64,000 nt of DNA from Knoellia koreensis. Lineage in GTDB: Bacteria; Actinomycetota; Actinomycetes; Actinomycetales; Dermatophilaceae. The first letter of the stretch is position 1, and each line of letters opens with the position of its first letter. Where the stretch lies: contig NZ_JABEPQ010000003.1 in the NCBI RefSeq assembly GCF_013041615.1, positions 186,001 through 250,000 of the forward strand. The letters run 5' to 3'. Shown one piece after another: positions 1 to 64,000 of the stretch. The notes beneath the pieces are model-generated. The model did no database searches, was not told the origin of the DNA, and worked only from the letters and a program-made list of their open reading frames with translations. Both the position numbers and the translations under genes were made by a program.

Positions 1-210
1 GCGCACCAGCTCGCTGGCCCTCGCGATCGGCGCCGGGTCGAGGCCGACGGACTGCGGGCTCGCGTCACGCAGCACGGTGTTCGCGGGCATGTAGCCCATC
101 CTCGGCTTGCTGAAGTCCTCGGCGCTGGCCGGGCCGGCCATGACCACCCCGCTCACCATCGTGGCGGCCACCGTGGCCGTCACCCATGCGGACCTGCGTC
201 CAGTTCGCAT
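1..210 (-). CDS. Secreted protein, N-terminal fragment (possible beta-lactamase-family serine hydrolase)
   Basis: Only the first 70 codons lie in the window; the rest continues past position 1. The start has a signal peptide: a basic N-terminus (MRTGRRSAW), a hydrophobic stretch and an AGPASAE cleavage-like site. The mature start reads LRDASPQSVGLDPAPI, which resembles the opening of penicillin-binding/beta-lactamase-fold hydrolases ('...SPESVGLDPAPI...'). It starts 15 nt after the namZ stop with a good ribosome-binding site (GGGGAGA), so the two are probably cotranscribed. In Bacillus the NamZ muramidase is encoded with AmiE, a beta-lactamase-fold amidase, which fits this pairing. No catalytic motif is visible in the fragment, so the family call is tentative. 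Confidence 0.6.
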   Translation of the reverse strand, partial: MRTGRRSAWVTATVAATMVSGVVMAGPASAEDFSKPRMGYMPANTVLRDASPQSVGLDPAPIARASELVR

Positions 211-225
211 CGTGTCTCCCCTTCG

Positions 226-1539
226 TCAGTTCGCTGGTCCGCGATAGATGAGGTACTGCTGGCGCCGCGCGTCGAACGCGGCGAGCTCGGCCTTCCAGGC
301 GCCGATGACCTCGTCGGCCGAGGCGCCTGCGGTGATCTGGTCGCGCAGGCGGGTCGAGCCCGAGAGCTTGTCGATCCAGTAGGGCCGCTGGGGGTCGTAG
401 CTGTCGTAGCGCCACTGGAAGTCCGAGTAGAGCGACTTGGCCGCCACGAGCACCTCGACCGCGACCCGCAAAGGGTCGAACGTCGCAGTGTCGGTGATGT
501 GCACCTGGACGCCGCCACACACGAGGTTGGCGTGCTTGTTGAACGTCGGCGTGAAGTAGGCCTCGCGGAAGCCCACGCCCGAAATCCCGCGCCCCGCAAG
601 GCGTTCCGCCCACTTGTAGTCGACGTAGGGAGCGCCGATCAGCTCGAACGGCCGCGTCGTCCCACGCCCCTCGGACAGGTTCGTCCCCTCGAACATCCCC
701 GTGCCCGGGTAGACCAGCGCGGTGTCCGGTGTCGGCATGTTGGGACTTGGCATGACCCAGGGAAGGCCCGTCGCGGCATACACGACATCGCGGCGCCAGC
801 CACTCATCTCGACCACGGTGAGGTCGCGCAGGCGCCCGCCCGCGTCGGCCGGCAGGAACTCCGCGTCGAAGAAGCGCGCGAGCTCGCCGACACTCATGCC
901 GTGCGCCTGGACGATCTCCTTGGCCCCGACGCCGGAGGTGTATGCCGTCGTCATCATCGGTCCGCGCGCGGTGCCACCCGTGGGGTTGGGCCGGTCGAGG
1001 ACGACGAAGCGCGCGTCCGTGGCGACGGCGGCGCGCATCGCCGTGTACATCGTCCAGATGTAGGTGTAGAAGCGCGCCCCGGCGTCCTGGATGTCGAAGA
1101 CGACGGTCTCGACGCCCGCCTTGCGGAAGAGGTCGGTCATCTTCGTCACGCCCGCGCCGTAGGCGTCGTAGACGGTGAGGCCGGTGCGCGGGTCGGTCGT
1201 GGTGCCCTCCGAGCCACCCGCCTGGGCGGTGCCGCGGAAGCCGTGCTCGGGCCCGAAGACGCCGACGATGTCGACCGTGCCGGCCTCGTGCATCTCGTCG
1301 ACGATCGAGCGCAGGTTGGTCAGGATTCCGGTGGGGTTGGTGATGATTCCGACCTTCTGGCCGCGCAGCTCGCTCCACCCCTTGGCGGCCTGGACCTCGG
1401 CACCCGTGGTGACCTTGCGGGACGGGTAGTTGGTGGCCGCGGGCGTCCCAGCAGCATTGGCGGCCGCGGCAGCGGCCGGGACGGCCAGCGCGGAAACCCC
1501 TGCTGCAGTGAGCAGTTGGCGACGGTTGAGGGCGGACAT
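226..1539 (-). CDS. namZ: Exo-beta-N-acetylmuramidase NamZ family (DUF1343), Tat-exported
   Basis: The 437-residue product starts with a twin-arginine type signal (NRRQLLTAAG followed by an Ala-rich segment). The DUF1343 signature follows: GQKVGIITNPTG near residue 60, then VFGPEHGFRG, DIQDAGARFYTY, and LDRPNPTGG in the middle. In Bacillus this family removes terminal MurNAc from peptidoglycan fragments during wall recycling. The length fits the family (about 400-440 residues). The start at 1539 has a GGAGGAG ribosome-binding site. The next gene on the strand begins 15 nt after the stop. Family assignment is firm; the exact substrate is inferred from the family. Confidence 0.9.
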   Translation of the reverse strand: MSALNRRQLLTAAGVSALAVPAAAAAANAAGTPAATNYPSRKVTTGAEVQAAKGWSELRGQKVGIITNPTGILTNLRSIVDEMHEAGTVDIVGVFGPEHGFRGTAQAGGSEGTTTDPRTGLTVYDAYGAGVTKMTDLFRKAGVETVVFDIQDAGARFYTYIWTMYTAMRAAVATDARFVVLDRPNPTGGTARGPMMTTAYTSGVGAKEIVQAHGMSVGELARFFDAEFLPADAGGRLRDLTVVEMSGWRRDVVYAATGLPWVMPSPNMPTPDTALVYPGTGMFEGTNLSEGRGTTRPFELIGAPYVDYKWAERLAGRGISGVGFREAYFTPTFNKHANLVCGGVQVHITDTATFDPLRVAVEVLVAAKSLYSDFQWRYDSYDPQRPYWIDKLSGSTRLRDQITAGASADEVIGAWKAELAAFDARRQQYLIYRGPAN

Positions 1540-1566
1540 GCGGATCTCCTCCGGTGGGCGGGATGG

Positions 1567-1689
1567 TCAGGGCGCGGTGGTGCGCGGCAGCACGGGCTCG
1601 AGCACCGCACGGCGACCGCCGGTGGCGCTCGTGGACACGTCGGGCCGGGGCAGGAGCAGAAGGGGGCCGCACCCGATGGGTTTGGACAT
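1567..1689 (-). CDS. Possible small protein upstream of namZ (40 aa)
   Basis: A 40-codon open frame starts with ATG at 1689, preceded at good spacing by GGAGGCG, and ends 27 nt before the namZ start. The product begins MSKPIGCGPLLLLPRP and is rich in Pro, Leu and Thr, with no clear membrane helix. I recognise no family. It may be a small cotranscribed protein, a leader peptide, or a chance frame in GC-rich DNA. The strong ribosome-binding site is the main argument in its favour. Confidence 0.35.
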   Translation of the reverse strand: MSKPIGCGPLLLLPRPDVSTSATGGRRAVLEPVLPRTTAP

Positions 1690-1704
1690 GACGCCTCCAG
1701 CGAC

Positions 1705-1717
1705 GTGAACGATTCAC
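1705..1717. promoter_or_regulatory. Palindrome upstream of the namZ transcription unit
   Basis: GTGAA-CGA-TTCAC is a perfect 5+3+5 inverted repeat in a locally AT-richer stretch 16 nt upstream of the small frame that precedes namZ. Its position fits an operator or promoter element. No cognate regulator can be named from the window. Confidence 0.35.
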
Positions 1718-1809
1718 AAACTTCGTCCTAGTCGCGCAACTTACCTACATCTCCGGGGTCCGGCAACAGATGACCGGGTATGCCGCGTGGCCGCCTCCCC
1801 GACCGGCCC

Positions 1810-2178
1810 TCAGGCCCCGAACGGGCCCAGGGCCACGAACACCTTCCGTGAGGGTTCGAGCGTCTCCCACACCCCGCTGAACCCACGCGGCACGAAGAAC
1901 GCCTCACCGGCGCCGAACTCGCGGCGCCGGCCGTCCTCGTCGACCAGGGCCACTCGGCCCTCGAGCATCACGCACACCTCGTCGTAGGGGTAGTCGGGCA
2001 GCCGCAGCGTCCCGGTCGAGCCCTCCCACATGCCGCCGTAGAAGCGGCCGCCCGCCTCGTCGCCGAAGCTGCGCCACTCGGTCTCCGCCCACTCCGCACT
2101 GGCCTCGCCGGGCGGCCACACCGGTGAGACGGGTTCGCCCACCCCGATGGCGATGTCGCGGACGTCGTCGACGCTCAC
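1810..2178 (-). CDS. Cupin-domain protein (DUF861/EutQ-like)
   Basis: The 122-residue product is a single cupin. The barrel core reads YPYDEVCVMLEGRVALVDEDG, then FGAGEAFFVPRGFSGVWE, the usual pattern of the cupin_3 (DUF861) group. The GTG start at 2178 overlaps the stop of the upstream gene by 4 nt (GTGA), so a longer upstream frame is not the real start. It is the last gene of a coupled catabolic operon (ureohydrolase, permease, amidase-like enzyme, cupin). DUF861 cupins often accompany amine or ureide catabolism. Whether this one is an enzyme or a sensor cannot be told here. Confidence 0.8.
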   Translation of the reverse strand: MSVDDVRDIAIGVGEPVSPVWPPGEASAEWAETEWRSFGDEAGGRFYGGMWEGSTGTLRLPDYPYDEVCVMLEGRVALVDEDGRRREFGAGEAFFVPRGFSGVWETLEPSRKVFVALGPFGA

Positions 2179-3794
2179 TGGTCGTCCCCTTCCCCAGCCG
2201 GCCGGCCGGCATACCGCCGGAGCACGGTGTGGGTGATGGCCTCCGTGTAGGGGTCGCGCAACCGCAACCCGTTGACCCACTCGGTGCTGCCGGCACAGAA
2301 CACCTCGCCGTCGCCACGCGTGAAGGACGCGATCATCCCGGAGCCGTAGTTCTCGCCCTGGAACCGGTCCGGGACGTCCTGGCCGAACATCGCCTCCACG
2401 AGGCCGCCCCACTCGGCGACGGGCGCGCCGAGCGGAACCGTTCCGCCCCAGCGGTCGATCTCGCCGCGGGTGGCCGGCGCCATCGCGACGATCTCGAGGT
2501 TGTCCGGCGCGCCGTCACTCCCGGTCGCCACCGGCAACCCGCGGTGCATCGTGAAGTCCGCGCCGTCCACCTCGAACGCCGCGACGCACACCGGCGCGGC
2601 GCCGAACACGTCGCCGTAACCCAGGTCGGTGTCGGCGAGCGACCAGTGGTTCGGCCGGTAGATCGTGAACCCTCCTGAGGCGCGCGATGCCGCTGAGCCG
2701 TAACGGATGTAGCACCCGGAGAGCCCGGACAGGCCGAACGTCGAGCCGGGCGGCCGCTGCAGGCCCGGCGCGTCCCACGCCGTCGTGACCAACGTGGGGT
2801 CGCTGTCGCGCAGCGGGTCCAGAGCCGGGTCCTTGTAGCAGGCCTGGGTGTGTCCGTCGTCCTCGATCCGCACCTGCCAGACGAAGTTGCCGCCGAACCG
2901 CGCCACCCGCCCGCCGCCGTCGACATAGGCGTCGACGACGTCCCTCATCTCGCGCGACCAGTACTCGTCGTGGCCGACGAAGACCACGCAGCGGTAGCCG
3001 TCGAGGGCGCTCGGGTCGTGGTGGAGGTCGTGCTGGGTGAGGTAGTCGAGCCGGTAGCCGTGTTCTTGCGCCCAGACGACGAAATGCCTTTCGTACGTGG
3101 CCCAGAACGCGTCGGCGTGGTGCCGTGAGAAGCCGTGCACCATGGCCCACTCGTATGCCGGGTGGCGGGGCAGCTCTCCCGGCTCTGGCGTGTGCGGGTT
3201 GGCGCTGCGTGGCGCGGTGTCGGGCTTGCGGAGCATGCCCCGCGCCACGGGACGCTGCACAGCCGAGAGCGGCGTCGGGATGTCCGTGTAGGGGTCGTCA
3301 CCGAGACCGCGGTAGTGGTTGGCGCCGCCCCAGTCGTTGTAGGCGAGCAGGGTGGAGGTGGTCAGGACCAGCGCGATCGGCGCCGGCTCGGCGTCGGCGG
3401 CCCGGCGCACGACGGCGAAGTGCTCTCCCTCGTAACGCCTTCCGTCGCGCTCCATCCCGACGACGATGAGGTAGAAGCCGCTCTCCCACCCGTCGGTCTC
3501 GATGGTGAGGGCGACCGGCCAACGACACCCCACGGCATACGCGTCGTCGGGGGTCTCGTGCGCCTGGCCCGGCAGCCCCTCGGCGCGGAACACCTCGCGC
3601 GGCCGGGCGCCGTCGAGCATCACGCTGACGTCGTAGGTGTCCGCCGTCGTGTGGACGTGAAGGTCGATCGGGTCACCGGGTGAGTAGGCGAACTCGTCTG
3701 TGTAGCACCAGATTTCGGGCTGCTGCGGGTCGCCTGACGGCCGTTCGATGGGAAATCCGGGGATCGACCAGGCGTAGCGGGGAGCGGAAGTCAC
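2175..3794 (-). CDS. N,N-dimethylformamidase large-subunit-like protein
   Basis: The 539-residue product matches the C-terminal catalytic part of the N,N-dimethylformamidase large subunit: AYNDWGG (about 151-157), HGFSRHHADAFWATYERHF (about 220-238), FVGHDEYWS (272-280), and a late GSTEWVNGL. The true enzyme is longer (about 760 residues), so this one lacks an N-terminal region, and no small-subunit gene is visible. The known enzyme hydrolyses the amide of dimethylformamide at a mononuclear iron site; the substrate here is unknown. The GTG start overlaps the permease stop and its own stop overlaps the cupin start, both by 4 nt, so translation is coupled across the operon. Confidence 0.8.
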   Translation of the reverse strand: MTSAPRYAWSIPGFPIERPSGDPQQPEIWCYTDEFAYSPGDPIDLHVHTTADTYDVSVMLDGARPREVFRAEGLPGQAHETPDDAYAVGCRWPVALTIETDGWESGFYLIVVGMERDGRRYEGEHFAVVRRAADAEPAPIALVLTTSTLLAYNDWGGANHYRGLGDDPYTDIPTPLSAVQRPVARGMLRKPDTAPRSANPHTPEPGELPRHPAYEWAMVHGFSRHHADAFWATYERHFVVWAQEHGYRLDYLTQHDLHHDPSALDGYRCVVFVGHDEYWSREMRDVVDAYVDGGGRVARFGGNFVWQVRIEDDGHTQACYKDPALDPLRDSDPTLVTTAWDAPGLQRPPGSTFGLSGLSGCYIRYGSAASRASGGFTIYRPNHWSLADTDLGYGDVFGAAPVCVAAFEVDGADFTMHRGLPVATGSDGAPDNLEIVAMAPATRGEIDRWGGTVPLGAPVAEWGGLVEAMFGQDVPDRFQGENYGSGMIASFTRGDGEVFCAGSTEWVNGLRLRDPYTEAITHTVLRRYAGRPAGEGDDQ

Positions 3795-5239
3795 GAGTAG
3801 GTCTCCAGGGCGAGTTCGGTGCGGTCACGGTCATCGAGCTGGCCGGCGGACACCGGTCCGACGCTGGCGCCGCGGACGGCGCCGACGACAGCCGCCACCA
3901 CCAGGGGAACCATGATGAGCAGGTTGCCACCGACTCCGAGAGCCGTCAGCAGGGACAGCTTTGCGCAGACCAGCACGAGCACCGCCAGGAGCGCGATGGC
4001 GGACAACGCAGGGGCCACCAGCCGGTGCCACGCGGACTCGCCGCGGGGGTTGCGACGGAAGAAGACGACCACCGCGATGCTCGTTGCGATCTGCAGCACC
4101 AGCACGGCCACCAGCGTCGGGGTGTTGGTCCAGATCACGACCTGGAGGTAGGGGTCGAACCCGCCGACGGCAAAGGCGGCGATGGCTACGAACACGATCA
4201 CGGTCTGCACGACCACGGCCGTCGCGGGGCTGCCGGTGCGGGGGTGCGACCGCCCGAGGGCACGCGGGAGCAGCCCGTCCCGGCCGAGGGCGAAGAGGTA
4301 GCGCGAGCTGGCGTTCTGCAGCGCCAGCACACCGGCGAAGAAGCTCGTCACGATGAGCACCTGGAGCACGTCGGTGGCGGCCGTGCCGAGGTACTGCGTG
4401 TTGACGTCGAAGACCACGGCCGACAGGTCGCCGGCGAGAACCTTCTCGAGGTTGCTGGCCCCGATGCCCATGAGGATCATCCACGAGATGAACGTGTAGA
4501 CCACCGCGAGCAGCACGACCGCCACATAGGTGGCGCGGGGCACCGCCGTGCGCGGGTCGTCGCACTCCTCGCTGTAGACGGCGGTCTGCTCGAAGCCGAT
4601 GTAGACGATGAAGGTGAGGACGAACAGCGGCCCGAGCGCCGACAGGGTCCAGCTGCCGGGGTTGAAGCCCGCCAATGACAACCCGTCCGGGGCGCCCTTG
4701 ACGAGGATGGCCGCGGCGAGCACGAAGAGGATGCCGATCTCAGCGACGAGCAGCACGGCCAGCACCCGGGCACCGACCTCGACCTTGGCGTAGGCCAGGG
4801 CGCCGACCGCGAGCGCGATGACGAGGGCGCAGATCCCCCACGACACCTTCGCACCGGTCACCAGCTCGACCAGGTTGCTCGCGAAGAGGCCCGCTGCGGC
4901 ACAGAACCCGATCTGCCCGAGGGCGTACCCGGCATACGCCAGGAGCGCGGCGGCCCCACCCGGGACGGCGCCGAGGCCCGCCCGGATGTAGCCGTAGAAG
5001 GCGCCGGTGTTGCGCACGTGCCGGCTGATCGTGGTGAAGCCGACCGCGAACAGCAGGTAGACCAGGCCGGCGACGAGGTAGCCGACGGGCGCGGTCTGGC
5101 CGCCGACGAGGAAGGCGAGCGGCGCGAAGCCGGCCAGCACCGTCAGCGGCGCAGCTGCGGCGACGACGAAGAAGACGAGGTGGCCGGTGCGGACGCTGCC
5201 GGCTCGCAGGCCGGTGGCCTCGGTGGTGGGGTTGCTCAT
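3791..5239 (-). CDS. APC-superfamily amino acid/amine permease
   Basis: The 482-residue integral membrane protein has about 12 predicted helices and the APC pattern: an N-terminal [19 protein letters not shown] helix, [22 protein letters not shown] in the loop after helix 6, and [15 protein letters not shown]. The ATG at 5239 overlaps the ureohydrolase stop (ATGA), which fixes the start; a much longer upstream frame is out-of-frame ureohydrolase sequence. It probably imports the substrate of the flanking ureohydrolase and dimethylformamidase-like enzymes, most likely a cationic amino acid, polyamine or guanidino/amide compound. The substrate is inferred from context only. Confidence 0.85.
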
Positions 5240-6279
5240 GACTGGTCCTGTCCTGACGTCGTTGTCGGGGAGGTGGGTGCGGAGGTCGGCTCGGAGGACT
5301 GGCGCCCTCCGGCGTGGAGCGCGTTGACGGCGAGCACCGACAACAGCTCGTAGGCCACGTGGGCGGCGGCGATGCCGGTGATCTCGGCGTGGTCGTAGGG
5401 CGGGCTGACCTCGACGAGGTCGGCGCCGACCAGCTGAGCCCCGACGAGCCCGCGCAGGGTGCCGAGCAGCTCGCGGGAGGTGAGCCCGCCGGCTTCCGGG
5501 GTGCCGGTGCCGGGGGCGTGGGCGGGGTCGAGGACGTCGATGTCGACCGAGACGTATGCCGGGCCGTCGCCGAGGCGCCGCCGCATCGCCTCCACGACAC
5601 CGGATATCCCGAGGGTCTCGTAGTCGTCGGAGGTGGTGACCCGGAAGCCGAGGGCCTCGTCGCTCGTGAGGTCGCTGGCGGCATACAACGGCCCCCGGGT
5701 GCCGATGTGCAGGCAGCGGCGCGGGTCGAGCAGGCCCTCCTCGGCCGCGCGCCGGAACGGTGTGCCATGGGTGACGGGGGCGCCGAAGTAGGTGTCCCAC
5801 GTGTCGAGGTGGGCGTCGAAGTGGACGACGCCGATGGGTCCGTGCCTGCGGGCGGCGGCACGCAGGAGGGGCAGGGCGATGGTGTGGTCGCCCCCGATGG
5901 TGAGCAGGGTCGTGTCCGCGTCGGCGAAGGAGTTGGCGGCGGACTCGATGGCGACGACGGCGTCGTCGATCGAGAACGGGTTGACCGCGAGGTCGCCCGC
6001 GTCCGCGACCTGGTGCACCCCGAACGGCTCGACGCGCAGCGCCGGGTTGTAGGGACGGATCAGCTTGGAGGCGGCACGCACGTGGGCGGGCCCGAACCGG
6101 GCGCCGGGTCGGTAGCTCACACCCGCGTCGAACGGAACCCCGAGCACCGCCACCGCGGCCCGGTCCACCTCGTCGAGCCGCGGCAGCCGCGCGAACGTGT
6201 CGGGGCCCGCGAACCGGGGAACGGCGGACCCGTCCACCGGACCGCGCGGTGCGGTGGTGCCGTCGTGGGTTCCGCTCAT
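5236..6279 (-). CDS. Ureohydrolase (agmatinase/guanidino-acid hydrolase family)
   Basis: The 347-residue product belongs to the arginase/agmatinase fold and has every binuclear Mn ligand motif: [13 protein letters not shown] and [19 protein letters not shown]. The enzyme would hydrolyse a guanidino group to urea and an amine. The family covers agmatinase, guanidinobutyrase, guanidinopropionase and guanidinase, which sequence reading alone cannot separate. The ATG at 6279 has a GGAGAGG site at good spacing and was preferred over an ATG 16 codons upstream. It leads a coupled operon with a permease, an amidase-like enzyme and a cupin, 81 nt downstream of a PucR-type regulator on the same strand. 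Confidence 0.88.
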
Positions 6280-6360
6280 GGATCCTCTCCTCGTCGAGTG
6301 AGGCGAGACGCTAGTCCGGCGGAGCACCGCGGCCGATGGCCGTGGTGGACAACGGTGCGG

Positions 6361-7899
6361 TCAGGACTGGCCCAACCGTCCATCGCGGAGGTCGCCGCGC
6401 AGGCGGACGGCGAGATGGAGGTGGAGCCGTCCCTCCGCCGAGTCGAGCTGGGCGCCGGTGAGGTCGGCGATGCGCTGGAGGCGGTTGCGCACGGTGTGGC
6501 GGTGGACGTCGAGCCGCGAGGCGGTCGCGTCGACCGATCCGGCGTCGAGCCAGGCCGCGAGGGTCGCGAGCAGGGTGCCGTCGGCGTCGGCCCGCTCGAG
6601 CGGTGCGAGCACCGTGTCGGCGTAGGCACGCACCGCCTCCGGGGCCGAGACCGTCGCGAGCAGCGTGTCGAGCGGGTCGTCGTGGTGCTCGACCGGTTCA
6701 CCGGTCGACCTGCTGACGAGCATGGCGGCGCGGGCCTGCCCGACCGTGTCGCGCAACCGGTCAAGCGGCATGGGGCGACCGATGCCGCAGGGGCGGCCCG
6801 CGGCGAACCGGCGTGCCACCGCCGCCAGGTCGGTGCCCTCGTCGGCGAGCACCACGAGCTCGCCGCCGTGGTGGCGGACCAGCCCGGCGCTCGCGACCAG
6901 GGCGAGGTCACCGGCCAGCTCGGCCGCTTCGGGCAGGTCGGTCACGTCCACCACGAGTGCCCGCACCGACTCGCCACGCAGGCCGGCGTCGCGCAGGTGC
7001 CCCCAGACCGGTGCGCCGGGGGCCGCGTCGAGGGCCCGGCCGACGAGGGCGGAGCGGGCGCGACGACCGGCGTCACCCGCGAGGTGTCGCCGCTCGAGCT
7101 CGGCCGAGAGCAGCGAGACGAGGGCGGCCACGGCGACCGGGTCGGCCTCGGCTCCGACCGCACCGTCCCCGACCGGGGTCTGCACGACGACGAAACCACG
7201 CAGCCGGTCGACACCCAGCGGCTGCACGTCGACCCGGGCCCGGTCGGTGACGTCGCGGGCGCTGCCGTGCAGGCCTTTCTGCTCGACCGCCGCGAGCAGG
7301 TCGGCAATCCCGCTCGGCGGCGGGCTGCCGGTGGTGTCGAGGGACCGGCCGGCACGGTCGAGGACGAACACGGTGGTGCCGGTGCCGCGTTCCCAGGTGC
7401 GGGTCATGGCCGTGAGGGGGTCGGTGCCCGTCGCGGCGCGGGTGAGGTCACGCAGCAGGTCGACGGCGTGCTGCATCGCCGCCTGCTCCTGCGCCGCGAG
7501 CGCTCGGAACACCGCCTTGGTCACGGCGATGAACGGCACCTCGTCGGGAACGGTGAGCAGGGGTATGCCGTGGCGCCGGGCCGCGGCCACGAGCGGCTCG
7601 GGCGCCTCCTGGTGTGGCAGGCCGTGACCGAGTCCGAGCGCCAGGGCGGCGGCACCACCGTCGCGCACGCTGCGGACATACGCGTCGCACTCGTCCTCGG
7701 TGACCTCCAGCAGCAGCCCGATGGTCATCAGCAGCTCGCCGCCCTGGAGCCACTCCTGCGGCCGGACCAGCTCGGACACGTGCGCGGCCACGATCCGGAC
7801 GTCGTCGGTGGTGGCGGGCACGACCACGTCGAGGTGCAGCGCGGGGTCGCGCACGAGGTCGGCGAGGAGCACGCGAGCAGTATGCGGCAACGACCGCAC
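6361..7899 (-). CDS. PucR-family transcriptional regulator
   Basis: The 512-residue protein has the PucR N-terminal ligand domain (residues about 10-130: GGELLMTIGLLL, then ALGLGHGLPHQEAPEPLVAAARRHGIPLLTVP). A GGDEF-like/GAF-like middle follows, and the C-terminal PucR helix-turn-helix (DVHRHTVRNRLQRIADLTG, about residues 470-490). PucR proteins activate purine, ureide, polyamine and amino acid catabolism. The downstream ureohydrolase operon on the same strand is the obvious target. Position 7899 is the first convincing start; the neighbouring gene runs divergently from 7920. Confidence 0.88.
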   Translation of the reverse strand: MRSLPHTARVLLADLVRDPALHLDVVVPATTDDVRIVAAHVSELVRPQEWLQGGELLMTIGLLLEVTEDECDAYVRSVRDGGAAALALGLGHGLPHQEAPEPLVAAARRHGIPLLTVPDEVPFIAVTKAVFRALAAQEQAAMQHAVDLLRDLTRAATGTDPLTAMTRTWERGTGTTVFVLDRAGRSLDTTGSPPPSGIADLLAAVEQKGLHGSARDVTDRARVDVQPLGVDRLRGFVVVQTPVGDGAVGAEADPVAVAALVSLLSAELERRHLAGDAGRRARSALVGRALDAAPGAPVWGHLRDAGLRGESVRALVVDVTDLPEAAELAGDLALVASAGLVRHHGGELVVLADEGTDLAAVARRFAAGRPCGIGRPMPLDRLRDTVGQARAAMLVSRSTGEPVEHHDDPLDTLLATVSAPEAVRAYADTVLAPLERADADGTLLATLAAWLDAGSVDATASRLDVHRHTVRNRLQRIADLTGAQLDSAEGRLHLHLAVRLRGDLRDGRLGQS

Positions 7900-7919
7900 G
7901 ACGGCTGCAAGGATGGGGC

Positions 7920-8474
7920 ATGGCCAGGTCGATCCGGTTGCGCGGAGTCCTCAGTCCCGACGGGCCCGCTGACGGGCAGCGTGAACGGGGGACGTGGCGC
8001 CCCACCGAGCCGCTCACCCCACCCCGCTCGACCGTCGAGGCGGTGCGCGCGATGCAGGTGGGAGCGGTCCTGAGCCTGCTCGAAGTGGTGCGCGCCGTCC
8101 TCACCCGAGGCCAGCTCCGCGCCGCGTTCGACGCCGAGGCGCACAGCCAGAACAGATCCCTCAACGCCCACGACCTCGACGCCGTGGTCACCGTCGGCCT
8201 GTCCGTCTCGGTCGTGGTCGGCATGCTCGGAGCTCTCGTCTGGTGGTGGCAGTCGCGGGTGACGGCTCGCGGTTCGAAGTGGGGACGCATCGCCTCGTGC
8301 GTGCTGCTGGCCGCAGCCCTCGTCGGCTTCTTCGGCGGCCTCATCCCTACGGCAGGCCCGTTCGCCCGCATGAGCGCGATGCTGCTGCTGGCCGCCGGCG
8401 TCTTCGCCGTGGTGCGGCTGTGGCATCGCGACTCGTCCGCCTGGATCAGCTACCAGAGCACCCCGCAGGACTGA
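7920..8474 (+). CDS. Uncharacterised membrane protein, about 4 helices
   Basis: The 184-residue product has a charged N-terminal 35 residues and four likely membrane segments (around AMQVGAVLSLLEVVRAV, VTVGLSVSVVVGMLGALVWWW, IASCVLLAAALVGFFGGLI and ARMSAMLLLAAGVFAVVRLW). It ends in a short polar tail. The arrangement is common among small actinobacterial membrane proteins of unknown role. It is transcribed divergently from the PucR gene, leaving only about 20 nt between the starts. Confidence 0.7.
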   Translation: MARSIRLRGVLSPDGPADGQRERGTWRPTEPLTPPRSTVEAVRAMQVGAVLSLLEVVRAVLTRGQLRAAFDAEAHSQNRSLNAHDLDAVVTVGLSVSVVVGMLGALVWWWQSRVTARGSKWGRIASCVLLAAALVGFFGGLIPTAGPFARMSAMLLLAAGVFAVVRLWHRDSSAWISYQSTPQD

Positions 8475-8491
8475 GCGGTCGACCGTTCGGC

Positions 8492-8522
8492 GCTACAGGC
8501 CCCCGGTTTGTCGAGCTGTAGC
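8492..8522 (+). terminator. Weak hairpin after the membrane protein gene
   Basis: GCTACAG and CTGTAGC form a perfect 7-bp stem with a 17-nt loop, 17 nt after the stop of the upstream gene. No T-run follows. It could end the membrane-protein transcript before prpE. Confidence 0.3.
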
Positions 8523-8567
8523 CGAGGTGCGCTGGCGCCACCGGTCCCCGCCACCGACGATGGGGGC

Positions 8568-10475
8568 ATGAGCGACGGCGCCTACCACGCGGCATACCAA
8601 CGCAGTCTTGACGACCCGGACGGGTTCTGGGGCGAGGCGGCGAAGGCGATCGAGTGGGTGACGCCGCCGCCGCGGGTGCTCGACGACGACCGGCCGCCGT
8701 TCTACCGGTGGTTCACCGGCGGCACGCTCAACACGAGCTTCAACGCACTCGACCGGCACGTGCGCGACGGACGCGGAGAGCAGGCGGCGATCCACTACGT
8801 CAGCCCCGTCACCGACACGAAGCGCACCATCACGTATGCCGCGTTGCTCGACGAGGTGGCGCGGTTCGCCGGCGTGTTGTCCTCGTTGGGTGTCGAGAAG
8901 GGCGACCGGGTCGTCATCTACATGCCGATGGTGCCCGAGGCCGTCGTCGCGATGCTGGCGTGCGCGCGGATCGGTGCGGTGCACTCGGTGGTGTTCGGCG
9001 GGTTCGCGCCCGCCGAGCTGGCCGCGCGGGTCGAGGACGCGAAGCCGGTGGTGGTCGTGTCTGCGTCGTGCGGCATCGAGCCGTCGCGGGTGGTGGAGTA
9101 CAAGCCGCTGCTCGACGCGGCCCTCGATCGCAGCGAGCACAAGCCCGAGGCCGTCATCGTGCTCCAGCGCGAGCAGGCACCGGCCGACGTCGGGGTGCGC
9201 GACACCGACTGGGAGGAGATGGAGTGGGACGACGTCATGCGCGACGCCGAGCCCGCCGACCCGGTCACCGTCGACGCGACCGATCCGCTCTACATCCTCT
9301 ACACGTCAGGGACCACGGGGCGGCCCAAGGGAATCGTGCGGGACAACGGCGGGCATGCGGTCGCGCTGCGCTGGTCGATGCCGAACGTCTATGGCATCAA
9401 CCCCGGTGACACGTGGTTCACCGCGAGCGACGTCGGCTGGGTCGTCGGCCACTCCTACATCGTGTATGCGCCACTGCTCACCGGCGCGACAACCGTTCTG
9501 TACGAAGGGAAACCGGTCGGAACGCCGGATGCGAGCGCGTTCTTCCGGGTGATCTCCGACTACGGCGTCAAGGCCATGTTCACCGCCCCCACGGCATACC
9601 GGGCCATCAAGCGCGACGACCCCTCCGGTGAGCTGCTCGGCTCGCTCGACCTGTCCTCGCTCGAGACCCTCTTCCTGGCGGGTGAGCGGCTCGACCCGGA
9701 CACGTGGGAGTGGGCCACCGAGCGGCTCGGCGTGCCCGTCGTCGACAACTGGTGGCAGACCGAGACGGGGTGGCCGATCGCGTCGAACCTGCGTGGATTG
9801 GAGCCGATGCCGATCAAGCCGGGCTCGCCATCGGTCCCCGTGCCGGGGTATGCCGTGGAGACCCTGGGCGACGACGGCCGCCCCGTGCCTGCGGGCACCG
9901 AGGGTGCGATCTGCATCAAGCTGCCGATGCCCCCGGGGACGCTGCCGACGCTGTGGGGCGACGACGAGCGGTACGTCTCGGGGTACCTGTCGGCGTTCGA
10001 CGGCTACTACCTCACCGGTGACGGCGGCATGGTCGACGAGGACGGCTACCTGTTCGTCATGGGGCGCACCGACGACGTGCTGAACGTTGCGGGACACCGG
10101 CTTTCGACCGGTTCGATCGAAGCGGCGTTGGCGGGGCACGAGGCCGTGGCGGAGTGCGCGGTGATCGGCGTGGCCGACGACTTCAAGGGCCAGGTGCCGC
10201 GCGGGCTGGTGGTGCTCAAGTCCGGGGTGTCGGCCGAGTCCGACGGCGAACGCATCCGGGCCGAGCTGGTGCAGCGGGTCCGTGACGAGGTCGGGGCCGT
10301 GGCCTCGCTGCGGCAGGTCGACATCGTCACTGCCCTGCCCAAGACGCGCTCAGGCAAGATCCTGCGCAAGACGATGCGCGAGATCGCCGACGGCAAGACC
10401 CCGACCGTGCCGTCGACCATCGAGGACGCGACAGTGCTTGAGACCCTGACGCCGGTGCTGCGCCCACCCGCCTAG
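8568..10475 (+). CDS. prpE: Propionyl-CoA synthetase (acyl-CoA synthetase, PrpE type)
   Basis: The 635-residue ANL-superfamily ligase has an ACAS N-terminal segment (AYQRSLDDPDGFWGEAAKAI, YRWFTGGTLNTSFNALDRHV). It also has the AMP-binding P-loop YTSGTTGRPKGI, NWWQTETGWPI in the PrpE form, YLTGDGG, and the C-terminal catalytic lysine motif SGKILRKTMR. It activates propionate, and probably acetate, to the CoA ester with ATP. The start at 8568 follows a GGGGG ribosome-binding stretch; a longer frame from 8508 has no such site. An AEC transporter follows within 11 nt and may be cotranscribed. Confidence 0.88.
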   Translation: MSDGAYHAAYQRSLDDPDGFWGEAAKAIEWVTPPPRVLDDDRPPFYRWFTGGTLNTSFNALDRHVRDGRGEQAAIHYVSPVTDTKRTITYAALLDEVARFAGVLSSLGVEKGDRVVIYMPMVPEAVVAMLACARIGAVHSVVFGGFAPAELAARVEDAKPVVVVSASCGIEPSRVVEYKPLLDAALDRSEHKPEAVIVLQREQAPADVGVRDTDWEEMEWDDVMRDAEPADPVTVDATDPLYILYTSGTTGRPKGIVRDNGGHAVALRWSMPNVYGINPGDTWFTASDVGWVVGHSYIVYAPLLTGATTVLYEGKPVGTPDASAFFRVISDYGVKAMFTAPTAYRAIKRDDPSGELLGSLDLSSLETLFLAGERLDPDTWEWATERLGVPVVDNWWQTETGWPIASNLRGLEPMPIKPGSPSVPVPGYAVETLGDDGRPVPAGTEGAICIKLPMPPGTLPTLWGDDERYVSGYLSAFDGYYLTGDGGMVDEDGYLFVMGRTDDVLNVAGHRLSTGSIEAALAGHEAVAECAVIGVADDFKGQVPRGLVVLKSGVSAESDGERIRAELVQRVRDEVGAVASLRQVDIVTALPKTRSGKILRKTMREIADGKTPTVPSTIEDATVLETLTPVLRPPA

Positions 10476-10485
10476 CCTGTCGGGC

Positions 10486-11409
10486 GTGCAGGGAGTCATC
10501 ACCGGGTTCGTCACCATCGGCGTCGTCATCGGCGTCGGCGCCCTGCTCGCGCACCTGCGCATCGTCGATGCCGGGGCCCAACAGGTGCTGTCACGCATCG
10601 CGTTCTTCGTTGCGAGCCCGGCGCTCATGGTCACCACGCTCGGCCGGGCCGACGTGCACCAGGTGCTGTCCGCCAACCTCGTCGCCTCGGTGGCCGGCGT
10701 GGTGGTGGCCGCCGGGATCTACATCGCCCTGGCCCGCCTCGTGTGGCGAAGGCCGTTGGGGGACACCACGATCGGAGCGCTCAGCTCCGCCTACGTCAAC
10801 GCCGGCAACCTCGGCATCCCGGTCGCCAGCTACGTCCTCGGCGACGCGGCATACGTCGCTCCCACCCTGCTCCTCCAGCTGCTCGTGATGCAGCCAGTGG
10901 CGCTGGCAGTCCTCGACTCGGATGCTCGAGGAGGGGGTATGCCGTGGTGGCAGTTCGCGTTGCGCCCCCTGAAGAACCCACTCACCGTCGGATCATTGCT
11001 CGGTGTCGTGCTGTCGGTCACCGGGTGGACGCTGCCGACGATCGTCGAGGACCCACTCGTCCTGCTCGGGCACATGGCGGTGCCGAGCATGCTCGTGGCC
11101 TACGGAGTGGCGCTGCGCCTCGGGCCCGGGCTGGGACGGGCCGGGTCGGTCAGCGAGCTGGCGACGACGTCGACGCTCAAGCTGCTGGTGCAGCCGGTGG
11201 TCGCGTGGTTGGTGGCGAGCGTGGTGCTGGGCGTCGAGGGGCACGCCCTGCTCGCGATCGTCGTGACCTCGGCGCTGCCCACGGCACAGAACATCTTCGT
11301 CCACGCCACCCGCTACGACCGGGCCACGGTGCTGGCCCGCGACACCATCCTCATCACGACGATCGGCTCGGTGCCGGTCATCCTCCTGCTCGCCTGGCTC
11401 CTCGGCTGA
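10486..11409 (+). CDS. AEC-family (auxin efflux carrier-like) transporter
   Basis: The 307-residue protein consists almost entirely of hydrophobic helices (about 10) and shows AEC-family features: AYVNAGNLGIPVASYVLGD, LKNPLTVGSLLGVVLS, and ALPTAQNIFVHATRY near the C-terminus. Bacterial AEC proteins carry malate, malonate or other organic anions. It begins with GTG 11 nt after prpE, so transport of a carboxylate used by that ligase is plausible but unproven. Confidence 0.85.
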   Translation: MQGVITGFVTIGVVIGVGALLAHLRIVDAGAQQVLSRIAFFVASPALMVTTLGRADVHQVLSANLVASVAGVVVAAGIYIALARLVWRRPLGDTTIGALSSAYVNAGNLGIPVASYVLGDAAYVAPTLLLQLLVMQPVALAVLDSDARGGGMPWWQFALRPLKNPLTVGSLLGVVLSVTGWTLPTIVEDPLVLLGHMAVPSMLVAYGVALRLGPGLGRAGSVSELATTSTLKLLVQPVVAWLVASVVLGVEGHALLAIVVTSALPTAQNIFVHATRYDRATVLARDTILITTIGSVPVILLLAWLLG

Positions 11410-11416
11410 CGCGCTT

Positions 11417-11472
11417 GCGAGTCTTCGGAAGAATTCCGACGCTGGAACGTCGGAATTCTTCCGAAGACTCGC
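11417..11472 (+). terminator. Perfect 24-bp-stem hairpin after the AEC gene
   Basis: Arms 11417-11440 and 11449-11472 are perfectly complementary over 24 bp with an 8-nt loop, 7 nt after the AEC stop. There is no T-run, as is common for actinobacterial terminators. The arm starts GCGAGTCTTCGG; the leading GCTTGCG matches the opening of the other gene-end hairpins in the window. Confidence 0.7.
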
Positions 11473-11476
11473 GGCA

Positions 11477-11515
11477 ACGCAGACGCAACGCGGTCAGCGG
11501 CGGCGGCGCGAGGTG
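11477..11515. repeat. 39-bp perfect direct repeat, left copy
   Basis: These 39 bases are identical, in the same orientation, to 16537-16575. The right copy contains the last 22 bases of the HerA-like gene and part of its terminator arm. Here the same bases sit outside any gene, just after the AEC hairpin. The pair brackets a 5.0-kb segment, as expected for an integration or recombination scar. Confidence 0.85.
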
Positions 11516-11561
11516 ACACACCCGACGGAATAGTTGTGTGACTGAAGTACTTGGCAGTGGC

Positions 11562-12185
11562 ATGAAGATCGAGATCTGGTCCGACGTCGCCTGCCCGTTC
11601 TGCTACCTCGGTGAGCGCCACCTGGCGCTGGCCCTGGAGTCCTTCGAGCACCGCGACGACGTCGAGATCGTGCCGCGGGCGTTCGAGCTCGACCCCACCG
11701 CGGCGCCGCACGAGCACCGTCCCATGGTCGACGCGCTGGCCGCGAAGTTCGGCACCACACCGGCCCAGGTGACCGCCATGCAGCGCGGTATTGCCGACAA
11801 GGCTCACGCGGTCGGCCTGGAGTTCGACACGACGAAGGCCAGTGTCACCAACACCTTCGACGCCCACCGGCTCGTCCACCTGGCCCGTGAGAGCGGGCTC
11901 GACCGCCAGATGCTCGCCGCCCTGATGCGCGGCTACTTTGCCCGCGGCCTCAAGGCCGGCGACGTCGATGAGCTCGTCGCGGTGGCGACCGAGGTGGGAC
12001 TCGACGAGGACCGGGTGCGCGAGGTGCTGGCCGGTGACGAGTTTGCCGATGCCGTCCGCGCCGATGAGTCGAAGGCGCAGTCGATCGGCGTGAGCGGCGT
12101 GCCGTTCTTCCTCATCGACGGCAAGTACGCCGTCTCCGGCGCGCAGCCGGTCGAGACCTTCCGGTCCGCCCTCGACGAGGTCTGA
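11562..12185 (+). CDS. DsbA-family (FrnE-like) thiol oxidoreductase, interrupted near its C-terminus
   Basis: The 207-residue product has the FrnE/DsbA layout: an N-terminal thioredoxin-fold strand, then the redox motif CPFC (SDVACPFCYLGERHL), a helical insert, and the cis-proline loop SGVPFFLIDGKYAVSGAQP. Such cytosolic proteins act as disulfide oxidoreductases or 2-hydroxychromene isomerase relatives. The frame meets TGA at 12183-12185 exactly where relatives usually have Trp (DEV-W-...). It then stays open for 32 more codons that look like the normal family tail. The ATG at 11562 is preferred; an in-frame GTG lies at 11538. The cut form keeps every catalytic element. Confidence 0.85.
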   Translation: MKIEIWSDVACPFCYLGERHLALALESFEHRDDVEIVPRAFELDPTAAPHEHRPMVDALAAKFGTTPAQVTAMQRGIADKAHAVGLEFDTTKASVTNTFDAHRLVHLARESGLDRQMLAALMRGYFARGLKAGDVDELVAVATEVGLDEDRVREVLAGDEFADAVRADESKAQSIGVSGVPFFLIDGKYAVSGAQPVETFRSALDEV

Positions 12186-12284
12186 GCCAAGGAGCATCCG
12201 ATCCAGGTCGTCGGCGGCGACGCTGTCGACGGAGCCGTGTGCACCGACGACTCGTGCGCCCTGCCGGAGCCGTCGAACCCCTGA
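12183..12284 (+). other. In-frame C-terminal tail of the FrnE-like gene beyond an internal TGA
   Basis: After TGA (12183-12185) the same frame reads AKEHPIQVVGG, then CTDDSC and ALPEPSNP, and ends at TGA 12282-12284. Actinobacterial FrnE-like proteins commonly end with a 'W...HP...VVGG...C..D.C..P' tail, so a one-base TGG to TGA change explains the arrangement. It could be a real nonsense mutation, a read-through site or a sequencing error. Confidence 0.65.
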
Positions 12285-12292
12285 CGCCGCCG

Positions 12293-13210
12293 TCAGCGGC
12301 CGAGGGTGTCGCGCACCGGCGCGATGACCTCCGCGCCGAACCGCGCGATCGTGTCGAGGTTGATCGAGCCGTTCTCGTCGAGCACCGCTGCGTTGAAGCC
12401 GGCAATGCCGTGCGCCGACACCGCCCCGGTGAGCTCCTCGACCCACTGCCGCGCCGAGCCACCGACGAACCGTCCGTCCGGTCCGCGCGTCTGCGCCACG
12501 TCGGCCGCGGTCAGGATCGGCGTGCCGAGGTTGACGACGGTGATGATCTCGGCGGGGTCGCGACCGGCCTCACCGGCTGCCGCGTCGATGCGGGCGCGGC
12601 CCTCGCGGTAGACCTGCGTGGTCCAGTCTGCGCCGCCCGGCGGGATCCACCCGTCGGCCTTGCGGCCGGTGATGGCGAGGGCTCGCGGACCGCCGGATCC
12701 GGTCCAGATCGGCGGCGTCGGCACGGCCGACGGCGCCAGGTGGTCGGCGCGGTAGTGCTCACCCTCGAAGTCGACCGGCCGCCCGGGCCCGCCGGTGAGC
12801 CTGCGCACCACGTCGATCGCCTCGTCGAAGGCGTCGACGGCCTGCCGCGGCGTCAGGTGCGGCACCCCCATCCGCGTGATGTGCTCCCAGTAGCCACCGG
12901 AGCCCAGACCCAACGCGAACCGGCCACCGGACAGCGATGCGATCGATGCGACGGTCCGCGCCAGCATCGGCGCGGGACGCAGCGGAAGGTTCGTCACGCC
13001 GACGTAACCCGAGATGCGGCTGGTGCGACCCAGGAGGTAGGGAACGGCGGCATACGGCTCGAAAGACTGTGCGCCGTAAGGGTGGTCGGTGATCGAGAAG
13101 AGATCGAAGCCGGCCGCCTCCGCGGCCTGGACGACCGCCTCGGCCGCGGCGCCCTGGCCGAATGGCACGTCGGCCGCGAAGCCGAACAGGGGCCGGGTCT
13201 GCAAGGTCAT
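12293..13210 (-). CDS. LLM-class F420/FMN-dependent oxidoreductase
   Basis: The 305-residue TIM-barrel protein has bacterial luciferase-like motifs: FGFAADVPFGQGAAAE, FSITDHPYGAQSFEP, GVTNLPLRPAPMLARTVASI, SGGRFALGLGSGG and ITGRKADGWIPPGG. The GRKADGWIP element is typical of F420-dependent members. The ATG at 13210 overlaps the stop of the upstream marR gene by 4 nt, which fixes the start. It therefore forms a marR-LLM operon, divergent from doxX-MFS-LLM. The substrate is unknown; the setting suggests reductive handling of a foreign or toxic compound. Confidence 0.85.
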   Translation of the reverse strand: MTLQTRPLFGFAADVPFGQGAAAEAVVQAAEAAGFDLFSITDHPYGAQSFEPYAAVPYLLGRTSRISGYVGVTNLPLRPAPMLARTVASIASLSGGRFALGLGSGGYWEHITRMGVPHLTPRQAVDAFDEAIDVVRRLTGGPGRPVDFEGEHYRADHLAPSAVPTPPIWTGSGGPRALAITGRKADGWIPPGGADWTTQVYREGRARIDAAAGEAGRDPAEIITVVNLGTPILTAADVAQTRGPDGRFVGGSARQWVEELTGAVSAHGIAGFNAAVLDENGSINLDTIARFGAEVIAPVRDTLGR

Positions 13211-13647
13211 GTTTCCTCCATCTCGATGAGCGAGCGCAGCCGGCCGCACTGGCCGCCGTCGAGGCGACCCACGACGGGCGCCCCGTCGACCACAGCCGGA
13301 ACCAGCTTGGTGCGCAACGCTTTTCCCTTGGTAGTGAGGCACAGCTGACGGGCCCGGCGGTCCGTCGGATCGGGCTTGCGGGTGAGCAGGCCGGCGCCCT
13401 CGAGCTGGTCGGCGAGCGCGGTGAGGTGCGAGGGCTCACAGGCGGTCGCCTCGGCGGCCTGCTGCATCCGCATGGGTTCGGACAGAGTGACGACGAGCCT
13501 CGCCTGGGGTGCGCTGATCCCGAAGTCGTGCGCCACCGTCTCGACGTGCCGGCGCAGCTCCATGCCGAGCCGGAGCAGGCTGTCGAGCGCGTCGAGCCGC
13601 GCCTGGTCGTCGCCCGTGCGAGCGGGGGTATGCCGCGTGGCTGCCAT
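13207..13647 (-). CDS. MarR-family transcriptional regulator
   Basis: The 146-residue protein has the winged-helix MarR core (ISAPQARLVVTLSEP, QAAEATACEPSHLTALADQLEGAGLLTRKPDPTDRRARQLCLTTKGKAL). The wing carries the DPTDRRA motif that defines the family. A GGCGAGGAG site precedes the ATG at 13647. It is cotranscribed with an LLM oxidoreductase and divergent from DoxX, MFS and a second LLM oxidoreductase. It most likely represses both directions from the shared intergenic region and is relieved by a small phenolic or similar ligand. Confidence 0.9.
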   Translation of the reverse strand: MAATRHTPARTGDDQARLDALDSLLRLGMELRRHVETVAHDFGISAPQARLVVTLSEPMRMQQAAEATACEPSHLTALADQLEGAGLLTRKPDPTDRRARQLCLTTKGKALRTKLVPAVVDGAPVVGRLDGGQCGRLRSLIEMEET

Positions 13648-13682
13648 GGTCTGCTCCTCGCCTCCCAGAATACTTGGTTGAA

Positions 13683-13698
13683 TGAAGAAATAACTTCA
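13683..13698. promoter_or_regulatory. Candidate MarR operator
   Basis: TGAAG-AAATAA-CTTCA is a perfect 5-bp inverted repeat in the AT-rich centre of the marR/doxX divergent gap. MarR proteins autoregulate from such sites. The assignment is by position and symmetry only. Confidence 0.45.
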
Positions 13699-13773
13699 CT
13701 AGGTGAACCGTTGTGAGGTCTGTTGTCTTCCCGCACCTGTGTCTTCACACACTTCACCACGGAGGTTCCTCAC

Positions 13774-14127
13774 GTGACCATCACCACCATCATTCTCTCC
13801 GCCCTGCTCGGCCTGGGCTTCTTCCTGGCCGGTACGGGCAAGCTGCGCCGGGCCGAACCCGTCACCGGCACCCTCGAGTCGCTGGGCGTCACCCCGAGCC
13901 TGCAGAAGACCGTCGGCGCCCTCGAGGTGCTCGGCGCCATCGGCGTCGTCATAGGCCTGTGGCTCCAGCCGCTCGGCATCGCCGCCGCCATCGGGCTCGT
14001 CCTCATGATGATCGGCGCGCTCGTCTTCCACGTCCGGGCCCGGGACACGTTCAAGGGCAGTGTGGGCGCGCTCGTCCTGCTCGTCCTGGGCGCCGTCGTC
14101 CTGGCCTTCCAGTTCGCGACAGCCTGA
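13774..14127 (+). CDS. DoxX-family membrane protein
   Basis: The 117-residue protein has four membrane helices and the DoxX-like pattern GLGFFLAGTGKLRRAEPV at the start, then ALEVLGAIGVVIGLWLQPLGIAAAIGLVLMMIGA. GTG at 13774 was chosen because GGAGG lies 8 nt upstream (13761-13765); earlier in-frame starts lack one. It leads an operon with an MFS exporter and an LLM oxidoreductase. DoxX proteins are linked to oxidative or thiol stress, which agrees with this redox/export module. Confidence 0.8.
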   Translation: MTITTIILSALLGLGFFLAGTGKLRRAEPVTGTLESLGVTPSLQKTVGALEVLGAIGVVIGLWLQPLGIAAAIGLVLMMIGALVFHVRARDTFKGSVGALVLLVLGAVVLAFQFATA

Positions 14128-14140
14128 ATCGACGGCCCTG

Positions 14141-15622
14141 ATGTTCCGCTCCGTTCCCTACAAGTGGCTGGTGGCCACGGCGTTCGTCATGGCGCTGTTC
14201 ATGGAGATCCTCGACATGACGGTGCTCAACACGGCGCTGCCCATCCTGGGCGAACACTTCGACGCCGAGACCTCGACGCTGCAGTGGCTGGTCACGGGCT
14301 ACCTCGTGAGCCTCGCGGTCTTCATCCCCGCCTCCGGCTGGGTGGCTGACCGGTTCGGCGACAAGAACACGTTCGTGCTCGCCCTCGCCATCTACACCGC
14401 GGCCTCGTTGTGGGCCGGTTTCGCGAACTCGGTGACGGAGCTGCTCATCGCCCGTGTGACGCAGGGCGTCGGCGGTGGTCTGCTGACGCCGGTGGGCACG
14501 GCCATGTTGTTCCGTGCCTTCCCGCCGCATGAGCGCGCCCGCGCTTCCGCGGTGCTGGCCATCCCGACGACGCTGGCACCGGCCCTCGGCCCGGTGCTCG
14601 GCGGCTGGCTCGCCGACAACATCTCGTGGCGCTGGGTGTTCCTGCTCAAGGTGCCGATCGGCATCATCGGCCTGGTCTTCAGCGCCGTCGCCCTCAGGAA
14701 GGGCGTGCGGACGGCCCGCGAGCGCCTCGACGTACTCGGGTTCCTCACCGGCGGTGCCGGTCTGGCGACCCTGCTCGTCGGCCTCGAACGCGGGGCGCGT
14801 GAGGGCTGGTCCGACCGTCCCACGCTGGCGCTCGTCAGCGCCGGCGTCCTGCTCGTCATCGCGTTCGTCGTGACCGAGCGGCGCGTGCAGTTCCCGATGA
14901 TCGACCTCAAGCTGCTCGGCAACCGGATGTTCCGGCTCGGCAACATCATCATGCTGCCGGCTGCCGGAGCCACGATGGGTGCGCTGTTCGTCGTGCCCCT
15001 CATGGTGCAGACCTCGATGGGACTGTCCGCCACCGAGTCCGGCCTGCTGACCATGTGGCAGGCGATCGGGATGCTCGTGGTGCTGCCCTTCACCAACCGC
15101 GTCTTCCAGCGGGTCGGTCCACGCCGGATGCTCGCGGGCGGGTTTGCCGTCATCACGCTGAGCCAGGTCGGGTTGGCGCTCGTCGAGGCGGAATCGAGCC
15201 TGTGGCTCATCCGCAGCGCGATGTTCCTCATGGGCATGGCCGGCGCGTTCATCATGGTGCCGGTGCAGGCCGCGGCCTTCTCGAGCATCACCCCGCTGGA
15301 GACGGCTCGCGCGAGCGCGCTGTTCTCGACCACCCGCCAGGTCGCCGCCAGCGTCGGTGTCGCCCTGCTGGCCACCACGCTCACCGTCCGGATGACGTCC
15401 CACCTGGCCGACCTCGCGGTGGACGCCTCGGCGACCACACGCACGGCCGCCGCGTTCGCGGCATACCAGGACGTCTTTGTCGTCAGCGCCCTCATCGCCG
15501 CCTTCGGCGTCGCGGTCTCGCTGCTGGTGCGCGACCATGAAGCGGCGGCCAGCCGCGGCCCTGCGCCCGTGCCCGCCGACCCGATCGAGCCAGCCGTCGA
15601 GCCCGTGGAGGCAACGTCATGA
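14141..15622 (+). CDS. MFS drug exporter, DHA2 (14-helix, EmrB/QacA) type
   Basis: The 493-residue transporter has DHA2 motif C-like and D1 elements: MEILDMTVLNTALPILGEHF in helix 1, WLVTGYLVSLAVFIPASGWVADRFG with motif A, and ALGPVLGGWLADNISWRWVF (motif C region). Fourteen helices are expected at this length. It follows doxX by 13 nt, and its stop overlaps the next LLM gene's ATG (ATGA). MarR control of a DHA2 pump is a standard arrangement for export of toxic organic compounds. Confidence 0.9.
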   Translation: MFRSVPYKWLVATAFVMALFMEILDMTVLNTALPILGEHFDAETSTLQWLVTGYLVSLAVFIPASGWVADRFGDKNTFVLALAIYTAASLWAGFANSVTELLIARVTQGVGGGLLTPVGTAMLFRAFPPHERARASAVLAIPTTLAPALGPVLGGWLADNISWRWVFLLKVPIGIIGLVFSAVALRKGVRTARERLDVLGFLTGGAGLATLLVGLERGAREGWSDRPTLALVSAGVLLVIAFVVTERRVQFPMIDLKLLGNRMFRLGNIIMLPAAGATMGALFVVPLMVQTSMGLSATESGLLTMWQAIGMLVVLPFTNRVFQRVGPRRMLAGGFAVITLSQVGLALVEAESSLWLIRSAMFLMGMAGAFIMVPVQAAAFSSITPLETARASALFSTTRQVAASVGVALLATTLTVRMTSHLADLAVDASATTRTAAAFAAYQDVFVVSALIAAFGVAVSLLVRDHEAAASRGPAPVPADPIEPAVEPVEATS

Positions 15623-16485
15623 ACGACTACGGACGACCGGTCGAGTTCGGCTGGTTCATGTCGCCCGACGCCGACCGTCCCGACGTGCTGCTCGACGCGG
15701 CGCGCGTGGCGGACCGGGCCGGTCTCGACCTGATCGGTGTGCAGGACCACCCCTACAACTCGGGCTTCCTCGACACGTGGACACTGCTGTCCGCGGTCGG
15801 GGCGGTCACCGAGCGGGTGCGGCTCTTCCCCGACGTGGCGAACCTGCCACTGCGGCCTCCCGTGATGCTCGCCAAGGCAGCCGCATCGCTCGACCGGATC
15901 ACCGGTGGACGCGTCGAGCTGGGGCTCGGCGCCGGGGCGTTCCCCGACGGCATCCGGGCGTTCGGCGGCACGGTCGGAGAGCCACGCGAGAAGTTCGAGG
16001 CGGTCGCCGAGGCGATCGACGTCATGGACCTCTTCTGGTCGGGACGACCGGCCTCGTATGCCGGGAAGCACTTTTCGATGACCGGCGCCCACCCCGGGCC
16101 GCGCCCGTTGCACGACATCGGCATCTGGTTGGGGGCGTTCAAGCCGCGCATGCTGGATCTGTTGGGGCGCAAGGCAGATGGATGGCTTCCGTCCCTGGCG
16201 TTCGTCCCACCGGACCAGCTCGGCGGGGCCCACGAGCAGATCGACGAGGCCGCGCGCTCCGCCGGACGTGACCCCGCAGAGATCACCCGCATCTACAACG
16301 TGTGGGGCGACTTCTCGACCGGGCAGTGGGTCGACCTGCTCACCCAGGTCACGCTCGACCACGGCATGAACGGTTATGTCTTCGGCGTGCCGCCGGTCGA
16401 GTCCGCGCTGCGCCGCATCAGCGACGAGATCGCCCCTGCCGTGCGCGAGGCGGTCGCGACCGAACGCAACCGCCGGTCAACCTGA
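15619..16485 (+). CDS. LLM-class F420/FMN-dependent oxidoreductase (second copy)
   Basis: The 288-residue luciferase-like TIM-barrel protein has VEFGWFMSPDADRPDVLLDAARVADRAG, GVQDHPYNSGFLDTWTLL, VANLPLRPPVMLAKAAASLD, GGRVELGLGAGAFPDGI and LLGRKADGWLPSLAFV. It is a clear paralogue of the enzyme at 12293-13210 but from a different subgroup. Its start overlaps the MFS stop by 4 nt, so the exporter and oxidoreductase are made together. Two different LLM enzymes on the two arms of one MarR divergon suggest sequential or alternative reduction of one class of substrate. Confidence 0.85.
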   Translation: MNDYGRPVEFGWFMSPDADRPDVLLDAARVADRAGLDLIGVQDHPYNSGFLDTWTLLSAVGAVTERVRLFPDVANLPLRPPVMLAKAAASLDRITGGRVELGLGAGAFPDGIRAFGGTVGEPREKFEAVAEAIDVMDLFWSGRPASYAGKHFSMTGAHPGPRPLHDIGIWLGAFKPRMLDLLGRKADGWLPSLAFVPPDQLGGAHEQIDEAARSAGRDPAEITRIYNVWGDFSTGQWVDLLTQVTLDHGMNGYVFGVPPVESALRRISDEIAPAVREAVATERNRRST

Positions 16486-16500
16486 TCTCCCCGCGCGTGC

Positions 16501-16548
16501 TTGCGTCTGCGTGAACGGCTGCCATAGCCACCGTTCACGCAGACGCAA
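16501..16548. terminator. Bidirectional hairpin between convergent LLM and HerA-like genes
   Basis: Arms 16501-16518 and 16531-16548 pair perfectly over 18 bp. They begin TTGCGTCTGCG and end CGCAGACGCAA around a 12-nt loop that can add a small inner stem. It sits between two convergent genes and can serve both. The arm belongs to the GCTTGCGTCTGCG family seen again near 48.1 and 49.3 kb. Confidence 0.7.
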
Positions 16549-16575
16549 CGCGGTCAGCGGCGGCGGCGCGAGGTG
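16537..16575. repeat. 39-bp perfect direct repeat, right copy (overlaps 3' end of HerA-like gene)
   Basis: Identical to 11477-11515. Its right 22 bases are the last codons and stop of the HerA-like gene (reverse strand); its left part is the terminator arm. Repeats that rebuild the 3' end of a host gene are typical of site-specific integration scars, though no integrase lies between the copies. Confidence 0.85.
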
Positions 16576-18194
16576 CCGAAGATCGAGCGGGTGATCTCGC
16601 GGCCAAGGACGGTGCCCGCCGACCGCAGCGCGGACTTGAACGCGCTCGACGTCACAACCTGCTCGACGATGCCGGGCTGCTCCTTCGGGGCCCGCGGCGG
16701 CTTCGCCGCCTCGCCGCCACCCGCCGGAGCCGGCGCGGGCTGACCCGGGGCCGGCTGCGCCTGCGCCGCCTGCTCCTTGGCCTGCAACATCTCGAACGCG
16801 GAGTCGCGGTTGGTCGCGGTCGTGTACTTGGGCGCCAGCGACGACGCGGCCACGATGCCCTTGATCGTGGCGTCGTCGGAGGGGGCCATGAGCGACTGCG
16901 GCGCGATCATCCGGGTCCAGGCCACCGGGGTCGGTGCGCCCTTCTCGGACAGCACGGTCACGACCGCCTCACCGGTGCCGAGCGTCGTGAGCAGCTCCTC
17001 GAGGTCGTAGCCGCTGTGCGGGTAGGTCGACACGGCCGCCTTGAGCGCCTTGGCGTCCTCGGGGGTGTAGGCCCGCAGCGCGTGCTGCACCCGGTTGCCC
17101 AGCTGGGCGAGGACATCGGCAGGCACGTCCTTGGGCGACTGCGTCACGAAGAAGACACCCACACCCTTGGACCGGATCAGCCGCACCGTCTGCTGGATCG
17201 CGTCGAGGAACGCCTTCGAGGCGTCGTTGAACAACAGGTGCGCCTCGTCGAAGAAGAACACCAGCTTGGGCTTCTCGGGGTCCCCCACCTCGGGCAGGTC
17301 GTGGTAGAGGTCGGCGAGCAGCCACATGAGGAACGTCGAGAACAGCGCCGGCCGGTCCTGCACCGCGGGCAGCTCGAGGAGCGTGACCATGCCCTTGCCG
17401 TCGGCCCCCGTCCGCAGCAGGTCGGCCGTGTCGAACTCGGGCGTGCCGAAGAACGCCTCGGCCCCCTGGTCGGCGAACGTGATCAGCTCGCGCAGGATCA
17501 CCCCCGCGGTCGCGGACGAGAGCCCGCCGAGCTCCTTGAGGTCGGCCTTGCCCTCGTCGGACGCGAGGAACTGCACGACGGCTCGCAGGTCCTTGAGCTC
17601 GTCGAGCCACAGCTGCTTGGAGTCGGCGTAGTGGAAGACGAGGCCGAGGCTGGACTCCTGGGTTTCGTTGAGCCCCAACACCTTTGCCAGCATCGTCGGA
17701 CCGAACGACGAGACGCTCGCACGGATCGGCACCCCGTTGCCCTGACCTCCCAGCGAGAGGAACTCGGCAGGGTATGCCGTGGGCTGCCAGTCCTGCCCGA
17801 CCTCCTGGGCGCGCGCGGTGATCTTGTCGTTGGGCTGGCCCGGGCTGGCCATGCCGGACAGGTCGCCCTTGATGTCGGCGAGGAAGACCGGGACACCCTG
17901 GCCCGCGAGCTGCTCGGCCATGAGCTGAAGGGTCTTGGTCTTGCCGGTGCCGGTGGCGCCGGCCACGAGGCCGTGCCGGTTGAGGGTGGCGAGCGGGATC
18001 TTCACCGGCGCGTCCGGGTATGCCGTGCCGTCGACGACCGCGGCCCCGAACAGGAGCGCACCCCCCTCGAAGGTGTAGCCGGCGCGGATCTCGTCGATCT
18101 GCGCGTTGGACGTCGCGGGCTTGGCCGCCGCCTCGTCGGACTGCTCGGGCTGCTCGGGCTTGTCGGGCTTCGCGTTCTCGGTCACGGTCGGCAC
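16554..18194 (-). CDS. HerA-like ATPase (DUF853 family)
   Basis: The 546-residue protein has Walker A GATGTGKT (about residue 80) with preceding RHGLVAG, FLADIKGDLSG, Walker B LVFFFDEAHLLF (about residue 315), and the sensor region GVGVFFVTQSPKDVPADVLAQLGNRVQHALRAYTP. This is the DUF853/HerA-C family of RecA-like ATPases. They are widespread housekeeping proteins whose DNA or export role is not well defined. A Pro/Ala-rich linker (about 485-520) precedes a conserved C-terminal helix and a TSRRRR end. The final codons lie in the 39-bp repeat. Confidence 0.88.
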   Translation of the reverse strand: MPTVTENAKPDKPEQPEQSDEAAAKPATSNAQIDEIRAGYTFEGGALLFGAAVVDGTAYPDAPVKIPLATLNRHGLVAGATGTGKTKTLQLMAEQLAGQGVPVFLADIKGDLSGMASPGQPNDKITARAQEVGQDWQPTAYPAEFLSLGGQGNGVPIRASVSSFGPTMLAKVLGLNETQESSLGLVFHYADSKQLWLDELKDLRAVVQFLASDEGKADLKELGGLSSATAGVILRELITFADQGAEAFFGTPEFDTADLLRTGADGKGMVTLLELPAVQDRPALFSTFLMWLLADLYHDLPEVGDPEKPKLVFFFDEAHLLFNDASKAFLDAIQQTVRLIRSKGVGVFFVTQSPKDVPADVLAQLGNRVQHALRAYTPEDAKALKAAVSTYPHSGYDLEELLTTLGTGEAVVTVLSEKGAPTPVAWTRMIAPQSLMAPSDDATIKGIVAASSLAPKYTTATNRDSAFEMLQAKEQAAQAQPAPGQPAPAPAGGGEAAKPPRAPKEQPGIVEQVVTSSAFKSALRSAGTVLGREITRSIFGTSRRRR

Positions 18195-18272
18195 TCTAGT
18201 GCGACGTCCACCCCTCGGGCAGGGCGAGATTCACGCAAACGCGCGCACGCGGCATACCTCTAGGGTGGGCAG

Positions 18273-18569
18273 GTGATCTTCAAGAAGGTGGGCGAGGGGC
18301 GCCCCTATCCCGACCACGGCAAGCAGTCGCCCCGCGACTGGGCCGACGTGCCGCCGCGGATGGTGCGGCTCGAGCAGCTGATCACGACCAAGCGGACCCT
18401 CGACCTCGGTCACCTGCTGGCCGAGGACTCGACGTTCTACGGCGACCTCTTCGCGCACGTCGTGGAGTGGGAGGGCGACCTCTACCTCGAGGACGGCCTG
18501 CACCGCGCCCTGCGCGCCGCGCTGCAGCAGCGACCTACGCTGCACGCGCGCGTGCTCGTGCTTGACTGA
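18273..18569 (+). CDS. Small conserved actinobacterial protein (VapB-like by family naming)
   Basis: The 98-residue product starts with GTG: IFKKVGEGRPYPDHG, then PRDWADVPPRMVRLEQLITTKRTLDL, LLAEDSTFYGDLFAHVVEWEGDLYLEDGLHRALRAAL. This compact, highly conserved actinobacterial family is sometimes labelled VapB-family antitoxin, but the 'DGLHRA' core also resembles ParB/sulfiredoxin-like nuclease-fold proteins. No PIN-domain toxin gene is adjacent, so an antitoxin role is not supported here. It is divergent from the HerA-like gene. Confidence 0.7.
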   Translation: MIFKKVGEGRPYPDHGKQSPRDWADVPPRMVRLEQLITTKRTLDLGHLLAEDSTFYGDLFAHVVEWEGDLYLEDGLHRALRAALQQRPTLHARVLVLD

Positions 18570-18625
18570 CCTCTCAAGGGATTCGCGGCCGCCGAGGGTG
18601 ACGGCCACGGGCACGGAGGTTGGCG

Positions 18626-19195
18626 TTGAGCTACGTCGTGGAGTCGGGCGCCTCGCGCGGGCGACGTGAGCGACGCCGCCGTGCCCTCATCACCTTGGCC
18701 ATCGTCGCGCTGATGCTGTTCTTCGCGTTCTGGTACGCCTACTCCTACTACCGTTCCGACCGCGCCAAGCCGGCCGCCGTGCCCACCCCCACCTGCACGA
18801 CGACGGCCCCCATCGCGCCGAAGTCGGTGACGGTCAACGTCTACAACTCGACCGAGCGCAACGGCCTCGCCGCCAAGACCGCCGCAGATGTGAAGAAGCG
18901 CGGGTTCACCGTGCGCACCGTGGCCAATGACCCGCTCAACAAGAAGGTCGCCGGCTCGGCCGAGGTCCGGTACGGCACTGCCGGCAAGGACCGGGCCAAC
19001 CTCGTGCTCGCCCTCGTCAAGGGCGCCAAGGCCGTCCCTGACAAGCGCACCGACGCCACGGTCGACCTCGTCCTCGGGGCCAAGTACACCGCGCTGGCGC
19101 CACCACCGAAGGCCGCAACTGCAGACAACGCCAACGCAACCAGCAAGCCCACCGGCAAGACCGCCCCCACGACCAAGGCGTCCGGCGGCTGCTGA
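18626..19195 (+). CDS. Membrane-anchored LytR_C-domain protein
   Basis: The 189-residue product has an Arg-rich cytoplasmic start (RGRRERRRRA), one membrane helix (LITLAIVALMLFFAFWYAYSYY) and an extracytoplasmic LytR C-terminal domain (VNVYNSTERNGLAAKTAADVKKRGFTVRTVANDP). A Thr/Ala-rich tail ends in Cys. TTG at 18626 was preferred because GGAGG (18615-18619) lies 6 nt upstream; the TTG at 18620 would touch that site. Free-standing LytR_C proteins are envelope-associated; the function is not established. Confidence 0.78.
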   Translation: MSYVVESGASRGRRERRRRALITLAIVALMLFFAFWYAYSYYRSDRAKPAAVPTPTCTTTAPIAPKSVTVNVYNSTERNGLAAKTAADVKKRGFTVRTVANDPLNKKVAGSAEVRYGTAGKDRANLVLALVKGAKAVPDKRTDATVDLVLGAKYTALAPPPKAATADNANATSKPTGKTAPTTKASGGC

Positions 19196-19250
19196 CCGCC
19201 CACTGGTCGGCGGGTGACATCCGCGCCGCCTCCTGCGCACAATCGTCGGC

Positions 19251-20459
19251 ATGGAGGTCGACGGCGTCCGCTCCGAGGTGGCCGACTCCTGGCTGCGCTC
19301 GGCCGCCGCCGGCGTCGACACCGATCGAGTCGAAGCGCCGATCACCCTCCCGCAGGACGCACTGCGCGACCACCGGCAGGCCCATCCCCTGGCCCAGGTG
19401 TTCCCCCTGCTCGACGACGTGCTCGGCCGCGCCGCCCGCGAGTGCGACGCGATCATGGCCGTCTCCGACGCAGCCGGTCAGCTGCTCTGGGTCTGTGGCA
19501 CCCCGAGCGTGCTGCGCAAGGCCGAGTCGATCGGGTTCGTCGAGGGCAGCAACTGGGACGAGCGCTTGGCCGGCACCAACGCGCCGGGCATGGCACTGGC
19601 CCTCGACCAGTCGGTGAGCATCATCGGCGCCGAGCACTTCCGGGCGAGCGTACGCGGCTGGAGCTGCGCCGCCACCCCGATCCACGACCCGTCCGACGCC
19701 TCGCTGCTGGGCGTGCTCGACATCACCGGCGGCGATGACATCGTGGTGCCACAGACCAACGCCATGGTGCGTGCCGCAGCCCGCATGGCCGAGGCCGAGC
19801 TCGCCCGCGAGCTGCTCCAGCGGCGGGACGAACCGGCGCACCCGCACGGCCCCACGGTGCGGCTGAGCCTCCAGGCACTGGGCCGGGCGGAGGCGTTGGT
19901 GACGATCGACGACGGTCGCGCTCGACGCCACACGCTGCGCCTCAGCCCACGGCACAGCGAGATCGTGCTGCTTCTCGCCTCGACACCACGCGGGCTCTCC
20001 GGCGACGAGCTCGCGGTCCTGCTCTACGAGGACGACGTCAGCGCGTCCACGCTGCGCGCCGAGCTCAACCGGCTGCGCTCCCTCCTCGGCGAGGAACTGC
20101 TCGCCTCCCGCCCCTACCGCCTCACCGCAGAGGTCACCGGCGACTGGCTCGCGGTCGAGGCGCACCTCGCCGCCGGCGCCGTCGACTCGGCCCTGCGGTC
20201 CTACCGCGGGCCGCTGCTGCACACCGCGACCGCTCCCGGGGTCGTCCGCCTGCGCTCCAGCGTCGAGGGACAGCTGCGACGCGCGGTGCTCACCACCGGC
20301 GAACCCGACCTCATGTCGACGTGGACCCGGTCGGCGTGGGGCGCCGACGACTACGAGATGTGGAGCGCCCAGCAGGCGGCCCTCGCGCCCACCTCGCCGT
20401 TGCGTCCGCTCGTGGCCGGCCAGCTCGCCCGGCTCGACCGGGAGCTCGGCGCCCCCTGA
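19251..20459 (+). CDS. GAF-domain transcriptional regulator with C-terminal winged helix
   Basis: The 402-residue protein has an AcoR-like N-terminus (ADSWLRSAAAGVD), then a GAF domain (about 60-190: IMAVSDAAGQLLWVCG, GSNWDERLAGTNAPGMALAL, SCAATPIHDP). The C-terminal winged helix (LSPRHSEIVLLLASTPRGLSGDELAVLLY, then STLRAELNRLRSLLG) is of the OmpR/SARP kind. It lacks the AAA+ sigma-54 domain of true AcoR. It precedes an aldehyde dehydrogenase, the usual partner of such regulators, so it probably senses an alcohol/aldehyde-derived signal and controls that gene. Confidence 0.8.
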   Translation: MEVDGVRSEVADSWLRSAAAGVDTDRVEAPITLPQDALRDHRQAHPLAQVFPLLDDVLGRAARECDAIMAVSDAAGQLLWVCGTPSVLRKAESIGFVEGSNWDERLAGTNAPGMALALDQSVSIIGAEHFRASVRGWSCAATPIHDPSDASLLGVLDITGGDDIVVPQTNAMVRAAARMAEAELARELLQRRDEPAHPHGPTVRLSLQALGRAEALVTIDDGRARRHTLRLSPRHSEIVLLLASTPRGLSGDELAVLLYEDDVSASTLRAELNRLRSLLGEELLASRPYRLTAEVTGDWLAVEAHLAAGAVDSALRSYRGPLLHTATAPGVVRLRSSVEGQLRRAVLTTGEPDLMSTWTRSAWGADDYEMWSAQQAALAPTSPLRPLVAGQLARLDRELGAP

Positions 20460-20467
20460 GCGCACGG

Positions 20468-20505
20468 CGAGGTATGCCGCGGGGCCGAGCCCGCGGCATA
20501 CCTCG
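20468..20505 (+). terminator. Hairpin built from two inverted copies of the GTATGCCG word
   Basis: Arms 20468-20483 and 20490-20505 form a perfect 16-bp stem with a 6-nt loop, 9 nt after the regulator stop. Each arm contains GGTATGCCGCGGG or its complement. It is the clearest case of the iterated word serving as a terminator stem. Confidence 0.65.
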
Positions 20506-20528
20506 TGCAACGTGGTCGCAACGTTGCG
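20506..20528. promoter_or_regulatory. Candidate operator upstream of the aldehyde dehydrogenase
   Basis: A half-site TGCAACGTGG is followed by the perfect palindrome GCAACGTTGC (20518-20527), about 60 nt before the aldehyde dehydrogenase start. The neighbouring GAF regulator is the natural candidate to bind here. Confidence 0.4.
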
Positions 20529-20588
20529 CTGCCTAGCGTCTGGCGCACCCCGAAAAGGGGCCACCACCAAGGACGTTGGGAGCATCGC

Positions 20589-22112
<1,524 letters not shown>

Positions 22113-22116
22113 GCCG

Positions 22117-22503
22117 ATGACAAGCGAGGTCACCCGGGTCGACCTCACCGGTGAGGCGGCGGACCTGCTCCGTCGCCTCACCGGCCGGCACGGCCCGCTG
22201 ATGTTCCACCAGTCCGGCGGCTGCTGCGACGGCAGCGCGCCGATGTGCTACCCCGTCGGCGACTTCCTCACCGGCGACGGTGACGTGCACCTGGGGTCGC
22301 TCGCGGTCGACGGCCTGCCGGAGCCGGTCGAGTTCTGGATGTCGGCGCCGCAGTACGAGTACTGGAAGCACACGCATCTCACCGTCGACGTGGTGGCCGG
22401 CCGTGGGAGCGGCTTCTCGGTGGAGGCGCCGGAGGGCGTGCGCTTCCTCATCCGCTCGCGCCTCATGACCGAGGAGGAGCTGCGCACCTTCGCACTCCTG
22501 TGA
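22117..22503 (+). CDS. DUF779 protein (aldehyde dehydrogenase partner)
   Basis: The 128-residue product has the DUF779 signature HGPLMFHQSGGCCDGSAPMCYPVGDF and PVEFWMSAPQYEYWKHTHLTVDVVAGRG. The conserved Cys-rich GGCCDGSAPMC segment suggests a metal or redox role. It lies directly after the aldehyde dehydrogenase gene, an arrangement conserved across actinobacteria, so a joint function is very likely. The biochemical function is not known. Confidence 0.88.
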   Translation: MTSEVTRVDLTGEAADLLRRLTGRHGPLMFHQSGGCCDGSAPMCYPVGDFLTGDGDVHLGSLAVDGLPEPVEFWMSAPQYEYWKHTHLTVDVVAGRGSGFSVEAPEGVRFLIRSRLMTEEELRTFALL

Positions 22504-22532
22504 GCCGGCGCCATCCCCCGTACGCTCGAACC

Positions 22533-22928
22533 ATGATCAGCGTCGAGCTCGCCCGCCAGCTGGCGCAGGCTGGCGTGCTCTGGGAGCCCAGCCCCGGTGA
22601 CCGGTTCACCATCGACCAGCCGAACGTCGTCGGCGAGGTGTTCTGGATCAGCCACCTGACGATCGACGTGCACACCTTCCAGGGCCAGCCGCTGATCGGC
22701 TTCAACGGCACGACCGAGTGGGCACTCGACTCGGTCACCCTCGACACGGCCCTGTGGCTGCCGCGGGAGGACCAGCTGCGTGGGCTGCTCGGTGACCGGT
22801 TCGTCGCCCTGCGCAGTGGCGCCGACGGCTGGGTCGTGGACGTGGTCGACCCCAACCTCGGCCCGGCCAGCTTCATTGACCCGGACGCCGAGAGCGCCTA
22901 CGCCTTGGCGCTGCTCAGCTTCGCCTGA
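22533..22928 (+). CDS. Conserved hypothetical protein (131 aa)
   Basis: The product reads MISVELARQLAQAGVLWEP, GDRFTIDQPNV, VFWISHLTIDVHTF, IGFNGTTEWALDSV and LWLPREDQLRGLLGDRF. It belongs to a soluble actinobacterial family of about 130 residues with these same blocks. Databases sometimes label it a pilus assembly protein, but nothing in the sequence supports that. The ATG at 22533 is preferred over an upstream GTG that overlaps the DUF779 stop. Confidence 0.7.
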   Translation: MISVELARQLAQAGVLWEPSPGDRFTIDQPNVVGEVFWISHLTIDVHTFQGQPLIGFNGTTEWALDSVTLDTALWLPREDQLRGLLGDRFVALRSGADGWVVDVVDPNLGPASFIDPDAESAYALALLSFA

Positions 22929-22988
22929 GCTGTCGAGGGGTATGCCGCGTGCGCGCCTGAGCGCGGATGGCACCTCACGCGGTGGTGT

Positions 22989-24158
22989 TCACCGGATGCC
23001 GTAGAGGTGCTCGAGCGCGAGCTGGTCCAGCCGCTCGAAGGCCATGCCGCGGGCGGCGGCCTGGTCGGGGTCGAACGCGTCGGTGTCGGCGCGCAGCGTG
23101 GCGAGGTCTTCGCCGTCGTCGAGCGTCGGCCGGGCCAGCTCGTCGACGCGCGCGGCACGCAGCGCCTCCTGGACCTCGGGGTCGGCACGGAAGGCGCGGG
23201 TCTTCTTCTCCAACACCAGGTAGTTGCGCATGCAGCCGGCGGCCGACTCCCACACGCCGTCGAGGTCCTCGGTACGCGGCGGCTTGAAGTCGAAGTGACG
23301 CGGACCGGCATACCCACCCTGCTCGAGAGTGTCCACGGTCCAGAACGCGCCACGCGCGTTCCCCGCCCCGAAGCGCAGGTCCTGGTCGAAGCGGGGACCG
23401 TTCTGCCCGTTGAGGTCGATGTGGAAGAGCTTGTCGTGCCACAGCGCCTGGGCGATGCCGTGGGCGTAGTTGAGGCCCGCCATCTCCTCGTGGCCGACCT
23501 CGGGGTTGAGGCCGACGAGGTCGGAGTGCTCGAGCTCGTCGATGAAGGCGAGGGCGTGGCCGACGGTGGGGAGCAGGATGTCGCCCCTCGGTTCGTTCGG
23601 CTTGGGTTCCAGGGCGAAGCGCAGGTCGTACCCCTGCTCGACCACATGGTCGCCCAGGACGTCGAACGCCTCCTTGTAGCGGTCGAGGGCGGCGCGGACG
23701 TCCTTGGCCGCACCGGACTCGGCGCCCTCACGACCGCCCCAGGCGACGAACGTCGTCGCGCCCAGCTGGGCCGCGAGGTCGATGTTGTCGGCCACCTTGC
23801 GGATGGCGAACCGGCGCACGTCGCGGTCGTTGTTGGTGAAGCCCCCATCGCGAAAGACGGGGTGGGAGAACAGGTTCGTCGTCACCATCTCCACCACGAC
23901 ACCGGTGTCGGCGAGGGCCTTGCGGAAGGGGGTCAGGTGCTCGAGTCGCTGCTCGGCCGTCGACCCGAAGGGCATGACGTCGTCGTCGTGGAACGACACA
24001 CCCCACGCGCCGAGGTCGGACAGCCGGTGGACCGCCTCGGCCGGGTCGAGCGGTGGACGGACGGCGCCGCCGAAGACGTCGACCCCCTGCCACCCGACCG
24101 TCCACAGCCCGAACGAGAACCGGTCCTCGCGGGTGGGGGTGAAGTCACCCTCAGCCAT
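22989..24158 (-). CDS. xylA: Xylose isomerase
   Basis: The 389-residue enzyme is of the class I (Streptomyces) type and nearly colinear with it: [14 protein letters not shown], catalytic His in [31 protein letters not shown] (metal ligand Glu), [27 protein letters not shown] and the C-terminal [17 protein letters not shown]. It interconverts D-xylose and D-xylulose (and D-glucose and D-fructose) with two divalent metals. The ATG at 24158 overlaps the upstream gene's end by 8 nt. It is the last gene of a seven-gene sugar operon; no xylulokinase gene is in the window. Confidence 0.95.
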
Positions 24159-25167
24159 CACGGTCACCCGAGCTGAACGCCGCGTCGAACGCCGCCTCCG
24201 GACGGTCGAAGGCAAGCCGGCGCACGAAGTCCACCGCCTCGGCCGCACCCACCAGGCGGTCCATTCCCGCGTCCTCCCACTCGACCGAGATGGGCCCGTC
24301 GTACCCGATCGCGCCGAGCACCCGGAAGCAGTCCTCCCACGGCACGTCGCCGTGCCCGGTGGACACGAAGTCCCAGCCGCGGCGCGGGTCAGCCCACGGC
24401 AGGTGCGACGACAGCCTTCCGTTGCGGCCGTTGCCGATTCGCATCCGCACGTCCTTGCAGTCGACGTGGTAGATGCGGTCCTGGAAGTCCCAGATGAACG
24501 CGGCCGGGTCGAGGTCCTGCCACACCATGTGGGACGGGTCCCAGTTGAGGCCGAACGCCGGGCGGTGGCCGATCGCCTCGAGCGTGCGCACCGTCGTCCA
24601 GTGGTCGTAGGCGATCTCGCTCGGATGGACCTCGTGGGCAAACCGCACCCCGACCTCATCGTAGACGTCGAGGATCGGGTTCCACCGGTCGGCGAAGTCC
24701 TGGTAGCCCGCCTCGATCGTCTCCGCCGACACAGGCGGGAACATCGCGACGTACTTCCAGATCGCCGAACCGGTGAACCCGATGACCACGTCGACACCGA
24801 GCTTGGCGGCGGCGCGGGCCGTGTCGGACATGCGCGTGGCGGCCCGCTGCCGCACGCCCTCCGGGTCACCGTCACCCCACACGTCTGGCGGCAGGATGTC
24901 CTTGTGCCGCTGGTCGATCGGGTCGTCGCAGACGGCCTGCCCGACGAGGTGGTTGGAGATGGCCCAGACCCCGAGACCGTGACGCTCGAGGATCTCGCGT
25001 CGGCCGGCCACGTAGTCGTCCTCGGCAAGGGCACGGTCGACCTCGAAGTGGTCGCCCCAGCAAGCGATCTCGAGTCCGTCGTACCCCCACGAGGCGGCCA
25101 GGCGGCATACCTCCTCGAAGGGAAGGTCGGCCCACTGCCCGGTGAACAGCGTGATCGGTCGCGCCAC
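24151..25167 (-). CDS. Sugar phosphate isomerase/epimerase-like TIM-barrel protein
   Basis: The 338-residue product is an AP-endonuclease-2/xylose isomerase-like TIM barrel: [96 protein letters not shown] and [11 protein letters not shown]. The His/Asp/Glu metal ligands are all present. Members isomerise or epimerise sugars, inososes or keto-sugars. It lies between xylA and a second TIM-barrel gene in the sugar operon, with a 12-nt gap before the next gene upstream. The substrate is not known. Confidence 0.85.
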
Positions 25168-25179
25168 GGTCTTCTCCTC

Positions 25180-26310
25180 TCAGGCCCGAAGGGCCGCCAT
25201 GTTCTGGTAGCTGAGCCGCGAGAAGTCCAGCGACTGACCGGGGTTCGCCGCGCCTCCCGGCGCATTGTCCTGTTCGTACATCGGGTTGTGGTACCCACGC
25301 GCACCGGTCTGCGACAGGAACGTGCGGTAGTCGATGTCGCCCGTGCCGAAGGGCACCATCTCGTAGCCCGCCGGCAGGTCGGGACGCGAGTCGCCGTCCT
25401 TGGCGTGGAAGAGCGGGAAGCGGATCGGCTGTCGCTGCACCACGGCGAGCGGGTTGAAGACCGAGGTGACGGTCGAGCCGTCGGGAGCCGTGTAGGTGCG
25501 GAATCGGAACTGCGCGACGTGCGCCCAGTAGATGTCCATCTCGAGGAAGACGTAGGCGGGGTCGGTGCGCGTGAGGAAGTACTCGAGCCGGCGGATGCCG
25601 GACGAACGCGTCGGACGGCCTTGTGCGTCAAGGGGTCCGCTGTCGAGAAGGAAGTTGTATGCCGTGTCGTGGTTGTGCGTGTAGAGCTTGAGCCCGTGCC
25701 CGGCGGCGCGTCGTCCGAGGACGTTCCAGCGCTCGGCGGCGGCGTCCCAGTCGGCCTGGTAGGCGCTACCCGTCGGGTCGCCGCCCGTGCCGATGTGCCC
25801 GAGGCCGAGGATGTTGGCGCGTTCACAGGCGGCGTCGAATGCCGCGAGCGAACCGGCGCTCAGGTCGCCCGGCACGCTGCCGTGGTTGCCCTCGGCCTCG
25901 AGCCCGTTGTCGTCGAGCCACTGGCGCAGGAGGTGCGCACCGGCGACGGTGTCGGTGTCGCCGCCCGGGGCGTTCGGGTGCTGGCGGTAGCCCGCGAACT
26001 CCACCTGCTTGTAGCCGATGCGGCCGAGCTCCTCGAAGACCGCGCGGAATCCCGATGCGTAGGGGGTGGTCGCGGGGTCGCGCGAGATCGCGTCCCGGAC
26101 GGTGTAGAGGATGATGCCGCGCTTTCCCGGCGGCACGACGACGCCGCTCGCGGACGCAGCCGCGGGGGCGGAGGCCGCGGAGGCTCGCCCGGCCAGCGGG
26201 CCTGCGAGGGTCGCCGCCGCCATGCCGGTCGTAGCCGCCAGGAACTGGCGGCGGCCCAGGCCGAGCCCCTTGGCGAGGGCGGGGGTGTCGGGTCGGTCGG
26301 TGGTGTCCAT
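25180..26310 (-). CDS. Exported TIM-barrel sugar isomerase/epimerase-like protein (Tat signal)
   Basis: The 376-residue product carries a twin-arginine signal ([25 protein letters not shown]...). An xylose isomerase-like TIM barrel follows: [76 protein letters not shown] and [10 protein letters not shown]. Tat export suggests a folded, metal-loaded enzyme acting outside the membrane. An exported sugar-isomerase-like enzyme beside a sugar importer suggests that the substrate may be changed before uptake, or that the protein acts on a released sugar derivative. Confidence 0.83.
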
Positions 26311-26363
26311 GCTGCTCCTTTGCTCGTGCCGAGATTGGTGCGATGGGGTCGTGCGAGGTCAAC

Positions 26364-27557
26364 TCATGAAGGCGGGGCGATCGGCGTCCAGGCTGCGCCA
26401 GAGGCCGCGCTGCGCTCGACCGCGGCGAGCACCGTCTGCACCTGAAGGCCGTCGGCGAACGAGGGCGTGGGGTCGGCGCCCTCGGCGACGGCGGTGAGGA
26501 AGTCGGCCGCCTGGTGGGTGAAGCCGTGCTCGTAGCCCAGCAGGTGGCCCTGCGGCCACCAGGGCGCGACGTAGGGGTGCTCGGGTTCGGTCACGAGGAC
26601 GCGGGTGAACCCGCCGTCGACAGCCGGCACGGCTGCGTCGTGGAGCCAGAGCACGTTCATGTTCTCGAAATCGAACGCCAGGCTGCCGCGAGAACCGTTG
26701 ACCTCCAGTCGAATCGCGTTCTTGCGGCCGGTGGCGAACCGGGTCGCCTCGAAGGTCGCCAGCGCGCCGCCAGCGAGCCGCCCGACGAAGATCGCCGCGT
26801 CGTCCACCGTGACCTGGCCACGGCCCTCGGAGACGTCCGCCGACAGTCCCCGCGCCGTGTCTCCCGGGAGCGGCCGCTCCTTGACGAAGGTCTCGGTCAG
26901 GGCGCTCACACCGGCCACCGACTCCCCTGTGACGAACTGGGTCAGGTCGATGATGTGGGCGCCGATGTCGCCGAGCGCCCCCGACCCGGCGCGCTCCTTC
27001 TGCAGCCGCCACGTCAACGGCGCCTCGGGGTCAACCAGCCAGTCCTGGAGGTACTGCGCACGCACGTGCCGCACCTCGCCGATTCGCCCGTCCTGCACCA
27101 GCTTTCGCGCATAGGCGATGGCGGGCACGCGACGGTAGGTGAAGCCCACCATCGACCGCACACCCCGGTCGCGAGCCGCGTCGGCCGCAGCCGCAGCCAT
27201 CGTCGCGGCCTCCTCCACGGTGTTGGCCAGCGGCTTCTCGCAGAGCACGTGCTTGCCGGCGGCGAGCGCGGCCACCGCGATCTCGGCGTGGGTGTCGCCC
27301 GGCGTGCAGATGTCGACGATGTCGACGTCCGGGCGGGCGATGAGCTCCCGCCAGTCCGTCTCCACCGACTCCCATCCGAACCTGTCGGCCGTCTCCTGGG
27401 CTGCCGCCGCATCCCGACCACCGATCGCGACCAGCCGAGGCAGCGCGGGTGGGTCGAAGAAGCTGTGGGCGCCCCGCCAACCCTGGGAGTGGGCGCGACC
27501 CATGAAGGAGTAGCCGATCATGCCGACTCCCAGGGTCGGCTTGTCCTCTGCCGCCAT
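26364..27557 (-). CDS. Gfo/Idh/MocA-family oxidoreductase
   Basis: The 397-residue protein has the N-terminal Rossmann motif (GVGMIGYSFMGRAHSQGW), the DIVDICTPGDTHAEIAVAALAAGKHVLCEKPLANT core with the EKP catalytic Lys, and a C-terminal alpha/beta domain (SGALGDIGAHIIDLTQF with the usual Asp/His pair). It is an NAD(P)-dependent sugar or inositol dehydrogenase. The start at 27557 overlaps the binding-protein gene's stop (TGATG). With xylA and two TIM-barrel proteins it suggests oxidation and isomerisation of an unusual sugar or cyclitol. Confidence 0.9.
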   Translation of the reverse strand: MAAEDKPTLGVGMIGYSFMGRAHSQGWRGAHSFFDPPALPRLVAIGGRDAAAAQETADRFGWESVETDWRELIARPDVDIVDICTPGDTHAEIAVAALAAGKHVLCEKPLANTVEEAATMAAAAADAARDRGVRSMVGFTYRRVPAIAYARKLVQDGRIGEVRHVRAQYLQDWLVDPEAPLTWRLQKERAGSGALGDIGAHIIDLTQFVTGESVAGVSALTETFVKERPLPGDTARGLSADVSEGRGQVTVDDAAIFVGRLAGGALATFEATRFATGRKNAIRLEVNGSRGSLAFDFENMNVLWLHDAAVPAVDGGFTRVLVTEPEHPYVAPWWPQGHLLGYEHGFTHQAADFLTAVAEGADPTPSFADGLQVQTVLAAVERSAASGAAWTPIAPPS

Positions 27558-28606
27558 CAGGACTCGAAGCCCAGCGGCAGGTACTTGTCGACGTTCTCCT
27601 TGGTCACCACCGGCGCGTTGAGGACGACGCGCTTGGGCACCTCGACCTGGACGAGGTCGGACAGGCCCTTGTCCTGCGCGAGCAGCCGAGCGAGCTTGAT
27701 GCCGTCGGCAGCCTGCGTCGGCGGGTAGAGGACGGTGGCCTCCATCTTGCCTTCCTTGATCCACCGCATTGCGTTGGCCGACCCGGCGCCACCGATGAAG
27801 GCCATCTCGTGCCGGTTCGCCTGGTCGAGCGCGGCCATGACGCCCACGCCCTGGTCATCGTCGTGGTTCCAGAGGATGTCGATCTTCTTGGCGGCCTGGA
27901 GGAGGTTGGACGCCTCCTTCTCACCGGACTCGACGGTGAACTGCGCCGCGACCCGGTTGTCGACCGTCTGCCCACAGGCCTTCAGCGCGTCGGCGAAGCC
28001 CTTGCTGCGGTCCTGGGTCAGCGGCAGCGAGTCGATGCCGGCGATCTCGGCGATGACCGGGTTGCTGAGCTTCTTGTCCTTGACGACCTTGCAGGCGTAC
28101 GTCCCGGCCGAGACCCCCATGCCGTAGTTGTCGCCGAGGATCGTGGTGCGGGCGGCGAACGGGCTGGAGAACTCGCGGTCGACGTTCACCACCGGGATGC
28201 CGGCATTCATCGCCTTGGTCGCGACCTCGGTCAGCGCCGCACCATCGGTGGGCAGCAACACGATCGCGTCGACCTTGTCGTTGATGAAGGTTTCGATCTG
28301 CGCGATCTGCTGGCTAGCGTCATTGGTGCCCTCGACGGCCTTGAAGTCGATGTCCGAGTACTTCTTCGCCTCGGCCTGCGCGGAGCTGTTGATCGCGGCC
28401 AGCCAGCCGTGGTCGGCAGCCGGGCCCGAGAACCCGATGGTCACCTTGTCGCCCGGAGCGTCGTTGTCGCTCGCGGCCTTGGGCGCCGCCGACGAGTCGT
28501 TGCTGGTCTGCTGGGGGTCGTTGCTCGTGCACCCGGCTGCCACGAGGGCGAGGGCGCCGGCGATGCCGACGGCGGCGAGGCGCCGGGAGGTGATGGTGCG
28601 CTTCAT
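27557..28606 (-). CDS. Sugar ABC transporter substrate-binding lipoprotein (RbsB type)
   Basis: The 349-residue protein has a lipobox signal (ALALVAAGC, Cys at about 26), a low-complexity linker, then a periplasmic-binding-protein type I fold: VTIGFSGPAADHGWLAAINSSAQAEAKKY, QIETFINDKVDAIVLLPTDG, GIPVVNVDREF, and DILWNHDDDQGVGVMAALDQ. It binds sugar outside the membrane and delivers it to the permease and ATPase encoded just upstream. A 75-nt gap containing one GTATGCCG word separates it from the permease gene. Confidence 0.92.
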   Translation of the reverse strand: MKRTITSRRLAAVGIAGALALVAAGCTSNDPQQTSNDSSAAPKAASDNDAPGDKVTIGFSGPAADHGWLAAINSSAQAEAKKYSDIDFKAVEGTNDASQQIAQIETFINDKVDAIVLLPTDGAALTEVATKAMNAGIPVVNVDREFSSPFAARTTILGDNYGMGVSAGTYACKVVKDKKLSNPVIAEIAGIDSLPLTQDRSKGFADALKACGQTVDNRVAAQFTVESGEKEASNLLQAAKKIDILWNHDDDQGVGVMAALDQANRHEMAFIGGAGSANAMRWIKEGKMEATVLYPPTQAADGIKLARLLAQDKGLSDLVQVEVPKRVVLNAPVVTKENVDKYLPLGFES

Positions 28607-28681
28607 TCGTTTCTCCTTGGTGGGGCGGTATGCCGCGTGCGGATGTTGGGTGGTGTGGATTCCCCTGGGCGAGTTTGTGTT

Positions 28682-29815
28682 TCAGGCCTTGGCCGACTCG
28701 CGATGTCGGGCGGCCACGCGTTGCTGGAGCAGCACGGCGGCGATGATGATGGCGCCCTTGGCGACGGCCTGGGTCGAGGTGTCGACGTTGTTGAGCGTGA
28801 ACACGTTGCTGAGCGTCGTGAAGATGAGGACACCGAAGACGGTGCCGACGATGGTGCCGCGACCGCCGCTCAGCAGCGTCCCTCCGATGACGACGGCGGC
28901 GATGGTGTCCAGCTCGAGCAGGTTGCCGTGTGTGGACGTGCCCGTGGTCGTGCGCGCCATCAGCATGACCGCGGCGATGCCGCACGCCACCCCGATGAGG
29001 ACATACAGGTATGCCGTGTGACGCTGCACGCGGATCCCGGCCAGCCGCGCGGCCTCCGGGTTGCCGCCGATGGCCAGGGTTCGCCGGCCGAACGTCGTGC
29101 GGTTGAGCAGCACCCAGCCGATCACGGCGACCACGGCGAACATGATGACGAGCACCGGGATCCCAAGGACGCTGCCACCGAAGAAGTCGATGAAGCCGCG
29201 CTCGCGCACGATCTGGGTCTTGCGCTGGGCGATGATCTCGGCCAGCCCGCGGGCTGCCGCGAGCATGGCGAGGGTGGCGATGAAGGGGGCGACCTTCCCG
29301 TAGGCGATCAGGATCCCGTTGACCAGCCCGCAGGCCGCCCCGACCACGAGCGCGGTGAAGACCATGACGATCCAGTGGAAGTCCGCGGCCATGGCCTGGG
29401 TCGCCAAGGTGGTGGCCCACACCGACGACAGGGCGACGATCGCACCCACCGACAGGTCGATGCCGCCGCCACAGATCACGAAGGTCATCCCCACCGCGAC
29501 GACGCCGGTGACGCTGGCGAGGCGCAGGATCGTCATCGCGTTGTCGAGGCTGCCGAACCGGTCGCCGGCGGTGACGAGGCCGACGACGCACAGCACGAGG
29601 AGGGCGATGACCAGGCCGAGGTTGCGCCCAGCCGCGCCCGCGACCAGTCCACCGAGAGGGCCCGACCGTCGGGCACCGTCCCCCTCGGTCGCGACGGCGC
29701 TGGTCTCCTGTTTGGGCAGGCCGGACGCCGATGCTTCCTTCTCCTGGCCCGTGGTGGGGCCCTTGGACGGGTCCCGTGACGGGTCCGGCGTCGTCGCCGG
29801 GGCTTCGAGGCTCAC
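28682..29815 (-). CDS. Sugar ABC transporter permease (RbsC type)
   Basis: The 377-residue membrane protein has a long, acidic/Pro-rich cytoplasmic N-terminus (about 65 residues), then about ten helices. It shows the RbsC/XylH signatures: TGVVAVGMTFVICGGGIDLSVGAIVAL, GLVNGILIAYGKVAPFIATLAMLAAARGLA, GGNPEAARLAGIRV and GGTLLSGGRGTIVGTVFGVLIFTTLSN. GTG at 29815 overlaps the ATPase stop by 4 nt, so the two are coupled. Confidence 0.92.
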   Translation of the reverse strand: MSLEAPATTPDPSRDPSKGPTTGQEKEASASGLPKQETSAVATEGDGARRSGPLGGLVAGAAGRNLGLVIALLVLCVVGLVTAGDRFGSLDNAMTILRLASVTGVVAVGMTFVICGGGIDLSVGAIVALSSVWATTLATQAMAADFHWIVMVFTALVVGAACGLVNGILIAYGKVAPFIATLAMLAAARGLAEIIAQRKTQIVRERGFIDFFGGSVLGIPVLVIMFAVVAVIGWVLLNRTTFGRRTLAIGGNPEAARLAGIRVQRHTAYLYVLIGVACGIAAVMLMARTTTGTSTHGNLLELDTIAAVVIGGTLLSGGRGTIVGTVFGVLIFTTLSNVFTLNNVDTSTQAVAKGAIIIAAVLLQQRVAARHRESAKA

Positions 29816-31329
29816 GCGGCGTCTCCTCTCATGACGATGTCGAGCACTCCACGTTCGTCGAGCTCACCGCTCGCGGCCTCGGCCAGCACGGCTCCGTCGC
29901 CGATGACGAGGACCCGGTCGGACAGGCCGAGCACCTCCTCGATCTCGCTGGAGACGACGACCACGGCGACACCGCGGTCGGCCAGGGTGCGGATGAGACC
30001 GTAGATCTCGGACCGGGCGCCGACGTCGACGCCGCGGGTGGGTTCGTCGAGCAGCAGCACGCGGCAGTCACGCAGCAGCCAGCGCGCCAGCACCACCTTC
30101 TGCTGGTTGCCCCCGGAGAGGGTGCGCATCTCGCGGCCGATGTCCGGCGGCCGCACGTCGACCGAGCGGGCGATGTCGGCGGAAGCACGCCGCATACCCC
30201 GCCCGTCCAGCACGCCACCCTTGGCGAACCGCGTGAGGCTCGCCAACGAGATGTTGGTGGCCACGGAGTCACCGAGGAGGAGCGCCTGCGACTTGCGCTC
30301 TTCGGGGCACAGCCCAATGCCGGCAGCGACCGCCGCGTCGACCGAGCCCGGCCTCAGGGCCTTCCCGCCCACGCGGACCGTGCCGCGGTCGGCCTTCCGG
30401 GCGCCGAAAACGGTCTCGAGGATCTCCGAACGGCCGGCCCCGACCAGTCCGGCGAACCCGACCACCTCCCCGGGTCGCACACTGAAGTCGACATCCGCGA
30501 ACTCCCCTGCGCGCGAAAGGCCCTCGACCTCGAGCAGCGGCTCGCCCGGCGGCACGCCCGGCCGCGGTGGGAAGACGTACTCGATCGACCGCCCCGTCAT
30601 GAGCCGGATGACCTCCGCCGTCGGGGTCTCCTTGGCGGGCAGGCCCGTTGTCACCGTGCCGCCGTCCTTGAGGACCGTCACCCGGTCGCCGATCGCGCGG
30701 ATCTCCTCGAGCCGGTGCGAGATGTAGACGACGGCCACGCCCTCGGCGGTGAGGTCGCGGATGACCCCGAAGAGTCGTTGCACCTCACCGGCGTCGAGCA
30801 CGGCGGAGGGCTCGTCCATGACGATGAGGCGGGCGTCGCGCGACAGGGCACGCGCCATGCTCACGATCTGCTGACCGGCTGCCGACAGGCTCCCGACCTC
30901 GGCCGTCGGCGAGATCTCGCTGTGGCCGAGCCGGCGCAGCAGGTCTGCGGTCTCGCGGGCCGCGGCCCGCCGCTGCGAGAAGCCGTACCGCGCACGCTCG
31001 TGCCCGAGGAAGATGTTCTCCGCGACCGTGAGCCCCTCGACGAGGTCGAGCTCCTGGTAGATGGTGGCGATGCCGAGGTCCATCGCGGCCTGTGGGTGCG
31101 AGAGCCGAACCTCGGTGCCGTTCCACGTGATTCGGCCCTCGTCGGGCTGGTGGACTCCCGCCAGCACCTTGATGAGGGTGGACTTGCCGGCGCCGTTCTG
31201 GCCCAGGAGGCAGTGCACCTCACCCGGCTCGACCTCGAGGTCGACGCCGCGCAGGGCGACGACGCCGGGGAACCGTTTCACGATGCCGGTCATCGCCAAC
31301 AAGGGCGAGGCTGCGTTGCCTCGGGTCAT
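29812..31329 (-). CDS. Sugar ABC transporter ATPase, two nucleotide-binding domains (RbsA type)
   Basis: The 505-residue protein holds two ABC domains, as in RbsA/XylG. The first has Walker A GQNGAGKST, signature LSAAGQQ, Walker B LIVMDEPSAVLD. The second has a degenerate P-loop GLVGAGRSE, signature LSGGNQQKVVLARWL, and VLLLDEPTRGVDVG. It powers sugar uptake. The ATG at 31329 has no ribosome-binding site, but a TTGACC-N18-TAGCGT promoter-like pair ends 8 nt before it, so the operon may begin with a leaderless transcript. It is the first gene of the sugar operon. Confidence 0.92.
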   Translation of the reverse strand: MTRGNAASPLLAMTGIVKRFPGVVALRGVDLEVEPGEVHCLLGQNGAGKSTLIKVLAGVHQPDEGRITWNGTEVRLSHPQAAMDLGIATIYQELDLVEGLTVAENIFLGHERARYGFSQRRAAARETADLLRRLGHSEISPTAEVGSLSAAGQQIVSMARALSRDARLIVMDEPSAVLDAGEVQRLFGVIRDLTAEGVAVVYISHRLEEIRAIGDRVTVLKDGGTVTTGLPAKETPTAEVIRLMTGRSIEYVFPPRPGVPPGEPLLEVEGLSRAGEFADVDFSVRPGEVVGFAGLVGAGRSEILETVFGARKADRGTVRVGGKALRPGSVDAAVAAGIGLCPEERKSQALLLGDSVATNISLASLTRFAKGGVLDGRGMRRASADIARSVDVRPPDIGREMRTLSGGNQQKVVLARWLLRDCRVLLLDEPTRGVDVGARSEIYGLIRTLADRGVAVVVVSSEIEEVLGLSDRVLVIGDGAVLAEAASGELDERGVLDIVMRGDAA

Positions 31330-31337
31330 GCCGGCAG

Positions 31338-31367
31338 ACGCTAGACCTACTTTTGTATGCCGGTCAA
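31338..31367 (-). promoter_or_regulatory. Candidate promoter of the sugar operon (leaderless)
   Basis: On the reverse strand, TTGACC (31362-31367) and TAGCGT (31338-31343) are 18 nt apart and the -10-like box lies 8 nt before the RbsA-type ATG. The transcript would start at or next to the start codon, consistent with the missing ribosome-binding site. Confidence 0.4.
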
Positions 31368-31375
31368 GCAAAAGT
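31349..31375. promoter_or_regulatory. Candidate ROK-repressor operator
   Basis: ACTTTTG, a 13-nt spacer, and CAAAAGT form a perfect 7-bp inverted repeat in an AT-rich stretch between the divergent ROK gene and sugar operon. It covers the proposed -35 box and spacer of the operon, so binding would block transcription. ROK/XylR/NagC repressors commonly bind such interrupted palindromes. Confidence 0.55.
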
Positions 31376-31439
31376 TTGATGTCAAGGATCCAGATCTGCC
31401 GCAGGTGCCTCGAGAAGTCCCCTGTGGTTCACTTCCCCC

Positions 31440-32639
31440 GTGGACACCGCAGGACCCCTCACGACGGTCAACGGGTCGTCGGGTGCCGGTGACCTGCTCC
31501 AGCTCATGCGCGACGGCAAGCCGCGCACCCGCGCCGAGCTCATCCAGCTCACCGGGCTCGCCCGGTCGACCGTCGGTGCGCGCGTCGACGCGCTCCTCGG
31601 CACGGGCCTCCTGGCACCTTCGGGCGAGGCGGCCAGCACCGGTGGTCGCCCACCGGCGAGGTTCGCCTTCAACCCCGACGCCCGGGTGGTCATCGGCGCG
31701 GATCTCGGTGCGACACATGCGATCGTGGCGCTCACCGACCTCAGCGGGCGGGTCATTGCCGAGCGCGCCGAGCCGCTCGACATCACCCTCGGTCCCAAGC
31801 CCGTGCTCGACCGGGTGGTGCGCACCGCCAAGGCCCTGCTCCGTTCGGCGGGGCGGCGCCAGGACGAGCTCGCGGGCGTCGGCATCGGCCTGCCCGGCCC
31901 GGTGGAGCACTCGAGCGGGCGACCTGCCCTGCCGCCGATCATGCCCGGCTGGGACGACTTCGACGTGCCCGGTCATGTCTCGTCCCGCCTCGGCGGCTGC
32001 CCGGTCCTCGTCGACAACGACGTGAACATCATGGCGCTGGGCGAGCACGCGACGATCTACCCCGAGGTCGACCACCTGATGTTCGTCAAGGTGGCCACCG
32101 GTATCGGCGCCGGCATCATCAGCGACGGCCGGCTCACCCGTGGCGCCCAGGGGTCCGCGGGCGACCTGGGGCACGTCGCCGCTCCCCACGGGGGCGACGT
32201 CCGCTGCACCTGCGGCAACGTCGGCTGCCTCGAAGCGGTAGCGAGCGGACCAGCCATCGTGAGATCCCTTGCAGCACAGAGCGTTGACGCGGGCGACAGC
32301 CGGGGACTGATCTCCCTGGCCAAGTCCGGCGACACGGTCGCCACGGCCGCGATCCGCGACGCCGGCCGGGAGATCGGTGAGGTGCTGGCCACCTGCGTGA
32401 GCCTGCTCAACCCGTCGGTCATCGTCGTCGGCGGCATCCTCGCGCAGGCGGCCGAGAGCCTGCTGGCCGGCATCCGCGAGGTCGTCTACCGCCGCTCGCT
32501 GCCGCTGGCGACGGGCGACCTGCAGATCGTGGCCGCACGCACCGGCGACCACGCCGGCGTGATCGGCGCGGCCACCATGGTGATCCAGCACGCCCTGTCA
32601 GCCGAGCAGGTCGAGCTCGCCCTCACCTCCTCGGCCTGA
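31440..32639 (+). CDS. ROK-family transcriptional repressor (XylR/NagC type)
   Basis: The 399-residue protein has an N-terminal winged helix (RTRAELIQLTGLARSTVGARVDALLGTGLL). A ROK sugar-kinase-like domain follows: GADLGATHAIVALTD (phosphate-binding loop), GVGIGLPGPVEHSSG, the zinc motif CTCGNVGCLEAVASG, and VIVVGGILAQ. It is divergent from the RbsABC-xylA operon, with a palindromic operator between them. It is expected to repress that operon until the sugar, or a derivative, binds its kinase-like domain. The start is GTG at 31440. Confidence 0.92.
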   Translation: MDTAGPLTTVNGSSGAGDLLQLMRDGKPRTRAELIQLTGLARSTVGARVDALLGTGLLAPSGEAASTGGRPPARFAFNPDARVVIGADLGATHAIVALTDLSGRVIAERAEPLDITLGPKPVLDRVVRTAKALLRSAGRRQDELAGVGIGLPGPVEHSSGRPALPPIMPGWDDFDVPGHVSSRLGGCPVLVDNDVNIMALGEHATIYPEVDHLMFVKVATGIGAGIISDGRLTRGAQGSAGDLGHVAAPHGGDVRCTCGNVGCLEAVASGPAIVRSLAAQSVDAGDSRGLISLAKSGDTVATAAIRDAGREIGEVLATCVSLLNPSVIVVGGILAQAAESLLAGIREVVYRRSLPLATGDLQIVAARTGDHAGVIGAATMVIQHALSAEQVELALTSSA

Positions 32640-32641
32640 CC

Positions 32642-33511
32642 TCAGGCGACGTCGCGACGCCGCACGACCGCCACCATCGCGACCGCCGCCACGAGGACGT
32701 ATGCCGCGACCGTCACCAGTCCCCGGCCGCCACCGACGGCGTCCTGGACACCGGGCGGCAGCGGACCCGTCTGGGCCGGGATCACTGACACGATGAGCGA
32801 CCCGGCGTTGACCCCGGGGAGCACGTCCCGCAATGGCTTCAGCGCCTCGAGCGAGGTGCCGGCCACTGCGGAGATGAGGTTCTCGATGCCGAGGATCCAC
32901 ACGACACCCAGCCCGATGGGCAGGGCCACCGACCGCAGCAGGACGCCCAGCGCGGCCCCGATCGTCGCCCACATCGCCATGACGAGCCACCCGCTGCCGA
33001 GCCCGGAGGCAAGCGCACCGAGAGTGGGCCAGTCCATCGGCTGGCCCTCGGCCAAGGCGATGCCGGCACCGGAGGCCGCGCACGTCGCGAAGAGCACCAG
33101 CACGCCCACCCCCGTGGCGACGACCAGAGCCACCACCTGCGCGCCGAAGACGGCGGACCGCCGGGGTCCCTGCGTGAACAGCGTCTTGACCGTGTCTCCG
33201 GTGAACTCGGTGCCACTGACCAGGGCGCCCAGGACGAGGGCCAGCGCCCCGGCGAAGACGGGGAACGCGCTCGTGGTGTTGGTGACCACCTCCGCGGGGA
33301 GCGTGCCGGCGAGAAGCTGTTCGGGGGTCTGGCCGTCGGTCATGGGAGCGCCCGGTCCACTGCGGTAGGACAGGTAGGGGATCACGTATCCGAAGACCTG
33401 GCTGAGCGTGACCGCTGAGGCGAGCAGCACCCACGAGGCCGGTCGGCGGACCAGCTTGGTGAGCTCGGCACGGGTCATCGCGACCATGGAGGTGGCGGAG
33501 TTGTCAGACAT
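32642..33511 (-). CDS. ABC-2 type transporter permease
   Basis: The 289-residue product has an N-terminal cytoplasmic helix (MTRAELTKLVRRPASWVLLAS) and about six membrane segments, including SAFPVFAGALALVLGALVSGTEF (followed by GDTVKTLFTQGPRRSAVFGAQVVAL), typical of ABC-2 permeases. The ATG at 33511 overlaps the ATPase gene by 8 nt. It pairs with the DrrA-like ATPase upstream as an exporter or membrane-stress pump. It ends 2 nt from the convergent ROK gene. Confidence 0.85.
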   Translation of the reverse strand: MSDNSATSMVAMTRAELTKLVRRPASWVLLASAVTLSQVFGYVIPYLSYRSGPGAPMTDGQTPEQLLAGTLPAEVVTNTTSAFPVFAGALALVLGALVSGTEFTGDTVKTLFTQGPRRSAVFGAQVVALVVATGVGVLVLFATCAASGAGIALAEGQPMDWPTLGALASGLGSGWLVMAMWATIGAALGVLLRSVALPIGLGVVWILGIENLISAVAGTSLEALKPLRDVLPGVNAGSLIVSVIPAQTGPLPPGVQDAVGGGRGLVTVAAYVLVAAVAMVAVVRRRDVA

Positions 33512-34439
33512 GGGAAGGCTCCTGGGTGGCGTCGGAAGCGCTGCCGGACTGGCTGGTGAGGTCGAAGAAGACGTCCTCGAGCTGGCGCTCGGTACGTCGC
33601 AACCCGGTGACGGCGACACCGGCGGCCACGAGCTCGCGGGTGACGTCCGCGGTGTGCCGGGTGGGCACGGTGACGACCAGGTGACCGCCGTCGGGACGCA
33701 CGGACTCGACGTAGGACAGTGCGCGCAGGGTCGCCAGGGCGGTGTCGGAGGGCGTGGCCCGCACCTCGAGGTCCGGCTGCCCGCGGAGCTCCTCCACGGT
33801 GCCCACCGTGACGATGTGCCCGTGGTCGATCACCGCCACGCGCTGGCAGACGGCCTGCACCTCCTGCATGAGGTGGCTCGACAGGATGACCGTCCGCCCC
33901 TGGTCGCCCAGATCGGCGATGAGCGCGCGCATGTCACGCATCCCTTGCGGGTCAAGGCCGTTCGTCGGCTCGTCGAGGATCACCAGCTCGGGGTCCTTGA
34001 GCAGGGCGGCCGCGACCCCCAGACGCTGCTTCATGCCGAGGGAGTAGGAGCCGAACCTGTCGCCGGCCCGACCGGCCAGGTCGACCGCCTCGAGGGCCGG
34101 CATGACCCTGGAGGCCGGCACTGCGGCATACCTGGCCATGAGCTCGAGATTGGTGCGCCCCGAGAGGTAGGGGTAGAAGCCCGGCCCCTCGATCAGGGAT
34201 CCGGTGCGCCGCAACGCATCCGGGTCCCCCGGCGGACGACCGAGGATGCTGGCCCGGCCACTGCTCGGGCGCACCAGCCCTAGCAGCATGCGCAGCGTGG
34301 TGGTCTTCCCGGCGCCGTTGGGGCCGAGGAAGCCGAACGCCTCGCCACGGCGGACGGTGAGGTCGACACCGTCCACCGCGACGACCGAGCCGTAGCGCTT
34401 GGTCAGCGCCTCAGCCGAGATGACGGCGTCGGTGCTCAC
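33504..34439 (-). CDS. ABC transporter ATP-binding protein (DrrA/CcmA type)
   Basis: The 311-residue ATPase has Walker A GPNGAGKTTT, Q-loop SLIEGPGFYPYLSGRTNL, signature YSLGMKQRLGVAAALL, Walker B LVILDEPTNGLDPQGM and switch HLMQEV. A C-terminal extension of about 90 residues (QPDLEVRATPSDTAL...) is typical of antibiotic or lantibiotic-type exporters (BcrA-like). GTG at 34439 overlaps the stop of the SHOCT gene. With the downstream permease and the upstream two-component pair it looks like an envelope-stress or antimicrobial-peptide response unit. Confidence 0.9.
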   Translation of the reverse strand: MSTDAVISAEALTKRYGSVVAVDGVDLTVRRGEAFGFLGPNGAGKTTTLRMLLGLVRPSSGRASILGRPPGDPDALRRTGSLIEGPGFYPYLSGRTNLELMARYAAVPASRVMPALEAVDLAGRAGDRFGSYSLGMKQRLGVAAALLKDPELVILDEPTNGLDPQGMRDMRALIADLGDQGRTVILSSHLMQEVQAVCQRVAVIDHGHIVTVGTVEELRGQPDLEVRATPSDTALATLRALSYVESVRPDGGHLVVTVPTRHTADVTRELVAAGVAVTGLRRTERQLEDVFFDLTSQSGSASDATQEPSHV

Positions 34440-34711
34440 GCCGGCCCCATCCGCTTCAGCGTCGTCAGGCGACGCTCGTACTCCTGCTCGTCGATCTCGC
34501 CGGCCGCGTAGCGCTCGGCCAGCCGTGCCTCACCGGCCCGCTGGGCGCTCTGCGCGTGGTAGCGACCCCAACGACGACGCCCGAAGAAGCCGAACGTGGC
34601 AAAGACCGCGACGATGAACAGCAGCCACAGGAAGGGGAAGATCGGCCACCACGGGCCGGGACCGTCCCAGCGGTCGTGGGCCGCGATGGCTGTGGTGATG
34701 GTGGTCAACAT
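34436..34711 (-). CDS. Small membrane protein with C-terminal SHOCT domain
   Basis: The 91-residue protein has one membrane helix (WWPIFPFLWLLFIVAVFATFGFFG) and a cytoplasmic SHOCT motif (RAGEARLAERYAAGEIDEQEYERRLTTLKR). The ATG at 34711 has an AAGGAG site; a longer frame to 34765 lacks one. It is translationally coupled to the ABC ATPase. SHOCT domains mediate oligomerisation, so this protein may scaffold the transporter. Confidence 0.82.
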   Translation of the reverse strand: MLTTITTAIAAHDRWDGPGPWWPIFPFLWLLFIVAVFATFGFFGRRRWGRYHAQSAQRAGEARLAERYAAGEIDEQEYERRLTTLKRMGPA

Positions 34712-34861
34712 GGTGACTCCTTGATCGGACCGGCTGCTTGTCACCGGTCGGTTGGTGTCACCCATGCTTCGCCGCGCGGCCCGCCCGCGAATCCCACCGC
34801 AGGCGTCAGTTCCGTTGCGCCCGACGGAGTATGCCGCGTGGCCCAGCCTGCGGCGCGAGGC

Positions 34862-35536
34862 TCAGTCGCCCGACCAGCCGGGCCGGACGAGGCCGCTCTC
34901 GTAGGCCAGCACGACCAGCTGGGCCCGGTCACGGACGTGGAGCTTGACCATGGCCCGGCTCACGTGGGTCTTCGCGGTCGCTGGGCTGACGACGAGGCGT
35001 TCGGCGATCTCGTCGTTGGACAACCCCTCCCCGACGAGCGCGACGATCTCGCGCTCCCGCTCGGTGAGGCGTGAGAGCTCTTGCACTGCAGGTGCATTCG
35101 TGCCGCGGCTGCGGTTGGCGAACTCTCCGATCAGTCGGCGCGTGACGCCCGGGCTCAGCAGCGCGTCTCCGCCGGCAACCGCCCGGACGGCGCGCACCAG
35201 CTCGGCCGGTTCGGTGTCCTTGACGAGGAAGCCGCTGGCGCCGATGCGCACGGCCTCGAAGACGTACTCGTCCAAGTCGAACGTCGTCAGGACCACCACC
35301 CGGGTCCCGGCCAGCTCGGGGGCGGCGACGATGCGGCGCGTGGCCTCCAGTCCGTCCGTGCCCGGCATACGGATGTCCATGAGGACCACGTCGGGAGCTG
35401 TCTCGCGCACCAGCTCGACGGCCTCGGCGCCGTCCGACGCCTCTCCGACCACCTCGATGTCGTCCTCGGCGTCGAGCAGGGCTCGCAGGCCCGCACGCAG
35501 GAGCGCCTGGTCGTCGGCCAGCACCACCCGGATCAC
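34862..35536 (-). CDS. NarL/FixJ-family response regulator
   Basis: The 224-residue protein has a receiver domain (VVLADDQALLRAGLRALLDAEDDIEVVGEA, phospho-Asp in VVLMDIRMPGTDG, Lys in FLVKDTEPAELV) and a LuxR-type helix-turn-helix (LTEREREIVALVGEGLSNDEIAERLVVSPATAKTHVSRAMVKL). GTG at 35536 overlaps the kinase stop by 4 nt. It probably activates the SHOCT-ABC genes that follow on the same strand. Confidence 0.93.
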   Translation of the reverse strand: MIRVVLADDQALLRAGLRALLDAEDDIEVVGEASDGAEAVELVRETAPDVVLMDIRMPGTDGLEATRRIVAAPELAGTRVVVLTTFDLDEYVFEAVRIGASGFLVKDTEPAELVRAVRAVAGGDALLSPGVTRRLIGEFANRSRGTNAPAVQELSRLTEREREIVALVGEGLSNDEIAERLVVSPATAKTHVSRAMVKLHVRDRAQLVVLAYESGLVRPGWSGD

Positions 35537-36735
35537 GCGGCACCACCGGTGGGGATGCGAGCCGTCACGCGCAGCCCACCGCGCGCCGAACGCCTGAGCT
35601 CGAGGTCGCCTCCGAGGGCTCTGGCCCGCTCGGTCATGCCGTGAATTCCGTTACCCCGCTTGAGGTTCTCGACCGAGGGGCCGCCGGTGCCGTCGTCGTC
35701 GACGCTGATGGTCAGCACCTCTTCACCGTAGCCGAGGACGACATCGGCGGACCTGGCGTGGGCGTGCCGCACGACGTTGGTGATGGCCTCCTGCACGATG
35801 CGGTAGGCCGCGAGCTCGACCGCGGCGGGCAGTGGCCGCGACAGCCCGGTGACGGTCTTGGTGACCTCGAGTCCGGCCAGCCGGCTGCGGTCCACGATGT
35901 CGTCGAGGGCGGCGATGGTCGCGCCGGGCGACCGCGGGGCGGGCCCGTCCTCGGTGCGCAGCACGTCGATGAGCGAACGCAGCTCCCCCAGCGCCTCCTT
36001 GCTCGAGTCCTTGATGGCCTGCAGCGCCGGCTCGACCTGCTCGGTCTGGTTGCGCTGGGCCAGGTGCAGGGCGACCCCGGCCTGGACGTTGATGAGGGAC
36101 ATGTGGTGGGCGACGACGTCGTGCAGCTCCTGGGCGATCCGCAGCCGCTCCTCCCCCGCGCGACGACGCCTGGACTCCATGGCCGCGGCGCGCGCGGCGG
36201 CGACCCGTTCGCGCCAGCCGCGGAACACCTCCGCCAGAGACAGCACCACCACGGTCCACGCGACGGTCCCTCCGATCGAGTTCCACGACAACGTGTCGAA
36301 CCACGTCAGCCGGCCCACGAGGTTGCCCACCAGGACCAGCGCAGCACCGGCCCACGCCACCAGCCGGTGCCCACGCACCACCGTGGCCACCAGCATCACC
36401 GCCAGCCCGACGAAGACCGGGCCGTACGGGAACGCGAGAGCCAGGTAGGTCGCCACCGCCGCGGCTGTCGCCGCCATGGCTGCCCTCGGCGCCCTCCGGG
36501 CCACGACGATCGCGACCGGCGCGACGAGCAGCAGCAGGACCCCGATGAGGCTCAACGGGCGGCTGCCCGGCTGCCAGTGCGCGGCACCTCGCGTGCCGCC
36601 GAGCTGCACCACGAGCACGACGACAGCGACGACCCACCGCAGCGCAGGCGGAGGGCCCGGCCGCCCGGCACCGGGACCGCGCTCGCCCCAGGCCCACGGC
36701 GGACCCCACGGGCGCGGGTAGTCGGGCGCGTGCAT
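35533..36735 (-). CDS. Sensor histidine kinase (HisKA_3, NarL partner)
   Basis: The 400-residue kinase has an N-terminal membrane domain with about six helices (residues 25-165). A dimerisation domain with phospho-His in ERLRIAQELHDVVAHHMSLI follows, then a HATPase_c domain (AYRIVQEAITNVVRHAHA, then DDDGTGG and GNGIHGMTERARALGG). There is no large extracellular sensor, as in intramembrane-sensing kinases that respond to cell-envelope stress. The ATG at 36735 was chosen; a longer upstream frame is Arg-rich and has no supporting site. Confidence 0.92.
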   Translation of the reverse strand: MHAPDYPRPWGPPWAWGERGPGAGRPGPPPALRWVVAVVVLVVQLGGTRGAAHWQPGSRPLSLIGVLLLLVAPVAIVVARRAPRAAMAATAAAVATYLALAFPYGPVFVGLAVMLVATVVRGHRLVAWAGAALVLVGNLVGRLTWFDTLSWNSIGGTVAWTVVVLSLAEVFRGWRERVAAARAAAMESRRRRAGEERLRIAQELHDVVAHHMSLINVQAGVALHLAQRNQTEQVEPALQAIKDSSKEALGELRSLIDVLRTEDGPAPRSPGATIAALDDIVDRSRLAGLEVTKTVTGLSRPLPAAVELAAYRIVQEAITNVVRHAHARSADVVLGYGEEVLTISVDDDGTGGPSVENLKRGNGIHGMTERARALGGDLELRRSARGGLRVTARIPTGGAA

Positions 36736-36789
36736 CCCCTCAGCGTAGGGACGACGCCGCCGGCGCCGCGTCACCCGGCGGCGGCAACA

Positions 36790-36815
36790 CGGCATACTCC
36801 CTGCGGCGTATGCCG
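36790..36815. repeat. Inverted pair of the GTATGCCG word
   Basis: CGGCATAC (36790-36797) and GTATGCCG (36808-36815) face each other across 10 nt in the gap between the divergent kinase and flavoprotein genes. They could form a small cruciform or a protein-binding site. Confidence 0.55.
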
Positions 36816-36893
36816 CGCGCCCACCCAGCTGCCCCATCTCGCCGCCCGCGGAACGCAGGTGACCAATCGGACACCGGCGCTGATACTGGTCGC

Positions 36894-38555
36894 ATGAAGC
36901 CCGCGATCGTCATCGCCTCGCCCAACCACGCCGACTTCCTCCTCGACGAGCTCGGCCGCTACACGAGGGACTACGCGCTCCACTCGACCCGGAGTGCCGA
37001 GGGTGCGCTCGAGATCAGCCGGCGGCTCAAGAGCGAGGGCGTGCCGGTGGCGCTCTACGTCGCGGAGTCGCGGTTGCCGGACACCATGACCCTCAAGGCT
37101 TTTCACGACCTGCGAGCCATCGTGCCCACGGCCCGCCGCGTCGTGGTGTCGCCGTGGGAGACGTTCCGCGAGGACTCCGCCAAGCTGCGGCCCGGACTCG
37201 CCAAGGGCAAGTTCGACGCCATGCTGCTCATGCCCCGCGGCGTGCGCGACGAGGAGTTCCACACCGCCCTCACCGAGCTCCTGTCCGACTGGGGCTCCAC
37301 CGTGGCCGCACCAGTCATCGAGACCCTGCGCATCGTCTCGCCGGGCCGAGACCGCGTGACATCGGAGATCCAGGAGCTGGTCGGCCGTATCGGCATGCCG
37401 ACCCGCACCTACTCACCCGACTCAGAGGTGGGGCAGGACGTCATCGCCCGGTTCGACGGGCCCGTGCGCTTTCCGCTCGTCGAGGTCGTCGGCAGCGGTG
37501 AGGTGCACGCGCCGGCCTCGGCACGCGAGGTCGCGGCCCTGCTCACCGGCCGACCCGACGAGGTGTCCGTCGACACGGTGGTCGACCTGTGCATCATCGG
37601 CGCCGGCCCTGCCGGTCTCGCCGCCGCCGTCTACGGGTCCTCGGAAGGGTTGAGCACCATCGTCGTCGAGTCCGACGCCATCGGAGGACAGGCTGGGACG
37701 AGCTCCATGATCCGCAACTACCTCGGCTTCCCGCGCGGGATCTCCGGCATGAGGCTGGCGCAGCGGGCCCGCAGCCAGGCGATCCGGTTCGGCACGCGGT
37801 TCTTCACCGGCTGGGAGGTCAACGCGCTCGAGGCGTGCGAGGACGGCGAACACCACGTTGTCCGGACCGACGGCGGTGACGTCCACGCGCGGTCAGTCGT
37901 CATCTCGACCGGCGTCGCCTACCGGCGGCTCGGGGTCGACAGCGTCGAGGAGTTCACCGGCCGCGGCGTCTGGTACGGCTCGGCCATGAGCGCTGCCCGC
38001 GAGACCGAGGGGCAGGACGTCATCGTCGTCGGCGGCGGCAACTCGGCCGGGCAATGCGCGATCCACCTGTCAAGGTTCGCCAAGTCCGTGACGATCATGG
38101 TCCGCCGCGACGGGCTGGAGGCGACCATGTCGCAGTACCTCATCGGCGAGATCGAGTTCAACCCGCGCATCACCGTGCAGACCCGGGCCGAGGTGTGCGA
38201 GGCCGGTGGCGACGGCCAGCTCGAGTGGGTCGACGTCCGCGACACCACGACCGGCGAGGTCACCCGCCAGGGCGTGGGCGCCCTGTTCCTCCTGCTCGGT
38301 GCCGAGCCCCACTGCGACTGGCTGCCAGGCACCGTGGCCCGGGACGCCCGCGGGTTCGTCCTGACGGGCCGCGACGTCGCCCCCGACGCCTGGGTCGACG
38401 GCCTACCTCCGGCCAACCTGGCCACGACGCTGCCCGGGGTGTTCGCCGCCGGGGACATCCGCGCAGGGTCGATGAAGCGGGTCGCCGCCGCCGCCGGCGA
38501 GGGCTCGTCGGTCGTGCCGCTCGTGCACGCCTACCTCGACCCCGGCCCCGCCTGA
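36894..38555 (+). CDS. Thioredoxin-reductase-like flavoprotein fused to receiver-like and thioredoxin-like domains, lacking CxxC
   Basis: The 553-residue protein has three parts. Residues 1-130 resemble a response-regulator receiver, but the phospho-Asp strand reads ALYVAESRLPD. Residues about 140-215 look thioredoxin-like without cysteines. Residues 230-550 form a TrxR-like FAD/NAD(P)H module (IIGAGPAGLAAAVYG at 234, GGQAGTSSMIRNYLGFP, VVGGGNSAGQ at 378, FAAGDIRAGSMKR). Where TrxR has its CATC redox pair (about 362-367) this protein has GSAMSA. It cannot shuttle electrons through a disulfide, so it is more likely an NAD(P)H:flavin/quinone oxidoreductase or a sensor. Confidence 0.85.
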   Translation: MKPAIVIASPNHADFLLDELGRYTRDYALHSTRSAEGALEISRRLKSEGVPVALYVAESRLPDTMTLKAFHDLRAIVPTARRVVVSPWETFREDSAKLRPGLAKGKFDAMLLMPRGVRDEEFHTALTELLSDWGSTVAAPVIETLRIVSPGRDRVTSEIQELVGRIGMPTRTYSPDSEVGQDVIARFDGPVRFPLVEVVGSGEVHAPASAREVAALLTGRPDEVSVDTVVDLCIIGAGPAGLAAAVYGSSEGLSTIVVESDAIGGQAGTSSMIRNYLGFPRGISGMRLAQRARSQAIRFGTRFFTGWEVNALEACEDGEHHVVRTDGGDVHARSVVISTGVAYRRLGVDSVEEFTGRGVWYGSAMSAARETEGQDVIVVGGGNSAGQCAIHLSRFAKSVTIMVRRDGLEATMSQYLIGEIEFNPRITVQTRAEVCEAGGDGQLEWVDVRDTTTGEVTRQGVGALFLLLGAEPHCDWLPGTVARDARGFVLTGRDVAPDAWVDGLPPANLATTLPGVFAAGDIRAGSMKRVAAAAGEGSSVVPLVHAYLDPGPA

Positions 38556-38570
38556 CGCACACCCTTACCC

Positions 38571-38638
38571 ACTCGTTGCCGATCGCTCGGCATCCGGCGT
38601 CGAAACCGGGCCCACACGCCGTGTGCTCGGCAACGAGT
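38571..38638 (+). terminator. Long-loop hairpin after the flavoprotein gene
   Basis: ACTCGTTGCCGA (38571-38582) and its exact complement (38627-38638) form a 12-bp stem around 44 nt that contain further small palindromes (for example CACACGCCGTGTG). It begins 15 nt after the stop. Confidence 0.5.
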
Positions 38639-38752
38639 CGGTATGCCGCGGGGCTGGGTTGGGTGCGTCGCTCGCCGGGTGGCGGAGGGAGCCGTCACGC
38701 CGGGGCGCTTCGCGCCGAGGGGTTCCTCCACAAATCCCACATGCCCAAGCAA

Positions 38753-38803
38753 CAACTGAACGAGGACCCCGACGAAAAGCGTGTCGGGGTCCTCGTTCAG
38801 TTG
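38753..38803 (-). terminator. Perfect 21-bp-stem hairpin fused to the tRNA-Ser 3' end
   Basis: Arms 38753-38773 and 38783-38803 pair perfectly over 21 bp with loop GAAAAGCGT. On the reverse strand it follows the tRNA at once, and its first two bases overlap the encoded CCA (38802-38804). No T-run follows. It is probably the tRNA transcript's terminator and may affect 3'-end processing. Confidence 0.7.
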
Positions 38804-38891
38804 GCGGTGGCGGAGGGATTTGAACCCTCGGTGGACTTCCGCCCACAAACGCTTTCGAGGCGTTCTCCTTAGGCCGCTCGGACACGCCACC
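38802..38891 (-). tRNA. tRNA-Ser (CGA)
   Basis: The reverse strand folds as a class II tRNA: acceptor GGTGGCG/CGCCACC, discriminator G, encoded CCA, anticodon loop CTCGAAA (anticodon CGA) on stem AACGC/GCGTT, a long variable arm, and T-arm GGTTCAAATCC. At 90 nt including CCA it has the usual size for tRNA-Ser. It decodes UCG, a frequent Ser codon in this high-GC genome. Confidence 0.95.
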
Positions 38892-38979
38892 GCGGAGCAG
38901 GTTACCCGAGCACCCACCCCCGGCCGAAATCGCCCCGGATGGCACCCGAGCCAGCCACGCGCGCTACGCGCGGAGGCGA

Positions 38980-40005
38980 CTACCCGGCATACGGGATGCG
39001 CTCCCAGCTGAGCACCCGGTCGGCGCCCGGCCGGTTCACCGTGACCTTGAGCCAGTCCTTGTTGTTGTCCGACCCGTCGACCGTGATCCGCTCCAACCCG
39101 GCCGCCGAACCGGTCACGCCATAGCGCGACAGCCACACCGACCCGGGCGCCAGCGGACGATCCGAGTTGTAGATGTGCGAGTCGCCGTTGACGAGGTAGA
39201 CCTCTCCGTCGAACGCGTTCGTCTCGTCGACCAGCGCCTGCACCAGCGGTCGGAACGCCGAGATGTCCGACTCCTTCGGCACATACGTCGGGTCGAACAT
39301 GTCAGCCTGCTGCATCAGCACCACGGCCCGGTCGTTGCGCTGCCGGGCATCCGCAAACGCCTTGCGCACCAACGCAATCGACGCGTCCATCCGCGCCTGC
39401 TCCTCAGTGACCTGCTCGGGTGTCGCCGTCGTGTTCCCGATGCCAGTCCAGGGCGCCAGGTCGTTGTTCGAGCCGACGACGTGCAGCATCCCGAAGGTCA
39501 CGCCGTCGCGGCGCAGCATCACGTTCTCCGGGAAGGCGGCGTTCGGCACCGTCACCGTCGCCTTGCGGCCCAGGGTCACGCCGGGGCGGTCGAAGAACAC
39601 CGAACGGTCGAAGGCCAACCGCTCCAACGGGTTGTACGAGCCGTTGTTGGCGCGGTGGCAGTCGGTCCACTCGTTGTCGCCCGGCGTGTAGACCAGCGGG
39701 TCGGTGAACCGGTCGAACTGGGTGCGGATCATCCGGTAGTAGGCGTCGTCGCACCGCGTGGACCCGTTCTTGATGTCACCGACGTGGAAGACGGTCGACA
39801 CGTCGGGGTCGGCGTTGATCTGGTCGATCCAGCGCGGGAACGCCTCGATCTGCGCGGCGCCATAGGGCACGTCACCGATGACGGCGAACGTCTCGTGACC
39901 GGGCTTGTCCTGACCGTCCGCCGCGTATGCCGCGGGGCTGGCGAGCGTGGTGGCGCCGACTGCCGCGAGGGTCGCGGCGAGCGCGAGGGCACAGGTGGGT
40001 CGCAT
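38980..40005 (-). CDS. Secreted metallophosphoesterase
   Basis: The 341-residue product has a Sec signal peptide (CALALAATLAAVGATTLASPAAYAAD). A calcineurin-like phosphoesterase domain follows with ligands visible in FAVIGDVPYG, FHVGDIKNGS, YTPGDNEWTDCH and VNGDSHIYNS. The ATG at 40005 has an AGGAGG site. The protein acts outside the cell; the substrate (nucleotide, phosphodiester or phosphorylated polymer) is not determined. It ends about 90 nt from tRNA-Ser on the same strand. Confidence 0.87.
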   Translation of the reverse strand: MRPTCALALAATLAAVGATTLASPAAYAADGQDKPGHETFAVIGDVPYGAAQIEAFPRWIDQINADPDVSTVFHVGDIKNGSTRCDDAYYRMIRTQFDRFTDPLVYTPGDNEWTDCHRANNGSYNPLERLAFDRSVFFDRPGVTLGRKATVTVPNAAFPENVMLRRDGVTFGMLHVVGSNNDLAPWTGIGNTTATPEQVTEEQARMDASIALVRKAFADARQRNDRAVVLMQQADMFDPTYVPKESDISAFRPLVQALVDETNAFDGEVYLVNGDSHIYNSDRPLAPGSVWLSRYGVTGSAAGLERITVDGSDNNKDWLKVTVNRPGADRVLSWERIPYAG

Positions 40006-40128
40006 GGGTCCTCCTGGGGACGGTGGGGGCGGGCTGACCACGTCGGTTCTGCCCGACCGGGGTGAACACCACCCGCACCGGCAGGCAACGGGGCGGTGAA
40101 CACGTGCTGAGAGCGCCCGGATGGCGGA

Positions 40129-41634
40129 ATGCCGGGAATGCCAGCCCCCGCCGCAGCCTTGTCCCTAGACGTGACTCCTGCTCCCCACGCTGCCATCGGC
40201 CTTCGATCCGAACGTGGCCCGGTGCTGCTGGCGCTCATGGTGTCTACCGGGCTCATCGCGATCGACGCGACGATCCTCGCGACCGCGGTGCCATCGGTGG
40301 TCAGGGACCTGGGCGGGTTCGCCCAGTTCCCGTGGCTGTTCTCGGTCTACCTGCTGGCCCAGGCCGTCTCCGTGCCGGTCTACGCCAAGCTGGCCGACGT
40401 CTTCGGCCGCAAGCCGCTCATGCTGCTCGGCATCGGCCTCTTCCTCGTCGGCTCGCTCCTGTGCGGCTTCGCGTGGAGCATGCCGGCGCTCATCGCGTTC
40501 CGCGCCATCCAGGGCCTCGGCGCCGGCGCGGTCCAGCCCATCTCCATGACCATCGCCGGTGACATCTACACGGTCGCCGAGCGCGCCCGGGTACAGGGCT
40601 ACATCGCCTCCGTCTGGGCCGTCTCCTCGGTCGTCGGGCCGACGCTCGGCGGCATCTTCTCCCAGCTGGGCATCTGGCGCTGGATCTTCTTCGTCAACGT
40701 CCCACTCACGCTCGTCGCCGCGGTCCTCATCCTGCGCAACTTCCAGGAGCGGGTGCAGCGTCGCGAGCACCGCATCGACTACCTCGGGTCGGTGCTGCTC
40801 ACCACCGCCATGACCCTGCTGATCCTCGGCGTCCTCGAGGGCGGCCAGGCGTGGGCCTGGACGTCACCAGTCTCGATCGGCATCTTCGTCGCCGGCCTGG
40901 TGCTGCTCGCCGTGTTCGGTCTGGTGGAGCGCCGCGCCGCCGAGCCGGTGCTGCCGCTGTGGGTGTTCTCCCGGCGGCTCCTCGCGACCACCACCCTGCT
41001 CGCCCTGGGCGTCGGCGTGATCCTCATCGGGCTCACGTCGTTCGTCCCGACCTACCTCGAGAACTCGCTCGGCGTCGAGCCCCTCACCGCCGGACTCGCA
41101 CTCGCAGCCCTCACCATCGGCTGGCCGATCTCGGCCACCCTGTCAGGACGGTTGTTCTACCTGCGCCTGGGCTTTCGTCCCACGGTGCTCATCGGTCTCG
41201 CGCTCACCGTGGTGGGCACCGGCGCCCTCGCACTGCTCGCCCAACACCCGTCGGTCGCCGTCGTGGCCGCCGCGTCGTTCGTGACGGGCCTCGGCCTTGG
41301 TCTCGTCGCGTCCCCGTCGCTCATCGCCGCCCAGGCGAGTGTCGGCTGGGCCGAGCGTGGTGTCGCCACCGGCACGAACATGTTCGCCCGCTCGATCGGC
41401 AGCGCGGTCGGTGCCGCGATCTTCGGTGCGGTCGCCAACGGGGTCATCTCCGCCTCGGGCCGTCCCGAGACCGACCCGGCAACCGCCACCGACGCTGGCG
41501 CCGCGGTCTTCGTCGCCGTCGCCATCGCCGCCCTGCTCACCGTCGCGGCGGGCGTGTTCATGCCGCAGGTACGCGCCGACCAGGCCACGCCTGCACCCGA
41601 GCCGGAGACCGCAACGGAGACCGCCGCGGCCTGA
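40129..41634 (+). CDS. MFS exporter, DHA2 type
   Basis: The 501-residue protein has about 14 helices: LIAIDATILATAVPSVVRDLGGFAQFPWLFSVYLLAQAVSVPVYAKLADVFGRK (helices 1-2 with motif A), RAIQGLGAGAVQPISMTIAGD, and SVVGPTLGGIFSQLGIWRWIFFVN (motif C). It is distinct from the 14-kb exporter and has no adjacent regulator. Starts at 40129 and 40138 are both possible. It converges on dedA, with 14 nt between the stops. Confidence 0.88.
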   Translation: MPGMPAPAAALSLDVTPAPHAAIGLRSERGPVLLALMVSTGLIAIDATILATAVPSVVRDLGGFAQFPWLFSVYLLAQAVSVPVYAKLADVFGRKPLMLLGIGLFLVGSLLCGFAWSMPALIAFRAIQGLGAGAVQPISMTIAGDIYTVAERARVQGYIASVWAVSSVVGPTLGGIFSQLGIWRWIFFVNVPLTLVAAVLILRNFQERVQRREHRIDYLGSVLLTTAMTLLILGVLEGGQAWAWTSPVSIGIFVAGLVLLAVFGLVERRAAEPVLPLWVFSRRLLATTTLLALGVGVILIGLTSFVPTYLENSLGVEPLTAGLALAALTIGWPISATLSGRLFYLRLGFRPTVLIGLALTVVGTGALALLAQHPSVAVVAAASFVTGLGLGLVASPSLIAAQASVGWAERGVATGTNMFARSIGSAVGAAIFGAVANGVISASGRPETDPATATDAGAAVFVAVAIAALLTVAAGVFMPQVRADQATPAPEPETATETAAA

Positions 41635-41648
41635 CGCTCGGGCCCGAC

Positions 41649-42344
41649 TCAGGCCGGACCGGCGCTGCTGCCGTCATCGCGGGCCGGGTCCGAAGCCTTC
41701 CGCCCAGTGCTTGCCGCGGTGTCGTCACGGTGCTCGACGCGACGCCGCCGCACCGCCCACACCGCCAGCGCGACGACCACGATCACCGCGAGCAGCACGG
41801 CTGCGCCGGTGCCGAACCACTTCTCCACCCGCTGGTAGGAGTGCCCGGCGAGGTAGCCGGCCGTCACCACGGCGGTGCCCCACGCGATCCCGCCGAGCGC
41901 GTTCCACGGCAGGAACGTCCGGTACGGCATCCGCGACAGCCCCGCCAGCGCCGGCATCACCGCGCGCAGGAACGCCGTCCACCGGGCGAGGAACACCGCC
42001 GAACCGCCTCGCCGTCGCAGGAAGTCCTGCGCCCCCTCGATCCGCTTCATCCGCTTCTGCAGGATCTTGAGCTGCAGCACCTTGGGGCCGGCCAGCCGCC
42101 CGATCTCGTACCCCACCGAGTCACCGATGACGGCGCACAGGATCACCACGGCCAGCACCACGGGATACGAGGTGTGCCCGATGCTCGCGGTGACGCCACC
42201 GATGATGGCCAAGGTCTCGCCCGGGAGCACGAACCCGACGAACAGCGCGTCCTCGGCGAACACCACCAGCGCCACGATGAGGTAGACGAGCCACGGCGGC
42301 GCCGACAGCACCGTGTTGACGATCGAGTCGACGACCCCACTCAC
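41649..42344 (-). CDS. DedA-family membrane protein
   Basis: The 231-residue protein has the DedA (SNARE-associated/VTT) core: ALVVFAEDALFVGFVLPGETLAIIGG, AVIGDSVGYEIGRLAGPKVL, and FLARWTAFLRAVMPALAGLSRMPYRTFLPWNALGGIAWGTAVVTAGYLAGHS. DedA proteins act as lipid scramblases or flippases and support membrane homeostasis. GTG at 42344 overlaps the tadA stop by 4 nt. Confidence 0.92.
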   Translation of the reverse strand: MSGVVDSIVNTVLSAPPWLVYLIVALVVFAEDALFVGFVLPGETLAIIGGVTASIGHTSYPVVLAVVILCAVIGDSVGYEIGRLAGPKVLQLKILQKRMKRIEGAQDFLRRRGGSAVFLARWTAFLRAVMPALAGLSRMPYRTFLPWNALGGIAWGTAVVTAGYLAGHSYQRVEKWFGTGAAVLLAVIVVVALAVWAVRRRRVEHRDDTAASTGRKASDPARDDGSSAGPA

Positions 42345-42838
42345 AGCACAGGCTCCGAATCCCTATGTCCCGCAAAGAAGTCCAACAAGACCTGTGACGC
42401 CTCCTCGGCCCGCACGTCCCCCACCACCTCGACGAAGTGGTTGGCCCGACGGTCGCGCACGATGTCCCACACCGACCCCGTCGCCCCCAGCTTGGGGTCC
42501 CAGGCGCCGAGCACGAGCCGGCCCACGCGGGCGAGCAGGAGCGCACCGGCGCACATGGGGCAGGGTTCGAGCGTCACCACCAGAGTGTGCCCCTCGAGTC
42601 GCCACGAGCCGGTATGCCGCGCGGCCTGGCGCAGCGCGACCACCTCGGCGTGGGCGGTGGGGTCGCCGTCGGCCTCGCGGCGGTTGCGCCCCTCCCCGAC
42701 CACCTCACCCTCCGGTGAGACGACCACCGCGCCCACCGGCACGTCACCATCCGCCGCCGCCTCGGCGGCGAGCTCCAGCGCACGACCCATCCACGCGGCA
42801 TACCGGGGGTCGGGCAGCGGGCCACGGGTGGAGGTCAC
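42341..42838 (-). CDS. tadA: tRNA-specific adenosine deaminase
   Basis: The 165-residue enzyme has the zinc deaminase motifs HAE (DPTAHAEVVALRQAA) and PCPMC (TLEPCPMCAGALLLARVG), with NRREADG and WDPKLGATGSVWDI as in TadA. It converts adenosine 34 of tRNA-Arg(ACG) to inosine. It is coupled to dedA and divergent from upp with a 16-nt gap. The start is GTG at 42838; an internal ATG 16 codons later is an alternative. Confidence 0.9.
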   Translation of the reverse strand: MTSTRGPLPDPRYAAWMGRALELAAEAAADGDVPVGAVVVSPEGEVVGEGRNRREADGDPTAHAEVVALRQAARHTGSWRLEGHTLVVTLEPCPMCAGALLLARVGRLVLGAWDPKLGATGSVWDIVRDRRANHFVEVVGDVRAEEASQVLLDFFAGHRDSEPVL

Positions 42839-42854
42839 GCGCTAAGTTTCGCCT

Positions 42855-43493
42855 ATGCGCGTCCACGTTGCCGACCACCCGCTCATCACGCACAAGCTGA
42901 CCTACCTGCGCGACAAGCGGACCGACAGCCCCACCTTCCGCCGGCTGGCCGAGGAGCTCGTGACGCTGCTCGCGTACGAGGCGACGCGGGACGTGCGCGT
43001 CGAGCCCTACGAGATCGAGACGCCGGTCGCGCCGACGACGGGCATCAAGCTGAGCAACCCCAAGCCGCTCATCGTGCCGATCCTGCGTGCCGGGCTGGGC
43101 ATGCTCGAGGGCATGGTGCGGCTGCTGCCGAGCGCCGAGGTCGGGTTCCTCGGCATGCAGCGCAACGAGGAGACGCTCGAGGCGATCACCTACGCGAACC
43201 GGCTGCCCGACGACCTGTCCGGCCGGCAGTGCTACGTGCTCGACCCGATGCTCGCGACGGGCGGGACGCTCGCCATGTCGATCCAGTACCTCGTCGAGCG
43301 CGGTGCCGACGACATCACCGCGGTCACGCTGCTGGCCGCGCCCGAGGGCATCAAGTACGTCGAGGACGAGCTCGCCGGACTCGACATCCCCGTGCACCTC
43401 GTCACCGGGGCGATCGACGAGAAGCTCAACGAAAAGGGCTACATCGTCCCCGGCCTCGGGGACGCGGGCGACCGCCTCTACGGCGTCGTCTGA
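42855..43493 (+). CDS. upp: Uracil phosphoribosyltransferase
   Basis: The 212-residue enzyme is colinear with bacterial Upp: [56 protein letters not shown], the PRPP-binding [17 protein letters not shown], and the uracil-binding C-terminal [15 protein letters not shown]. It salvages uracil to UMP. Its last 16 nt overlap the 3' end of the convergent GMC oxidoreductase gene. Confidence 0.96.
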
Positions 43494-45379
43494 GAGGGCA
43501 CACCTCCCGGCCCCGGGTGGTCGGCGAGCAGGTCCGCGCTGGCCTTCTCGGCCACGAGGTAGACGGCCGAGGCGATGAAGAACCCCGGGATGTCCGGGAA
43601 GACGCTCGCGTCGACGACCCGCAGCCGGTCGACGCCGCGCACCCGGAACTGCCCGTCCAGCACCGCCATCGGGTCGTCGTCACGTCCGATCTTGGCGGTG
43701 CCGCACGCGTGGTGTCCCCATGCCGCGTCACGCACGAACTGGCGCAGCTGCTCACGGGTCGTCACGTCGTCGCCCGGCACCACCTCGTGGTCGACCTCGA
43801 CGTCCTGGAGGTGGCGCACCACGTCGCGGGCGATCTCGATGCCGTCGACGACTCCGTCGAGGTCGGCCTCCCACCCCGCGGCGCCCTCCTCGAAGTAGCG
43901 GAAGGCGATCTCGGGGACGTCGGTCGGGTCGGTCGAGCGCAGCGTCACCGACCCCGCCCGGTTGCCGGTGTGGCCCTTGAGCACCAGCACCGAGAGGTTG
44001 TCGTGCGTGCGCACCGCGTCCTTGGCATATCCCGGGTAGTAGCCGTGGAAGTCGCTGGGCAGTGAGAAAATGATGAGGTCCGAGTCTGCTTGGGAGACAG
44101 AGGATTTCGCGATGATGGCTGCCAATGAACCATTGGTGGAGTATGGCCCGAAACGGTCATCGCGCCACTCGCGGTAGAGGTCGTCGGCGGACTCGTCGTC
44201 CGGTGGCACGTCGAGCGCCGATCCCTCGAAGATCGGGTAGTCGCGGGTGACCTTGCTCAGCACCGACACCTCGTAGCGGTCGTGCAGGTTCTCCCCCACG
44301 CCCGGGAGCTCGCCCACAACGTCGATGCCCTGCGCGGCCAGCTCGTCCGCGGGCCCGATCCCCGACAGCTTCAGCAGCTGCGGCGTGTTGAAGGCGCCGC
44401 CCGCCAGCACGACCTCACGCCGCGCGCGAAAGGTGCGACGCTCCCCTGGGTCCGACCTTCGGGAGGCGGCCTCGGTCGCACCGCCGGGCACGGCGGCATA
44501 CACCCGTGGTGCCGCGAGGGTCTCCACGCCCACGGCCGTCGCGCCCTCCATCACCACGCGGGTCGCGAGGTGGTTGAGCGCGATGTCGAGTCGCCCGCCG
44601 GCGGCGGGTGCATCGCGCCGGGCCTGCAGCACGCGCTCGCGCGCACCGTTGCGGGCACCGTTGCGCACGGCCACCGGGATGAACGCCATCCCCTGGAAGT
44701 CGCCGGGGGTGTCGGCCGCATTGGGGTCGCGCGGCAGCGACACGTCCTCGGGGATGCCGAAGCGGTCGCGACTGGTGCGCTCCATCGCCCCGATGATGTC
44801 GAGGAACATCGGCTCGCGGCCGCCGATCTGCGGGTTGGCCCGCGTCGTGCCGAGCCAGCCCTCGTGCCCGTGCGCCGCCTTGGCGTCGCGGGTCTGCTCG
44901 TCCTCGCCCGGCAGCGGCTCGGGGTCGACGCCCTCCCAGTCCTCCATGCGCCGGAACAGCTCGCGCATGCGGGCCGGGGCCCAGCCCTGGTCACCCGTGA
45001 GGTCGGCGAGGCGCTGCCAGTCGCTGTCGTGCGGGTAGATCGTCACCATCGCGCTGATCGCGGTGCTGCCGCCGAGCGTGCTGCCACGCGGGTAGAGGAC
45101 ACCGCCACGGTCGGCCACGTCCTTGGGGTCGCGAGCCTGCTGCTGCGGCGAGTCCCAGTGGTGCACATAGAAATCCCACGCCAGATCGGGGTCCTCGCTC
45201 GCGTACGCCTGCATGATCGGGATCTCGTAGGAGGGGCACGTGTGGTCGTCGCCCGCCTCGATGACGAGCACACTGTGCCCTGCCAGCGCGAGGTTGGCGG
45301 CCAGCGGCCCGCCACCCGCGCCGGAACCCACCACGACGAAGTCGTACTCGTCCGCCAGCTCACCCCGGTTGTCCACCAT
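43478..45379 (-). CDS. GMC-family FAD-dependent oxidoreductase
   Basis: The 633-residue enzyme has the N-terminal FAD motif [29 protein letters not shown], the GMC signatures [16 protein letters not shown] and [17 protein letters not shown], and the C-terminal active-site region [13 protein letters not shown] and [28 protein letters not shown]. The class includes cholesterol, choline, glucose and alcohol oxidases and dehydrogenases. At about 630 residues with a DDHTCPSYE region it resembles actinobacterial uncharacterised GMC enzymes more than cholesterol oxidase. No signal peptide is seen. The substrate is unknown. Confidence 0.88.
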
Positions 45380-45500
45380 GTACCGACCCTACGAGCCACA
45401 CCCGCGCGGCGCGCCTCCTCGGCCCGGCACGCCCAGTCGGGCACAGTGATCCACTGAGGTGTGTCGCCCCGGCACGCCCCACCGACCCGGAGGAGCCGAC

Positions 45501-45671
45501 ATGCAGCGCGTCAAGAAGATCCTGCTGTGGGTCGTCCTGGCGTTCGCCGTCTACGCGATCATCGTCTCCCCCGAGCAGGCGGCCGACATCCTCAAGACCT
45601 CCGGGTCGATCCTCGCTGACGGCGTGCGCAGCATCGGCACGTTCTTCGACGCGCTGCTCGGCCGACGCTAG
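45501..45671 (+). CDS. Small single-helix membrane protein (56 aa)
   Basis: The product begins MQRVKKILLWVVLAFAVYAIIVSPEQAADILKT and ends FFDALLGRR: a basic start, one membrane helix and an amphipathic tail. The ATG follows a GGAGGAG site. It lies 12 nt before a PH-domain membrane protein, a pairing common in actinobacteria, and probably works with it at the membrane. The role is unknown. Confidence 0.78.
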   Translation: MQRVKKILLWVVLAFAVYAIIVSPEQAADILKTSGSILADGVRSIGTFFDALLGRR

Positions 45672-45683
45672 CCGGGACGTCCC

Positions 45684-46469
45684 GTGCCGCTGCCGGAGCG
45701 CCACCACGCCGAGCTGGACCGCTACCTGCTCGACGGCGAGCGGGTGGTCACCGCGGTGCACCAGCACTGGGGCAAGGTCGCCGAGCCGGTGGGCTCCGCC
45801 ATCGTCGGGCTCGTCATCGCCCTGTGGGTGGACACCAAGGTCGACCCGTCGTTCGGCTGGTTCAGCACCCTGGTGTGGTGGCTGTGGTTCGGGCTGGTGC
45901 TGCGCATGGCCTACCGCCTCGCGGAGTGGCGGCACGACTGGTTCGTCGCCACGGACAAGCGGCTGCTGCTCTTCTACGGCTTCATCACGCGCAAGGTGTC
46001 GATGATGCCGCTGATGAAGGTGACCGACATGTCCTTCGAGCGCTCGGTGCCGGGTCGCATCCTGGGGTATGGGCGGTTCGTCATGGAGTCGGCCGGCCAG
46101 GACCAGGCCCTGCGCGAGGTCAACTGGGTGCCGCAGCCCGACCACAACTACCGCGCGATCTGCGCCGAGATCTTCGGCGTGGCCGACCGTGACTCGGTCG
46201 ACCCTGACGACGCGGACTCGACGTGGCACCACGACGACCGTTGGGACGACAGGGACTTCGACCACCGCCACGGGGGCGGCGAGGCACCACGGCCGCCACG
46301 CGGCATACCTGATCCGTATGCCGGGTGGGACGACGCACGCTTCGGCGGACAGAACGGACCGGGCGACGACGGCTCGGTCTACCGCTCCCCCGACCTGCGC
46401 GCGCGTGACCGTAGCGCCGACACGGGCCCCATCCCGATCCGCCCACGGCGCGACGTCGGGGATGACTAG
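45684..46469 (+). CDS. Membrane protein with bacterial PH domain
   Basis: The 261-residue protein starts GTG (PLPERHHAELDRYLLDGERVVTAVHQHW). It has two membrane helices (VGSAIVGLVIALWV; TLVWWLWFGLVLRMAYRL), a bacterial PH domain (WFVATDKRLLLFYGFITRKVSMMPLMKVTDMSFERSVPGRILGYGRFVMESAGQDQALREVNWVPQP), and a charged, disordered tail rich in Asp/His/Arg. The tail's coding sequence includes two facing copies of the GTATGCCG word. It is cotranscribed with the 56-aa membrane protein. Confidence 0.85.
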   Translation: MPLPERHHAELDRYLLDGERVVTAVHQHWGKVAEPVGSAIVGLVIALWVDTKVDPSFGWFSTLVWWLWFGLVLRMAYRLAEWRHDWFVATDKRLLLFYGFITRKVSMMPLMKVTDMSFERSVPGRILGYGRFVMESAGQDQALREVNWVPQPDHNYRAICAEIFGVADRDSVDPDDADSTWHHDDRWDDRDFDHRHGGGEAPRPPRGIPDPYAGWDDARFGGQNGPGDDGSVYRSPDLRARDRSADTGPIPIRPRRDVGDD

Positions 46470-46530
46470 GGCTAGTTTGGCGGGTGCGTAGTCGCGCCGA
46501 GGCGGCTGCGGGAGAGCCCGGAGGTCGCCC

Positions 46531-48039
46531 ATGTCCGTGATGCGCACCAAGTCGATCGAGCAGTCGATCCGCGAGACCGACGAACCAGACTTCGCCCTCA
46601 AGAAGTCACTGGGCTGGCTCGACCTCACCGTCTTCGGCATCGGCGTGATCATCGGCGCCGGCATCTTCACCTTCACCGGCAAGGCTGCGCAGGCGTATGC
46701 CGGGCCGGCCATCGCGATCTCGTTCGTCGTGGCGGCGGTCGTGTGTGGACTGGCGGCGCTCTGCTACGCCGAGTTCGCCTCGACCGTGCCCGTGTCGGGG
46801 TCGGCGTACACGTTCTCCTACGCCTCGCTCGGTGAGATCGTCGCGTGGATCATCGGCTGGGACCTCCTGCTCGAGCTGGCGCTGGGAGCCGGCGTGGTGT
46901 CGCAGGGCTGGTCGCACTACGCCAACCTGCTGCTCACCGACATGGGCATCAACCTGCCCGACGCGCTCGCCCCCAAGAGTGACTCCAACCCCGGCGGGCA
47001 GTTCAACCTGTTGGCGTTTCTGCTGATTGCGGCCCTCACCGCACTCGTCGCGTGGGGCATCAAGGAGTCGATGCGGGTCAACATGGTGCTCGTCGGGGTC
47101 AAGCTGTTCATCGTGCTGTTCGTGATCTTCGCGGGCCTGGCCTATATCAAGAGCGCCAACTACACGCCGTTCATCCCTGACGCCATCGCCGGAAAGCAGA
47201 GTGAAGGCATCAGGCAGCCCCTGATCCAGTGGCTGTTCGGCTTCACCCCGACGACCTACGGGCTCGGTGGCATCTTCACCGGCGCCTCGATCGTGTTCTT
47301 CGCCTACATCGGCTTCGACGTCGTGGCGACCACCGCCGAGGAGGCCAAGAAGCCGCAGCGCGACCTGCCGATCGGCATCATCGCCTCGTTGGTGATCTGC
47401 ACCATCCTCTACGTCGCCGTCGCGTTCGTCATCACCGGCATGGTCAAGTACGACAAGATCAACCCCGACGCAGCCCTCGCGACCGCGTTCACGGATGTGG
47501 GCAAGAGCGGCTACGCCACCTTGATCTCCTGCGGTGCCGTCGCCGGTCTCACCACCGTCGTCATGACGCTCATCATCGGCGCCACTCGCGTGCTGTTCGC
47601 GATGTCGCGCGACTGGCTGCTGCCACCGGCCTTCGGCCGCACCAACCCCAAGACGGGCACGCCGGTGCGGATCACGCTCGTCGTCGGCCTCATCGTCGCC
47701 TTCATCGGGGCGTGGCTCGGCAACCACATCGACCTCGAGGAAATGGTCAACATCGGCACCCTCGCGGCATTCACGCTCGTGTCGATCGCCGTGCCGATCC
47801 TGCGGCGCCGACGCCCCGACCTGAAGCGAGCGTTCACCGTGCCGTTCTCCCCAGTGCTGCCGATCGTGGCCGCGCTGGCGTCGATCTACCTCATGCTCAA
47901 CCTGTCGATCGAGACGTGGCTGCGCTTCCTCGTGTGGATGGCGCTCGGGTTCGTCGTCTACTTCGCCTACAGCTACCGCAACAGCCGCCTGTCCGGCCGC
48001 GCCAAGGAAGGCGAGGTCCCCAGCCTCACCAGCACCTGA
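46531..48039 (+). CDS. APC-family amino acid permease (CAT/YfnA-like)
   Basis: The 502-residue protein has 12 or more helices and the cationic amino acid transporter pattern: SLGWLDLTVFGIGVIIGAGIFTFTGKAAQAYAGPAIAISF, CYAEFASTVPVSGSAYTFSYASLGEIVAWIIGWDLLLELALG, and FFAYIGFDVVATTAEEAKKPQRDLPIGI. It is a different APC subgroup from the permease at 3791-5239. Starts at 46531 and 46540 are both in frame. Two tandem hairpin repeats follow the stop. Confidence 0.9.
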   Translation: MSVMRTKSIEQSIRETDEPDFALKKSLGWLDLTVFGIGVIIGAGIFTFTGKAAQAYAGPAIAISFVVAAVVCGLAALCYAEFASTVPVSGSAYTFSYASLGEIVAWIIGWDLLLELALGAGVVSQGWSHYANLLLTDMGINLPDALAPKSDSNPGGQFNLLAFLLIAALTALVAWGIKESMRVNMVLVGVKLFIVLFVIFAGLAYIKSANYTPFIPDAIAGKQSEGIRQPLIQWLFGFTPTTYGLGGIFTGASIVFFAYIGFDVVATTAEEAKKPQRDLPIGIIASLVICTILYVAVAFVITGMVKYDKINPDAALATAFTDVGKSGYATLISCGAVAGLTTVVMTLIIGATRVLFAMSRDWLLPPAFGRTNPKTGTPVRITLVVGLIVAFIGAWLGNHIDLEEMVNIGTLAAFTLVSIAVPILRRRRPDLKRAFTVPFSPVLPIVAALASIYLMLNLSIETWLRFLVWMALGFVVYFAYSYRNSRLSGRAKEGEVPSLTST

Positions 48040-48053
48040 GGTACGCCAGCCGC

Positions 48054-48103
48054 ACTTGCTTGCGTCTGCGAGTTTGCCCACCAGCGGGGCAAGTTCACAG
48101 ACG
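48054..48103. repeat. Hairpin repeat, copy 1 (50 nt)
   Basis: The unit starts CTTGCTTGCGTCTGCGAG and ends GTTCACAGACG, folding on itself around loop ACCAGC. It differs from copy 2 at only two bases, including one in the right arm (A for G). It lies 14 nt after the permease stop and probably serves as a terminator. Confidence 0.8.
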
Positions 48104-48115
48104 CTGCAGCCAGGC

Positions 48116-48165
48116 GCTTGCTTGCGTCTGCGAGTTTGCCCACCAGCGGGGCAAGTTCGCAGACG
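48116..48165. repeat. Hairpin repeat, copy 2 (50 nt)
   Basis: Direct repeat of copy 1, 62 nt downstream. Bases 48117-48165 are an exact inverted match to copy 4 (49305-49353). It lies 18 nt from the stop of the convergent gene at 48184. Confidence 0.85.
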
Positions 48166-48183
48166 TTGAGGTATACCGCGTGG

Positions 48184-49134
48184 TCAGGGCTGCCAACCTC
48201 GCGCCACCAGGAGCCGGCGCAGGGCCGCGAAGAACGGGTCCGGGTCGCAGCGCAGGGTGAGGACGGACAGCGGAATGGCCGCGTCCCCAGCACTCTGTAG
48301 ATCAATCAGGCGAACCTCATCACGCAGAGCGACATCGAGCGCCTCGTGCCCTGCACCGTTGACCTCCAAGGCCACTCCGTACTTGTCCCACCTCACATCC
48401 AGGTAGACCCGCCCTCCGCTCAAACGGCACACGTGCTGACGGGACGGTTCGGGCAACCCACGCAGACGGCATTCCTGAGCGAAGTCGAGCTCATTGAGCG
48501 AATGAGCTCCATCCGCGATGTCCGCCAACACCGCCTTGAGGACCCGCCGGAACTCGTGGCGTCGAACCTTCTCGAACTCCTCGATCACATCGCCCACTCG
48601 AACCAGTCGCTGCTGAATCGGCATCACGAGGCACAGGGCTGCCTGCCGCGTGGACCGGGCCCACAGGGCCGCCTGAACCGTGGCCACGGCCCGTGTGGAA
48701 CGAGGGATGCCGACCTCCGTGCTGTCGGTCGTCGACCATCGACGGCTTTCGTGAAGGCGAATCTGTAGGCCACTTAAACCTGGCCGTCCCTTTGTACCCA
48801 GGGTGGCTGGCGGCGTCGCCTTCTGGAACCCCTTGGGGACCCACAAGTGCGTCACGGGCTCCTCGAAGCCGCGAAGCCCGTCCACCTCCAGGGCGCTCAC
48901 ACCACCAAGGCGTGCACCCGGACCGACCTCGATCAGGGCAGCTCGGAGGGCCGCTTCCCCTGTGAGCGGTCCGTTATGCGTCACCACCCCACGATGCGGG
49001 ACTGTGCGCCATCGACCCGCCCGGATGTTCGCACGACGGACCCGCCTTGGCACTTCTGCCTGAGCGAGTGTTCGCAGCGGCAGGACGCCAGCGAGGTCCG
49101 CAGCAAGTCCCCTGAGGTCGTCATCGTCAGTCAC
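48184..49134 (-). CDS. Uncharacterised protein, AbiEi-antitoxin/DUF559-like layout
   Basis: The 316-residue protein has an N-terminal winged-helix-like part (LPLRTLAQAEVPRRVRRANIRAGRWRTVPHRGVVT) as in AbiEi-type proteins. Its C-terminal part (VYLDVRWDKYGVALEVNGAGH, then RDEVRLIDLQSAGDAAIPLSVLTLRCDPDPFFAALRRLL) resembles the Vsr/DUF559 endonuclease-like fold. The usual 'EVDG' acidic core reads EVNG, so nuclease activity is doubtful. Its codon use is less GC-biased in places than that of its neighbours. The gene stands alone between mirrored pairs of hairpin repeats. Confidence 0.65.
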   Translation of the reverse strand: MTDDDDLRGLAADLAGVLPLRTLAQAEVPRRVRRANIRAGRWRTVPHRGVVTHNGPLTGEAALRAALIEVGPGARLGGVSALEVDGLRGFEEPVTHLWVPKGFQKATPPATLGTKGRPGLSGLQIRLHESRRWSTTDSTEVGIPRSTRAVATVQAALWARSTRQAALCLVMPIQQRLVRVGDVIEEFEKVRRHEFRRVLKAVLADIADGAHSLNELDFAQECRLRGLPEPSRQHVCRLSGGRVYLDVRWDKYGVALEVNGAGHEALDVALRDEVRLIDLQSAGDAAIPLSVLTLRCDPDPFFAALRRLLVARGWQP

Positions 49135-49242
49135 CCGGCCGAGTGAAGCCTGTTTGGGGCGTCAGGGTCAGGCCCCCGTCATGCGGGTGTGGATGATGAG
49201 AACCAATCAATGCACCCTGTGGAAACTGCTGAGCATCCACAA

Positions 49243-49291
49243 CGTCTGCGAGTTCGCCCCGCTGGTGGGCAACAACGCAGACGCAAGCAAG
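49243..49291. repeat. Hairpin repeat, copy 3 (inverted orientation)
   Basis: Reverse-orientation relative of copies 1 and 2: it starts CGTCTGCGAGTTCGCCCC and ends CGCAGACGCAAGCAAG. It has several differences in the stem and is the most diverged of the four. A GGCATACC word separates it from copy 4. Confidence 0.75.
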
Positions 49292-49304
49292 CGGCATACC
49301 GCAA

Positions 49305-49353
49305 CGTCTGCGAACTTGCCCCGCTGGTGGGCAAACTCGCAGACGCAAGCAAG
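49305..49353. repeat. Hairpin repeat, copy 4 (inverted orientation)
   Basis: Its reverse complement is identical over 49 nt to copy 2. It starts 12 nt after the pntB stop (reverse strand) and faces that gene just as copy 1 faces the permease gene. Confidence 0.85.
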
Positions 49354-49364
49354 TGCCGTGGGAC

Positions 49365-50762
49365 TCACAACGCCTTGATGATGTCCTCGACGCGTTCCTT
49401 GGCGTCGCCGAAGAGCATTTGGCTGTTGTCCTTGAAGAACAAGGGGTTCTGCACACCGGCATACCCGGTCGCCATCGAGCGCTTGAACACGACGACGTCC
49501 TTGGCCTTCCACACCTCGAGCACCGGCATGCCGGCGATCGGGCTGGTCGGCTCCTCCGACGCGGCCGGGTTGACGGTGTCGTTGGCGCCGATCACGAGCA
49601 CCACGTCGGTGTCGGGGAAGTCGTCGTTGATCTCGTCCATCTCCTCGACGATGTCGTAGGGGACCTTGGCCTCGGCGAGCAGGACGTTCATGTGCCCGGG
49701 CAGCCGCCCCGCGACCGGGTGGATGCCGAACCTCACGTCGATCCCGCGCTTGCGCAGCTGCGAGGTCAGCTCCGCGACCGGGTACTGAGCCTGCGCCACC
49801 GCCATGCCGTAACCCGGTGTGATGACAACGGATTTCGCGTCCTTGAGCAGCTCCGCGACATCCTCGGCGTTGGTCTCGCGGTGCTCGCCGTAGTCCTTGT
49901 CGTCGCCGAGCGATACCTCCTGTCCGAACCCGCCGGCGATGACCGAGATGAACGACCGGTTCATCGCCTTGCACATGATGTAGCTCAGGATCGCACCGGA
50001 GGACCCGACGAGCGCGCCCGTCACGATGAGCAGGTCGTTGCCGAGCATGAAGCCCGCCGCGGCGGCCGCCCAGCCCGAGTACGAATTGAGCATCGACACC
50101 ACGACTGGCATGTCGCCGCCGCCGATCGAGGCGACCAGGTGCCACCCGAACGCCAGCGCAACCACCGTCATCAGGGCCAGTGGCCACAGCGCGTGGGTCT
50201 GCACGAAGACCACGAGCAGCACCAGCGACACGATCACCGCGAGCAGGTTGAGCCAGTGTCGCGCCGGCAGCATCAGCGGCGAGGACTTGATCCGCGCCGA
50301 CAGCTTGAGGAACGCCACGATCGAGCCGGTGAACGTCACGGCACCGATGAACACCCCGAGGAACACCTCGACGAGGTGCACCGTGAGACCCCCGGTGAAC
50401 TCGCTGGACTCGCCGAAGGAGTTGAACCCGACCAGCACCGCCGCCAACCCGACGAACGAGTGCAGCATCGCGACGAGCTCGGGCATCTGGGTCATCTCGA
50501 CGACCCGCGCCCGCCACAGCCCGATCGAGCCACCGATCGCCATCGCGACGAGGATCAGCAGCAGCGTGACGATGCCGTTGTGGGCCTGCGACACCGCGAG
50601 CCAGATCGTCGCGAGCAGCGCGATGACCATGCCGGTGACGCCAAAAGCGTTGCCCTCCTTGGCCTTCTCGTGTTTCGAGAGGCCAGCGAGGGAGAGAACG
50701 AAGAGGACGGCGGAGACGATGTATGCCGCCTGGACGACGTTCGTGGTCGCGGTGCCTGCCAT
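49365..50762 (-). CDS. pntB: NAD(P) transhydrogenase, beta subunit
   Basis: The 465-residue protein has an N-terminal membrane half with about nine helices ([29 protein letters not shown]...) and the C-terminal NADP-binding domain [62 protein letters not shown] and [14 protein letters not shown]. With PntA it forms the proton-driven enzyme that moves hydride from NADH to NADP+. It starts at 50762, 10 nt after the pntA stop. Confidence 0.95.
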
Positions 50763-50772
50763 GGTGGTCGCC

Positions 50773-52368
50773 TCAGTCCTTCCGGAACATCTGGAGCATG
50801 CGGCCGGTGACCGCGAACCCACCGAAGATGTTGATGCTCGCGATGACGATGCCGACGAACGCGATGACCTGTACCACCGTGTTGCTGCTACCCACCTGGA
50901 GGATCGCGCCGACGAGGATGATGCCGCTGATCGCGTTGGTCTCCGACATCAGCGGCGTGTGCAGCGCGTGCGCGACGTTGGAGATCACGTAGAAGCCGAC
51001 GATCACCGCGAGTGCGAACACCGTGAAGTGGCCGAGGAAGACGGCCGGCGAGTTGGCCGCGACAAATGCGAACAACAGCGCCGCCACCGCCATTACGGCG
51101 TACTTCACACGCGGGTCGCGCGGCTTCTTCTCCGGCTTCTCGGGGGCGCCGGTCGGCGCAGAATCGGCGGCCGCACCCGAAGCGGCCGGCGCCGGTGCTG
51201 CACTCACCGCCACCGGTGGTGGCGGCCACAGGGTCTCGCCGTCGCGGCATACCGTCATGCCCCGCTGCACGGGGTCCTCGAGGTCGAGCACCACCCGGCC
51301 GTCCTTGCCGGGCGTCAGCAGCTTCATGAGGTTGACGAGGTTGGTCGAGTAGAGTTGGCTGGCCTGGGTCGGCAGCCGGCCGGGCAGGTCGGTGTAGCCG
51401 AGGATGATGACGCCGTTCGGCGTGACCACCCGCTCGTCGGGCAGCGACCCGGCGACGTTGCCGCCGTTGGCCGCAGCCATGTCGACGACCACCGACCCGG
51501 GCTTCATCGACGCCACCATCTCCTCGGTGATCAGCCTCGGCGCCGGCTTGCCGGGGATCAGCGCGGTCGTGATGACGATGTCGGCGACCTTGGTCTGCTC
51601 GGCGTAGAGCTCGGCGGCCTTGCGGTTGAAGTCCTCGCCCATCTCCTTGGCGTACCCGGTCGCGGAGGGGCCCTCATCCTCGAGCCCCTCGATCCGCAGG
51701 AACTGCGCCCCCATGGACTCGACCTGTTCGGCCACCTCCGGCCGGGCGTCGAACGCCCGCACGACCGACCCCAGACTTCCGGCGGTGCCGATCGCCGCGA
51801 GCCCGGCGACACCCGCGCCCACGACGAGGACGTTCGCCGGGGCCACCTTGCCGGCCGCCGTCACCTGTCCGCCGAAGGTCGCGCCGTACTCGTTCGCGGC
51901 CTCGATCACCGCGCGGTAGCCCCCGATGTTGGCCATCGACGACAGCACGTCGAGCGACTGGGCGCGCGAGATGCGCGGCACGGCGTCCATCGCGAGCGCG
52001 GTGACGCCGGCTGCGGTGAGCCGCTCGACGAGGCCGGGGTTGATGGCCGGCGAGATGAGGCAGGCGATCATCGTGCCGGCCTGCAGCAGCGCGATCTCGT
52101 CGTCGCTCGGCGGGTTGACCTTGAGCACGATGTCGCTGCGCCAGGCATCGGGGCCGGCGACCACGGAGGCGCCGGCCGCGGCATACGCCTCGTCACTGAA
52201 CGCGGACTGCGCGCCCGCACCCTGCTCGACCGCCACGTCGTAACCCAGGGCGAGCAGCTGCTCGACCGTCTTGGGCGTCGCGGCCACCCGGGTCTCACCC
52301 GGTTTGGACTCTGCTGGGACACCGATGCGCACAGCTGCTCCCGTCGTTGGAAGGTGCGTGTCGGTCAC
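50773..52368 (-). CDS. pntA: NAD(P) transhydrogenase, alpha subunit
   Basis: The 531-residue protein joins the NAD-binding domain I ([84 protein letters not shown]), an Ala/Pro-rich linker (about 395-430) and a C-terminal membrane part with four helices. This undivided form is the E. coli-like arrangement, not the split PntAA/PntAB. The start is GTG at 52368. It supplies NADPH for biosynthesis and redox defence. Confidence 0.95.
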
Positions 52369-52520
52369 AACCTATTGGTTCGGCGGCGCGGCCTCGTGTC
52401 GATGTGAGCACGGTCGCGCCCGCCGTCCCAGGTGGTGGACGGCGGGCGCGAGGTATGCCGTGTGGCCGGCGACCGAAAGCGGGTCGCCCGACGCTGGTTG
52501 CAGCGTCGCGGGGATACGCC

Positions 52521-52697
52521 TCAGAAGAGGCCGAACACGATCAGGGCCATCAGGGCGATGAGCGTGATGGCTCCGAGGAACAGGCCGCCGCCGATGTCGC
52601 GCTGGGACTCGGCGTAGGGGCGGTCGCTGTGGAGGTAGTCGTGGGGGTAGCGCTTGGCGCGGTCGGCCGCGCGGGTGCGAGTCGTGGAGTTGGTCAC
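52521..52697 (-). CDS. Small membrane protein (58 aa)
   Basis: GTG at 52697 is preceded at good spacing by AAAGGAGG. The product has a charged N-terminal half (RAADRAKRYPHDYLHSDRPYAESQRDIGGG) and one C-terminal membrane helix (LFLGAITLIALMALIVFGLF). I recognise no family. A perfect 21-bp palindrome lies 20 nt before the start, so the gene is likely under tight control. It ends about 150 nt before pntA begins on the same strand. Confidence 0.75.
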   Translation of the reverse strand: MTNSTTRTRAADRAKRYPHDYLHSDRPYAESQRDIGGGLFLGAITLIALMALIVFGLF

Positions 52698-52717
52698 TGG
52701 AACTCGCCTCCTTTCAT

Positions 52718-52738
52718 TACGATACGCACCGTATCGTA
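52718..52738. promoter_or_regulatory. Perfect 21-bp palindromic operator (TetR-type)
   Basis: TACGATACG, CAC, CGTATCGTA form a 9+3+9 perfect palindrome, with GTATCG repeated once more just to the right. Such GATACG/CGTATC palindromes are typical TetR-family sites. It sits between the small membrane protein start and the end of the pirin gene. No TetR gene is in the window. Confidence 0.7.
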
Positions 52739-52821
52739 TCGCATCCCTGAATGCAATGGGGGGCGCAAGGGTGCCGAATGGGGCACTCCTGCGCCCCCGA
52801 TCGCCGGGACGTGCGGAGGGG

Positions 52822-53799
52822 TCAGGCGGTGGCGCCGCCCACGTCGCCGTGCGGCACGGGCTGACCGAGCCGTCCGGCCTGGAAGTCCTCGAACGCCTTG
52901 GCCACCTCGGCCTTGGTGTTCATGACGAACGGTCCGGCCCAGGCGACGGGCTCGCGGATCGGCAGCCCGCCGAGCACGACGACGTCGAGCCCCGCGGCAT
53001 ACCGCTCCTGCTGGGTCTGCGCGGCCGACATGCGGATCGCGTCGCCGGCGCCAAAGACGGCGAGCTGGCCCGGGCCGACCGGGGTCTGGTCGGGACCCAC
53101 GAAGCCGTCGCCGCTCATGACGTACACGAGGGCGTTGAAGTCGCGGCGCCACGGCAGCACGAGCTCGCCGCCAGGGGCGACGGTCGCGTGCACCATGGCC
53201 ATCGGCGTGTGCGTCGCGCCGGGACCGGAGACGCCGCCCACCTCGCCGGCGATGACGCGCAGCAGCGAGCCGCCGTCGGCCGACGCGACGAGGCCGACCT
53301 CGCTCGAACGCAGGTCCTGGTAGGCCGGCGGCTTGAGCTTGTCGACCCTGGGCAGGTTGACCCACAGCTGGAACCCGTGGAACAGCCCACCGCTCACGAC
53401 CAGGTGCTCCGGCGGCGCCTCGATGTGCAGGATGCCCGAGCCGGCCGTCATCCACTGGGTGTCGCCGTTGGTGATGGAGCCCCCGCCCCCGTAGGAGTCC
53501 TGGTGGTCGAAGACGCCGTCGATGATGTAGGTGACGGTCTCGAAGCCGCGGTGCGGGTGCCACGGGGTGCCCTTGGGCTCGCCCGGCGCGTACTCGACGG
53601 CTCCCATCTCGTCCATGTGGATGAAGGGGTCGAGGTCACGCAGGTCCACCCCGGCGAAGGCGCGCTTGACCGGGAACCCTTCTCCCTCAAAGCCTTCCGG
53701 CGCGGTGCTGATCGCCTTGACCGGTCGCTGCTGCGCCGCGGAGGACACCGCGGGGACGCGGGGCAGGACGGTCAGGTCGGGGACGGTTACTGCTGGCAT
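52822..53799 (-). CDS. Pirin-family protein
   Basis: The 325-residue bicupin has the pirin N-terminal signature (FAGVDLRDLDPFIHMDEMG, KGTPWHPHRGFETVTYIIDGVFDHQDSYG, MTAGSGILHIEAPPE, GFQLWVNLP) with the conserved metal-binding His/His/Glu set, and a C-terminal pirin cupin. Bacterial pirins act as quercetinase-like dioxygenases or redox regulators. The ATG at 53799 has an AGGAG site; the upstream AGTTGAAACT stretch may be a regulator site. Confidence 0.92.
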   Translation of the reverse strand: MPAVTVPDLTVLPRVPAVSSAAQQRPVKAISTAPEGFEGEGFPVKRAFAGVDLRDLDPFIHMDEMGAVEYAPGEPKGTPWHPHRGFETVTYIIDGVFDHQDSYGGGGSITNGDTQWMTAGSGILHIEAPPEHLVVSGGLFHGFQLWVNLPRVDKLKPPAYQDLRSSEVGLVASADGGSLLRVIAGEVGGVSGPGATHTPMAMVHATVAPGGELVLPWRRDFNALVYVMSGDGFVGPDQTPVGPGQLAVFGAGDAIRMSAAQTQQERYAAGLDVVVLGGLPIREPVAWAGPFVMNTKAEVAKAFEDFQAGRLGQPVPHGDVGGATA

Positions 53800-53874
53800 G
53801 ACTCGCTCCTGAGATCGTTTCAGTTTCAACTATCCTCGGAACGCGCCGCCGCGTCAAGCCATTCCCGCCCACCG

Positions 53875-55494
53875 TCAGAGGCCGAGCTCGGCGACCGACT
53901 TCTCGCGCATCTCGACCTTGCGCACCTTCCCCGTCACGGTCATGGGGAACTCGTCGACGACCATGACGTAGCGCGGGATCTTGTAGTGCGCCAGCTTGCC
54001 GGTCGCGAACGCGCGCACCGACTCCGCATCGAGCGGCTCCGCGCCCTCACGCATCCGGATCCAGGCGCACAGCTCCTCGCCGTACTTCTCGTCCGGCACC
54101 CCGATCACCTGGGCGTCGAGGACGTCCGGGTGCGTGTAGAGGAACTCCTCGATCTCGCGCGGGTAGATGTTCTCGCCGCCGCGGATCACCATGTCCTTGA
54201 TGCGACCGGTGATCTGCACGTAGCCGTCCTCGTCCATGACCGCGATGTCTCCGGTGTGCATCCAACCGTCGATGAGCACCTCGTCGGTCTTGTCCTGCTG
54301 CTCCCAGTAGCCGAGCATCACCGAGTAGCCCTTGGTGCAGAACTCCCCCGGCGTGCCGTGCGGCACGGTCTCGCCGGTCACCGGGTCGACGACCTTGATC
54401 TCGAGGTGCGGCATGACCCGCCCGACCGTGCCGACCTTGCGCTCGAACGAGTCGTCGCGCCGCGTCTGCGTCGACACCGGGGACGTCTCGGTCATGCCGT
54501 AGCAGATCGTCATCTCGTCGATCCCGGCGTCGATGAGCTTGCTCATCATCGTTGCGGGACAAGGGGATCCGGCCATGATGCCGGTGCGCACCGACGTCAG
54601 GTCGTATGCCGCGAGGTCGGGTTGGGACCACTCGGCGATGAACATCGTGGGGACGCCGTAGAGGCTGGTCACCTTCTCGTCGGACGTTGCCTGCAGTGTC
54701 GCGGCGGGGTCGAAGCCCGGCGCCGGGATCACCATGACCGAGCCGTGGGTGGTGGCCGCGAGGTTGCCCATGACCATGCCGAAGCAGTGGTAGAAGGGCA
54801 CCGGGATGTTGATCCGGTCGTTCTCGGTGTACCCACAGATCTCGCCGACGAAGTAGCCATTGTTGAGGATGTTGCGGTGCGACAGCGTCGCGCCCTTGGG
54901 GAATCCCGTGGTGCCCGACGTGTACTGGATATTGATCGGCTCGCTCGCGTCGAGGCTTCGCTGGACCTCGGCGACCGACTCGCTGCCGACCTCCTCGGCA
55001 CGCACGAGCAGCTCGTCCCACGAGGACTGCCCGAAGACCCACGCGTTCCGCACGTCCGGCACCGCACCCGAGTCGCGCACCTCCCCCAGCATGGCGACGT
55101 AGTCGCTGGTCTTGAACGACGGCGCCAGGAAGACGTGCGCGATGCCGGCCTGCTTGAGCACGTACTCCAGCTCGTGGGTCCGGTAGGCGGGGTTGATGTT
55201 GACGAGGATCGCGCCGATCTTCGCCGTCGCGTACTGCACGACCGTCCACTCGGCGCGGTTGGGCGACCAGATGCCGACGCGCTCCCCCTTCTCGACGCCG
55301 GCGGCGAGCAGCGCGCGGGCGAGGCGGTCGACCTCACCGGCGAACTCGGCATACGTCCAGCGAATGCCCTGCTGGACGTCGATGAGCGCCTCGCGGTCCC
55401 CGAACCGCGACACCGTCGCGTCGAGGTTGTCCGGGATCGTCTGCTCGAGCAGTGCTGGTTCGGTCTCGCCCACGGCGTGTGACAGCGTCGTCAT
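53875..55494 (-). CDS. Acyl-CoA synthetase (fatty-acid--CoA ligase, AMP-binding)
   Basis: The 539-residue ANL enzyme has the P-loop IQYTSGTTGFPKGATLSHRN, YGMTETSPVS, the WMHTGDIAVMDEDGYVQITGR hinge, RIKDMVIRGGENIYPREIEEFL and the C-terminal catalytic Lys in TGKVRKVEMR. It matches medium-chain or general fatty acyl-CoA synthetases (often labelled FadD/AMP-binding). It activates a carboxylic acid to the CoA thioester. It stands alone between the pirin gene and the pilus locus. Confidence 0.9.
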   Translation of the reverse strand: MTTLSHAVGETEPALLEQTIPDNLDATVSRFGDREALIDVQQGIRWTYAEFAGEVDRLARALLAAGVEKGERVGIWSPNRAEWTVVQYATAKIGAILVNINPAYRTHELEYVLKQAGIAHVFLAPSFKTSDYVAMLGEVRDSGAVPDVRNAWVFGQSSWDELLVRAEEVGSESVAEVQRSLDASEPINIQYTSGTTGFPKGATLSHRNILNNGYFVGEICGYTENDRINIPVPFYHCFGMVMGNLAATTHGSVMVIPAPGFDPAATLQATSDEKVTSLYGVPTMFIAEWSQPDLAAYDLTSVRTGIMAGSPCPATMMSKLIDAGIDEMTICYGMTETSPVSTQTRRDDSFERKVGTVGRVMPHLEIKVVDPVTGETVPHGTPGEFCTKGYSVMLGYWEQQDKTDEVLIDGWMHTGDIAVMDEDGYVQITGRIKDMVIRGGENIYPREIEEFLYTHPDVLDAQVIGVPDEKYGEELCAWIRMREGAEPLDAESVRAFATGKLAHYKIPRYVMVVDEFPMTVTGKVRKVEMREKSVAELGL

Positions 55495-55590
55495 GGCGAC
55501 ATTGGACCCCGGTTCGGCGTGGGTGGCAATGGTCGGCCCGGCCAGTGGAGCGGCTGTGGGGTGGCCGGCAGGGAGAAGTCGACGAGCGGC

Positions 55591-57387
55591 TCAGACGGCC
55601 TCGGCGGTCTCGTCGCGGCGGTGCCGCGCGAACCACGCGAGCACCAGCCCCGCGACGAGCAGGCCGCACCCGAGCAGCAGCATCTGGAGCAGCTCGACAC
55701 CGGTGAACGCGAGCGGTCCGGCCGAGCCGGTCGAGCCGGCCGAGCCGGGGTGCTCGACAGTGCCGCCACCCGTGACAGGGTCAGCAGAACCGCTCGGGTC
55801 ATTGACGATTCGCACTCCACCGGTCGCGTCGGCCTTCTCCGTGCGGCCGTCCTGGAGCACCCGCACCCGGATGGGCTCGCCCGAGGCGACGTACCCAGTC
55901 GGCGCCGTCGTCTCGAGCAGCCAGTAGCTGTCGGTGGCCGGGCCGTCGTTCTGGAGGTCGTTGACGTGCAACCCGGGAAGCTGGGTCATGCCGTCGGCGT
56001 CCGTGGGCGCGGAGACCGCGACCGGGTTGCGACCGGCGCGGGCGTCGGCCTCGGTGCGGTATGCCGTGAAGCGCGCGCCGGCGAGGTCGGCCCCTGTGCT
56101 CGCGGCGACCTTGTGGATCCTCATCGTGGAGAACACCGTGCGCACCGTGTTGCTGGCCACCCCACACGAGGCGACCGACGCCAACGGTGCCGCGCCCCCA
56201 GACGCGGCGCCGACCGGCATACCCGTCGTGCAGGCAACCGCCGTGTTGGGCAGGGTGAGCACAGGAGCGGCACCGCCGCGGGCCAGTTCACGGGACGCCA
56301 TCGTGGTCGTCTCAGTGACCGACGCCTTCACGCGGGCCTGGAGCGTCAGCCGCACCACAGCCCCGGGGTCGAAGGCCGACAGCGTGGTGAGCCGGGTCAG
56401 CCCCGACGCGGTGAAGGCCGCGGCCACCGAGCTGCTCGTGCGCTCGAGCACGTAGTCGCAACCTGTCGTGGTGCCCTCCGCGCAGGCCACGAGCGGGCTC
56501 GTCGCGGCCCCGACCACCGCGAGCGTCACCGCACCGGTCCACCCAGCCCCACTCAGCTCGAGGTAGTCGCTGGTGTGGCGAACCGGATTGCTGCCGGGCA
56601 CGACGGCCGTCGCGAGGTCGTCCCTGACTGCGAACGCCGGAAGGGCCACGCCACGCGGTATGTCGGCGTCGATCGTGTAGGTAAGGACGTGTCCGGCGAC
56701 CGGTGCATCCTGCCCGGCGACGCCTGCGTTGCCGTCCGCGACCGTCTTGGTCACGCCGAGTTTGCTGTTCTTCGGGTAGACGTTGACGTCGTAGCTCCAC
56801 GACGTGCCGCTCGGCGCCACCATCGGGATCGTGACGAGGAAGTCGGCCGCGCCGAGGTAGCTGGGGTCGGGGCTGCCTCCCGGGCCCATGACCCCGACCT
56901 CGTGGACCAGGTAGAGCCCCACGGGCAGGTCGCCCACGACGGTGACGCCGTCACTGCCGGTCGGGGCGGCCTTGACCGTGGCGCCGAGGTTCGCCCGTGC
57001 GGCGGTGAGGTCTTCCTGGTAGGCCTGCACCTGCTTCCAGCCGTCGGTGGTGCGGACGTCGACACCGTCGACGCGGGTGACGGTGAAGACCGCGCCCGCG
57101 ATGGCGCGAGCCTCGTCCGGCAGGGTGAGTGCCGTGCCGTCCGCCGGGTATGCCGTCTGGTCCAGACCCGCTTGCAGGTGCTTGTGGATGACGAGGCGGC
57201 CGGTGGCGTCGGCCGGGATCTCGGTCGGGTCGACGGGGGTGAATGCCGACGGAGCGGCCGTGGGCGCCGCAACCGCGGGCGCCGCAGCTGCGAGCGGCGC
57301 GGCCGTGGCCGGCACGGCCAGGCTCAGCTCGCACGCCAGCGCGAGCAGGAGCATGCCTGCCCAGCGCAGTGCCATTCTCGTTCGCAC
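55591..57387 (-). CDS. Accessory (basal or minor) pilin with LAFTG sorting signal
   Basis: The 598-residue protein has a signal peptide, an N-terminal SpaA/Cna-like domain, a pilin-type motif WSYDVNVYPKN (197-207), and an isopeptide-domain core with a DUF-like beta sandwich. A C-terminal Cna-B/SpaA domain has E-box YWLLETTAPTGYV. The cell-wall sorting signal is LAFTG (559-563), then a hydrophobic helix and RHRRDETAEAV. GTG at 57387 has a GGAG site. It lies 11 nt after the sortase stop, is shorter in repeats than the giant adhesin, and probably anchors or decorates the pilus. Confidence 0.88.
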   Translation of the reverse strand: MRTRMALRWAGMLLLALACELSLAVPATAAPLAAAAPAVAAPTAAPSAFTPVDPTEIPADATGRLVIHKHLQAGLDQTAYPADGTALTLPDEARAIAGAVFTVTRVDGVDVRTTDGWKQVQAYQEDLTAARANLGATVKAAPTGSDGVTVVGDLPVGLYLVHEVGVMGPGGSPDPSYLGAADFLVTIPMVAPSGTSWSYDVNVYPKNSKLGVTKTVADGNAGVAGQDAPVAGHVLTYTIDADIPRGVALPAFAVRDDLATAVVPGSNPVRHTSDYLELSGAGWTGAVTLAVVGAATSPLVACAEGTTTGCDYVLERTSSSVAAAFTASGLTRLTTLSAFDPGAVVRLTLQARVKASVTETTTMASRELARGGAAPVLTLPNTAVACTTGMPVGAASGGAAPLASVASCGVASNTVRTVFSTMRIHKVAASTGADLAGARFTAYRTEADARAGRNPVAVSAPTDADGMTQLPGLHVNDLQNDGPATDSYWLLETTAPTGYVASGEPIRVRVLQDGRTEKADATGGVRIVNDPSGSADPVTGGGTVEHPGSAGSTGSAGPLAFTGVELLQMLLLGCGLLVAGLVLAWFARHRRDETAEAV

Positions 57388-57398
57388 GGTGGACTCCG

Positions 57399-58376
57399 TC
57401 AGACGTCTTCGGTCGGGGTGGTCGGGTTGTTCTTGGTCGCGCGGGCTGCCGCCAGCGCCGCACGGCGTCGGGCGCGCCGGCGGTCGCCACGGATCCACAG
57501 GGCGACCATCACGAGCAGCACCAGCAGGCCGACGCCGGCGCCGATGAGCCGCGGCCACATCCACGACTCGATGCTCCAGTCCATGCCGGTGGCGACCCGC
57601 GTCGGGTCCGCGGCGGGGTCGTAGGCGACGCGGTGACCGCGCACGAGCAGGCGGTGCGTGTTCACGGCATACGGCGTGCAGGTGACGAGGGTGACCTGGT
57701 CGGCACCCGGCGTTCGCACGAGGTCTCCCAGCTGGTCGGGGAGGACCACTTTGACCTGGTCGACCTCGTAGGCGAGCGTGCGCCCGTAGACGTCGACGTA
57801 GAAGCGGTCGCCGACCTTCACCTGGGGCAGGTGGTCGAACATCGTCGCGTTCTCCAGCGAGCTGTGCCCCGTGAGGACCGCGTGGGTGCCGGGGCCGCCG
57901 ACCGGAAGGGTCGAGCCGTAGAGGTGGCCGATGCCGCGGGCGAGGGTCTCGTCGCTGGTGCCGTGGTAGACGGGCAGGTCGACCTTGATGGACGGGATGC
58001 GGATGCGCGCCATCGCGTCGAAGAGGTTCAGCTGGGCGAGGTAGGCGCGGTGCTGGGCGTTGGTGGCGGCCTGCTCCGGCTTCCAGGGGTCCTGGAGCTG
58101 GCCGGGCGGGAGGGCCGCGTTGTACTGCTCCGCCTTGGCCAGCGCCTCGTTCAGAGTGACGGGTGCCGTCTTCTCCGTCTGGTCCTGGTAGCGCTGGGCG
58201 AACTGGCGCTGGTGGTAGTTGTTCCAGTACGTCGCCCCCACCGGGTAGAGGATCACCGCGATGCCCGCCAGCACGAGCAGCAGCGGCACCACGCGGTGTC
58301 GCCACTCGCTGCGCCGGCGCGGGGCGCGGGCAGCGGGCACCGGCGCGGGGGCCGGTCGCTCGAGCAGGGTGGTCAT
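57399..58376 (-). CDS. Class C (pilin-polymerising) sortase
   Basis: The 325-residue enzyme has an N-terminal membrane helix (about 29-48), the lid motif DPW (96-98) typical of pilin sortases, catalytic His171 in LTGHSS, Cys233 in TLVTCTPYAVNTHRLLVRG and Arg246. A second membrane helix lies near the C-terminus. It cleaves the sorting signals and joins pilins by isopeptide bonds. It sits between the shaft pilin and the accessory pilin genes. A strong hairpin precedes it in the transcript. Confidence 0.95.
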   Translation of the reverse strand: MTTLLERPAPAPVPAARAPRRRSEWRHRVVPLLLVLAGIAVILYPVGATYWNNYHQRQFAQRYQDQTEKTAPVTLNEALAKAEQYNAALPPGQLQDPWKPEQAATNAQHRAYLAQLNLFDAMARIRIPSIKVDLPVYHGTSDETLARGIGHLYGSTLPVGGPGTHAVLTGHSSLENATMFDHLPQVKVGDRFYVDVYGRTLAYEVDQVKVVLPDQLGDLVRTPGADQVTLVTCTPYAVNTHRLLVRGHRVAYDPAADPTRVATGMDWSIESWMWPRLIGAGVGLLVLLVMVALWIRGDRRRARRRAALAAARATKNNPTTPTEDV

Positions 58377-58413
58377 CTCAGGTGTCCTTGGTGGTCCGTG
58401 GTGGGTGGCGGTG

Positions 58414-58459
58414 CTGGTGGCGGGAAACCCTTGGAGGGAAACGGGTTTCCCGCCACCAG
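58414..58459 (-). terminator. 17-bp-stem hairpin between shaft pilin and sortase genes
   Basis: Arms 58414-58430 and 58443-58459 pair perfectly over 17 bp with a 12-nt loop. They lie 45 nt after the shaft-pilin stop and before the sortase start in the same operon. It is well placed to cut read-through, or protect the 3' end, so that shaft pilin is made in large excess over sortase. Confidence 0.65.
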
Positions 58460-58504
58460 GTCTTGCTCGTCAGGGCAGTGACGGCTCGGTGGTCAGGCGA
58501 CCAC

Positions 58505-60232
58505 TCAGGCGTCCTGCTCCTCCCGACGACGGTTCTTCATGGAGTAGGCGACACCGCCACCGACGAGGAGCAGGCCGAGGGCGCTCATCGCCGCGACGCC
58601 GGAACCACCCGTGAGGGGCAGGCTGTTGCCGAAGTTGGCCTGCTCGTTGGCGACCCGCTGGGTGACCGAGGCGGGGGCCGTAGTGCTGCCGGTGGTGTAG
58701 TCGATCGTGATGTAGCGCGGCGCGGCGTCGAGGTTGTAGCCGGCCGGCGCCTTGGTCTCCACGAGGCAGTAGGACAGCCACTTGGTCTGGTCCGCGACCG
58801 GTCCGCCGTTGTAGAAGTTCGACGTCTGCAGGCCGGTGAAGGTGGCCTTGTTGTTCGAGCCGATGGTGGCGGTGTTGATCGGCGTGCCGCTCACGTCGCT
58901 CGCCGAGCAGGTGTTGTCACCGGGGGTGGCGTCGGCGTAGATCGCGAAGACCGCACCGGCCAGGTTGGCGCCGGAGTTCTGCGGGTCGTACTTGTCGACC
59001 ACTACGGTGCCGTACTTGCTCTCGACGACCGGCGACGGGGTGCCCGGCACGGTGCCGGGCGGCGTGGTGGCCGGGGTCTCCGGGTTCACACCGGCGGTGC
59101 CGTACTGGTCCCACCAGTTCTGGTTGGGGACGAACGAGGCCTTGTTGGGGATGACGCCGTCCGCGTCGAGGGCACCGACGGTGGTGTGCAGCGTGGTGAC
59201 GACGTTGAGGCTGCGGTTGGCCTCGAGCTTGGCCAGGCCCGCGTCGGTGAAGACGACGGTGACGAGCGGGCCGTTCGCGACCGAGCCGGAGGTGTATGCC
59301 GTGGCCGGGGTCGTTGCGTTGGGGGCCGTGTAGACGGTGTAGTCGGTGCCGGCGACCAGGGCGGTGCCGTTCGACAGCTTGAGGTCGGCGCCGGTGAAGG
59401 TGAGGGCCGGGTCGAGGTCGTCGTAGACGACATACATGCCGAGCGGGTTCGTGCCGTCGGTGATGGAGCTGGTGACGGTGTAGTCGACCGCGTGCGAGCC
59501 GGTGTTGCCGGCGTCACCGGTGGTGGTGCCCTTGTCGGTGGCGGCCTTGGCGATCGAGTCCGACTGGTTCTTCGGGTAGACGTTGACGTCGTACATCCAC
59601 CGGGTCGGGTCGCTCGGGTTGGTCATCGGCAGGGTCACGAAGAACGGCGCGGCCGGGGTGACCGTGCTCTTGTCGATCGTCGTGCCGTTCGAGGTGAGCG
59701 TGCCGGAGGTCTTCAGGTTCTCGGCCACGAGGTAGAACCCGACACCCGTCGGCTTGGTGAACGTCGCCGAGCCCGAGGCGTCGGTGGTGACGGTGGCCGA
59801 CTTGGCGATGTAGTAGGTCTTCCCGTTGATCGTGAAAGAGCCAGCAGCGATGTCGGCCGAGCTCGGGGTGTAGCCGGTGATCGCAGACGCGTCGGTCCAG
59901 CCCTGGTTGGTCGTGAGGTCGACCTTCTGGGTGTGCGCGGCGTCGTAGAACACCTGGTAGACGTCGAAGTTCACGCCCTGGAGGGGCGGCTGGTTGACCG
60001 TCTGCTCGGTGCCGTTGTTCGGCTGGCCGGTCTGGACACCGAGGTACTTGTGGATGCTCAGCTGGACCGTGGCGGTGGGGTTGATGAGGGCCTTGTTGGA
60101 CGTGTTCTCCTGGGAGACACCGCCGACGGCGTAGGGGTTGCCGGTGTCGGCGAGGGCGACCGTGGCGGGGGCCAGGGTCAGTGTCGCGGCAGCGAGGACA
60201 GCCGCGGCGTAGGCGTAAGAGCGCTTGCTCAT
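58505..60232 (-). CDS. Major (shaft) pilin, SpaA type, LPLTG
   Basis: The 575-residue protein has a Sec signal (SYAYAAAVLAAATLTLAPATVALA), an N-terminal domain, and the pilin motif WMYDVNVYPKN (212-222) whose Lys should form the intermolecular isopeptide bond. A central Cna-B-like domain follows, then a C-terminal domain with E-box YCLVETKAPAGYNL (about 488-501), and the sorting signal LPLTG (538-542) with membrane helix and RREEQDA tail. The ATG at 60232 is preferred over a longer frame to 60277. It lies between the giant adhesin and the sortase, the usual place for the shaft subunit. Confidence 0.93.
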   Translation of the reverse strand: MSKRSYAYAAAVLAAATLTLAPATVALADTGNPYAVGGVSQENTSNKALINPTATVQLSIHKYLGVQTGQPNNGTEQTVNQPPLQGVNFDVYQVFYDAAHTQKVDLTTNQGWTDASAITGYTPSSADIAAGSFTINGKTYYIAKSATVTTDASGSATFTKPTGVGFYLVAENLKTSGTLTSNGTTIDKSTVTPAAPFFVTLPMTNPSDPTRWMYDVNVYPKNQSDSIAKAATDKGTTTGDAGNTGSHAVDYTVTSSITDGTNPLGMYVVYDDLDPALTFTGADLKLSNGTALVAGTDYTVYTAPNATTPATAYTSGSVANGPLVTVVFTDAGLAKLEANRSLNVVTTLHTTVGALDADGVIPNKASFVPNQNWWDQYGTAGVNPETPATTPPGTVPGTPSPVVESKYGTVVVDKYDPQNSGANLAGAVFAIYADATPGDNTCSASDVSGTPINTATIGSNNKATFTGLQTSNFYNGGPVADQTKWLSYCLVETKAPAGYNLDAAPRYITIDYTTGSTTAPASVTQRVANEQANFGNSLPLTGGSGVAAMSALGLLLVGGGVAYSMKNRRREEQDA

Positions 60233-60340
60233 GGGGACGTGCCTTTCTGAAAGTGATTGTGGTTGTTCGTTATTCACTTGTCCGGGGGGTCTCGCGGCTG
60301 CTTGCCCTATCGGCCCATCCGGTCTCCGGTGTGCTCCGGC

Positions 60341-63300
60341 TCAGGAGGTGAGTCCCGGAGCGCGTCGACCGGATGGTCTTCGGGTGTATGCCGCGCCGAG
60401 CGCGACGATGAGCAGGCCGAGCAGCGTGGTGCGCAGCGGCCCGTGGCCACCTGCTGCCGGCAGTCGGCCGGCCTTGCTGTCGACGACCTGGATGGTCGTG
60501 GTGCTGCCCGGGGCGAGCATGACGCTGGTGGGCGCGCCCACGAGGGTGATGCCACTCGAGCCGAGGGTGAAGCGGATCGGCTGGGCCAGCAGCTCGTACC
60601 CGCCCGGCGACTTGGTCTCCACCAGCCAGTAGGTGCCGGGGTAGGCCAGGGCGGCCGAGGTGAAGGCGGCACCGCCGGTGACGTCGGCGGTGATGCCGTT
60701 CGCGATCGGGGTCGCGCCCGCCTGGCTCGGGTCGGTGGCGTAGATGGCGAACGTCGCGCCGGGCAGCGGGCAGGTGGTCGCACCACCGGCGCAGGTGGTG
60801 CCGAGCTTGTTGACCTTGACGACCTGGGTCGGCTTCGTCACCGGCGCACAGGCGTCGTTGTTGGCCGACCCGTCGGAGTCACCCACCATCGACACCAGGT
60901 TGAAGAACCCGCCGGCCGAGGGCGTTCCACCGCCGGTGGTGTTGCAGGTGGCCGCCTTGGTCCAGTCGACGGCGGTGAGGTCAGCGGCCTTGCCGTTGAC
61001 GACGATGCTGTAGCTGGCCGTCCCACCGGGCGCGATGGTTGCCGCCGAGGCCGGGATGGCGAACGAGCCCCCCGTGAGGGTCTGCGCCGTGCCGCCGACG
61101 GTCACCGACGTGACCGCGAAACCCGTGGGGAGAGTGACGGAGTCGGTGATCGCCGGGTGCTTTGCGGCGACGCTGCCGGTGTTGGTCACGATGACCGTGT
61201 AGGTGACTGAGGCTGTGCCGTCTGCGGCGGTCTGCACGCTCGTGCCCGTGCCACCCGCGGTGCCACCCTGGGCGAGCTTCTGGATGCCGAACCGCGGCGG
61301 CGGCGCAGTGCATGCACTGTTGTTGGAGGTGTTCGACTCCTGGCCGGTCGGTAGCGCCACGGAGTTGTAGAGCCCGGTGCCCGGGCCGCCACACAGGGCC
61401 GCAGCGGAGGCGCCGCTGTAGGTGAAGGTGACGGACACGGCATACGTGTCAGTCGCCCCCGCGGCGAGCGCGGTGGTGCCGTTCGGCCCCACCGTGAAGG
61501 TGAAGGGGCCGGTCGCCCCGAACGTCGTCGTGCCCGTCGCGGCGCCCTTGGTCCAGGTGGCGGTCTTCGGCGTGAGGTTCGGGTCGAAGCCGAGGGTGTC
61601 GGTGACGGGCCCATAGCTGCCCGCGCCGGTGCCGGTGTTGGAGACCGTGACTGTGTATGCCGCGGTGTAGACGCCGTTCGCGTCCGGCCCGGTCAGTGCC
61701 CCAGCCGTCTTGGCGACGTCGAGCGTCGGGAACAGGACCGTGAGGTGGGCCGTGTCGGTGGCGGTCGCGGAACGGTTGGTGGTGAGGCCCGTGCCGGTGG
61801 CGGTGCCGACGTTGTCGACGCTGTTCGCGGGCGCGGTGGCGGCCGACCAGTAGAGCCACGTCTCGCCCGGGTCGAGCTGGTTGTTGGTGTTGGTGTCGCC
61901 GGACTTGTAGCCGGCCGGTGACGCGAGGCCCGAGATGGAGCCCAGCTTGTCGTCGGTGACCGTGACGGTCCTGACGGGCTCGGTGTACCCGGTTGGCAAC
62001 GACACGGCATACACGTAGACGACCTGGTCACCCCGGTTGACGGTGAGGCTGTCGACCCCGTTGCCCGACCCGGAGGCGAGACGCACGTTCTTGACCACGT
62101 TGATGGCGGGGGCCGGGTTGACGCACGCGCTGTTGTTGGTCGTGGACGCGCTGGCACTCTCGCCGTCGGCGCCCACCGTGTTGTAGAGACCGTTGCCGGC
62201 GGTCCCGTTACACAGGGTGAGCGTGGAGGACGCGGTCGGTGCCTGCTTGACGACCACGGTCACCGTGTAGATGTGCACGCCACCTGAGTTGATCGAGGTC
62301 CCGGCCGTGCCGAAGGTGTAGCTGCCCGTCGCGTCGGCGGTGACCGCGGTCGCAGGGGCGCCGGTCGGCCCACCGGCCCAGCTGAAGCTCACGATGGAGA
62401 CGCCGCTGCTGAAGGCAGGGGTGTCCACGAGCGGGCCGTACAGTCCCGCGATGGTTCCGGTGCCCGTGTTCCTCACGGTCACCGTGTAGGACGCGGTGTA
62501 GTTGCCGTTCCCGTCCGGACCGGTGACCGTGGCGCCGCCTGCCGCCTTGGCCACGTCGATCTTGGCGTCAGAGATGCACGTCTGGGCACTCGAGGTGTTG
62601 TTGGCCGGCACCGGGTCGGCCTCGTTGCTGCCGGTCACCGTCGCGGAGTTGGTGATGCACTGGGTCGTGCCGGGGGCCTTGGCGGTGATCTGGACGTCGT
62701 AGCTGTCGCCTGGGTTGAGGACACCGTTCTGGCAGGTGACCGTGTTGCCGGAGACCGCGCAGTTCGGGTACGCGGTCTTGTCGACTGTGACTCCGGTGTA
62801 GGCGGACGGGACCACGTCGGTGACGAAGCCGCCGGAGGAGATCCCGGGGCCGTTGTTCGTGACGGTGAGGGTGAAGGTCACTGTGCCGCTCGGCGCCACG
62901 GTGGGCGTGGCGGTCTTGAGCACGGCCAGGTCGACATTGTTGTTGTCGACGCAGCTGGCGCCGTCGTTGTTGCCCGAGGTCGGGCCGGTGCGGCTGCTGA
63001 CCACGGCGCCGGCGGTGGTGACCTGGGCCATCTTGTTCTGGGTGTTGGCGTCGAAGCCGAGGTTGCCGTTGCCGTAGGTCCACGCCGCACCGTAGATGTC
63101 GCTGGGCAGTCCGGTGTTGGCAACGGAGCTCCAGGTCTTCGTGGTCGTGTCGAAGGCGTAGAGGGTGGAGCTGCTGTTGTTGATGCCGTAGAGCTTGCTG
63201 TCGACGAAGGCGAAGTCGTTTGTCCGGGGGATGGCCGAGCCGTCGTAGAACTTCGTCGCCGAGACGTTGGCTGGCGGCACGCTGGGCACGGCGGGGACCG

Positions 63301-64000
63301 AGGCGAGGTTGATCGTGTAGATCGCCCCGGTCGTGCTCATGTTGGAGAAGTAGAAGTCGCCGCCCGAGATGGCACCGGCGTTGATGCCCCCGGTCCCCGT
63401 CAGGGTGCCCGCCGCCCTGTCGGCAGTGGCGATGTTGTCGATCGCGCCGAGGTCCTGGATGGTGCCGGAGCCGTCGATGCGGAGCAGGTGGTTGGCCAGG
63501 GTGACGCTGCCGGAGTTCCAGTTCGAGACGGCGTAGAGGTAGTGGTCCGCGGGGTTGTAGGCCAGTGCGTTGTAGCCCCACGTGGTCTGGCTGTCCGCCG
63601 GGATGAAGTCGGACGACGTCGACGTCGTGTACTGCTGGAACAGCGTCGTGTACGGGTTGGTGGTCGGCTTGTTCTGGGCGACCCAGAAGGTCGGGCTCGT
63701 GCAGTCGATCGGCACCAGCGAGGTCGCCGTGACCTGCACCGTGACGGCCTGGGACACGGTCGAGGTGCCGGTGCAGGTGAAGAAGACGTTGCAGGTGTAC
63801 GTGTACGTGTAGCGGGCCGACGCCGTCGACGTGGTGGTCTGGTTCCGGGTCGTCGTGCAGGTGAACGTCTGCGATGCGCCGGGCGCCAGGTTGGTCGCCG
63901 TCGGGGTGATCGGCGAGCAGCTCGGGTCGTTGATCGCCGGGCTGCCGGGACGCAGCGTGGTACCGGCCGTGAGGTTCTTGACGGTGTAGGTGTACGTCAC
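60341..64000 (-). CDS. Giant DUF11-repeat surface adhesin/tip pilin (5' end outside the window)
   Basis: The 1,219 residues in view have, in order, a DUF11-type end (TYTYTVKNLTAGTT), a DUF6923-like beta-propeller (WVAQNKPTTNPYTTLFQQ, AYNPADHYLYAVS, NSSSTLYAFDTTTKTW), and about five DUF11 repeats (starting VDLAVLKTATPTVAPSGTVTFTLTVTNNGPG). A SpaA/Cna-B domain follows (E-box YWLVETKSPGGYEL), then a LPAAG (1180-1184) sorting-like signal, helix and RR tail. Long DUF11 proteins with propellers are cell-surface adhesins. Its place first in the pilus operon fits a tip adhesin. The start is past position 64000. Confidence 0.88.
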   Translation of the reverse strand: MTYTYTVKNLTAGTTLRPGSPAINDPSCSPITPTATNLAPGASQTFTCTTTRNQTTTSTASARYTYTYTCNVFFTCTGTSTVSQAVTVQVTATSLVPIDCTSPTFWVAQNKPTTNPYTTLFQQYTTSTSSDFIPADSQTTWGYNALAYNPADHYLYAVSNWNSGSVTLANHLLRIDGSGTIQDLGAIDNIATADRAAGTLTGTGGINAGAISGGDFYFSNMSTTGAIYTINLASVPAVPSVPPANVSATKFYDGSAIPRTNDFAFVDSKLYGINNSSSTLYAFDTTTKTWSSVANTGLPSDIYGAAWTYGNGNLGFDANTQNKMAQVTTAGAVVSSRTGPTSGNNDGASCVDNNNVDLAVLKTATPTVAPSGTVTFTLTVTNNGPGISSGGFVTDVVPSAYTGVTVDKTAYPNCAVSGNTVTCQNGVLNPGDSYDVQITAKAPGTTQCITNSATVTGSNEADPVPANNTSSAQTCISDAKIDVAKAAGGATVTGPDGNGNYTASYTVTVRNTGTGTIAGLYGPLVDTPAFSSGVSIVSFSWAGGPTGAPATAVTADATGSYTFGTAGTSINSGGVHIYTVTVVVKQAPTASSTLTLCNGTAGNGLYNTVGADGESASASTTNNSACVNPAPAINVVKNVRLASGSGNGVDSLTVNRGDQVVYVYAVSLPTGYTEPVRTVTVTDDKLGSISGLASPAGYKSGDTNTNNQLDPGETWLYWSAATAPANSVDNVGTATGTGLTTNRSATATDTAHLTVLFPTLDVAKTAGALTGPDANGVYTAAYTVTVSNTGTGAGSYGPVTDTLGFDPNLTPKTATWTKGAATGTTTFGATGPFTFTVGPNGTTALAAGATDTYAVSVTFTYSGASAAALCGGPGTGLYNSVALPTGQESNTSNNSACTAPPPRFGIQKLAQGGTAGGTGTSVQTAADGTASVTYTVIVTNTGSVAAKHPAITDSVTLPTGFAVTSVTVGGTAQTLTGGSFAIPASAATIAPGGTASYSIVVNGKAADLTAVDWTKAATCNTTGGGTPSAGGFFNLVSMVGDSDGSANNDACAPVTKPTQVVKVNKLGTTCAGGATTCPLPGATFAIYATDPSQAGATPIANGITADVTGGAAFTSAALAYPGTYWLVETKSPGGYELLAQPIRFTLGSSGITLVGAPTSVMLAPGSTTTIQVVDSKAGRLPAAGGHGPLRTTLLGLLIVALGAAYTRRPSGRRAPGLTS

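What the first reader, a model, noticed from the sequence alone, without database searches (positions are those of the whole stretch)
1..64000. A highly iterated word, GTATGCCG / CGGCATAC, on both strands throughout the window
By eye I count about 60-65 copies. At about 70% GC the chance expectation for this 8-mer on both strands is roughly 2-3 per 64 kb. Copies occur in coding and intergenic DNA, with about equal numbers per orientation, so it is not a polar Chi- or KOPS-like signal. Inside genes it usually reads as Ala-Ala-Tyr or Tyr-Ala and so uses the otherwise rare TAT and GCA codons. Intergenic copies extend to GGTATGCCGCGTGG (for example near 1777, 13628, 22939, 34830). This resembles cyanobacterial HIP1 or DNA-uptake words: a methylation, repair, uptake or nucleoid-protein target.
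Basis: partly seen in the sequence, partly recalled or inferred. Interest (0 to 1): 0.75.

Follow-up and report, generated by a model that had tools for sequence, protein, structure and literature searches.

The report
Genome-wide DNA self-tag with dialects
A family of high-GC bacteria carries thousands of copies of a short DNA word that differs between genera like a dialect and is spaced separately on each strand; it looks like a self-recognition tag for taking up or repairing DNA, of a sort so far described only in two distant bacterial families.

Summary
GTATGCCG occurs 65 times in the window (shuffles 1.2) and 3,986 times in the 4.28-Mb genome (reversed word 114). Codon use does not explain it: 362 copies in genes, 26 after synonymous shuffling.

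The genome is a Pedococcus relative. Across 186 genomes of its family (53 genera), 35 genera carry one of four discrete words: GTATGCCG, GGATGCCG, GTATGCGG or the unrelated CCCCCTTCG (Janibacter, Marihabitans). This parallels the uptake-sequence dialects of Neisseriaceae.

Further uptake-like features: about one copy per kb, no strand bias, an extended flank, intergenic excess, some hairpin pairs behind genes, and maintenance at orthologous sites. Five genera without this Tad pilus locus all lack the word.

One feature is unexpected. Same-orientation copies avoid each other within about 1.5 kb; opposite copies do not (190 versus 336 pairs). A Neisseria-type DUS sample shows no such effect (76 versus 77). 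The word is therefore probably read directionally.

Best reading: a directional DNA-uptake (transformation) tag, confidence 0.5. Main rival: a Chi-like recombination signal. The reader protein is unidentified.

The parts
774..781 (-). word copy, in gene
940..947 (+). word copy, in gene
1778..1785 (+). word copy, intergenic, extended form
2207..2214 (-). word copy, in gene
3153..3160 (+). word copy, in gene
3533..3540 (-). word copy, in gene
4930..4937 (-). word copy, in gene
5554..5561 (+). word copy, in gene
5679..5686 (-). word copy, in gene
7563..7570 (+). word copy, in gene
8590..8597 (-). word copy, in gene
8834..8841 (+). word copy, in gene
9592..9599 (-). word copy, in gene
9848..9855 (+). 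word copy, in gene
10847..10854 (-). word copy, in gene
10937..10944 (+). word copy, in gene
13048..13055 (-). word copy, in gene
13628..13635 (+). word copy, in called gene (near its start), extended form
15459..15466 (-). word copy, in gene
16056..16063 (+). word copy, in gene
17772..17779 (+). word copy, in gene
18018..18025 (+). word copy, in gene
18250..18257 (-). word copy, intergenic
20472..20479 (+). word copy, intergenic, arm of hairpin pair
20494..20501 (-). word copy, intergenic, arm of hairpin pair
22940..22947 (+). word copy, intergenic
23306..23313 (-). word copy, in gene
25103..25110 (-). word copy, in gene
25657..25664 (+). word copy, in gene
28628..28635 (+). word copy, intergenic
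29009..29016 (+). word copy, in gene
31355..31362 (+). word copy, intergenic
32699..32706 (+). word copy, in gene
34124..34131 (-). word copy, in gene
34829..34836 (+). word copy, intergenic, extended form
35363..35370 (-). word copy, in gene
36790..36797 (-). word copy, intergenic, arm of inverted pair
36808..36815 (+). word copy, intergenic, arm of inverted pair
38641..38648 (+). word copy, intergenic
38985..38992 (-). word copy, in gene
39925..39932 (+). word copy, in gene
42612..42619 (+). word copy, in gene
42796..42803 (-). word copy, in gene
44494..44501 (-). word copy, in gene
46301..46308 (-). word copy, in gene, arm of inverted pair
46316..46323 (+). word copy, in gene, arm of inverted pair
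46695..46702 (+). word copy, in gene
49292..49299 (-). word copy, intergenic, overlapping the start of a 55-nt repeat
49457..49464 (-). word copy, in gene
50721..50728 (+). word copy, in gene
51245..51252 (-). word copy, in gene
52179..52186 (-). word copy, in gene
52453..52460 (+). word copy, intergenic
52995..53002 (-). word copy, in gene
54604..54611 (+). word copy, in gene
55347..55354 (-). word copy, in gene
56059..56066 (+). word copy, in gene
56215..56222 (-). word copy, in gene
57148..57155 (+). word copy, in gene
57665..57672 (-). word copy, in gene
59294..59301 (+). word copy, in gene
60386..60393 (+). word copy, in gene
61438..61445 (-). word copy, in gene
61655..61662 (+). word copy, in gene
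62005..62012 (-). word copy, in gene
20468..20505 (+). hairpin of two inverted extended words, the first 12 nt behind a called stop codon (terminator-like)
   Evidence: RNA fold of 20462-20511 -39.1 kcal/mol, z -6.6

Best explanation
GTATGCCG, with its extended form GGTATGCCGCGTGG, is a self-recognition word for homologous DNA. Most likely it is a DNA-uptake (transformation) sequence of this actinobacterial family, read with polarity by the Tad-pilus/ComEA-ComEC competence machinery or a protein working with it. DNA carrying the word is preferentially taken up or integrated, so copies that arise by point mutation spread by biased transformation and are kept. One site serves a stretch of about 1-1.5 kb on one strand only, so a second site in the same orientation nearby gains nothing while an opposite one does. 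Shown by sequence: enrichment, dialects, excess conservation of sites, orientation-specific spacing. Indicated only: scarcity in mobile DNA (three stretches picked after the fact).
For: Density 0.93/kb with equal orientations. Core plus soft flank: intergenic -1 G 72%, +9 G 76%, +11 G 74%. Intergenic 1.44/kb vs 0.83/kb in genes. 16 close inverted pairs in 504 kb, 14 of them intergenic, several 5-56 nt behind a called stop codon, some with long stems. PMC1626085 says of USS and DUS: about 1 per kb, no orientation bias, more regular than random, some close opposite pairs, non-coding excess (passages); all are met here except that regularity holds only within each orientation. Dialects: 186 genomes, four discrete genus-level words, mixed GTATGCCG + GGATGCCG in one genus (g53), and the CCCCCTTCG clade placed inside the GTATGCCG-bearing group on a TadA tree; compare the eight Neisseriaceae dialects (PMC3630211 abstract). 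Competence parts: ComEC in 36 of 36 genomes; ComEA-ComEC and a tadABC-flp-tadE-(TadF-like)-tadG locus in this genome, the same order as the tad clusters needed for transformation of the actinobacterium Micrococcus luteus (PMC4322843 passages). The five genera with neither a TadF match nor a TadA hit better than 1e-55 (12 of 12 genomes) all lack the word; Fisher one-sided p 0.003, no correction for kinship. Maintenance: 95 of 200 aligned word sites exact in relatives vs 20-23% of other 8-mers; one-mismatch 12.5% vs 27%; no indel excess.
Against: Thirteen word-negative genera keep TadF or a close TadA, so this Tad locus is at most necessary. TadF or a full close TadA match is missing in some word-positive genomes (G027, G135, G178, G172, G151, G093, G219, and incomplete MAGs G101, G156, G215, G222). 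The orientation-specific spacing is not expected of a tag that works in either orientation. It is absent from a sample of Neisseria-type DUS (76 same vs 77 opposite), and orientation had no significant effect on H. influenzae uptake (PMC1939737 passages). Overall spacing, both orientations pooled, is no more even than random (gap CV 0.96 vs 0.99). The excess of close inverted pairs is modest here (16 vs 10.4 expected under 50 bp in 424 kb), absent in G014 and strong only in Marihabitans (11 vs about 2).
Confidence: 0.5

Rival explanations
1. Chi-like recombination signal: an end-processing enzyme of double-strand-break repair (for example AdnAB; name recalled, not searched for) reads the word in one orientation while travelling along DNA and switches to recombination. 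Each orientation must be supplied separately every kb or so.
For: Same-orientation copies repel within about 1.5 kb and opposite ones do not: 190 vs 336 pairs in this genome, 28 vs 70 in 20 pieces of the genus and g70, 96 vs 148 in 28 pieces of other genera, 83 vs 130 in G014. Among 63 control words the median same fraction is 0.53; the two lowest (0.31, 0.38) are overlapping forms of the word itself, the next is 0.43. Known Chi are 5-8 nt, differ between genera and need not be strand-skewed (PMC5959072 passages). A tolerant position such as in GTATGNCG also resembles Chi variants (recalled).
Against: RecC, part of the RecBCD Chi reader, is in only 10 of 36 genomes and in none of G001-G010, which all carry the word. 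Enrichment here is about 35-fold over the reversed word against four- to eightfold over chance for E. coli Chi. A 13-16-bp consensus, loss in many genera, and replacement by an unrelated word in some genera are not expected of a repair signal. Lack of the word goes with lack of the Tad locus.
Confidence: 0.25
2. HIP1-like methylation or strand-mark word: a methyltransferase or nickase marks one strand of this non-palindromic site and repair uses the nearest mark on each strand.
For: Per-strand even spacing fits a mark needed on each strand. HIP1 has comparable enrichment and has been linked to methyltransferases and repair (PMC4390886 passages).
Against: The core is not palindromic, unlike HIP1. 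No candidate methyltransferase or methylome was examined. Dialects that replace each other and the Tad association are unexplained.
Confidence: 0.13
3. Binding site of a nucleoid or segregation protein.
For: Spread over the stretches sampled, scarce in island-like ones.
Against: No strand bias in the blocks sampled. Spacing depends on orientation, which is not needed for compaction. Loss in whole genera of the same family.
Confidence: 0.07
4. By-product of codon or dipeptide use, or a mobile repeat family.
For: Most genic copies use two reading frames.
Against: Synonymous shuffles give 26 copies against 362 observed. Orthologous sites differ by substitutions, with no excess of indels (7% vs 8%). 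Beyond about 16 bp the flanks show little shared sequence.
Confidence: 0.01

Closest known systems
DNA uptake sequences (DUS) of Neisseriaceae and their dialects (PMC3630211 abstract; ComP reader PMC3868556, search listing only)
   Same: Short non-palindromic word, about 1 per kb, both strands equally, dialects among members of one family, some close inverted pairs.
   Different: Actinobacteria with a Tad locus; type IVa-like PilB hits in only 2 of 36 genomes. The dialects here include one unrelated word. Same-orientation copies avoid each other here (190/336) but not in the DUS sample (76/77). Reader unknown.
Uptake signal sequences (USS) of Pasteurellaceae (PMC1626085, PMC7811141, PMC12616744, passages)
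   Same: Short core plus softer flank on one side; two types in two subclades; terminator-like close pairs.
   Different: Different sequence and bacteria. Our USS sample (54 sites) was too small to judge orientation spacing.
Chi sites (E. coli and others; PMC5959072 passages)
   Same: Octamer, differing between genera, directional action; skew not obligatory.
   Different: No RecC in 26 of 36 genomes; stronger enrichment; extended consensus; whole-genus absence.
HIP1 of cyanobacteria (PMC4390886 passages)
   Same: Highly iterated 8-mer with an extended form; replaced by other words in some genomes.
   Different: HIP1 is palindromic and tied to methyltransferases; ours is not palindromic.
Flp/Tad-dependent transformation of Micrococcus luteus (PMC4322843 passages)
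   Same: Same tad gene order with comEA/comEC, also an actinobacterium.
   Different: No uptake word described: the term 'uptake sequence' does not occur in its main text.

Membership tests
DUS/USS uptake sequences | highly over-represented short word, about 1 per kb, genome-wide | tested here: met
   3,986 in 4.28 Mb vs 114 reversed
DUS/USS uptake sequences | no overall strand bias | tested here: met
   1983 vs 2003; balanced within blocks
DUS/USS uptake sequences | dialects among relatives | tested here: met
DUS/USS uptake sequences | intergenic excess | tested here: met
   1.44 vs 0.83 per kb
DUS/USS uptake sequences | close inverted hairpin pairs | tested here: inconclusive
   present (16 in 504 kb) but only 16 vs 10.4 expected under 50 bp in 424 kb; none in excess in G014, strong in Marihabitans
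DUS/USS uptake sequences | more regular spacing than random | tested here: inconclusive
   within each orientation yes (CV 0.72 vs 1.00), pooled no (0.96 vs 0.99)
DUS/USS uptake sequences | spacing indifferent to orientation (as in our Neisseria-type sample) | tested here: not met
   190/336 vs 76/77, Fisher p 0.003; the feature is my own comparison, not a textbook criterion
DUS/USS uptake sequences | competence machinery present | tested here: met
   ComEC 36 of 36; Tad locus in this genome
DUS/USS uptake sequences | word raises DNA uptake or transformation through a specific receptor | not testable with these tools
   no experiment; receptor not identified
Chi sites of RecBCD | RecBCD present in all carriers | tested here: not met
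   RecC in 10 of 36; absent in G001-G010
Chi sites of RecBCD | orientation-dependent action | tested here: inconclusive
   spacing is orientation-specific, action untested
Chi sites of another enzyme (AdnAB/AddAB) | enzyme present and recognising the word | not tested
HIP1 | palindromic core | tested here: not met
   GTATGCCG is not its own reverse complement
HIP1 | methyltransferase tracking the word | not tested
   no search made

The most novel reading that the evidence does not exclude
This actinobacterial family has its own system of DNA self-recognition words with at least four to six dialects, one of them unrelated in sequence. It would be the first outside Neisseriaceae and Pasteurellaceae, and it is read directionally, one strand at a time, by a Tad-linked or otherwise new reader, unlike DUS.
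Probability: 0.5. Interest if true: 0.9.

Novelty: new variant of a known kind. Interest (0 to 1): 0.82.

Why it matters
[quoted passage not shown] A third, independent system in high-GC Gram-positives would show that self-tagging evolves repeatedly and with a different pilus. The orientation-specific spacing is a clue, new to me, that the word is read directionally. Genus-level word replacement (GTATGCCG to CCCCCTTCG) bears on how genetic isolation arises in bacteria.

Tried and rejected
Codon or dipeptide use: rejected. Classical type IVa pili: T2SSE hits of the PilB strength (E below 1e-120; the name is recalled) only in G015 and G035 of 36, so not the common machinery. ComEC presence: uninformative, 36 of 36. 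Whether word-negative species in word-bearing genera (G144, G082, G168) lost the word or switched: G144 shows GTACGGCGT (40 vs 2.7 expected in 140 kb), the other two nothing clear. Dialects of G033 (GTACGNCG), G034 (GTACGCC) and G011 (GGATGCCG, weak) are suggestive only. No dominant word was seen in about 64-84 kb each of G012, G018, G019, G020, G024, G029. Literature searches for the exact words: 643 and 2,606 papers, of which the 20 listed each were on other subjects; none was opened. Searches for uptake sequences in Actinobacteria gave 0 papers, 185 with 20 listed, 183 with 15 listed and 9; no listed title was about this word. All in one open-licence library. Structure prediction and a methyltransferase search were not attempted.

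Definitions used: GTATGCCG-positive = at least 300 copies and 2.5 times the reversed control; CCCCCTTCG likewise; GGATGCCG at least 2,000; GTATGCGG at least 500 and 2.5 times. They were set after seeing the counts. g49 (189-293 copies, 4-4.6 times control) falls just below and counts as negative. In one search, 190 of 390 site-by-genome cells were unaligned and dropped. G222 (68% complete MAG) is word-positive with neither TadF nor a close TadA. The word-poor stretches (C9:1-26300, L007:9491-20000, the insert in L085) were picked because they looked word-poor. In one search, 49 and 33 fetched stretches became 23 and 14 after dropping short and near-identical ones. The tree has modest support at the deciding forks (90/68 to 93/87) and is of one protein.

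Full report
WHAT IS THERE. GTATGCCG occurs 65 times in the window, 34 + and 31 -, against 1.23 in shuffles. In the whole 4.28-Mb genome it occurs 1983 + 2003 times; the same word read backwards occurs 54 + 60 times. In 504 kb of this genome (the window plus 22 stretches of 20 kb, genes called by my own script) there are 463 copies, 0.92 per kb. Of these, 362 lie in genes (0.83 per kb) and 101 in intergenic or edge DNA (1.44 per kb). The intergenic copies have the consensus GGTATGCCGCGTGG(CC): -1 G 72%, +8 C 62%, +9 G 76%, +10 T 50%, +11 G 74%, +12 G 61%. One-letter variants are mostly not enriched in the window. The word is scarce in island-like stretches that I picked after seeing the counts: 1 in 26.3 kb at the start of contig C9 (transposase-like ORFs by eye), 0 in 10.5 kb beside a recombinase-like ORF, 1 in the last 10 kb of L085, where tadA of G017 is interrupted.

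WHERE IT COMES FROM. A TadA profile scan gave as best named hits Pedococcus bigeumensis and two Phycicoccus strains (89-90% identity) and P. cremeus (86%). The family would be Dermatophilaceae in the GTDB sense (my inference from these names); NCBI families among the relatives are Intrasporangiaceae, Ornithinimicrobiaceae and Dermacoccaceae. The organism itself was not named by any search.

DIALECTS. Within the family the word is discrete by genus. Of 58 genomes first compared, the own genus is enriched in 11 of 11; of the 22 genomes of other families of the order none reaches 300 copies. Small samples then showed other words, which I counted genome-wide in 186 genomes of 53 genera. GTATGCCG is enriched in most genera. 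CCCCCTTCG is in 16 of 16 genomes of g62 (holding Janibacter limosus) and 3 of 3 of g66 (holding Marihabitans asiaticum; both identified by identical counts), with 797 to 1,939 copies each; the other 167 have at most 80. GGATGCCG is in g17 (2 of 2), g53 (4 of 4) and g74 (1 of 1), with 2,099 to 4,480 copies; the other 179 have at most 1,336. GTATGCGG is in g21 (4 of 4; G030 is Nostocoides sp. F2B08 by contig match), with 511 to 1,204 copies; the other 182 have at most 476. In g53 two species carry about 1,200 GTATGCCG together with about 2,100-2,200 GGATGCCG, and two others mainly GGATGCCG (4,480 and 3,619 against 361 and 288). That looks like replacement in progress. By the thresholds given in Tried and rejected, 35 of 53 genera carry one of the four words. 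A TadA tree places the CCCCCTTCG genera inside the GTATGCCG-bearing group, with modest support, so the word was probably replaced wholesale there.

SPACING: THE UNEXPECTED FEATURE. In 424 kb of joined stretches, neighbouring copies have opposite orientation in 297 of 417 cases (p 2e-18; random placement 208.5, maximum 241 in 2,000 runs). The cause is that same-orientation copies are scarce within about 1.5 kb (observed/expected 0 to 0.77), while opposite ones are near expectation (0.86 to 1.5). Pooled over orientations the gaps are no more even than random (CV 0.96 vs 0.99); within one orientation they are (0.72 vs 1.00, minimum of 2,000 runs 0.84). Counting pairs 50-1500 bp apart, same versus opposite: this genome 190/336; 20 pieces of the same genus (18) and g70 (2) 28/70; 28 pieces of other genera 96/148; G014 83/130; Marihabitans with CCCCCTTCG 43/63 (p 0.064, not significant). 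Sixty-three control 8-mers of this genome have a median same fraction of 0.53; the two lowest (0.31, 0.38) are overlapping forms of the word itself, the next lowest is 0.43. As a yardstick I took contigs carrying Neisseria-type DUS: 180 DUS in 245 kb (23 of 49 fetched stretches, the rest short or near-identical) gave 76 same and 77 opposite, different from this genome (Fisher p 0.003). The USS sample was too small (9 vs 10). The yardstick contigs are labelled viral and were fetched through inverted DUS pairs, so they are not a random genome sample; the same/opposite ratio beyond 50 bp should not depend on that, but complete genomes are needed. My reading is that whatever uses the word sees each strand separately and is saturated by one site per roughly 1-1.5 kb.

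ORIGIN AND MAINTENANCE. In 20 orthologous 20-kb pieces of relatives (77-82% identity), 95 of 200 aligned word sites are exact, against 20% of all other 8-mers and 23% of those with three A/T. One-mismatch states are scarcer than in controls (12.5% vs 27%) and indels are not in excess (7% vs 8%). The copies therefore arise by substitution and are kept, not inserted. Sixteen inverted pairs lie within 50 bp in 504 kb; 14 are intergenic, several 5-56 nt behind a called stop codon, some with stems longer than the word. The window pair at 20472-20501 folds to -39.1 kcal/mol (z -6.6); the two other pairs fold less remarkably (z -1.7 and -2.3). Against expectation the number of close pairs is only 1.5-fold (16 vs 10.4); G014 shows no excess and Marihabitans about sixfold.

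MACHINERY. ComEC is present in 36 of 36 genomes, so it cannot explain the pattern. This genome has ComEA (HhH + SLBB) beside ComEC, and a locus tadA-tadB-tadC-flp-tadE-(TadF-like)-tadG ('flp' and 'TadF' are by position and recall, no Pfam hit). That is the gene order of the clusters needed for transformation in Micrococcus luteus (PMC4322843, passages). In 186 genomes, neither TadF nor a TadA hit better than 1e-55 is found in any of the 12 genomes of five genera (g7, g14, g15, g48, g54; other Tad-type ATPases may remain there). All are word-negative: 5 of 18 negative versus 0 of 35 positive genera, p 0.003, not corrected for kinship. I did not look for unknown words in g48 and g54, and only in 12-64 kb of one genome each of g7, g14 and g15. 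Against this, 13 negative genera keep TadF or a close TadA, and some positive genomes have an interrupted tadA or no TadF (listed under evidence against). RecC is in 10 of 36 genomes and absent from ten word-bearing members of the own genus.

INTERPRETATION. On density, orientation balance, flank, intergenic excess, dialects by genus, maintenance and link to a competence pilus, the word behaves like DUS/USS as described in PMC1626085 (passages) and PMC3630211 (abstract). The orientation-specific spacing is a departure. It suggests either an uptake/integration step that proceeds from the word in one direction, or a Chi-like enzyme. Published Chi need not be strand-skewed (PMC5959072, passages), so the lack of skew does not exclude Chi. 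The stronger enrichment, the wholesale replacements and absences, and the Tad association make me prefer uptake (0.5) over Chi-like (0.25).

NOVELTY. A 2025 paper states that only Neisseriaceae and Pasteurellaceae are known to discriminate homologous DNA this way (PMC12616744, passage). My searches (one open-licence library, listings only partly shown) turned up no report of this word or of uptake words in Actinobacteria; subscription papers and most preprints were not covered.

Noticed in passing
L085:9224-11409 (G017:C43); also G003, G009, G027 and partial best TadA hits in G031, G121, G141, G202, G204, G206, G213, G216, G218: tadA is split by inserted DNA, in G017 next to an ORF that looks like a serine recombinase (by eye). 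tadA may be a recurrent attachment site, as some competence genes are in other bacteria (recalled). Some of the partial hits may be contig ends.
   Followed up: partly
L120:13425-16183 (Nostocoides sp. F2B08): Transposase-like ORFs (by eye) lie between tadC and where flp/tadE would be; a TadF match is found on another contig (G030:C42).
   Followed up: no
L251-L257 (G144): A member of a word-bearing genus without GTATGCCG is instead rich in GTACGGCGT(C) (40 copies of the 9-mer in 140 kb, 2.7 expected): a likely further dialect.
   Followed up: partly
G033, G034 samples: GTACGNCG and GTACGCC are enriched; possible dialects related to that of G144.
   Followed up: partly
window 48052-48168 and 49232-49348: Two 55-nt repeats at each end of a roughly 1.2-kb stretch; by eye the two ends resemble each other in inverted sense. 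Between them lies an ORF (48184-49134 -) that my gene caller did not call; one word copy (49292) overlaps the last repeat.
   Followed up: no
G004:C1:1517076-1517881 (in L244): ComEC is read in two open frames (584 and 424 aa), a frameshift or sequencing error, in a genome that still carries 2,537 words.
   Followed up: no
L035/L095/L185/L186 (G018): One or more long C/G runs (44 overlapping CCCCCCCC in 80 kb, 10 expected).
   Followed up: no
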